From: a virus
IMG/VR virus record: IMGVR_UViG_3300009151_000356
Location: 1-24,744 of that record
Direction: 5' to 3' (one strand)
DNA: 24,744 nucleotides
How positions within the stretch are numbered: the stretch's first letter is position 1; every line of letters starts with the position of its first letter. The notes below the pieces were generated by a model. It ran no database searches. It had not been told where the DNA came from and saw nothing but the letters and a program-made list of their open reading frames with translations. Below are positions 1 to 24,744 of this stretch, piece by piece. The translations under genes were made by a program, and so were the position numbers.

Positions 1-732
1 TATGATAATCCAGATAAAATAAAGCCAAATCATTGTGCTTTATATTTCTTTATTATTGAGCATTGTAACAGGTTAGGATGGAAGAAAAAATTTGGTCTTC
101 CAAGCATGATGTCGATGGAAGCCATTGGTATAAAATCTCATAATACTTATATCAATACTCTTAATGATCTCGAAGAAATTGGTTTAATTATTGTGGTTGA
201 AAGAAGTAAAAATCAGTATTCTGCTAACATAGTTGCTCTATTAAATTTTGATAAAGCACATAGCAAAGCACTTGATAAAGCATTGATAAAGCATGGTACA
301 AAGCAAAGAGAAAGCATGGTACAAAGCATTGATAGTATAGATATACCAATTTACAATAATACAAATATACAAGTTTACAAATCTACAAGTATACAACGAG
401 AAAGTGATTTTAATTTCTTTTGGGATTGTTATAATAAAAAAGTAGATAGATCTAAATGCGAAAAGACTTGGAATAAATTATCTGCAAATGATATTGATAA
501 TATTTTATCTACGATAGAAGATTATGTAAATGCAAATCAAGATATTAAATTTAGAAAAAATCCATCTACTTATTTAAATAATAAATGTTGGAACGATGAG
601 ATTATTTATCATCAACCTTTAGAAAAAAAAGGGAATCACCAAAAGAACTTTGAAAATTTACTAGAGTTAGAACATAAACTTTTAAAACAAATAGAAGATG
701 GAACTTTTAATAACCCGTTCAGTAGAAAATAA
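1..732 (+). CDS. Replication initiator-like winged-helix protein, 5' truncated
   Basis: The frame is open from the first base of the window, so the real start lies upstream; the first internal ATG codons (106, 109, 115) sit inside the conserved region and are not likely starts. The visible N-terminal part reads as a winged-helix DNA-binding domain (MEAIGIKSHNTYINTLNDL followed by a hydrophobic wing strand), of the type common in Bacteroidota phages and prophages. A Gln/Asn/Ser/Thr-rich linker follows. The C-terminal domain begins at FWDCYNKKVDRSKCEKTW and ends at NPSTYLNNKCWNDEI, which resembles the C-terminal domain of phage replisome organisers and lambda O-like or DnaT-like proteins. I infer that it binds the phage origin or recruits the host helicase. 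The repeated near-identical stretch around 265-330 (AAAGCA/AAGCATGGTACAAAGC) may be an origin iteron inside the gene, but this is weak. The next gene overlaps its end by 35 nt. Confidence 0.6.
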   Translation, partial: YDNPDKIKPNHCALYFFIIEHCNRLGWKKKFGLPSMMSMEAIGIKSHNTYINTLNDLEEIGLIIVVERSKNQYSANIVALLNFDKAHSKALDKALIKHGTKQRESMVQSIDSIDIPIYNNTNIQVYKSTSIQRESDFNFFWDCYNKKVDRSKCEKTWNKLSANDIDNILSTIEDYVNANQDIKFRKNPSTYLNNKCWNDEIIYHQPLEKKGNHQKNFENLLELEHKLLKQIEDGTFNNPFSRK

Positions 733-1447
733 TTATTTGACTAAAAGAGAAGATTTAATTTATCAGGCATATTTGAAGCCAGCAATTAAGTTATTAGCAG
801 AAAGCCAAAAAGTACAAATTGCAATGAAAGTAGTAGCATTAGCTAAAGCCAAATTAGGTTTAAGAGACAAAAATAAAGGAGAGGATGAAATGGATATAAA
901 ACTTATTTTAACCGATCTTGAGGCATTTGGTAACTATTCAGAGGATGATATAATGATAGCCGTTAACAATGGATTAAATGGCGAGTATTTAAATCAATCT
1001 GAATCATCAGTATTTTTTAATTCATCAATTTTTGTACAATGGATTAAAAAATATTATTACGAAAAAAATGAAGTTTTAAGTAAGGTAGCTAAAGAAAAAC
1101 AAAAAGAAGAAAAGATACCGGTACCAAGTAATCAAGAATTAAAGAAGCAAGCCATTGACACGGCCAATGAATATGCCAAGCAAATTAGATTTTGCGAACA
1201 AAACGATAAGAAATTTACGTTTATAGCTGGTGGTTTGTCAATTTTGTTTGATTATTTAGAACAATTTAAAATACCTACAATTTCAAGGGAAGAGAAAATT
1301 GAACTTTGGGAAAAGTATTCTAATATTCAAGATGTTGAAGAAAGGAAATTACATTGTAAAACTCAAGGTTATATTAAATTTATCAATAGTTTAGCTACAT
1401 TTGATTGCCACATTGATCAAGAAGGAAATATTAAACCAAACGAATAA
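698..1447 (+). CDS. Replication-associated hypothetical protein
   Basis: I do not recognise this 249-residue protein. It is charged and largely helical in appearance, with no Walker A motif, so it is not an obvious helicase loader ATPase. It overlaps the upstream replication protein by 35 nt and ends in TAATG with the methyltransferase, which places it in the same transcript. The start at 698 keeps the whole open frame. An in-frame ATG at 890 follows an AAAGGAGAGG stretch and is an alternative start, but it would discard a regular helical segment, so I prefer the longer form. Position suggests a role in phage DNA replication, for example a loader or accessory factor; this is inference only. 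Confidence 0.5.
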   Translation: MELLITRSVENNYLTKREDLIYQAYLKPAIKLLAESQKVQIAMKVVALAKAKLGLRDKNKGEDEMDIKLILTDLEAFGNYSEDDIMIAVNNGLNGEYLNQSESSVFFNSSIFVQWIKKYYYEKNEVLSKVAKEKQKEEKIPVPSNQELKKQAIDTANEYAKQIRFCEQNDKKFTFIAGGLSILFDYLEQFKIPTISREEKIELWEKYSNIQDVEERKLHCKTQGYIKFINSLATFDCHIDQEGNIKPNE

Positions 1448-1728
1448 TGAAAATATTAGAGTTATTTGCTGGAAGTAGATCTATTGGGAAAATAGCTGAA
1501 AGAATGGGATTTAAAGTTTTATCATCTGATATTAATGACTTTGAAAATATATCGTATATCAAAAATATTTTGGAATTTAATCCAAATGATATAGATTTTA
1601 TTCCTGATGTTATATGGGCAAGTCCTCCATGTACTGCTTTTAGTGTAGCATCATTAGGTCATCATTGGGGGGGGGGGACAAAGGTTATATTCCAAAGACC
1701 GAAAGTGCTAAACTTGGAATTGAAATAG
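1447..1728 (+). CDS. C5-cytosine DNA methyltransferase, N-terminal part (broken at G11)
   Basis: This is the first piece of a cytosine-5 DNA methyltransferase. It carries motif I (LELFAGSRSIG, residues 4-14), which binds S-adenosylmethionine, and the catalytic motif IV (ASPPCTAF, residues 58-65, nucleophile Cys62). The frame then runs through a tract of eleven G at 1667-1677 and reads on in the wrong frame to a stop at 1726-1728, so the last ~16 residues are not native. The remainder of the enzyme is in the -1 frame from 1665. The start ATG overlaps the stop of the upstream gene (TAATG). Phage methyltransferases of this kind usually protect DNA from host restriction. See the separate entries for the tract and the C-terminal part. 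Confidence 0.8.
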   Translation: MKILELFAGSRSIGKIAERMGFKVLSSDINDFENISYIKNILEFNPNDIDFIPDVIWASPPCTAFSVASLGHHWGGGTKVIFQRPKVLNLELK

Positions 1729-2060
1729 CAAAAAAGACAATTGAGATAATTAATTTTTATAAACCCAAATATTTCTTTATTGAAAACCCAAGAGGATTAT
1801 TAAGAAAAATGGATTTTATGAAAAACTTGCCAAGACAAACTATTAGTTATTGTCAATATGGAGATGATAGAATGAAACCAACTGACATTTGGACTAATAA
1901 TATTTTTTGGAATCCAAGACCAATATGTAAAAATGGAGAAGCGTGTCATGATGAAGCTCCAAGAGGATCAAGAACTGGAACTCAAGGATTATCTAATGCT
2001 TATGAAAGAAGTAAAATACCTAGATTACTTTGTTACGAAATTTTAAAATCATGTTTATAA
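1665..2060 (+). CDS. C5-cytosine DNA methyltransferase, C-terminal part (-1 frame)
   Basis: This frame continues the methyltransferase after the G tract. It contains the motif VI/VIII-like stretch FFIENPRGLLRK and the conserved phage Dcm-like tail (CQYGDDRMKPTDIWTNN, CKNGEACHDEAPRGS, GTQGL). It has no plausible start of its own: the frame simply opens in the G run. Joined by a -1 shift or by one extra G, the product reads W-G-G-G-D-K-G-Y across the junction. That matches the length I recall for intact relatives (H-H-W-T-G-G-K-K-x-Y-I-P-K-T). The repaired protein would be about 204 residues, small but usual for phage enzymes with a short target-recognition region. Confidence 0.8.
   Translation: MGGGDKGYIPKTESAKLGIEIAKKTIEIINFYKPKYFFIENPRGLLRKMDFMKNLPRQTISYCQYGDDRMKPTDIWTNNIFWNPRPICKNGEACHDEAPRGSRTGTQGLSNAYERSKIPRLLCYEILKSCL
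1667..1677 (+). repeat. G11 homopolymer at methyltransferase frame break
   Basis: Eleven consecutive G lie between CATCATT and ACAAAGG in otherwise AT-rich DNA. The tract sits exactly where the methyltransferase changes frame. Twelve G (or nine) would restore one continuous frame; a ribosomal -1 slip on G-GGG-GGG would do the same. Long G tracts are the usual slipped-strand contingency signal in phase-variable genes, and they are also a common place for sequencing length errors. Confidence 0.85.
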
Positions 2061-2061
2061 A

Positions 2062-2310
2062 ATGAAAAGAAAACTAATTTACGGAATTGCGCTGGCATTG
2101 ATTTGCTATGCTTATTATTTATCGAATAAAAATAATCAGACATTAGAAAAAAAAGTAATTAATAATGATTTTGGAATTGATTCTAATGAAGATATATTTA
2201 CGGATACAATTGATTTGAGATTATATACGAATCATGGTAGGTTAAAATATGATATAAAATCAAGTAATTCGGAAATTCCGAACACCCACTTAAAACAACA
2301 AGACAAATGA
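2062..2310 (+). CDS. Small membrane-anchored hypothetical protein
   Basis: This 82-residue protein starts MKRK and continues into a hydrophobic segment (about residues 5-20, LIYGIALALICYAYYL). It then has a polar, acidic tail, the layout of a single N-terminal membrane anchor with the tail outside or in the periplasm. No proper lipobox is seen around the single Cys in the hydrophobic stretch. It begins one base after the methyltransferase stop and ends in an ATGA overlap with the next gene. I do not recognise the family. Small membrane proteins in this position can be superinfection-exclusion or lysis-related, but nothing in the sequence decides this. Confidence 0.5.
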   Translation: MKRKLIYGIALALICYAYYLSNKNNQTLEKKVINNDFGIDSNEDIFTDTIDLRLYTNHGRLKYDIKSSNSEIPNTHLKQQDK

Positions 2311-2681
2311 GCGATAAAGAATTTATTAAATACGAGCAAGCATTAGCCCTAAAGGAATTAGGGTTTGGTGAAGAGTATTTTGGATACTATGTGATTACCA
2401 CATTACTTATAACAACTGATAATGTTTATGATTCAAAGGAAATACCCACAATAAAAGCCCCACTTAAACAACAAGTATTCAGATGGTTTAGAGAGAGGTA
2501 TAGTTCTCAATGTGATATTTGGCAATATGAAGATGATTTATCTTTTGCATTTTCAGTTAAAATAAAGTTTAAAGGTATGGATGCTGAAATAGGTTTTAAA
2601 ACTTACGAAGAAGCAGAGAATGCTTGTATAGATAAAATTATTTCAATCTGTAAACAACAAAACAATGACACCAGAAAGTAA
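2307..2681 (+). CDS. Conserved Bacteroidota phage hypothetical protein
   Basis: This 124-residue protein belongs to a pattern I recall as frequent in Bacteroidota phages and mobile elements. It has an N-terminal EQALALKELGFGEEYFGYY, a central PLKQQVFRWFRERY, and a C-terminal FKTYEEAENACIDKII. The function is unknown. The central FRWFRE segment and the regular spacing of aromatic residues suggest a small globular alpha/beta protein. It overlaps both neighbours (ATGA upstream, 17 nt downstream), so it is part of the early operon. Confidence 0.6.
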   Translation: MSDKEFIKYEQALALKELGFGEEYFGYYVITTLLITTDNVYDSKEIPTIKAPLKQQVFRWFRERYSSQCDIWQYEDDLSFAFSVKIKFKGMDAEIGFKTYEEAENACIDKIISICKQQNNDTRK

Positions 2682-2889
2682 AGCAATGCAATTAACAGAC
2701 AAATTTGCATATGATTTTAATGATTTTCAGATTAAACAATGCGCATTAATGTGCGTATACGAAATTATGGAAACTCTTATAGAATTAAACCAAGATATAA
2801 GCTATTGGCAAGAAGTAAGAATGCATTTGATTTATATGGGTACTGGAGAACTTGAAGCAAAGGCAGATAGATTTAATTTAAATGCATAA
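2665..2889 (+). CDS. Small conserved phage hypothetical protein
   Basis: This is a 74-residue helical protein starting MTPESKAMQLTDKF, with QIKQCALMCVYEIMETL and ISYWQEVRMHLIYM. The arrangement TP..KA..L..KF / KQCAL..V.EI / YWQEV is one I recall repeatedly from Bacteroidota phages and integrated elements, always unannotated. The paired helices suggest a small helical bundle. It sits in the early operon between another conserved hypothetical and the VRR-NUC nuclease. No function can be assigned. Confidence 0.6.
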   Translation: MTPESKAMQLTDKFAYDFNDFQIKQCALMCVYEIMETLIELNQDISYWQEVRMHLIYMGTGELEAKADRFNLNA

Positions 2890-2894
2890 CATAA

Positions 2895-3245
2895 ATGAGA
2901 AATGAATATGAGCATAAGTTACAAGTTGCAATTTGTCATTGGTTAGATTTTACACAAGACTTTTATTATTTTTCAATTCCAAACGGAGGTGCAAGGCATA
3001 GATTAGTTGCAATTAAATTAAAAATGGAAGGTGCAAAGGCAGGTGTTGCTGATATGTTTTGGATGATCTCAAACAAGAATTGGAAAGGATTATTTGTTGA
3101 GGTTAAAATTGAAAAAGGAAGCCAACAACCAAACCAAAAAGCATTCCAGCAAATAGCACTTGCACATGGGTATTATTATACGATTGTTCGAAGGTTAGAA
3201 GATTGCGAGGAACTAATAAGAAAGTTTAAAGCAAATGAGATTTGA
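2895..3245 (+). CDS. VRR-NUC domain nuclease
   Basis: This single-domain protein of 116 residues matches the VRR-NUC (PD-(D/E)XK-like) family. It shows an N-terminal glutamate in EHKLQVAICHWLD, the family loop IPNGGARH, the G-x-x-x-G-V-A-D-M segment carrying the metal-binding Asp, and F-V-E-V-K with the catalytic Glu and Lys. Gln residues (Q-P-N-Q-K-A-F-Q) and a terminal GYYYTIV strand follow. In phages these stand-alone nucleases lie in replication modules and are thought to cut branched or structured DNA during replication or packaging. All expected catalytic positions are present, so it should be active. It begins five bases after the previous stop. Confidence 0.85.
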   Translation: MRNEYEHKLQVAICHWLDFTQDFYYFSIPNGGARHRLVAIKLKMEGAKAGVADMFWMISNKNWKGLFVEVKIEKGSQQPNQKAFQQIALAHGYYYTIVRRLEDCEELIRKFKANEI

Positions 3246-3451
3246 AAGAAAATCATAGGAATGCAATTAAATGGATTGATAAAATGTTAGAAAATCCAAC
3301 AGGACAAATGCAAATTGATTGCGCTACCTATTTAGATTTAAATTTTAGTCTACAAGTAAATAAGAATAGAATACTAATGAATGATGGTTCTTCTTATCCA
3401 GCTTACAGACAAACTAAAAAAATTAAAGATTATTTGGAATTACAAAAATAA
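3242..3451 (+). CDS. Small hypothetical protein
   Basis: This 69-residue frame opens at a TTG (3242) that overlaps the nuclease stop; the first in-frame ATG is at 3284. The TTG start is chosen because it gives tight coupling and because the segment before the ATG (NHRNAIKWIDKML) looks like a regular helix. No motif is recognised. It is followed by a short gap holding a host-type promoter, so it is probably the last gene of its transcript. Confidence 0.45.
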   Translation: MKENHRNAIKWIDKMLENPTGQMQIDCATYLDLNFSLQVNKNRILMNDGSSYPAYRQTKKIKDYLELQK

Positions 3452-3465
3452 TTATGTAAACTTTG
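3433..3465 (+). promoter_or_regulatory. Bacteroidota-type promoter (-33 TTTG / -7 TA-N3-TTTG)
   Basis: TTTG at 3433-3436 is followed after 20 bases by TAAACTTTG at 3457-3465. The established Bacteroidota consensus is TTTG, 19-21 bases, then TAnnTTTG, so the only deviation is one extra base inside the -7 box. The ATG of the DUF3310 gene lies three bases after the final G (3469), so the transcript would be leaderless or nearly so. The -33 half lies inside the end of the preceding gene. Confidence 0.5.
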
Positions 3466-3468
3466 CGC

Positions 3469-3669
3469 ATGAGTAATAATTTAATAAATCATCCAGAGCA
3501 TTACCAAAGCAATGGAATTGAAGTGATTGATATAATTGATTCTTTTAATTTAAATTTTAATCTTGGAAACTCGATTAAATATATTTTAAGAGCAGACAAA
3601 AAAGGAAATAAGAAGCAAGATTTAGAAAAAGCATTATGGTATATAAATCACGAATTACAAAAAACCTAG
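3469..3669 (+). CDS. DUF3310 family protein
   Basis: This 66-residue protein (from ATG 3469) matches the DUF3310 pattern: N-H-P-E-H-Y, G-I-E-V-I-D-I-I, then GNSIKYILRADKKG and DLEKALWYINHEL. The family is widespread in phages and is sometimes labelled a nucleotide-kinase-associated or SaV-like protein; its biochemical role is not settled. The frame is open upstream to a TTG at 3463, but ATG 3469 is preferred because TTG lies inside the promoter -7 box. It is the first gene after that promoter and is followed 16 bases later by the sigma-like factor. Confidence 0.8.
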   Translation: MSNNLINHPEHYQSNGIEVIDIIDSFNLNFNLGNSIKYILRADKKGNKKQDLEKALWYINHELQKT

Positions 3670-3685
3670 TTCTAAAAAATATAAA

Positions 3686-4165
3686 GTGAACGCAATAGAT
3701 CATCTTGTTAAGCGACATCGACATTGGATTAACATAGTTCGAAAGTTTGGCGAGTTGACCTACGCAGAGGACATAGTCCAAGAAGCATACATTAAGATTT
3801 TAGAAAAGAATAAAGAAATTAATGAGGCTTATTTTTATTACACACTACGAAGCCTAACTGCTGATTTATCAAGAGTAAAAATAATAAAGGTAGAGTTTAC
3901 AAAGGAAATTGAATATTTAATTTCAGATTACCTAACAGATGATTTAATCATCGAATCAACTAAACCTTATTTTGATTACATAGCAACTTGGGACTATTAC
4001 GATCAAATGCTATTTTCAGTTTATTTAAAAAAAGGAATATCAATGCGTAAAATGTCAAGAGAATCTGGCATATCATTTACATCAATTTATAACACAATTA
4101 GAAATTGTAAAACAAAATTAAAGTTATGGGCAAAAGAAAATCACAAGGACTTGGAGATTCAATAG
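3686..4165 (+). CDS. Phage sigma-70-like RNA polymerase sigma factor
   Basis: This 159-residue protein has the two-domain layout of a small (ECF-like) sigma factor. Region 2 is marked by Y-A-E-D-I-V-Q-E-A-Y-I-K-I near residues 26-38, the core-binding helix signature, followed by FYYTLRSLTADLSR. Region 4 lies at the C-terminus (YDQMLFSVYLKKGISMRKM, then SGISFTSIYNTIRNCKTKLK), a helix-turn-helix that would contact the upstream promoter element. It would redirect host RNA polymerase to phage promoters. It lies just before the terminase and downstream of a host-type promoter, the right place for a middle-gene switch to late transcription. The start is GTG at 3686; no nearby ATG keeps region 2. 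Its likely targets are the repeated TACGTTTAT elements listed below (inference). An ArpU-like late regulator is the alternative reading. Confidence 0.7.
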   Translation: MNAIDHLVKRHRHWINIVRKFGELTYAEDIVQEAYIKILEKNKEINEAYFYYTLRSLTADLSRVKIIKVEFTKEIEYLISDYLTDDLIIESTKPYFDYIATWDYYDQMLFSVYLKKGISMRKMSRESGISFTSIYNTIRNCKTKLKLWAKENHKDLEIQ

Positions 4166-4506
4166 AAAAGTTCACAGAAGCAATCGGTATAAAGGCTGGA
4201 GTTGACAAATTAGCAGAAGCAATTGGATTTGATTGTGGATGCGACAAAAGAAAGGAAGTGTTAAACAAACTATTTCCCTACAATAATCCACAATGTTTAT
4301 CAATTGAGGATTATCAATATTTAGATCAATTCTTTGGTCAAAATCATGAAAGCATAACACCAATGATACAAAATGATCTATCTAATATTTATTTTAATGT
4401 CTTTAATGTAAGATTACAACAGACATCATGTGATTCATGCTGGAGGGATACAATAGGTAAATTACGCAAGGTTTACATGGAGCATGAAACTAAAGAGGAA
4501 ATATAA
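4126..4506 (+). CDS. Cys-rich Bacteroidota phage protein, possible zinc binder
   Basis: The 126-residue protein starts within the last 40 bases of the sigma gene. It has two repeat-like N-terminal segments (EAIGIKAGVDKLAEAIG), then DCGCDKRKEVLNKLFPY, and a C-terminal SCDSCWRDTIGKLRKVY. The CGC and C-x-x-C pairs could bind one zinc. I recall proteins with the DCGC-x-RKE-x-LN-x-LFPY signature as regular neighbours of the terminase in Bacteroidota phages, without known function. Coupling to the sigma factor (overlap) and to the HAD gene (TAATG) indicates co-expression. A regulatory or packaging role is possible but unproven. Confidence 0.6.
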   Translation: MGKRKSQGLGDSIEKFTEAIGIKAGVDKLAEAIGFDCGCDKRKEVLNKLFPYNNPQCLSIEDYQYLDQFFGQNHESITPMIQNDLSNIYFNVFNVRLQQTSCDSCWRDTIGKLRKVYMEHETKEEI

Positions 4507-4937
4507 TGCCAGTAATAAAATGTAATAATGGAAAATGGAGAGTAGGAACAGGTGATTGTATTTATGATACCAAAGAGAAAGCAACAGAAGTTTATGTAGC
4601 AATAATCTCCAAAGGTGAGTATGCAGCTGAAGCAAATAAGGTTTCTTTTGACTTTGATGATACATTATCGACAAAGAGAGGGCAAACATTAGCCAAGAGA
4701 TTAATAACTCAAGGAAAGGATGTTTATATCATTACAAGAAGACAAGAATCAGCATCGGCAGAAGTTTATAAAGTTGCAGATGAATTAGGTATACCAAAAT
4801 CAAAGGTCTATTTTACTAATGGCAAAATGAAGTGGGAAACTATTAAAAGATTAGGGATTGATATTCATTATGATAATAATAAGGATGAAATTGATTTAAT
4901 CGATAAGAATACAAATGCAGTAGGAATTAAGTTTTAA
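4506..4937 (+). CDS. HAD-family phosphatase with N-terminal Cys/Trp module
   Basis: Residues 1-35 form a small module (IKCNNGKWRVGTGDCIYD, then KEKATEVYVAI) of a type seen at the ends of phage head and head-maturation proteins; its two Cys could pair or bind metal. Residues 45-143 are a haloacid dehalogenase domain. Motif I is F-D-F-D-D-T-L-S with nucleophile Asp49 and Asp51, motif II is I-I-T-R (Thr77), motif III is Lys107 in NGKMKW, and motif IV is Y-D-N-N-K-D (Asp123, Asp127). All catalytic positions are intact. Likely substrates are nucleotides or 5'/3' phosphate ends; the exact one cannot be read from sequence. It starts in a TAATG overlap and is followed by a 27-base gap before the small terminase. 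Confidence 0.7.
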   Translation: MPVIKCNNGKWRVGTGDCIYDTKEKATEVYVAIISKGEYAAEANKVSFDFDDTLSTKRGQTLAKRLITQGKDVYIITRRQESASAEVYKVADELGIPKSKVYFTNGKMKWETIKRLGIDIHYDNNKDEIDLIDKNTNAVGIKF

Positions 4938-4964
4938 AAAATTAATTGATTAATTTGTATTAAT

Positions 4965-5246
4965 ATGGATAAGAGAAAAAATAATGGTGGTCATAGTACA
5001 AAACCAATTCGAGATACTGATTTAAGATTAGTTGCTAAAACTGATTTGCAAGCAATACATGAAAGATTAGAACCATTTACTGAAGAAGCAATATCAAAGC
5101 ACGCACAAGCAATTAAAGAGGGAGAAAAATGGGCCATCGAATTGTTTTACAAATACAGATATGGTATGCCAAAGCAAGTCATAGATCAAAACAATACACA
5201 TACGATTAACGATTTCGACATAAAAGATATTGTGAAATTTGAGTGA
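4965..5246 (+). CDS. Terminase small subunit (putative)
   Basis: This short, basic N-terminal protein (KRKNNGGHSTKP) has a helical body with EAISKHAQAIKEGEKWAIEL and YRYGMPKQV. This resembles the DUF5681-like/short small-terminase proteins of Bacteroidota phages. It would bind the packaging site and regulate the large subunit. It overlaps the large terminase start by four bases (GTG at 5243), the usual TerS-TerL arrangement, which is the strongest support. An AT-rich stretch before it (TTAATTTG at 4950-4957) could be a weak -7 box, but no -33 TTTG is present. Confidence 0.65.
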   Translation: MDKRKNNGGHSTKPIRDTDLRLVAKTDLQAIHERLEPFTEEAISKHAQAIKEGEKWAIELFYKYRYGMPKQVIDQNNTHTINDFDIKDIVKFE

Positions 5247-6448
5247 TAAAATTAAATGATAAATATAAGCCATTATTTTATTCTGATTCAAGATACTATG
5301 TAATAACTGGTGGTCGTGGTTCTGGTAAATCGTATGCTTTAAACTCATTCCTTTTGCTTTTAACGTATGAAGTAGGTCATGTGATACTATTTACAAGATA
5401 CACACTTACATCGGCTCATGTGTCAATCATTCCAGAGTTCACGGACAAGATAGAAACGGTAGGATTGCAGGACCATTTCTATATTACAAAAGATGAGATT
5501 ATTAATACTCAAACTAATTCAAGGATAATATTTAAGGGAATTAAAACATCAAGTGGAACGCAAACGGCTAATCTAAAGTCATTGGCTGGAGTTACTACAT
5601 TTGTTCTTGATGAAGCCGAAGAATTAGTTGATGAAGATGTATTTGATAAGATTGATTTATCGGTTAGGCATAACTCAAAGCAAAATAGAGTTATTCTAAT
5701 TCTAAATCCTGTAACAAAAGAACATTTTATATACAAAAGATTTTTTGAGAATAAAGGAGTGGATGCTGGGTCTTCACTAATTAAAAAAGATACTACTTAC
5801 ATACACACAACCTATAAAGACAATCAAAAATATTTGTCTAATTCATTTATTTCTCAAATTGAAAGCCTACAAGAAAACAATCCTAAAAAATATCAGCATA
5901 CAATTTTAGGAGGATGGTTGGATAAGGCTGAAGGTGTTGTGTTTACCAATTGGAAGTTTGGTGAGTTTAATCCTAATCAATTACAAACATCTTATGGGAT
6001 GGACTTTGGATTTTCAATAGATCCAGATGCTTTAGCAGAAGTGGCCATTGACAAAGCAAGAAAGATTATTTACGTCAAAGAGATCATATATGAACGAGGA
6101 TTAAAAACACATATCCTTGCATCACTTATTAAAGAGAAATGCAACAATGGTTTAATCATTGCAGATTCAGCAGAACCAAGATTAATTGATGATTTAAAAT
6201 ATCAAGGCATAAACATACAACCAGTCAAGAAAGGGACTATTGAATCGGGAATAGTAAGAATGCAAGACTATCAAATTATTGTAGATCCACAATCACAAAA
6301 CATTGCCAAAGAATTTAATAACTACGTTTATTTAAATAAGGCATCTAAACTTTATCTTGATGCTTGGAATCATATAATAGATGCAATTAGATACAACATC
6401 ATATACCATTTAGATAATCCAAATCAAGGCAACTATCATATTTATTAA
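5243..6448 (+). CDS. terL: Terminase large subunit (packaging ATPase/nuclease)
   Basis: The 401-residue protein is a complete large terminase of the PBSX/Terminase_3-like type. The ATPase domain has Walker A GGRGSGKS (23-30), Walker B TTFVLDEAEE with Asp123-Glu124, and the coupling motif LILNP (152-156). The RNase H-like nuclease domain has three acidic positions: Asp254 in YGMDFGF, Asp308 in IIADSAEPR, and Asp380 (or Asp373) in DAWNHIIDAIRY. It powers DNA translocation into the prohead at the portal and cuts the concatemer. Translation starts at GTG 5243 overlapping the small subunit. Its TAA stop is the first three bases of the first late-promoter element. Confidence 0.95.
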   Translation: MIKLNDKYKPLFYSDSRYYVITGGRGSGKSYALNSFLLLLTYEVGHVILFTRYTLTSAHVSIIPEFTDKIETVGLQDHFYITKDEIINTQTNSRIIFKGIKTSSGTQTANLKSLAGVTTFVLDEAEELVDEDVFDKIDLSVRHNSKQNRVILILNPVTKEHFIYKRFFENKGVDAGSSLIKKDTTYIHTTYKDNQKYLSNSFISQIESLQENNPKKYQHTILGGWLDKAEGVVFTNWKFGEFNPNQLQTSYGMDFGFSIDPDALAEVAIDKARKIIYVKEIIYERGLKTHILASLIKEKCNNGLIIADSAEPRLIDDLKYQGINIQPVKKGTIESGIVRMQDYQIIVDPQSQNIAKEFNNYVYLNKASKLYLDAWNHIIDAIRYNIIYHLDNPNQGNYHIY

Positions 6449-6476
6449 GACAAAAACAAACAATTTACGTTTATAC
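6446..6476 (+). promoter_or_regulatory. Putative phage late promoter P1
   Basis: ACAAAA at 6450-6455, 10 bases, then TACGTTTATAC at 6466-6476, three bases, then the ATG of the tail chaperone at 6480. The segment 6446-6474 is identical at 27 of 29 positions to 13923-13951, and the 3' box recurs at 15588 and 18654. The box resembles the Bacteroidota -7 TAnnTTTG, but the upstream part is A-rich and has no TTTG. Confidence 0.65.
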
Positions 6477-6479
6477 ACT

Positions 6480-7154
6480 ATGAAGGTTAAAATATCAATT
6501 CCGACATCATTAAGTGAGATTAAATTAAGCCAATATCAGAAGTTTGTTAAGATAGCAAGCGAGAATGAGGAAGGTACATTTCTAAACCAAAAGATGGTTC
6601 AGATATTTTGCAATGTTGATTTATTTGTGGTGGCCAAGATGAAGCAGCAAGATTTAAATTATGCAGTTAATCAGATTGCTGAATTGTTTAAAAAGATACC
6701 AGAGTTAGTCACAATATTTAAATTAAATGGGACAGAGTTTGGATTTATTCCTAACCTAAACGATATGTCGAGTGGTGAGTACATGGACTTGGATGGTTAT
6801 ATTGTTGATTGGGAGGATAGTCATAAAAGTATGGCCATTCTTTACAGACCAATTAAACAAAAATTAGGTAATAAATATTTGATTGAGGACTATGAAGGAA
6901 GTGATAAGTATTCTGAATTAATGTTAGATGCTCCAATGGATGTAGTGTTGAGTAGTAAGGTTTTTTTTTGGACTTTAGGTCGAGAATTATTGAAAAATAC
7001 GATAGCCTTTTTGGAGGAGAGCAAACCAATGAGTTTAGTGAACAAGCACAATTTGGAAAAAGATGGGGTTGGTATTCTTCAATCTATGCCTTATCACAGG
7101 GAGATGTTAGACGATTTGATGAAATTACCAAACTTTCCATTAATCAATGCTTAA
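6480..7154 (+). CDS. Tail assembly chaperone (G-like short form)
   Basis: This is the zero-frame product of 224 residues, starting at the ATG three bases after promoter P1. It fits the tail assembly chaperone role: an alpha-helical acidic protein containing LSQYQKFVKIA, IFCNVDLFVV and LDGYIVDW segments typical of gpG-like proteins of Bacteroidota phages. A T9 run at 6961-6969 allows a -1 shift into the overlapping frame (next entries). Such chaperones bind the tape measure and recruit tail tube subunits, the long form being made at low frequency. Here the tape measure lies 7 kb downstream rather than next door. The zero-frame tail after residue 163 may be functional or simply unshifted sequence. 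Confidence 0.7.
   Translation: MKVKISIPTSLSEIKLSQYQKFVKIASENEEGTFLNQKMVQIFCNVDLFVVAKMKQQDLNYAVNQIAELFKKIPELVTIFKLNGTEFGFIPNLNDMSSGEYMDLDGYIVDWEDSHKSMAILYRPIKQKLGNKYLIEDYEGSDKYSELMLDAPMDVVLSSKVFFWTLGRELLKNTIAFLEESKPMSLVNKHNLEKDGVGILQSMPYHREMLDDLMKLPNFPLINA
6962..6968 (+). promoter_or_regulatory. -1 programmed frameshift site (T-TTT-TTT)
   Basis: Zero-frame codons are GTT TTT TTT TGG (6960-6971). The heptamer T-TTT-TTT is perfectly phased for simultaneous -1 slippage of two Phe tRNAs, inside a run of nine T. The -1 frame stays open to a TAA at 7217-7219 that overlaps the next gene. The position, near the 3' third of a tail chaperone gene, is canonical for G/GT. Confidence 0.75.
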
Positions 7155-7219
7155 TGTTTTTAAGTTTTGAGAAGCAAAAGAATGAATTAGAAATGAAAAT
7201 GATAAATAAAAATAGATAA
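6968..7219 (+). CDS. Tail assembly chaperone frameshift extension (T-like)
   Basis: This -1 frame adds 83 residues after Phe163 of the upstream frame, giving a 246-residue fusion. Its sequence W-G-W-Y-S-S-I-Y, then LSQGDVRRFDEITKLSINQC and LMFLSFEK, resembles the T-part of phage tail assembly chaperones: an aromatic helix, then a D-x-x-x-x-D-E-I/V-T-K-L motif, then a helix. It has no ATG of its own near its beginning (only TTG at 6968), so frameshifting is the natural way to express it. The stop overlaps the ATG of the next gene (TAATG), which fills the otherwise empty 7155-7218 and supports its being real. Confidence 0.75.
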   Translation: MDFRSRIIEKYDSLFGGEQTNEFSEQAQFGKRWGWYSSIYALSQGDVRRFDEITKLSINQCLMFLSFEKQKNELEMKMINKNR

Positions 7220-7674
7220 TGAACGGATTTTATTACGTTATACATAAATTAAGGGATTATATCAAAGAAACTGGATTTGTCAATTCAGTTAGTACTGGTG
7301 ACATCTTCGAAGTTGATTTAGTCAAACAAACTATTTATCCATTGGCCCATATCATTGTAAATAATGCTAGTCCAAAGGAATTTGTTACAAACTATAATAT
7401 TTCTATTTTATTTATGGACATCGTAGAAATAAGTAAAGATTTACCGGTTAATTTATTTGATAATAATACTAATATGCTTGACATATTAAATGATCAAATA
7501 ACTATTGCTCAAAGATTAGTAAGTAGTCTAAAACGTGGTGATTTATTTAGCAATTTAATTCAGATAGATGGTGATCCATTATGTGAACCTTTTACAGATA
7601 GATTTGAAAATAAGGTGGCAGGATGGACCTTAACATTTGATATTATTGTACCTAATGATATGACTATTTGCTAA
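7219..7674 (+). CDS. Putative tail completion/terminator protein
   Basis: The 151-residue protein has mixed alpha/beta character: an N-terminal helix (FYYVIHKLRDYIKE), then strands such as YPLAHIIVNN, YNISILFMDIVEI and GWTLTFDIIVPND. This pattern is typical of head-tail or tail-terminator proteins that replace the N-terminal arms of a ring oligomer. It is a conserved type in Bacteroidota phages, without a confirmed function. It couples by TAATG to the frameshift extension and to the next gene. I assign it by position and fold-like pattern only; it could also be a neck connector. Confidence 0.5.
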   Translation: MNGFYYVIHKLRDYIKETGFVNSVSTGDIFEVDLVKQTIYPLAHIIVNNASPKEFVTNYNISILFMDIVEISKDLPVNLFDNNTNMLDILNDQITIAQRLVSSLKRGDLFSNLIQIDGDPLCEPFTDRFENKVAGWTLTFDIIVPNDMTIC

Positions 7675-8210
7675 TGCAACTAAAAAACACAGAGGCTTTA
7701 ATAAAACGATTTAGGGACTATGTCATTCAGCAGTCAAGATCAAACCTATCAAAGAGCAGAAAGAATAACACAAAGGAGTTATATAATAGTATTAAAGGCG
7801 AAATATTAAGTGAAAATAATTATTCAATAGTTGGCTTTAGTATGGCTGATTATGGAATGTATCAAGATCAAGGAGTTAAGGGAAAGAGCAGTTCAGCCAA
7901 AGCGCCAAATAGTAGATTTAAATTTGGTTCAAAGTCTGGTCCCAAAGGTGGATTAACACAAGGAATCGAAAAATGGGTAAAACAAAAGGGAATACAATTT
8001 CGAGATAAAAAAAGTGGTAGATTTATTTCATATCAATCAACTGCATTTATTATTACTAGAAGTATTTATCAAACAGGGTTAAGACCAAGTTTATTTTTTA
8101 CTAAACCATTTGAAGCTGGAAAGAAGAAATATATTGATGGCGAGATAGGTCAGGCTTTTGCAATGGATGTTGATTATATTGTAGATTACGAATTAAAGAA
8201 AATAAAATGA
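7674..8210 (+). CDS. HK97 gp10-like head-tail/tail completion protein
   Basis: From ATG 7674 (TAATG overlap) the protein has 178 residues; the frame is open to a TTG at 7668, but the overlapping ATG is preferred. It is basic, with an N-terminal helix and RKNNTKELYNSIKGEIL. It then has MADYGMYQDQGVKG, the Y-x-x-x-x-x-x-G segment typical of gp10-like proteins in which a Tyr-Gly-rich loop follows the first helices. GGLTQGIEKWVKQKGI and SLFFTKPFEAG complete it. Proteins of this family join head and tail or cap the tail tube. The stop overlaps the next start as ATGA. Confidence 0.6.
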   Translation: MQLKNTEALIKRFRDYVIQQSRSNLSKSRKNNTKELYNSIKGEILSENNYSIVGFSMADYGMYQDQGVKGKSSSAKAPNSRFKFGSKSGPKGGLTQGIEKWVKQKGIQFRDKKSGRFISYQSTAFIITRSIYQTGLRPSLFFTKPFEAGKKKYIDGEIGQAFAMDVDYIVDYELKKIK

Positions 8211-9277
8211 TAATATACGCACGATCTCCATACCTTATAGAGATAAATGAAGCATCACAGGTAGGAAGTAAATTGGAAATATTCCTTTGGAATACCCCTA
8301 ACTCAATACCTGCAACTGCTACATATACTCTTTCTAAAAAGGTTGCATCTAATTCTCAAAGGTCCACAGTTTATAATATATCACCTTATATAAGAGAATA
8401 CATAGATAATATTGTGTCAAGTAATGGTACAGACAATCAATGGTGTAATATTTCCATAAAACGATACAAAGAAACATCAGTAGATTCATACACTTTAGTC
8501 GATACCAATACTTATGCAGCAGTTGATGGCTACACTAATTACAATGGTGGGTATAATCAAACTAATCCATTAAATAATTATTGTCTATTGGCTGATAATA
8601 GCAAAGAAATTCAATATAATTTAGGTAGTATTCCTTATGTAAATGTATTAATTAACAACGCTGTAGGCGATAAATTAGATGTTGAATACAAGGACACTAA
8701 TAATAACAATGTAATTATTACCTCTGTTTTTGGAACGGGAGTAAGTGCAGGTAAATACATGTATAAAGTACCATTAACCACATCAAGTGCTAACTATAAT
8801 AACGGCACAATTACAACTTTAAAATATTTTGTAGGTGGCACATTAACCTATTCATCTTTATTTAATGTAACTCCTATCTGCGAAAACAAATATACACCAG
8901 TTCAATGTTCATTTATTAATAGATTTGGTGGTTGGCAGTTTCTTACATTTTTTAAGGCTCAAACAAATCAATTAACGGTTTCAAGTACGATATATAACTT
9001 GTTACCAAGTGCATTTAACTATAATGCCTACAAAGGACAAACAAAATCATTTAACTTTAATGCAAGTCAAACCGTAACTTTAAACACAGGTTTTGTGCCA
9101 CAGAATTACTCTGATCTAATTCAAGATTTAATGTTAAGTGAAGTTGTATTATTAGATAACAAGCCTGTAACTCTAAAGACAAATCAAACCAATTTAAAGA
9201 CAACTATTCAAGACAAGAATATTAATTATACAATGGACTTTGAATATGCTTACAACTTATTAAATAATGTAATATGA
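8207..9277 (+). CDS. Tail-tip/baseplate-region structural protein
   Basis: The 356-residue protein is rich in Asn, Thr, Ser and Tyr with alternating beta-strand patterns, as expected of a virion surface or tail-tip protein. No enzymatic motif is visible. It starts in an ATGA overlap with the gp10-like gene and ends in an ATGA overlap with the large poly-Thr protein, so the three are translationally coupled and probably assembled together. I do not recognise a named family. A distal-tail or tail-tip role is inferred from position and composition. Confidence 0.55.
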   Translation: MIIYARSPYLIEINEASQVGSKLEIFLWNTPNSIPATATYTLSKKVASNSQRSTVYNISPYIREYIDNIVSSNGTDNQWCNISIKRYKETSVDSYTLVDTNTYAAVDGYTNYNGGYNQTNPLNNYCLLADNSKEIQYNLGSIPYVNVLINNAVGDKLDVEYKDTNNNNVIITSVFGTGVSAGKYMYKVPLTTSSANYNNGTITTLKYFVGGTLTYSSLFNVTPICENKYTPVQCSFINRFGGWQFLTFFKAQTNQLTVSSTIYNLLPSAFNYNAYKGQTKSFNFNASQTVTLNTGFVPQNYSDLIQDLMLSEVVLLDNKPVTLKTNQTNLKTTIQDKNINYTMDFEYAYNLLNNVI

Positions 9278-12200
9278 TTAATGTAAGCATTTTTATTTAT
9301 GGCGATGATGGCTTGGCAAAAAGACTTGAATTATTTGAGGATGAAAACATATCAATCAATAGTTCAATCCAAAACATTAATGATATATCAAAAGTCTTTA
9401 CCGATTTTAGTCAATCGTTTACGGTGCCTGCCACGAAGAACAACAATATAATATTTAAACATTGGTACGAAAATAGTTTAGATAGTGGATTTAATGCCAC
9501 CAAAAGAAAAGATGCTTATATTGAAATTGACACATTGCCATTCAGAAAAGGAAAGATTCAATTAGAAAAGGCAAGTTATAAAAAAGGTAATATTGATAAT
9601 TACACTTTGACTTTTTTTGGTTCCTTAATATCATTAAAAGATAAATTTAATAATAGGTTTTTAAGGGACTTTGATTTCTCTGCATATAATTTTACATATT
9701 CAGGTACAGTAGTTAAAAACAGAGTTACAAGTGGTTTAGCTAAAGATGTTAAATTTCCTTTAATAACTTCATATAATATATGGCAATATAATACAAATGG
9801 TACAAGTCAAAACAATTATGACATTCAAAAAAATGCTACTCCAATATCTTATTTAGATTTATTCCCAGCAATGAGAATAAGTAAAATACTTGATGCTATT
9901 CGTATACAACTTGGAATTACATTAAGTGGTTCATTTTTAAGTAATGAAAAGTTTACTAATGCTTTTCTTTGGTTAAAAAATACAGATACTTTTGCTCAAA
10001 AAGGATCAGATAATAAAATATTTTTTCAATCTAAATCAAGTACTACTGGTACATCAAGTATTTTTGATTTAACAACTAATTCTTTAAATTTTACGCAACC
10101 AATTTTGCCAGCTTATGTAAGTAAAAATTACATTGATATAGATTTTACAAGTGGAAGTGGTATTGCATTTAATTTTTCAGTATATAAAAATGGAGTCAAA
10201 TTAACTGAACAATCAGCCACTACATCACCATCTGGATTTCCGATTAGATTAGATATTTCTTTTGTTGATTCAGGCGCTTATACTTTTTTTATATCTTCAA
10301 CAACTGCAATAACATTTACATCTGTTTATACCTTTGAAATTAATAGTGGATCAGGTGCAAGCATTGATGTAGTTGCTACACAAAGTGTATCACAAACAAT
10401 AACAACAACTTTAAATATTGGCGATTATATGCCAGAACTTAAAGCAGAAGATTTCTTTAGTGGTTTACTAAAAATGTTTAATCTTACTTGTTATTCTTAC
10501 GATGGGATTACATATTACATTGAGCAATTAGAGGACTGGTATTTAGCAGGACAAACCTATGATATATCTAAATATTGCCAAACAGATGAAATAGATTTAG
10601 AGAGGGTCAAACCTTATAAAACTATTAATTTTAAATATCAAGAATCTGAAAATATTATAGCAACAAGATTTTTATCTCAATCTGATATACCTTATGGAAA
10701 TTTAAAATATCAAGTTGATAATGATGGAGAAGAATATTCAATAGAATTACCTTTTGAGAATTTACCATTTTTTAAATTTTCAAATACTAATCTTCAAGTA
10801 GGAGGAGTTATAAAAGCTGATTTAAAAGCATACATTCCAAAGCCAGTTATACTTTATGATTATGGTGTAATTCAAACTTTATCAGGTGGTCAGTATTTTC
10901 ATTTTTTTGATGGTACATCAAGTTCACCTGTTACAACTTATAATTTATTTGGTCAAGATACATTAGTATCGTCTGCCGTTAATACTATAAATTGGGGTGC
11001 AGAACAATCAAGTTTTACAGATAAAATTGAGCCAAACTCATTATTCCAAAATTACTATTCAGCATATTTAACAAATACATTTAATCAAAAAGCAAGGCTA
11101 ATGAAGATTAAAGCAATTTTACCAATATTTCTATTATCTAAACTTGCATTAAATGATAAGATAGTTATTAGGGATAAGAGATACATTATTAATTCTTATC
11201 AAACAGAATTAACCACGGGAGAAACAAGTTTTGAATTAATGTCAGATTTGAGAAATATTACTTTAGGAACTACGACAACAACTACAACTGTTGCACCTAC
11301 AAGTACGACAACAACAACAAGTACAACAACAACAAGTACGACAACTACAACTACAACTGCAACTCCAAGATTTACATATTATAGATGGGATGTAAGTACT
11401 TTTGATTGTTCTCAATCTAATCCAATTCCTTTTTGGTCATATACATCTTATGCAAATGGATTTAAGATTATAAATGGTGATGGAATTACAAGATATTTAA
11501 CTAGTGCAAGCCATAGTAATTTTACAAATCAAATTACAAGTATTGCAAATTCAAGTTGTGCAACAACGACTACAACCACAACTACATGCCCACCATATGG
11601 AACTTACTTATATGAGTATTGTGGAGGCGCACCTGATTATAATAAAATAGGTGTATTTGCTGATGGTTCTTGTGGTTCTTATGCTTCTGTCATTGCTTAC
11701 AATGATCCTGCTTGTGGTTACACAACAACTACTACCACTACAACTACTACATTAGCACCAAGATATACATTCTATCGTAATGATGTTAATACTGGAGATT
11801 GCTCAACTTACAATCCAATTCCTTTTTGGTCATATACAAATCATGCTTCAGGATTTTATTACTTAAATGGTGATGGCATTTTAAGATATTTGCAAAGAAC
11901 TACACATTCTAATTTTACTAATCAAATTAATAGTATTGCAGGTGGCACATGTACTCCAACTACTACGACAACCACAACTTGTCAACCTTATGGAACTTAT
12001 TTGTATGAATATTGCGATAATGTAAACCATAATAAGATTGGTGTTTTTGCAGATGGATCTTGTGGATCATATACATCAGTTATTGCTTATAACGATCCAG
12101 CTTGCGGATATGTAGCACCTACGACAACAACGACAACAACCAGAGCGCCTACAACTACCACTACTACAACTGCTGGTCCTAATTGTCAACAATATACTTT

Positions 12201-12375
12201 GAACAATAATGATCCTAATTATTCTGATTATTATGATTTCCAATCATGTAATGGTTCATGGAATTATGGTGTAGAATTACAAGCAAATGGAAATATAACT
12301 ATCTGTGCAAGAGTTGGGACGGTAACTGCTGGAGGTGCTATAAGTGTAAGTTTACCACAAGGTTCATGTACTTAA
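9274..12375 (+). CDS. Large tail protein with poly-Thr linkers and duplicated Cys-rich modules
   Basis: This 1033-residue protein has two halves. Residues 1 to ~660 are a structural tail domain: FTDFSQSFTVPATKNNNIIF near the start, beta-rich throughout, and a final KIKAILPIF/LNDKIVIRDKRYIIN/SYQTELTTGETSFELM portion. This looks like a baseplate-hub or tail-tip protein of Bacteroidota phages. Residues 666-697 are 28/32 Ser/Thr. Then come module A (698-763), T8, module B (772-816), T10-LAP, A' (829-895), T7, B' (903-948), T7-RAP-T7 and a last Cys-containing domain (968-1033). Each module carries paired Cys. All four Thr codons are mixed, so the protein, not the DNA, is what is repeated. The modules are likely exposed receptor-binding or decoration units on flexible, possibly glycosylated stalks. 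Two glycosyltransferase-like genes follow directly. Confidence 0.75.
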   Translation: MINVSIFIYGDDGLAKRLELFEDENISINSSIQNINDISKVFTDFSQSFTVPATKNNNIIFKHWYENSLDSGFNATKRKDAYIEIDTLPFRKGKIQLEKASYKKGNIDNYTLTFFGSLISLKDKFNNRFLRDFDFSAYNFTYSGTVVKNRVTSGLAKDVKFPLITSYNIWQYNTNGTSQNNYDIQKNATPISYLDLFPAMRISKILDAIRIQLGITLSGSFLSNEKFTNAFLWLKNTDTFAQKGSDNKIFFQSKSSTTGTSSIFDLTTNSLNFTQPILPAYVSKNYIDIDFTSGSGIAFNFSVYKNGVKLTEQSATTSPSGFPIRLDISFVDSGAYTFFISSTTAITFTSVYTFEINSGSGASIDVVATQSVSQTITTTLNIGDYMPELKAEDFFSGLLKMFNLTCYSYDGITYYIEQLEDWYLAGQTYDISKYCQTDEIDLERVKPYKTINFKYQESENIIATRFLSQSDIPYGNLKYQVDNDGEEYSIELPFENLPFFKFSNTNLQVGGVIKADLKAYIPKPVILYDYGVIQTLSGGQYFHFFDGTSSSPVTTYNLFGQDTLVSSAVNTINWGAEQSSFTDKIEPNSLFQNYYSAYLTNTFNQKARLMKIKAILPIFLLSKLALNDKIVIRDKRYIINSYQTELTTGETSFELMSDLRNITLGTTTTTTTVAPTSTTTTTSTTTTSTTTTTTTATPRFTYYRWDVSTFDCSQSNPIPFWSYTSYANGFKIINGDGITRYLTSASHSNFTNQITSIANSSCATTTTTTTTCPPYGTYLYEYCGGAPDYNKIGVFADGSCGSYASVIAYNDPACGYTTTTTTTTTTLAPRYTFYRNDVNTGDCSTYNPIPFWSYTNHASGFYYLNGDGILRYLQRTTHSNFTNQINSIAGGTCTPTTTTTTTCQPYGTYLYEYCDNVNHNKIGVFADGSCGSYTSVIAYNDPACGYVAPTTTTTTTRAPTTTTTTTAGPNCQQYTLNNNDPNYSDYYDFQSCNGSWNYGVELQANGNITICARVGTVTAGGAISVSLPQGSCT
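11269..11364 (+). repeat. Thr/Ser-rich linker 1 (mucin-like)
   Basis: This encodes residues 666-697 of the tail protein: runs of seven, five, four and seven Thr separated by Ser or VAP. Codons ACA, ACG and ACT are interspersed rather than a pure triplet repeat, which argues for selection on the amino acids. Confidence 0.9.
11365..12150 (+). repeat. Tandem duplication of a 131-residue A-linker-B-linker unit
   Basis: Copy 1 is 11365-11757 and copy 2 is 11758-12150, each 393 bases. Protein similarity is high (shared NPIPFWSYT, HSNFTNQI, YGTYLYEYC, KIGVFADGSCGSY, SVIAYNDPACGY). The DNA differs at many third positions, with a few identical patches such as the one encoding NPIPFWSYT. This is an old in-frame duplication kept by protein-level selection. 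Thr linkers (8, 10, 7 residues) separate the modules. Confidence 0.85.
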
Positions 12376-12376
12376 T

Positions 12377-13300
12377 ATGAGATACATATGTTGTCAACCT
12401 GCAAATGATTATTATTTATGGCAAATAGAAACTGTCATAAATAATTTCATGTCGCATGGTATTAACCCAAATCAAATAGATATAATATTAGGATATACTA
12501 ATGAAGATCTAACAAAATGGCGAATCTTGCAAGAGCATTATGCAACTATTAGGTTTTTCTTTTATAAGGATACAAGAGAAAATACAAGTTATATCCCTGC
12601 TATCTATTTTAATTTAATGAAGCAACATCTTGCATCTAATCCAGCGTTAAAAGATGAAGTTTTATTTTTGCATGATTCAGACATCGTCTTTACCGGTACT
12701 CCAGATTATTTACAATTTGAAAGAGATAAAGTTTGGTATTTAAGCAATACAAATAGTTACATAAACTATGATTATATCATGCAAAAAGGAGAAGATCTCT
12801 TGATTGATATGTGTAGGATTGTTGGTATTGATACTTTAATTCCAAAACTAATGAATGACCATAGTGGAGGGGCACAATATATTGTAAAAGGAACAGATTA
12901 TAATTTTTGGGATAAAGTTGAGAAAGATTCAATTAGTTTATACCAATATTTTATAAATAAAGAACCTTATTATGTTAAAAAGCATGAGCATGATTATCCG
13001 ATACAAAAATGGACTGCTGGTATGTGGTCATTGCTTTACAATGCGTGGTTATTTGGACATCAAACAAAGGTAGTTAAAGAATTAGATTTTGGATGGTCTA
13101 CAAGCGATATATCTGATTCGGTTAAATACAAAATTATCCATAATGCTGGAATACCTGATTCTGATAGTGGTATGTTTTATAAAGGAGAATACGTAAATAA
13201 ATTACCATATAACACCTATTTAGAATTAGATAAGAATAGAAGTAGTTACTATTATTATAACGAAGTGCAAAAAGCAGGATTAAACTCACCATTATTATGA
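12377..13300 (+). CDS. Glycosyltransferase, HPAT/SERGT-like (putative peptidyl O-glycosyltransferase)
   Basis: The 307-residue protein starts one base after the poly-Thr gene. It has a GT-A layout. The metal/nucleotide-sugar motif is D-S-D (residues 100-102) in VLFLHDSDIVFTG, after an N-terminal Rossmann-like half. Then GGAQYIVKGTDYNFWDK (164-180), WTAGMWSLLYNAWLFG (212-227), LDFGW and YKIIHNAG (251-258). This motif order recalls hydroxyproline O-arabinosyltransferases (CAZy GT95) and peptidyl-serine galactosyltransferases (GT96): DxD, G-G-x-x-x-I-x-K-x-D, a W/E-M-Y-like helix, then a terminal I-I-H-Y/N. No membrane anchor is present, so it acts in the cytoplasm. Its substrate is inferred to be Thr/Ser of the neighbouring tail protein; modification of a host or phage glycan is the alternative. 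Confidence 0.6.
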   Translation: MRYICCQPANDYYLWQIETVINNFMSHGINPNQIDIILGYTNEDLTKWRILQEHYATIRFFFYKDTRENTSYIPAIYFNLMKQHLASNPALKDEVLFLHDSDIVFTGTPDYLQFERDKVWYLSNTNSYINYDYIMQKGEDLLIDMCRIVGIDTLIPKLMNDHSGGAQYIVKGTDYNFWDKVEKDSISLYQYFINKEPYYVKKHEHDYPIQKWTAGMWSLLYNAWLFGHQTKVVKELDFGWSTSDISDSVKYKIIHNAGIPDSDSGMFYKGEYVNKLPYNTYLELDKNRSSYYYYNEVQKAGLNSPLL

Positions 13301-13920
13301 AAATATTAGTTGGATTATTTGGTATTCACTACAAAGAAGATTTAAACCATTGGATGGGGTGGAGGCCAACGGTAGATTATAGGAAATCTATTGAGAATAA
13401 TAAAGAATTTATATTTAATCATTTTGATTGCACATTTTTTGCATCAACTTATAATTCGCCAATACTTGAAAATTTAATTACTGATTATAATATTGAAAGA
13501 ATTGTAACTACTGATTTAGTAAATATTCCTAATGATTTAGATGCTAATTGGAGATCTCGAAATAATACATTTAAGAATTTATTAAAATTAATTTTAGATT
13601 CTGATTATCAGAAGTTTGATTACATTTTATTAACAAGGTATGATTTAATATTCATGCAAAACATCACAAATTTTACATTTGATTCTAATAGTTTTAATAT
13701 TTCTTCAAGGTCAAGATGTGGCGATGTATCTGATTTATGCGATGATAATTTTTATGTCATTCCATCATCGATGTTATTAGATTTTTACAATCAGATTAAA
13801 GATTTAGATGTTAATATGTGGGCGCATGATTGGTTTAAATATTTAAAACCAATTAACTATTTAATTGATGATTCATTCTATTCGCACGAAAATCCATTCT
13901 ATTATATCAATAGAAATTAA
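13297..13920 (+). CDS. Second glycosyltransferase-like protein
   Basis: This 207-residue protein couples by ATGA to the first transferase. It begins MKILVGLFGIHY like a nucleotide-binding strand. It carries FDYILLTRYDLIF (107-119), where R-Y-D-L occupies the place of the DxD motif in GT-A transferases of capsule/LPS and viral types. RSRCGDVSDLCDDNFYVIPS and MWAHDWFKYL follow. A short GT-A fold with Asp116 as metal ligand is the best reading, but the family is uncertain. With the first transferase it could build a disaccharide: one enzyme linking sugar to protein, the other extending it. No signal peptide is present. Its stop is two bases before the second late-promoter element. Confidence 0.5.
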   Translation: MKILVGLFGIHYKEDLNHWMGWRPTVDYRKSIENNKEFIFNHFDCTFFASTYNSPILENLITDYNIERIVTTDLVNIPNDLDANWRSRNNTFKNLLKLILDSDYQKFDYILLTRYDLIFMQNITNFTFDSNSFNISSRSRCGDVSDLCDDNFYVIPSSMLLDFYNQIKDLDVNMWAHDWFKYLKPINYLIDDSFYSHENPFYYINRN

Positions 13921-13922
13921 AG

Positions 13923-13951
13923 TAAGACAAAAACAAACAAAATACGTTTAT
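13923..13951 (+). promoter_or_regulatory. Putative phage late promoter P2
   Basis: ACAAAA at 13927-13932, 10 bases, TACGTTTAT at 13943-13951. It is identical to P1 at 27 of 29 positions including TAAGACAAAAACAAACAA. Unlike the other three copies, the last A of the box begins an ATG (13950) and the ...AC end is replaced by GA. Confidence 0.65.
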
Positions 13952-14102
13952 GATAAAGAATATATTAGACTTATTAATGATTAATAATCATTATGGAGTT
14001 CATGAATCAATAGAGATTGCAAAGGGTAAAAATGAAATTCCAAAAACTTGGAAAAAAGGATTTAGACAAATTAATAGATTAATAAAATGGCAACAGAAAT
14101 AG
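13950..14102 (+). CDS. Small ORF between promoter P2 and tape measure
   Basis: This 50-residue frame was found by reading between the second transferase and the tape measure. From ATG 13950 it reads MIKNILDLLMINNHYGVHES and ends ...INRLIKWQQK before TAG 14100-14102, overlapping the tape measure start by 16 bases. If transcription begins just after the P2 box, ATG 13950 would be upstream of or at the transcript end, and the functional start would be ATG 13977 (41 residues). It is basic and helical, with no recognised family. It may be a real small tail-assembly factor or a leader ORF coupling translation to the tape measure. Confidence 0.4.
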   Translation: MIKNILDLLMINNHYGVHESIEIAKGKNEIPKTWKKGFRQINRLIKWQQK

Positions 14103-15562
14103 AAGTTGATTTAAATATATCCAATAATATTGGTGGATCTATTAAGCAATTAAAAGAGTTAAAGAAAGAATTAAAAAACACAGAAGTTGGGACAGAGGCA
14201 TTTAAAAATCTATATAATCAAATTGATGATTTAGAAGACAAAATTAAATCTGCTAAAAATGTATCATCTGATTGGGTAGATTCATTAGCAAGTGCTGGTG
14301 GCCCAATTGGTGCTTTAGGAACAGCATTAAATAATGCAAAGGTTGCTACACAATCATTTGGGGGTGCATTAAAAGCAACAGGTATTGGATTACTTGTTTC
14401 TTTAGTAGGTGGATTAGTTGCTGCATTTAATGACAATGAAAAAGCAGTCAAAAAATTACAACCATTATTTATAGGATTAGAAAAAATATTTAATGGAGTT
14501 TTTGTAGCCATTGAACCATTATTTAATACGTTAGTTGATTTAGGCATTAGTGCTTTGCCTATGGTATCAAAAGCAATGCAAGTTGTTTATGGATCAGTAA
14601 CTGCAGTCATTCAATCATTAGGAAATCTTGGAAGTGCGGTAGTTAAATTTATTAAAGGAGATTTTAGTGGTGCTTGGAAAGATGCAAAAGCATCTGTAAC
14701 AGATTTTGGAACAAATTATAATAAATCAGTTAAGAATTTTGAGGATGGAGCAAAGCAACAAACTAAAACTGAAAAAGAAGAATTAGAAAAACGAAGATTA
14801 GCAAGATTAAAAGCAGAAGAAGATTCAAAAAAAGAAAAAGAAAAGAAAGAAAAAATTCGATTAGAAGAATTAGAAAAAATAGAAGCAAGATTATCATCTA
14901 TGCGTACCTATGAAGCTAATATTGCAGCCGTAGAAATTGAAGCAGAAGAAGATAGAAAATTAAGAGCAGCAGAAAAACAAAAACAAATTGATTTTGAAAA
15001 CAACCATGAATTAAATTCTTATGCCACATATATGTCCAATATTACTGCTGTTGATAAAGAACAAGCAGAAGAAAGGAAAAAAATAGCAAATATTGAGGCA
15101 AGAGCAAAAAATGCATCATTACAATTATATGCTGATGGATTAAATCAAATAGCAAATGCAATTGGTGTACAAACAGATGAAGGTAAAGCGGCAGCAATTG
15201 CTTCGGTTACTATATCAACTTATTTAGCTGCACAAAATGCCTATGCTGGTCAAATGGAAATACCTACACCTGATGCACCATTTAGGGCAGCATTAGCTGC
15301 AGGTTTAGCAATTACTGCTGGTTTAGCTAATGTTGCAGCAATTGTAAACACAAAAACCCCTTTGGGTGGTGGTGGTGATGGATCTGGTGTACCTCAACCA
15401 CAAGCACCAAGATTTAATGTTGTTGGGGCAAGTGGAGTTAATCAATTATCACAAGTTATTGGCCAAAATCAAGAGCCAGTAAAGGCTTATGTTGTTGCAT
15501 CTGAAGTAAGTTCACAACAATCATTAGACAGAAATAAGATAATGTCTGCAAGTTTAGGATAA
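14087..15562 (+). CDS. Tail tape measure protein
   Basis: The 491-residue protein has the standard tape-measure composition: a helical N-terminus (KQLKELKKELKNTE), Ala/Gly-rich hydrophobic segments around residues 85-110 (GIGLLVSLVGGLVAAF) and 130-200, and a long charged coiled coil (about 225-300, rich in KEEE/RRLARLKAEE). A second Ala-rich hydrophobic zone lies near 365-415, with a GGGGDGSG hinge and a conserved-looking C-terminus (VVASEVSSQQSLDRNKI). By the common rule of about 0.15 nm per residue it would set a tail of roughly 70-75 nm, a short siphovirus tail. Its chaperone gene is far upstream (6480), and the tail tube appears to lie after the capsid gene, an unusual split. Confidence 0.8.
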   Translation: MATEIEVDLNISNNIGGSIKQLKELKKELKNTEVGTEAFKNLYNQIDDLEDKIKSAKNVSSDWVDSLASAGGPIGALGTALNNAKVATQSFGGALKATGIGLLVSLVGGLVAAFNDNEKAVKKLQPLFIGLEKIFNGVFVAIEPLFNTLVDLGISALPMVSKAMQVVYGSVTAVIQSLGNLGSAVVKFIKGDFSGAWKDAKASVTDFGTNYNKSVKNFEDGAKQQTKTEKEELEKRRLARLKAEEDSKKEKEKKEKIRLEELEKIEARLSSMRTYEANIAAVEIEAEEDRKLRAAEKQKQIDFENNHELNSYATYMSNITAVDKEQAEERKKIANIEARAKNASLQLYADGLNQIANAIGVQTDEGKAAAIASVTISTYLAAQNAYAGQMEIPTPDAPFRAALAAGLAITAGLANVAAIVNTKTPLGGGGDGSGVPQPQAPRFNVVGASGVNQLSQVIGQNQEPVKAYVVASEVSSQQSLDRNKIMSASLG

Positions 15563-15572
15563 TGAAAATGTA

Positions 15573-15598
15573 ACAAAATATAAAATATACGTTTATAC
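15573..15598 (+). promoter_or_regulatory. Putative phage late promoter P3
   Basis: ACAAAA at 15573-15578, nine bases, TACGTTTATAC at 15588-15598, then three bases and the protease ATG at 15602. The 11-base 3' box and its distance to the ATG are exactly as in P1 and P4; the upstream half is more divergent but keeps ACAAAA. Confidence 0.65.
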
Positions 15599-15601
15599 GT
15601 T

Positions 15602-16180
15602 ATGAAAATAATCGAATTAATTATTTCTAATGATGAAGATGGAATTGAAGCCATAAGTTTGGTGGATAGACCAGCTATTGAAAGCAACTTTATTACATTG
15701 GCTAAAGAATACGAAATGAATTTGGCCGAAGTAGATACAGAAAAGAAAATATTAATGGGACCAGCTTTAATCCCTAACAAAATGATTTTCCGTAAAGATG
15801 GAGAATCTAAATACCAAGTTTATTTTAGTGAAAGTACGGTTGAGCAAGCAAGTCAAATGTATTTAAAGAATGGAAATCAATTAAATGCTACCTTACAACA
15901 TAAGACAAAAATAAATGGTATGTCATTGGTTGAATCTTGGCTAATTACTGATCCTGCTATGGACAAATCTAAATCATACGGATTTAATTTACCTAAAGGA
16001 ACATGGATGGTATCAATGAAAGCAGACAATGAAGAAATTTGGGCTAAAGCAAAGAGTGGTGAGATTAAAGGGTTTTCTATTGAGGGTTATTTTGCTGATA
16101 AATTAAGTTTAGAGTTATTGCCTGATATTAAAGATGAAGAATTAGTAAGTCAAATTTTAAACATATTAGAAAATGAGTAG
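15602..16180 (+). CDS. XkdF-like prohead maturation protease
   Basis: The 192-residue protein matches the XkdF-type putative phage serine protease. The N-terminus GIEAISLVDRPAIESNFI is the hallmark opening of this family. His100 in LQHK and Ser112 in VESWLITDP are the likely catalytic pair of the assemblin-type fold, and KGFSIEGYF (156-164) is the conserved closing strand. It would cut the scaffold and capsid precursor during head maturation. The scaffold and capsid genes lie directly downstream, in the expected order. It is preceded by late promoter P3 with only three bases between the box and the ATG, and overlaps the next gene by eight bases. Confidence 0.8.
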   Translation: MKIIELIISNDEDGIEAISLVDRPAIESNFITLAKEYEMNLAEVDTEKKILMGPALIPNKMIFRKDGESKYQVYFSESTVEQASQMYLKNGNQLNATLQHKTKINGMSLVESWLITDPAMDKSKSYGFNLPKGTWMVSMKADNEEIWAKAKSGEIKGFSIEGYFADKLSLELLPDIKDEELVSQILNILENE

Positions 16181-16361
16181 AGATAAAACATCAAGTCCAA
16201 AGGGTGGGAATAGAGGATGTTTATGTGCAGATGGCACATACAATAGTGATTGTTGTGATGGTGAATTACAATCACAAGGAGTAGGTTCATTAGTTCAAAG
16301 TGTTACTACAACTATAACTAATACAAATGCTCCAAGAACAATTGTAAATGTAAGTAATTAA
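16173..16361 (+). CDS. Small Cys-rich head-region protein
   Basis: This 62-residue protein starts inside the protease gene. Its core is GGNRGCLCADGTYNSDCCDG, four Cys within 12 residues (C-x-C...CC), followed by QGVGSL and a Thr-rich tail (SVTTTITNTNAPRTIVNV). I recall the R-G-C-L-C-x-D-x-T-Y-S...C-C-D-G pattern from small proteins in Bacteroidota phage structural clusters; the function is unknown. It may be a disulfide- or zinc-stabilised capsid decoration or head-completion peptide. Placement between protease and scaffold in a tight head operon supports a virion role. Confidence 0.6.
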   Translation: MSRDKTSSPKGGNRGCLCADGTYNSDCCDGELQSQGVGSLVQSVTTTITNTNAPRTIVNVSN

Positions 16362-16373
16362 ATAAATAAATAT

Positions 16374-17018
16374 ATGGAATACAAAAGCACAAAAAATCGA
16401 GTAAAAGCAGCATTAGGCTTTCAGATTAATTTGGCGCAGATGACTTTAGAAGATGGTGTTACTATCGTTGAAGCTGAAGAATTTGCACCTGATTATTCAG
16501 TTGGAATTGTTACTGCTGATGGTGTTGTACCTATGCCTGTTGGCGAGTACACAATGCAAGATGGTATGGTATTGGTTGTTGAAACAGAAGGTATTATTCA
16601 GTCAATTGCTGAAGAATCACAAGAAGAACAAATGCCTGAAATGGGACATCCAAATGCAGAGGCAACTGAAGTACAACCTGTAGCAAAACCAAAACAAGCA
16701 GGTAAACCACAAGCTGCTGCTAATCCACAACCGGTGCAAGCAAAGCGAGTAGTAGAATCAGTTAGTAAAGAAACTTTCTTTGCAGAAATTGAAAAATTGA
16801 GAACTGAATTGTCATTACAGATTAATGAGGTTAAAGCAGAAAATGAGTCTTTAAAATTAGAGAAAGAAGCATTAGAAATAAAATTAAATTCTCAAGAAGA
16901 AGGCGCTGAACCAATTGTTCATAATCCTGAATCAGCAGAAAAAATACAAGGATTTACTTATGGTCAAAATAGACCTGAAACAATCCAAGATAAAGTTTTT
17001 GAAAAAATGTTCAACTAA
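16374..17018 (+). CDS. Capsid scaffolding protein (putative)
   Basis: The 214-residue protein has a beta-rich N-terminal domain (residues ~25-80: LEDGVTIVEAEEF, GDGVVPMPVGEYT-like, GMVLVVETEGIIQSI). A Pro/Ala/Gln-rich flexible linker follows (~90-125), then a coiled coil (~128-175: EIEKLRTELSLQINEVKAEN...), and a C-terminal peptide NRPETIQDKVFEKMF. A coiled-coil protein directly between the maturation protease and the major capsid gene is the canonical scaffold position. The C-terminal amphipathic helix would contact the capsid protein. It is highly acidic overall. Confidence 0.65.
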   Translation: MEYKSTKNRVKAALGFQINLAQMTLEDGVTIVEAEEFAPDYSVGIVTADGVVPMPVGEYTMQDGMVLVVETEGIIQSIAEESQEEQMPEMGHPNAEATEVQPVAKPKQAGKPQAAANPQPVQAKRVVESVSKETFFAEIEKLRTELSLQINEVKAENESLKLEKEALEIKLNSQEEGAEPIVHNPESAEKIQGFTYGQNRPETIQDKVFEKMFN

Positions 17019-17035
17019 ATTAATTTAAATAAAAA

Positions 17036-17989
17036 ATGGCAACTACTACAAGTATTACCACAACCTATGCAGGTGAATACGCAAATAAAATTATTGCGGC
17101 TTCATTGCTATCTTCACCTACCATTGATCGTGGAGGAATTGAAGTAAAACCTAATGTACGTTACAAGCAAGTTATCAAAAGAGTTGCTACTGATGCAATT
17201 TTAAAAGATGCTACTTGTGATTTCGATTCTACATCGACAATTACTTTAACTGAAAAGATTTTAGCACCAGAAGAATTTCAAGTTAACTTACAATTGTGTA
17301 AGAAAGATTATTATTCTGATTGGTTAACAGTAGAGCAAGGTTATTCTGCTTTTAAAACTTTACCTAAATCTTTTGCTGACTTTTTAGTTGCTCACGTTGC
17401 TGCTAAAGTTGCTGCAAAAAATGAAACTAATATTTGGGAAGGTGTAACTGCAAACGCTGGAGAATTTAATGGTATTACAACATTATTAACTACAGATGCT
17501 GCTTTGCCTACATCTCAAGAAGTTGCAGGTACTACTGTTACATCTTCTAACGTAATTGCTGAATTAGGTAAAATTGCTGATGCAATACCTGCTTCATTAT
17601 ACACTAAAGATGATTTATATATTTATGTATCTCAATCTATTGCACGTTCTTATATCCGTGCTTTGGGTGGATTTGGTGCATCTGGTTTGGGTGCTGCAGG
17701 TACTAACTCTATGGGAACACAATGGTACAATAATGGATCTCTTTCTTTTGATGGTATCAAGATTTTTGTAGCTGATGGTTTGGCATCTACTAAAGCAATT
17801 GCAACTACAAAATCTAACTTATATTTTGGTACAGGTTTAATTTCTGATTTAACTCAAGTAAAAGTTATAGACATGAGCGATATTGATGGTTCTCAAAATG
17901 CCAGAATAATTATGAGAATGACTGCAGGTGTACAATACGGTTTTGCTTCTGATATTGTAACTTACGGAATCACAAATTCTGCAAATTAA
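17036..17989 (+). CDS. Major capsid protein
   Basis: The 317-residue protein begins MATTTSITTTYAGEYANKII and has PNVRYKQVIKRV, EEFQVNLQLCKKDYYSDW, a Gly/Ala-rich central part (GGFGASGLGAAG) and a C-terminal VIDMSDIDGSQNARIIMRM strand. It fits HK97-fold capsid proteins of Bacteroidota phages in length, position after protease and scaffold, and composition. Codon use differs from neighbours: four of seven Arg codons are CGT, while most other genes use AGA almost only, which is consistent with very high expression. A strong hairpin terminator follows eight bases after the stop. It has no long N-terminal delta domain, in line with a separate scaffold. Confidence 0.8.
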   Translation: MATTTSITTTYAGEYANKIIAASLLSSPTIDRGGIEVKPNVRYKQVIKRVATDAILKDATCDFDSTSTITLTEKILAPEEFQVNLQLCKKDYYSDWLTVEQGYSAFKTLPKSFADFLVAHVAAKVAAKNETNIWEGVTANAGEFNGITTLLTTDAALPTSQEVAGTTVTSSNVIAELGKIADAIPASLYTKDDLYIYVSQSIARSYIRALGGFGASGLGAAGTNSMGTQWYNNGSLSFDGIKIFVADGLASTKAIATTKSNLYFGTGLISDLTQVKVIDMSDIDGSQNARIIMRMTAGVQYGFASDIVTYGITNSAN

Positions 17990-17996
17990 TTTAAAT

Positions 17997-18027
17997 AGCA
18001 CCTCATTAATTTGGGGTGCTTATTTTT
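17997..18027 (+). terminator. Rho-independent terminator after the capsid gene
   Basis: The stem AGCACCTC (17997-18004) pairs with GGGGTGCT (18013-18020): eight pairs including one G-U, with an eight-base loop ATTAATTT. It is followed by TATTTTT. It lies between the capsid and the tail tube gene, so downstream transcription depends on read-through or an unseen promoter. Confidence 0.8.
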
Positions 18028-18047
18028 AACTTTTAAATTCAATCAAT

Positions 18048-18575
18048 ATGGCTTGCGATATTTCTTTGGGAAGATTAGAACCCTGTAAAACAGCAGTTGG
18101 TGGATTAAAAGCAGTTTATTTTATGACTGAAGGAGATGCAACTGGTGTTACTTATGATGTAACAAATACAGATGCAATTACTGCGATTGCAGGAACTCCA
18201 ATTGGATTCAAATATGATTTGAAAGGATCAAGTTCATTTGAGCAAACCATTAATTCTTCAAGAGAAAATGGAACTACTTTTTTCACCCAAACTTTAAATT
18301 TAAGTTTAAAGCAATTAACTATTAAGGACCATAAGCAAATTAAATTACTTGCATATGGTAGACCTCAAGCAATAGTTGAAGATAACAATGGAAACTTTTT
18401 CTATTGTGGTTTAAAGAACGGACTTGATGTTACAGGGGGTACAATTGTTACAGGTGCAGCAATGGGAGATATGTCAGGCTATACCTTAACAATTGTAGGA
18501 ATGGAACCAGTACCTGCAAACTTTATTACAACTACTTTAACTGCTGCTGGCGTAACGGTTACATCTGGAGTTTAA
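18048..18575 (+). CDS. Putative major tail tube protein
   Basis: The 175-residue protein starts MACDISLGRLEPCKTAVGG. It contains GFKYDLKGSSSFEQTINSSR, a long conserved-looking strand TTFFTQTLNLSLKQLTIKD, and a final MGDMSGYTLTIVGMEP segment. I recall MACDI-x-x-GRLEPCK proteins as regular members of Bacteroidota phage structural clusters. The beta-strand content and size fit a tail tube protein, and position after the capsid supports a major virion protein. It is bracketed by two terminators, which would set its dosage on its own short transcript. A capsid decoration protein is the main alternative. Confidence 0.5.
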   Translation: MACDISLGRLEPCKTAVGGLKAVYFMTEGDATGVTYDVTNTDAITAIAGTPIGFKYDLKGSSSFEQTINSSRENGTTFFTQTLNLSLKQLTIKDHKQIKLLAYGRPQAIVEDNNGNFFYCGLKNGLDVTGGTIVTGAAMGDMSGYTLTIVGMEPVPANFITTTLTAAGVTVTSGV

Positions 18576-18602
18576 TAAATTTTGTTTGTTTGGGTTGAAA
18601 TT

Positions 18603-18625
18603 AGGGAGCAGATGCTCCCTTTTTT
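18603..18625 (+). terminator. Rho-independent terminator after the tail tube gene
   Basis: A perfect seven-pair stem AGGGAGC (18603-18609) / GCTCCCT (18614-18620) with a four-base loop AGAT is followed by a run of T to 18625. The GC-rich stem stands out in this AT-rich DNA. Late promoter P4 begins 14 bases downstream. Confidence 0.9.
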
Positions 18626-18638
18626 CGTTAAAAAGAAA

Positions 18639-18664
18639 ACAAAAAGACTTTTTTACGTTTATAC
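18639..18664 (+). promoter_or_regulatory. Putative phage late promoter P4
   Basis: ACAAAA at 18639-18644, nine bases, TACGTTTATAC at 18654-18664, three bases, ATG at 18668. It lies directly after a terminator, the place where a fresh promoter is needed, which supports promoter function for the whole motif family. Confidence 0.7.
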
Positions 18665-18667
18665 ACT

Positions 18668-19018
18668 ATGATCGTTTTAAAATCTACAACAAGCAATCAA
18701 GAAGTATCATTTATACCTACAAGAGTAGGTGATGCTAATTATTTATTTATTAAGAATGAAACAACTAATGTTGAAACATCTTATAAGATAAATTGCAAAA
18801 AAAAGAGTTTTTATACTACATTTAAAATGGTTTTTGATTTAGAAGAAGGACATTTTTATTCTTTTAAAATCAAATATTATGGAGTAATTGATAATAAATT
18901 AGATTATCATTTAGTAAATAACATTAAAGTCTTTTGTACTAATCAAATTGTCGATAATTATTCGGTTAATTCAGGTACATATGTAAACAATAGCGATTCA
19001 ATAATATTCTATGAATAA
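18668..19018 (+). CDS. Structural-cluster hypothetical protein
   Basis: The 116-residue protein has a strand-rich pattern (IVLKSTTSNQEVSFIPTR, FDLEEGHFYSFKIKYY) and a C-terminal KVFCTNQIVDNYSVNSGTYV segment. I recall F..EGH-x-Y-S and I-F-C-T-N-Q-x-x-D-N-Y-S as recurring in Bacteroidota phages and in conjugative or prophage regions, always before or near the portal. The function is unknown; a small beta-sandwich virion protein is plausible. It is the first gene of the P4 transcript and overlaps the portal start by eight bases. Confidence 0.5.
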   Translation: MIVLKSTTSNQEVSFIPTRVGDANYLFIKNETTNVETSYKINCKKKSFYTTFKMVFDLEEGHFYSFKIKYYGVIDNKLDYHLVNNIKVFCTNQIVDNYSVNSGTYVNNSDSIIFYE

Positions 19019-20792
19019 GAAAGATCATTTAAATTCACATTTTATTCAGTTGGAGGCATACTCACAACCTAAAATAATTGAATCTAATCGAGATAAGTGG
19101 GTGGAATTTGGGGAAAATAACAACTTTTTTCAGTTTTTAATAGATAGATACAATGGATCTACGACTAATAATTCAGTAATTAATAACATTGTTAAGTTGA
19201 TTTATGGTCGTGGTTTAGATGCAACAGATTCAAGCAAAAAACCGAATGAATATGCACAAATGATAATGCTATTTAGAAAGGATGTTATTAAAAAAGGTAT
19301 TTCTGATTTAAAATTATTGGGCCAATATGCTTACCAATTAATTTATAACAAGCAAAAGACTCAAATTATTAGGGTTGAACATATACCAGTACAACTTTTA
19401 AGAGCAGAAAAATGCAATACTAAAGGTGAAGTTGAGGCTTATTACTATTGTGATAATTGGGAAGACACAAAGAATTATGTTCCTAAACGTATTCCAGCTT
19501 TTGGACATGGCGATAAGACATTAGAAATTCTTTATGTAGGTAATTATACAGTAGGCCAAAAATATTATTCTAATGTTGACTATATTGGTTGTATTCCTTA
19601 TGCTAAACTTGAGGAAGAAATAGCAGATTATTTAATTAACGATGTGCAAAATGGATTTAGTCCAACAAGCATAATTAATTTTAATAATGGAATCCCTGAT
19701 GAAGAAAAAAGAGAATTAATTTCAAGACAAGTAACAAAAACTCTAACCGGATCCAAAGGCAAAAAAGTAGTTGTTTCATTTAACAATGATGAAACGAAAA
19801 AAACTACAATGGATTCTATTCCTTTAAATGAAGCACCAAAGCATTATGAGTATTTATCAGAAGAATCAAGATCTAAAATATTATTAGGACATGGAGTTGT
19901 TAGTGGTTTACAATTTGGTATACCAAGTGCAAATGGATTTAGTTCAAATGCAGATGAGTTAAAAAATGCAATTACTTTATTTGATAATATGGTTATTCGA
20001 TATTTTCAAGATACATTTTTAGATGGATTGGACAAAATATTAGCTTATAACAAAATTAGTTTAAATCTATATTTTAAAACCTTACAACCTTTAGAATTTG
20101 TTGATTTAAATCCTAATATAAGTAAACAACAACTACAAGAAAAAACTGGTGTAGAATTATCTTCACATATTGATGAATTAAATGTTGAGGAATTTGGTGA
20201 AGACATTGATTTAAACGAATGGGAATTAATTGACAGTAGAATGGTTGATTTAGAACAAGAAGATCAATTAGATGCAGAATTAGAGGCATTAAATAACCCT
20301 AAAAAATCTTTAATGTCAAAGATATATGAATTTGTAAGTACTGGAACTGCAAGACCTAATATTGGTTCAGAGCAAGATGGTAAATTATACATGTCGAGGT
20401 ATCGGTACTCGGGTGAAACAACAGAAAAAAGTAGATTGTTTTGTAAAAAAATGACTGCTGCTAATAAGTTGTATCGTAAAGAAGATATAATGAGGATGAG
20501 TGAGAAACCTGTTAACGAAGGATTTGGACCTAAAGGTGCAGATACATACGACATATTCTTATATAAAGGAGGAGGAGCCTGCCATCATTTTTGGACAAGG
20601 GAAACCTATAAAAGATTTACTGATCCACGAAGAAAAGGAAGTGAGCAAATAACACCAGCACAAGCAAGAAAAGCAGGTGAGATATTGCCAAATCCATTTG
20701 ATAAAACAGATGGTAAAGGATATAAAAAAGATAGTCAATTAGTTTATACAAGACCAATTGATATGCCAAATAAAGGATTTTTACCAAAATAA
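19011..20792 (+). CDS. Portal protein with fused C-terminal Cys/His domain
   Basis: The 593-residue protein is the best portal candidate. It has an early WVEFGENNNFFQFLIDRYNGS, NNIVKLIYGRGL, a mid KHYEYLSEESRSKILLGHGV, and a GFSSNADELKNAITLFDNMV helical stem-like part, the layout of Bacteroidota phage portals. It would form the dodecameric head vertex and dock the terminase. Residues from ~455 add a separate domain: YMSRYRYSGETTEKSRLFCK, EDIMRM, YDIFLYKGGGACHHFWTRET. The F-C-K-K-M and A-C-H-H-F-W motifs recall C-terminal parts of MuF-type minor head proteins, suggesting a fusion. A cluster of acidic residues (390-430) links the two. It lies far from the terminase and downstream of the capsid, reversed from the usual order. 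Confidence 0.75.
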   Translation: MNKKDHLNSHFIQLEAYSQPKIIESNRDKWVEFGENNNFFQFLIDRYNGSTTNNSVINNIVKLIYGRGLDATDSSKKPNEYAQMIMLFRKDVIKKGISDLKLLGQYAYQLIYNKQKTQIIRVEHIPVQLLRAEKCNTKGEVEAYYYCDNWEDTKNYVPKRIPAFGHGDKTLEILYVGNYTVGQKYYSNVDYIGCIPYAKLEEEIADYLINDVQNGFSPTSIINFNNGIPDEEKRELISRQVTKTLTGSKGKKVVVSFNNDETKKTTMDSIPLNEAPKHYEYLSEESRSKILLGHGVVSGLQFGIPSANGFSSNADELKNAITLFDNMVIRYFQDTFLDGLDKILAYNKISLNLYFKTLQPLEFVDLNPNISKQQLQEKTGVELSSHIDELNVEEFGEDIDLNEWELIDSRMVDLEQEDQLDAELEALNNPKKSLMSKIYEFVSTGTARPNIGSEQDGKLYMSRYRYSGETTEKSRLFCKKMTAANKLYRKEDIMRMSEKPVNEGFGPKGADTYDIFLYKGGGACHHFWTRETYKRFTDPRRKGSEQITPAQARKAGEILPNPFDKTDGKGYKKDSQLVYTRPIDMPNKGFLPK

Positions 20793-20795
20793 AAT

Positions 20796-21296
20796 ATGGC
20801 TACTGCATTGTTAATAAGTAGGGATGAATTAATTAAATATACTGCATTGAATGGCAATATAGATACTGATAATTTTATTCAATGGGTTAAGTTGGCACAA
20901 GATATTCACATACAGAATTATTTAGGTACAAAATTATTTAATAAAATAAATGCTGATGTAGTTGCCAATACTTTAAGTGGTAATTATTTAATGCTTTTAA
21001 ATGTTTATATTAAACCAATGTTGATTCATTGGTCAATGGTTGAATATTTACCATTTGCAGCTTACACAATTGCTAACAAAGGAATTTATAAACATGGATC
21101 TGAAAATAGTCAAAATGTTGACAAATCAGAAATAGATTTTTTAGTAGAAAAAGAAAGATCCATTGCACAAAATTACACAAGAAGGTTTATAGACTACATG
21201 AGTTTTAATAATAATTTGTATCCAGAATATAACACTAATAGCAATGCCGATATTTTTCCAAGCAAAGAAAGTGATTTTGTTGGCTGGGTCTTATAA
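20796..21296 (+). CDS. Head-tail connector (gp6/DUF6712-like)
   Basis: The 166-residue helical protein starts with a hydrophobic ALLISRDELIKYTALNG. It then has FIQWVKLAQDIHIQNYLGTKLFNKI and YLMLLNVYIKPMLIHWSMVEYLPFAAYTIANKGI. This fits the connector/adaptor family seen after portals in Bacteroidota phages (A-Q-D-x-H-I...L-L-G-T-x-L and NKG-I motifs). It would form the ring below the portal. The final residues are polar and probably flexible. It starts three bases after the portal stop and is followed by a 53-base gap in which I see no promoter element and no convincing hairpin. Confidence 0.65.
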   Translation: MATALLISRDELIKYTALNGNIDTDNFIQWVKLAQDIHIQNYLGTKLFNKINADVVANTLSGNYLMLLNVYIKPMLIHWSMVEYLPFAAYTIANKGIYKHGSENSQNVDKSEIDFLVEKERSIAQNYTRRFIDYMSFNNNLYPEYNTNSNADIFPSKESDFVGWVL

Positions 21297-21349
21297 GCCA
21301 AAAAAAGAGAATATAAAGAAGTTAAAGTTATATTTAAAAAAAATAGAAA

Positions 21350-21688
21350 ATGAGTCTTAATTTTAGCCATATAAAAGCCGATACATTTGATCAAGTTAAC
21401 TTTGAGTTAAAGATTAATAATGTAGCAAAGAATCTTACAGGTGCAATTATAAGGATGCAATTAAGGACTAATCCTAATGATGCCACACCAGCATTATCAT
21501 TGACATCTGTAGGTGGTGCAGGCATTACAATTACATCTCCAAATACAGGTCTTTTTAGAATAAATTCACAAATCATTGACATACCTGTTTATGATTATGA
21601 GTACGATATAGAAATTAAGTTTGCCGACAATACGGTTAAAACATACGTTCAAGGAATATTTTCAATAACCCAAGAAATTACACGATAA
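21350..21688 (+). CDS. BppU-like N-terminal domain baseplate protein
   Basis: The 112-residue protein is a single immunoglobulin-like beta domain with the pattern of phage baseplate upper protein N-termini. It has DTFDQVNFELKINNVAKNLT, then GAIIRMQLRTNPND, GITITSPNTGLFRINS, and YDYEYDIEIKFADNTVKTYV followed by a final G-x-F-S-I-T strand. In other phages this domain attaches fibres to the baseplate or tail tip. Here it is a stand-alone protein directly before the fibre gene (TAATG overlap), so it is probably the adaptor linking fibre to virion. Confidence 0.65.
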   Translation: MSLNFSHIKADTFDQVNFELKINNVAKNLTGAIIRMQLRTNPNDATPALSLTSVGGAGITITSPNTGLFRINSQIIDIPVYDYEYDIEIKFADNTVKTYVQGIFSITQEITR

Positions 21689-24600
21689 TGGCAAACGATA
21701 TTATTGATATAATTGTTACCGATAATTCCGATAACGTACAACTTAATATAACTCCAAATTTAGTTTCAATTAATGTTTCTAATACAAATGGTAATATTAT
21801 TGGATCTAATTATTATTTATCAAGTAGTTATGGAGCATTACCAGTTGTAGGTGATACAACAACTTTATATGTAACTAATGATACAAGTTTAATGTATCGT
21901 TGGACAGGAAGTGTTTATAGTCAAGTTAATTCTGTTACATCTTGGGGTACTATTGCAGGTACATTATCAAGTCAAACAGATTTACAATCTGCTTTAAATC
22001 TTAAAGCACCATTAGCATCACCAACATTTACCGGTACGGTTACTGGAGTTACTAAATCAATGGTTGGTTTAGGCAATGTAGACAATACTACGGATCTATT
22101 AAAGCCAATTAGTACTGCGACACAAAGTGCATTAAACTTAAAATATGATGCTTCTAATCCAAGTGGTTATACAAATAATACAGGAACTGTAACAAGTGTT
22201 GGAGGTACCGGTACAGTTAGTGGTTTAAGTTTAAGTGGATTTGTTACAACAAGTGGAAATCTTACATTAGGAGGTACATTATCATTAACAAGTGGTAATG
22301 TAACAACTGCTTTAGGCTATACACCATATAATGCAACTAATCCAAGTGGTTATATAACAGGGATTACAAGTTCTAACGTAACAACTGCTTTAGGTTACAC
22401 ACCAGAGAATAGCGCAAACAAAGGTATTGCTAATGGATATGCAAGTCTTGATGGAGGTGGATTAGTGCCATCAACTCAATTGCCAAGTTATGTAGATGAT
22501 GTTTTAGAATATGCTAATCTAGCAGGCTTTCCTGTAAGTGGAACAACAGGCAAGATATACGTTGCATTAGATACAAATAAGATTTATCGTTGGAGTGGTT
22601 CTACTTACATTGAGGTTTCTCCTACAATTGGAACAATATGGGGTGGAATTAGTGGAACATTAGCTGATCAAACTGATCTACAAAATGCTTTAAATGCAAA
22701 GCAAGCAACTTTATCAGGAACAGGATTCGTAAAGTCTACGGCAGGTACAATATCTTATGACACAAATACTTATTTGACTACAAGTTCTGCAACAACAACT
22801 TATGTACCTTATACAGGAGCATCAGGAAATGTTAATTTAGGAACAAATAATATAAGTGCAAATAATTTCTTAAATGCATTCTCTAATATTACTGCTTCGG
22901 GGACTCAAGTAGTTTTAACAGTTGCTTCTGCGCCTGAAATTGTAGTAAACGGAAGTGGAGGGCAAACAATTAAATTACCTGATGCAACAACATTATCTAA
23001 TGGAGCATCATTCTTGTTTAATAATAATCAAAGTAGTGGTGCAATATTAGTCAACAATAATAGCAATACGTTAGTAGTATCTGTTCCTTCGGGTGGATAT
23101 TGCGAAGTTATCTTGATTGATAATTCTACTGCGGCAGGAAGTTACGATAGGCATTTTCACGCACCTGCAAACGTATCTTGGAGTACAAACACATTTGATT
23201 ATGCAGGTAGTATTACATCTGCAACTTGGAATGGTAACGTTGTTCAACCAAATAGAGGAGGAACTGGGCAATCTACTTATACAGATGGGCAGTTATTAAT
23301 TGGTAATACAAGTGGTAATACCTTATCTAAATCTACATTATCAGCAGGTACAGGAATTACCATTACAAATGGTAATGGTTCTATTAGTATTGCAACAACA
23401 ATTACCCAATATACAGATGCTTTAGCAAGGGCATCTTTAAGTTTCACAGCAGGAAGTGGGGCATATAATAGCACAACAGGTGTTATAACAATTCCTACAA
23501 ATAATAGCCAACTAACAAACGGTTCTAATTATATAACATTAACTTCTTTATCTGCTACATCACCAATTGTATATACCAATACTACAGGGGTTATATCTAT
23601 TCCTGTAGCAACTACATCTGTTAGTGGTTACTTATCATCTACTGATTGGACTACGTTTAATAATAAGGCAAATGCTTTAAGTGGTACAACAAATTATATT
23701 CCCAAATTTACATCATCAACTGCAATAGGTAATAGTTTAATTTCAGATGATGGAACAACTACTACTATTGCAAGTCCATTAACATTATCAGGTTCAGTAA
23801 CAGGAGTAGGTAATATTTCTAATTATAGTGTTACTGCTTCATCAGGTTCTGCTAAATCTAAAAGTATTACATGTACATTAATTGCTTCTGCAAATAGTGA
23901 TGTGTTAGTAGGATTAGATATTGCTCCTACGTTTACAAATGGTTCATTTACAGGGGTAACAAATGCAGCGATAAGAGTTAATGGTAATATTCTAACAACC
24001 AGTGCAGGAGCTACTTCACTGGGTACAGGAAGTGTTCCTTTTGGTAGTGGAACATTTAACGGTATTCTTTATGCTGGTACATTCCAAGGATATAGTGGTG
24101 GATTTTACTTTAATGTTGGAGGTGTTAACCAAGCAAGATTTCATACAACAACAGGAAACTTTACCCTACAAAACGGAGGAACATTCACAGATGCAGGTTA
24201 TCGTTTAGATGTCTTTGGATTAACTCGTTTCACAGGTACTACTGCTTCAGATACTGCACCTATTGGTTCTGAATTAGCTGCGGTAACAGGTACAGGTACT
24301 AACTGGACATTAGCAGGAACTAACTTAAACGTTGGAGGATATACTCATGCAACTGGTTCAACTGCTGCCTTAACAACATCTTTAGCAGCAGTAAATGGAA
24401 CGTATTATCAGATTACATATACGATAACAGGAAGAACTGCTGGTAGTATTACGATAGCTTATGGAGGAACATCTACAAGTGGTATAACTGCAAGTGGAAA
24501 TACTGGTCCTTTGGCATCTTCTACTGCTGTTCTTACAATTACACCTACAACAGATTTTGATGGTACTATTGTTCTTTCAATTAAGTCTATTGGTACAAGT

Positions 24601-24744
24601 TCAGCATCAAGTACTTTTGCTAATAGTGCAGGTACAAGTATAATTGAAGTAAGAGCAGGAAGTAGTACTAGCAATTTTTCAGTAGGGCTAAATACAGGAA
24701 GAAGAAATACAACTGGTACAAATAATACATTTATTGGACAAGCA
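21688..24744 (+). CDS. Tail fibre protein, 3' truncated by window end
   Basis: I read this frame through 1019 codons from ATG 21688 to the last base with no stop. It is almost free of charged residues and rich in Thr, Ser, Gly and Asn. It is a mosaic of known fibre segments: YRWTGSVY (~75) and a second copy IYRWSGSTY (~300); GLGNVDNTTD (~127); two N-V-T-T-A-L-G-Y-T-P repeats at residues 205 and 231 (26-residue period); VPYTGASGNVNLG (~373); GGTGQSTYTDGQLLIGN (~524); GYLSSTDWTTFNNK (~647); and NTGRRNTTGTNNTFIGQA at the window end. The last resembles trimeric head-repeat sequence that often precedes an S74 chaperone domain (which would be outside the window). It is most likely a trimeric receptor-binding fibre held by the BppU-like protein. 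Confidence 0.85.
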   Translation, partial: MANDIIDIIVTDNSDNVQLNITPNLVSINVSNTNGNIIGSNYYLSSSYGALPVVGDTTTLYVTNDTSLMYRWTGSVYSQVNSVTSWGTIAGTLSSQTDLQSALNLKAPLASPTFTGTVTGVTKSMVGLGNVDNTTDLLKPISTATQSALNLKYDASNPSGYTNNTGTVTSVGGTGTVSGLSLSGFVTTSGNLTLGGTLSLTSGNVTTALGYTPYNATNPSGYITGITSSNVTTALGYTPENSANKGIANGYASLDGGGLVPSTQLPSYVDDVLEYANLAGFPVSGTTGKIYVALDTNKIYRWSGSTYIEVSPTIGTIWGGISGTLADQTDLQNALNAKQATLSGTGFVKSTAGTISYDTNTYLTTSSATTTYVPYTGASGNVNLGTNNISANNFLNAFSNITASGTQVVLTVASAPEIVVNGSGGQTIKLPDATTLSNGASFLFNNNQSSGAILVNNNSNTLVVSVPSGGYCEVILIDNSTAAGSYDRHFHAPANVSWSTNTFDYAGSITSATWNGNVVQPNRGGTGQSTYTDGQLLIGNTSGNTLSKSTLSAGTGITITNGNGSISIATTITQYTDALARASLSFTAGSGAYNSTTGVITIPTNNSQLTNGSNYITLTSLSATSPIVYTNTTGVISIPVATTSVSGYLSSTDWTTFNNKANALSGTTNYIPKFTSSTAIGNSLISDDGTTTTIASPLTLSGSVTGVGNISNYSVTASSGSAKSKSITCTLIASANSDVLVGLDIAPTFTNGSFTGVTNAAIRVNGNILTTSAGATSLGTGSVPFGSGTFNGILYAGTFQGYSGGFYFNVGGVNQARFHTTTGNFTLQNGGTFTDAGYRLDVFGLTRFTGTTASDTAPIGSELAAVTGTGTNWTLAGTNLNVGGYTHATGSTAALTTSLAAVNGTYYQITYTITGRTAGSITIAYGGTSTSGITASGNTGPLASSTAVLTITPTTDFDGTIVLSIKSIGTSSASSTFANSAGTSIIEVRAGSSTSNFSVGLNTGRRNTTGTNNTFIGQA

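Follow-up and report, generated by a model that had tools for sequence, protein, structure and literature searches.

The window, i.e., the whole stretch of DNA analyzed here, is a virus record of 24,744 bases. It carries a putative sigma factor gene and four copies of a short element, each located ahead of structural genes. The features on which the argument rests are the following:

3434..3465, + strand: host-type promoter-like element TTTG-N20-TA-N3-TTTG (from the sequence), preceding the DUF3310-sigma gene pair
3469..3669, + strand: DUF3310 gene, directly 5' of the sigma gene (Pfam PF11753, E 3e-19)
3686..4165, + strand: predicted sigma gene (GTG start, 159 aa), of ECF size, with regions 2 and 4 and without region 3
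4126..4506, + strand: gene of a 126-aa Cys-rich helical protein, overlapping the end of the sigma gene; partner or bystander
6450..6474, + strand: site 1, putative late promoter before tail gene 6480
13927..13951, + strand: site 2, lineage-specific copy before gene 13950 and the tape measure gene
15573..15596, + strand: site 3, putative late promoter before head protease gene 15602
17997..18020, + strand: terminator-like hairpin directly 3' of the capsid gene, within the site 3 unit
18603..18620, + strand: terminator-like hairpin (GC hairpin and T run) just 5' of site 4
18639..18662, + strand: site 4, putative late promoter before gene 18668 and the portal gene

The sigma gene, its neighbors and the four sites

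The original prediction described 3686–4165 as a sigma-70-like gene. The open reading frame is real, and taken singly its product gives a weak PHROG signal and a Sigma70_r2 score of 15.3 bits, below the Pfam cut-off of 24 bits; it is the family profile and the predicted fold that back the assignment. The PHROG family phrog_1740 (“RNA polymerase sigma factor”) matches 31 of 36 family members (best E 4e-9), and the profile of the sigma family retrieves ECF sigma factors from the PDB (1h3l, SigL; E 0.002). The protein contains the AEDIVQE motif of region 2. Its AlphaFold model (mean pLDDT 82.6) consists of two helical domains and a low-confidence linker, with neither region 3 nor region 1.1; the flexible connection between the domains accounts for its low pTM. 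Leading Foldseek matches are sigma factors, mostly of the ECF type. Region 4, the helix-turn-helix that binds the −35 element, aligns with known structures: residues 86–154 of the model superimpose on sigmaE region 4 bound to −35 DNA (2h27; Z 9.1, rmsd 2.5, 69 residues) and also on 3hug (Z 9.2). Based on the family profile, the PHROG matches, the predicted fold and the region 4 alignment, the gene most likely encodes a sigma factor of ECF size with two domains. The single top Foldseek match of the model was chain C of 9n9q, an RNA-guided transcription complex, at 20% identity. Neither an anti-sigma gene nor one for host shutoff was recognized.

A host-like TTTG-N20-TA-N3-TTTG element had been proposed to precede the DUF3310 and sigma genes. 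It is present in the window, and TTTG..TAAACTTTG-like elements are kept before DUF3310 in many clades (the window, G001, G004, G009–G012, G015, G019, G033–G036 and others). This arrangement is consistent with synthesis of the sigma factor by the host polymerase at the outset. A scan for ordinary sigma-70 promoters yielded no excess over shuffled sequences. Downstream, all family contigs tested have an orthologue of the 4126 gene at, or soon 3' of, the sigma gene. The encoded protein has a conserved CGC...C...CxxC pattern; a fold search with it returned no match, and it has no recognizable DNA-binding fold. It is a candidate partner of the sigma factor. The interval from the sigma gene to site 1 contains the terminase genes. 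As no phage-type site occurs there or before terS/terL in the window, these genes are probably co-transcribed with the sigma unit. Upstream of these genes, a DNA methyltransferase gene (1447–2060) contains a run of 11 G (about 1667–1677), at which its reading frame is split in two. Relatives have 11 or 13 G in the same place, which resembles slipped-strand phase variation, and an assembly error is possible.

The motif ACAAAA-N9/10-TACGTTTAT has four exact matches on the + strand and none elsewhere in the window, and it did not occur in any of 100 dinucleotide shuffles. Each copy is situated within a genuine gap between open reading frames. The four predicted positions (6450, 13927, 15573, and 18639) are thus exact, the two copies said to agree at 27/29 bases are sites 1 and 2, and the terminator announced before one copy is the hairpin 5' of site 4. 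TACGTTTAT without the upstream box has two further, intragenic copies at 1216 and 6323, so it is the second box that confers site specificity. At sites 1, 3, and 4 the motif ends exactly 5 nt 5' of the ATG of genes 6480, 15602, and 18668, respectively; the site 2 motif contains the annotated ATG (13950) of the 50-aa ORF 13950. Two observations concern the tail genes. Gene 6480 contains a T9 run (6961–6969) and an ORF in the −1 frame (6968–7219) that overlaps it, which suggests programmed −1 frameshifting in a pair of tail assembly chaperones (6480–7219), and the tail protein encoded at 9274–12375 has poly-threonine linkers and repeated modules (TTTTTT..FTYYRWDV and CPPYGTYLYEYC repeats).

Conservation of the sites in related phages

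Sigma relatives with at least 56% identity are encoded at 41 viral loci. Close relatives that reach past terL have site 1, and longer ones also have sites 2, 3, and 4 in the same places; the near-genome-size contigs G002 and G003 contain no further full copies of the motif. Eight relatives share ACAAAA and CGTTTATAC without change and differ in the spacer and in the three bases before the ATG. The two letters preceding CGTTTAT differ too and can be TA, AA, TG, or AG (AACG, TGCG, and AGCG were seen). Of the element as originally described, the ACAAAA box and the CGTTTATAC core are therefore conserved, but the leading TA of the −10 box is not, which argues for an ECF-like promoter and against a variant of the host TAnnTTTG.

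The element was also followed into more distant members of the family. In contig G001 (55% sigma identity) an extra gene separates terL from the tail gene, and the element stays with the tail gene in the form ACAAAAACTATAAAATTAAGTTTATACAATATG; sites 3 and 4 are kept with altered −10 boxes at the same distances to the ATG. A search with the sigma profile recovered at least 576 relative loci. In 25 further contigs, most orthologous gene starts carry lineage-specific forms of the element (TTTGTTTATAC, AACGTTTATAT, ATCGTTTATA, ACGGTTTATAG, ACGTTATATAA, AAGTTATATAA, AGTTAAATAG). Sites 1, 3, and 4 persist in evolving form where the sigma factors are only 35–63% identical. In some divergent clades GTTATATA or GTTAAATA replaces the CGTT-type −10 box, and the boxes are hard to recognize in the most divergent members, G029 and G030. 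De novo repeat finding missed the diverged motif of one contig (L042), which was found by alignment to the orthologous gene start. Orthologues of gene 18668 were defined as the ORF ending at the portal start, the automatic orthologue search having drifted to a wrong gene. Across the family sharing the sigma factor, sites 1, 3, and 4 precede the same three genes (6480, 15602, and the gene before the portal). Absence of the motif from relatives with the same sigma gene, the outcome that would speak against the original prediction, was looked for, and the motif stands before the orthologous genes in these relatives and in part also in the cultured phage described below.

Site 2 has a narrower distribution and occurs in exactly the eight contigs that contain gene 12377. 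This gene, with or without gene 13297, is inserted before gene 13950, between the tail and the tape-measure units, in this clade only; gene 13297 is found in some clade members only, and the insertion is always followed by site 2. In a simple reading, a promoter copied behind the inserted cassette would restore expression of the tape-measure unit. The putative ancestral regulon is thus one of three sites, and site 2 is a lineage-specific addition. Because site 2 extends over the ATG of gene 13950, translation of this ORF would require either upstream transcripts or a later start. The start of gene 13950 is conserved in G001, which suggests that the ATG is used despite a transcript from site 2 being unable to include it.

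The cultured relative, Nonlabens phage P12024L (NC_018272), was found through its capsid protein, which is related to that of the window (29%). Its gp35, annotated as “Sigma-70 region 2”, is the top match of the sigma profile in its own genome (E 4e-12). A tblastn search with the window sigma against the INPHARED phages gave no match at E ≤ 1, gp35 being too diverged. Seven AACAAA..CGTTAATA-like sites precede gp01, gp05, gp08, gp37, gp42, gp45, and gp46; they were picked with the motif itself and are not an independent count. A regular expression allowing spacers of up to 13 nt missed most of them (spacer 14), and a separate scan found them. Like the window, P12024L thus combines a sigma homologue, detectable at the profile level, with two-box sites before late genes. 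It differs in its −10 box (CGTTAATA), in having mostly one base more between the boxes, and in the site that precedes gp37 and the terminase genes behind it, the window having no such site. The P12024L homologue of the 4126 protein is itself encoded behind such a site.

In a survey of 84,980 bacterial and archaeal genomes the sigma family had two matches (L170 and L169), one in a Bacteroidetes MAG and one on a contig labeled Candidatus Thioglobus. Because there are only these two, the phage family seems to be mostly lytic. Its host is probably a member of the Bacteroidota, judging from P12024L and the promoter type.

Several counts bear on whether the sites could have arisen by chance. A strict two-box pattern is found before 33 of 54 site genes vs. 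5 of 628 other genes, and two of these five, both from the 59-kb contig G017, appear to be additional genuine sites. The same pattern precedes 32 of 46 distinct gene-6480 starts, compared to 0.64% of all ATGs, and a GTTW box precedes 43 of the 46, compared to 9.4%. A scan of 2.9 million viral contigs with the motif only gave, among the matches listed, 89 instances at 80 loci; 84 of the 89 immediately precede an orthologue of one of the three site genes, and 79 of the 80 loci encode proteins of the window's phage family. Where at least 4 kb before gene 6480 were available, the sigma gene was within the fetched DNA at 10 of 11 motif loci; at the eleventh (IMGVR_UViG_3300009164_000250, L073) it is located further upstream on the contig. 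Of 27 contigs, 25 keep the terminator-like hairpin 5' of site 4, compared to 17 of 1080 control positions with such a hairpin, and the portal unit therefore requires a promoter of its own.

The −10 boxes of sites 1, 3, and 4 are more alike within than between genomes (8.06 vs. 7.14 matches of 9, sd 0.15; 11 lineages), and none of 2000 permutations reached the within-genome value (p = 1/2001, 0.0005). These sites are not homologous to each other, and their co-variation within a genome therefore points to one trans-acting reader; drift along the tree does not predict it. Conservation by mere shared ancestry was rejected, since the spacers drift while the boxes hold and non-homologous sites co-vary.

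A phage ECF sigma factor as putative reader of the sites

All four window sites and those of P12024L contain (A/G)AC-N15-17-CGTT. This is the geometry of ECF promoters, with an AAC-type −35 and a CGT-type −10 box about 16 nt apart, and a CGT −10 box is also present in the ECF promoters of Flavobacterium psychrophilum (PMC9723704). We propose, with a probability of nearly nine in ten, that the phage ECF sigma factor directs the host RNA polymerase to the two-box promoters of the virion genes late in infection. The factor would be made from the host-type promoter before the DUF3310-sigma pair and would displace the host sigma on the host RNA polymerase. The reprogrammed polymerase would then recognize (A/G)AC-AAAA followed by CGTTTATA, with N15-17 between AC and CGTT, and switch on late the units directly behind the sites, i.e., the tail, head-protease/capsid, and portal units and, in the lineage of the window, the tape-measure unit. 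The original prediction had all late units switched on in this way; the sites do lie before the structural units, but the terminase genes, upstream of site 1, fall outside this scheme.

Transcription from ECF promoters usually starts some 6–9 nt after the CGT box. The distance from GTTW to the ATG is the same 7 nt at 30 of 33 sites, and nearly leaderless late mRNAs are therefore predicted; at most sites transcripts would start within about 0–3 nt of the ATG. For comparison, 5.5% of the mRNAs mapped in F. psychrophilum are leaderless (PMC9723704). It is conceivable, at somewhat less than even odds, that an ECF promoter locked to the start codon delivers the virion genes as leaderless mRNAs, and that sigma factors and promoters have co-diverged into several specificities. 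If so, one element would set both the transcription and the translation start in a phylum without Shine-Dalgarno sequences, and the co-diverged lineages would form a natural series for decoding the recognition of ECF −10 boxes.

An element held so close to the start codon might instead act in the RNA, as a translation-enhancing leader of highly expressed virion genes, given that the hosts have no Shine-Dalgarno sequences. Translation in Bacteroidota favors A-rich upstream sequence, and the sequence upstream is indeed A-rich; the short fixed distance to the ATG at most sites (7 nt after GTTW at 30 of 33) would also suit a leader. However, the two boxes keep a constrained spacing while the spacer sequence drifts freely, and in G022, G023, and G028 the ATG distance shifts while the box spacing holds. 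Moreover, the site 2 motif contains the ATG, the element is missing before nearly all other genes, and 25 of 27 phages have a terminator right before site 4, so that a new promoter is needed there. We regard such a leader as very unlikely.

The sites could also be promoters read by a host sigma factor, either the primary or a host ECF sigma, with the phage sigma serving another purpose. TACGTTTA does match the host TAnnTTTG at 7 of 8 positions, and CGT occurs in flavobacterial ECF promoters as well (PMC9723704), but the leading TA is not conserved and there is no TTTG at −33. Furthermore, the −10 variants agree within genomes and differ between sigma lineages, and every motif locus with enough flanking sequence is on a contig that carries the sigma gene, which makes reading by a host factor highly improbable. 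Another phage late activator that binds the sites and recruits the host holoenzyme is barely credible. The 4126 protein would be an obvious choice, as its orthologues adjoin the sigma gene in every family member, but the sites have the layout of ECF sigma sites, this protein is without a recognizable DNA-binding fold, and its P12024L homologue is itself behind such a site. Recognition by the phage ECF sigma factor is thus the reading we prefer.

Relation to known phage sigma factors

Late gene control in Bacteroidota phages outside the crAss-like phages is hardly described, and no paper on the sigma factor or late promoters of this phage family was found in the literature searched, which comprised few subscription journals. 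The sites provide a concrete putative regulon for a large uncultured phage family, one representative of which, Nonlabens phage P12024L/S, is in culture. Sequences of sigma factors together with their promoters, available from many lineages, could reveal on what basis an ECF sigma factor selects its −10 box, and the promoters might furnish an orthogonal system for Bacteroidota genetics.

Among characterized phages, T4 (with gp55) and SPO1 (with gp28) turn on later classes of genes by means of proteins of the sigma family. The late promoters read by T4 gp55 consist of TATAAATA only and need the sliding clamp; by description, gp55 is set apart from the window sigma by its domain makeup. In the Firmicute prophage PBSX, the late operon is controlled by Xpf, the positive control factor. 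As predicted for the window sigma, Xpf is small and phage-linked and belongs to the group IV sigma factors, having no regions other than 2 and 4 (PMC10141391). The ECF promoters of F. psychrophilum (SM6) serve host stress and T9SS regulons, whereas the phage sites would control virion genes and add the AACAAA upstream box.

The closest functional parallel in the literature is the sigma factor of phages phiEco32 and 7-11, which is first made from host promoters and works with the host polymerase at promoters before structural genes (PMC4331800); the phiEco32-type factor (gp36) has been classed as ECF (PMC7881722). Both systems have sites before structural units, their sigma dependence in the window being our prediction. 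The phiEco32 and 7-11 promoters, however, are a single extended −10-like motif (TAATGTATA / TGATGT..TATA), whereas those of the window have two boxes with ECF spacing. Sequence homology between gp36 and the window sigma was not detected by tblastn against INPHARED at E ≤ 1, and common sigma ancestry is possible. Late switching by a phage sigma factor is therefore a known strategy, and the window family is probably separate from phiEco32 gp36 and PBSX Xpf, appearing distinct in its sequence, its predicted two-box promoter, and its probable host group.

Follow-up and report, generated by a model that had tools for sequence, protein, structure and literature searches.

A viral DNA of 24,744 nt, referred to here as the window, carries on its + strand a three-gene operon in the order tail protein, glycosyltransferase (GT), and second gene, according to the open reading frame calls. 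What is the function of a glycosyltransferase encoded directly behind a tail protein with long runs of threonine? A first-pass annotation, made from the letters alone, had proposed that this operon glycosylates the virion, with two transferases acting on five Thr-rich linkers.

The locus and its threonine-rich tail protein

The gene coordinates in that annotation are correct: 9274-12375, a 1-bp gap, 12377-13300, an ATGA overlap, and 13297-13920. All five linkers were also located in the translation of the tail protein. The features are as follows.

9274..12375, + strand: tail-associated protein, an ORF of 1033 aa matching phrog_38559; proposed acceptor
11269..11364, + strand: Thr/Ser linker 1, aa 666-697, 28/32 Ser/Thr
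11329..12014, + strand: duplicated unit, 293-bp copies at 11329 and 11722, 72% identical
11563..11586, + strand: linker 2, T8 at aa 764
11722..11751, + strand: linker 3, T10 at aa 817
11959..11979, + strand: linker 4, T7 at aa 896
12121..12171, + strand: linker 5, T7-RAP-T7, aa 950-966
12377..13300, + strand: GT-A glycosyltransferase of the phrog_4417 family, 307 aa; proposed first-sugar enzyme on poly-Thr
12674..12682, + strand: DxD motif D100-S-D102, both Asp invariant in 63 sequences
13139..13150, + strand: HNAG motif, H255 and G258 invariant in 63 sequences
13297..13920, + strand: second-slot gene, 207 aa, ATGA-coupled to the GT gene; possible second sugar transferase

The tail protein matches phrog_38559 in a profile search (E 4.9e-66). 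Its conserved N-terminal part spans aa 1-660 and is followed by an extension of poly-Thr tracts and Cys modules; a homologue is encoded by Nonlabens phage P12024S. Relatives that lack the GT either end near aa 660 or have no long Thr runs. A profile of the N-terminal part matched nothing in the PDB, and Pfam and NCBIfam searches with all three genes gave no family. Only a single base, T (12376), separates the tail protein gene from the GT gene. The same operon is found in four closely related contigs (L002, L003, L012, and L014), and in some relatives the second gene is a different one.

The tail protein contains seven runs of T7 or longer, while 0.001 would be expected from its own Thr content, so the runs are not due to chance. 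The Thr codons within them are mixed (ACA 26, ACT 20, ACG 7, and ACC 5), and identical neighbouring codons occur at 11 of 50 positions, compared with 34% expected if they were independent. This mixing rules out simple DNA slippage as the origin of the tracts. Because the codons are scrambled, it is the protein sequence that is kept. The linkers are separated by small Cys-containing modules in the order A-B-A'-B'-C, and the A-B-A'-B' order arose by duplication, with a period of 393 bp.

The phrog_4417 enzyme and the second-slot gene

The GT matches the phrog_4417 profile over residues 1-300 of 307 (E 1.8e-68), showing that it is a full-length member of the family. Its predicted structure has a pLDDT of 95.3 and a pTM of 0.92. 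In a Foldseek comparison with the PDB, the model matches GT-A enzymes with E ~1e-6, and the best 50 fold matches are all glycosyltransferases. The fold check that the first-pass annotation called for thus came out in its favor: the best matches are soluble GT-A enzymes, and several of these (glycogenin, Skp1 galactosyltransferase, and LARGE1) have proteins or glycoproteins as their substrates, with GT8 also among those named and the polysaccharide GT WbbM at rank 2. The motifs it had listed were located at D100-S-D102, GGAQYIVKGTD 164-174, W212...MW217, and IIHNAG 253-258; Q167 and W212 are also invariant across the 63 family sequences. On the basis of the modeled fold and the DxD motif, we confidently predict that the window enzyme is a GT-A fold glycosyltransferase, which would transfer sugar. 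The Foldseek TM of ~0.5 places the model in the superfamily; the reaction is beyond its reach.

Although the enzyme shares the GT-A fold and DxD motif with glycogenin/GT8 and other GT-A transferases, it differs from them in its TM of ~0.5, ~10% identity, and lack of membership at the sequence level. The H-x-x-G...K pattern of the family is reminiscent of GT8, and H255 of the HNAG motif may be equivalent to the metal-binding His of GT8-type enzymes. None of the 63 members matches the GT8 Pfam profile, and the likeness to GT8 is one of fold only. Likewise, phmmer and profile searches of PDB sequences with the GT found nothing meaningful.

The motif order had been taken to recall the GT95/GT96 peptidyl transferases, and this assignment is not established. 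The Pfam HPAT family (GT95, PF23452) matches one of the 63 members, collinearly over 175 aa with E = 0.0037, and this best score of 17.1 bits falls below the Pfam gathering cut-off of 23.9 bits. The window GT itself has no Pfam HPAT match, and no GT95 or GT96 structure is among the top PDB fold matches listed. An HPAT search of 297 Bacteroidota genomes gave 0 matches, as did its control. Like GT95 (HPAT) and GT96 of plants and algae, the proposed system would O-glycosylate proteins on hydroxyl residues that lie within repetitive tracts, and the collinear match in one phrog_4417 member is a further, weak likeness to GT95; however, hydroxyproline is not expected in phage proteins.

The second-slot product had been described as transferase-like. 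Structure prediction gave a poor model (pLDDT 62.5), and the fold matches of this low-confidence model, to GT-A and nucleotide-sugar enzymes, are weak (best E 0.012), so that the gene itself points only faintly to a transferase; a tblastn search in phages gave no match. In relatives, however, the slot holds genes with Pfam matches to methyltransferase and GT families. Fusions of the GT also occur, with methyltransferases in three loci (L029, L030, and L056) and with GT2-like domains in two (L077 and L269).

Coupling of the enzyme and poly-threonine across phages

The co-occurrence of GT and poly-Thr proteins, which the first-pass annotation had suggested surveying, is very strong and two-sided. 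When the GT family was clustered at 85% identity (n = 75), the ORF immediately upstream contained a run of T5 or longer in 62 of the 75 clusters, and a further nine had such a run elsewhere in the locus (8) or in the genome (1). The proteins upstream of the GT fall into 27 groups without detectable mutual similarity, at least 18 of which have poly-Thr, and HK97-type major capsid and major tail proteins are among those tagged. The family is not confined to Bacteroidota phages; it is common to many Bacillota phages and prophages, where the major tail or capsid protein carries the tag as its C-terminus. Cultured phages with the module include E. faecalis phiFL1A, L. lactis CHPC836, which has tags on both capsid and tail tube, and Chryseobacterium MA9V-3. 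In the reverse direction, the GT was found in 12 of 86 phage loci chosen only for a T8 ORF, and it was adjacent in all 12; the 74 loci without GT include many fragments, and poly-Thr is wider than the GT family. The background frequency of the family is 1/399 and 2/396 sampled genomes, with the index genomes counted in both.

There are exceptions. Phage 9183 has a GT relative, and no T5 run occurs in its capsid or tail proteins. In three loci (L257, L258, and L077), the tracts are rich in Thr but are not pure runs. Two GT fusions on Bacteroidota chromosomes (L269 and L463) lie outside any visible prophage and have no poly-Thr.

Phage glycosyltransferases for O-antigen conversion and for DNA glucosylation are well known. 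Could the enzyme instead modify the host surface (LPS, capsule, or teichoic acid) or phage DNA, with poly-Thr as a mere flexible spacer? Together with that precedent, the high rank of WbbM and the two chromosomal members would fit this explanation. However, the GT gene lies inside the virion structural operon in many kinds of phage, its neighbor varies among capsid, tail tube, and other tail proteins with poly-Thr constant, and tag and GT switch jointly among closely related phages. We regard a host-surface or DNA target as very unlikely.

The tail family of the window protein contains 17 members with both tag and GT, 36 with neither, and none that is discordant. This co-occurrence may be one evolutionary event, and a single acquisition is what one would expect if poly-Thr and GT traveled together as one mobile tail cassette with no substrate relation. 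Such a cassette is nevertheless highly improbable, given the at least 18 unrelated upstream families, the tagged capsid and tail proteins located kilobases from the GT in the same phage, and the large phage contigs in which the GT and the tract are far apart but both present. Furthermore, among major tail proteins with 80-92% identity to one query, tag and GT vary together. TIGR01603-type major tail proteins, a family gathered by its own sequence, have the GT in 7/7 tagged cases and in 0/33 untagged cases. In their tree, the tag changes about nine times and the GT about nine times, and all four independent pairs on supported branches agree for the two traits.

The least probable of the alternatives is that the enzyme moves a non-sugar group, such as phosphate, sugar-phosphate, or a nucleotidyl group, to Thr. 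The hints in this direction are weak Pfam matches of a few family members to a nucleotidyltransferase domain and to Stealth_CR2, and a weak PDB sequence match of the GT to a GlcNAc-1-phosphotransferase (E 0.95). By contrast, the 50 best fold matches are glycosyltransferases, and the partners of the GT by fusion or operon include GT2-like, GT32-type, and GT7-type sugar transferases.

Proposed mechanism and relation to known systems

We consider it very probable that the operon is a phage virion O-glycosylation module, in which the phrog_4417 GT is predicted to sugar-coat the poly-Thr tracts of virion proteins. This core proposal of the first-pass annotation is strongly supported by the fold matches and the co-occurrence; the anatomy of the locus, the modeled GT-A fold, the invariant DxD, and the way in which tag and enzyme are coupled, gained, and lost together among unrelated virion proteins all bear on it. 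The poly-Thr tracts of the tail protein would be the acceptor, and the soluble GT-A enzyme would transfer sugar from a nucleotide-sugar donor to their Thr hydroxyls. This would take place in the cytoplasm of the host and before phage release, either ahead of assembly or while it proceeds. The second-slot product would then extend or decorate the glycan, perhaps as a sugar transferase here and often as a SAM-dependent methyltransferase in relatives. At the far end of the tail protein, the small Cys-containing modules would then be separated by a mucin-like stretch coated in sugar, and the benefit may be protection, stiff extended linkers, or altered adsorption. In other phages, the same enzyme would serve the C-terminal poly-Thr tags of major capsid and major tail proteins.

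More broadly, it seems likely that poly-Thr is a portable glycosylation tag in tailed phages of at least two bacterial phyla. Unrelated virion proteins (major capsid, tail tube, and other tail proteins) would repeatedly have acquired it, at their ends or in their linkers, and it would be read by one dedicated family, phrog_4417, with the glycan diversified by a swappable second enzyme, either a GT or a methyltransferase. In the same scheme, a +1 frameshift at CCC-TAA in Sextaecvirus-type phages would give a minority of tail-tube subunits a much longer tag.

Bacterial SRRP adhesins and similar Ser/Thr-rich proteins are glycosylated by dedicated, linked GTs. The proposed phage module would resemble these systems in its low-complexity Ser/Thr acceptor, its dedicated linked GTs, and sequential sugar addition, whereas SRRP-type systems act on secreted host proteins and use other enzyme families. 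The first-pass annotation knew of no described phage system of this form. That holds in the open-access literature searched, where no paper links poly-Thr phage proteins with glycosyltransferases, but the glycosylation of mycobacteriophage virions provides a functional precedent. Virion glycosylation in Che8, Corndog, and Myrna (Freeman et al. 2023, as cited in PMC12363180 and PMC11256854) is described there as the work of phage-encoded GTs on the capsid and tail tube proteins of the same phage. The likeness of the present phages to this system, a phage-encoded GT coupled to its own virion protein, is one of genomic linkage and co-occurrence. Che8 has three clustered GT genes, and the sequence of one of them, gp108, suggests a GT2 part with a methyltransferase-like part behind it. 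However, Che8 gp108-110 have no detectable relation to phrog_4417 (hhalign probability ~1% or less), a poly-Thr tag is absent from the capsid and tail proteins of Che8, and the Che8 GT genes are far from the structural genes.

These results point to a widespread, apparently undescribed sugar coating of phage particles by a GT family encoded beside threonine-tagged virion proteins. If this is correct, it would assign a function both to the unnamed family phrog_4417 and to the poly-Thr tracts that capsids and tails carry, and sugar-coated phages would be predictable from sequence. The enzyme and its tag would also offer a simple GT-acceptor pair for studies of protein O-glycosylation. Virion glycosylation would then reach phages of two more phyla beyond the mycobacteriophages, by an apparently independent route.

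Tail protein and predicted glycosyltransferase of the window

The 24.7-kb IMG/VR virus record contains terminase, portal, and tail genes. The first-pass annotation had placed a tail protein gene before two transferase-like genes, and we could confirm this three-gene arrangement.

5243-6448, terminase
9274-12375, tail protein gene, then one base before the glycosyltransferase (GT) gene
12377-13300, GT gene, with an ATGA overlap with the following gene
13297-13920, third gene (P0003), its start overlapping the GT end by ATGA
19011-20792, portal

The tail protein shows 28.6% identity over 659 residues to a protein of Nonlabens phage P12024S, so the host is likely a member of the Bacteroidota. Its N-terminal part is conserved up to about residue 660, beyond which five Thr-rich linkers lie between Cys-containing modules in the order A-B-A'-B'-C, with the A-B pair duplicated (293-bp copies, 72% identical). 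Seven runs of seven or more Thr (T7+) were observed, versus about 0.001 expected from the composition. A DNA microsatellite was rejected as the origin of these runs since their Thr codons are mixed, with fewer identical neighboring codons than expected; thus, the amino acid is conserved and the DNA repeat is not.

The GT is a member of phrog_4417 (E 1.8e-68), a family to which no function is assigned, and gave no match in Pfam or NCBIfam. Across 63 aligned relatives, D100 and D102 (the DxD motif), Q167, W212, M216, W217, H255, G258, and K269 are invariant. The AlphaFold2 model (pLDDT 95.3, pTM 0.92) retrieved GT-A glycosyltransferases with Foldseek, namely, Skp1 galactosyltransferase, glycogenin, LARGE1, and GT8 proteins (E about 1e-6, TM about 0.5); among viral models, an uncultured phage protein came closest (TM 0.94), followed by Lactobacillus phage LP65 Orf49 (TM 0.74). 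Membership in the GT-A superfamily is therefore well supported by the model, with sugar transfer as the putative reaction. The GT95 likeness read earlier from the enzyme motifs stands as a lead: the relative in locus L222 is collinear with Pfam HPAT over residues 59-233, but this weak match (E 0.0037) falls short of the cut-off.

Poly-Thr tracts and the GT gene

In 80 viral loci, the ORF directly upstream of the GT relative mostly bears poly-Thr runs. When 240 GT ORFs were reduced to 75 clusters at 85% identity, a run of T5 or longer was found in the immediate upstream ORF for 62 clusters and elsewhere in the locus for 8 more; many of the surveyed loci are fragments. In the phage contigs L244-L246 and L256, the GT adjoins a polymerase-like gene, and poly-Thr ORFs occur elsewhere in the same record. 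The tracts of L257, L258, and L077 are Thr-rich yet interrupted, and a Pedobacter chromosome (L269) is the sole case among the 75 clusters with no poly-Thr. The upstream proteins fall into 27 groups without detectable mutual similarity, at least 18 of which have poly-Thr.

In Bacillota phages, GT relatives lie directly behind major tail (TIGR01603, TIGR02126) or major capsid (TIGR01554, phrog_10/phrog_840) proteins, as assigned by family search, which carry a C-terminal poly-Thr tag, for example TTTTTTKPTTTTTTTQA. Many of these phages have a like tag on a further virion gene (the second or third) lying kilobases upstream; HK97-type major capsid proteins are among those tagged. Of 292 T5 runs in Bacillota loci, 278 fall in the last 25 residues of the protein, whereas in Bacteroidota-type loci most runs are found inside the protein, between modules, with 7 of 432 close to the C-terminus.

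Some loci vary this layout. In Lactobacillus phage SAC12B-type loci (L257, L259, L260), TTVKP/TTVAP repeats take the place of pure Thr runs at the end of the gene preceding the GT and may serve as an alternative acceptor. In L086 (= L026; 6723-11286) and L093 (= L022), the poly-Thr tail protein is divided over two genes, one for a shorter tagged tail protein and then a separate one of 811 or 978 aa, before the GT. In Staphylococcus phage SA2 (L464, 5117-5930), TPWB06 (L467, 5164-5926), L468, and L470, the C-terminus of the major tail protein is a Thr run followed by Pro at CCC-TAA, past which the +1 frame runs on with repeated T6-T8 tracts. A likely programmed +1 frameshift there would give a minority subunit with a long tag.

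Tests of co-occurrence

In the window tail family, collected by the N-terminal part alone, tag and GT are both present for 17 distinct proteins and both absent for 36, and no protein is discordant; this co-occurrence may represent one clade, a caveat confined to this family. Relatives of the Bacillaceae-type major tail protein, collected by the untagged part, gave 4 tagged with GT and 5 untagged without GT in viral contigs, and 3 and 28, respectively, in 80 genomes and two more. Even at 80-92% identity to the query, tag and GT differ jointly. In a tree of 56 major tail proteins, including loci found via the GT, 21 have both traits, 33 neither, none the GT alone, and 2 the tag without GT, one having a GT broken by frameshifts and the other being a doubtful match. 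The best tree has 9 changes of each trait, at least 5 of them forced by well-supported branches. Independent pairs on supported branches agree in 4 of 4 cases, a number with which a sign test cannot reach 0.05; Fisher values, which ignore the kinship of the proteins, were not taken as probabilities. A Piscibacillus locus (L297, 5335-7002) has an intact tag and a GT in frameshifted pieces, perhaps a decaying module.

In the reverse direction, loci were sought by the presence of nine ACN codons, and 86 of those found contain a T8 ORF of at least 100 aa. The GT is present in 12 of these, each time as the next gene after the tagged ORF and in the same orientation, and in none of the 34 scanned loci without such an ORF. 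The family is rare, occurring in 1 of 399 Bacillota and 2 of 396 Bacteroidota genomes, index genomes included. Therefore, presence of the GT implies poly-Thr, whereas the reverse does not hold. Many phage poly-Thr proteins occur without this GT; behind that of L411 (4240-7340), the next gene is GT2-like in appearance, so other GT families may serve the tags.

Second-slot enzymes and proposed mechanism

Bacteroidota-type loci often have a variable gene directly behind the GT: SAM-dependent methyltransferases (32 loci, one group), the P0003 type (8 loci), or GT2-like, GT32-type, and other sugar transferases. In some relatives, the GT is also fused to methyltransferases (L029, L030, L056) and to GT2-like domains (L077, L269), named from Pfam matches of unfused relatives and from reading of the sequence. 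These second slots and fusions support a glycan that would be built and decorated. P0003 is a possible second transferase; its structure model is poor and weakly resembles GT-A and nucleotide-sugar enzymes. Chromosomal GT and GT2-like fusions with no visible prophage around them occur in Pedobacter frigoris (L269, 3144-7713) and another Bacteroidota genome (L463, 6727-9039). The neighbors in L269 are a C39-peptidase-like ABC transporter and a small precursor-like gene; it is possibly a glycosylated peptide locus.

In mycobacteriophages such as Che8, phage-encoded GTs are reported to glycosylate the capsid and tail tube proteins of the phage itself. Che8 differs in that its three GTs are unrelated to the phrog_4417 type and its capsid and tail proteins have no poly-Thr. 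Our search of open-access papers returned no description of phages that couple poly-Thr to a GT. The module is predicted to be a new form of phage virion glycosylation. In the most likely mechanism, the GT would act in the cytoplasm and link a sugar to the hydroxyl groups of Thr within the tracts; this sugar would then be extended or modified by the second-slot enzyme. Tail tube C-termini, capsid C-termini, and distal tail modules would thereby bear dense glycans, for which protection, spacing, or altered adsorption are possible roles.
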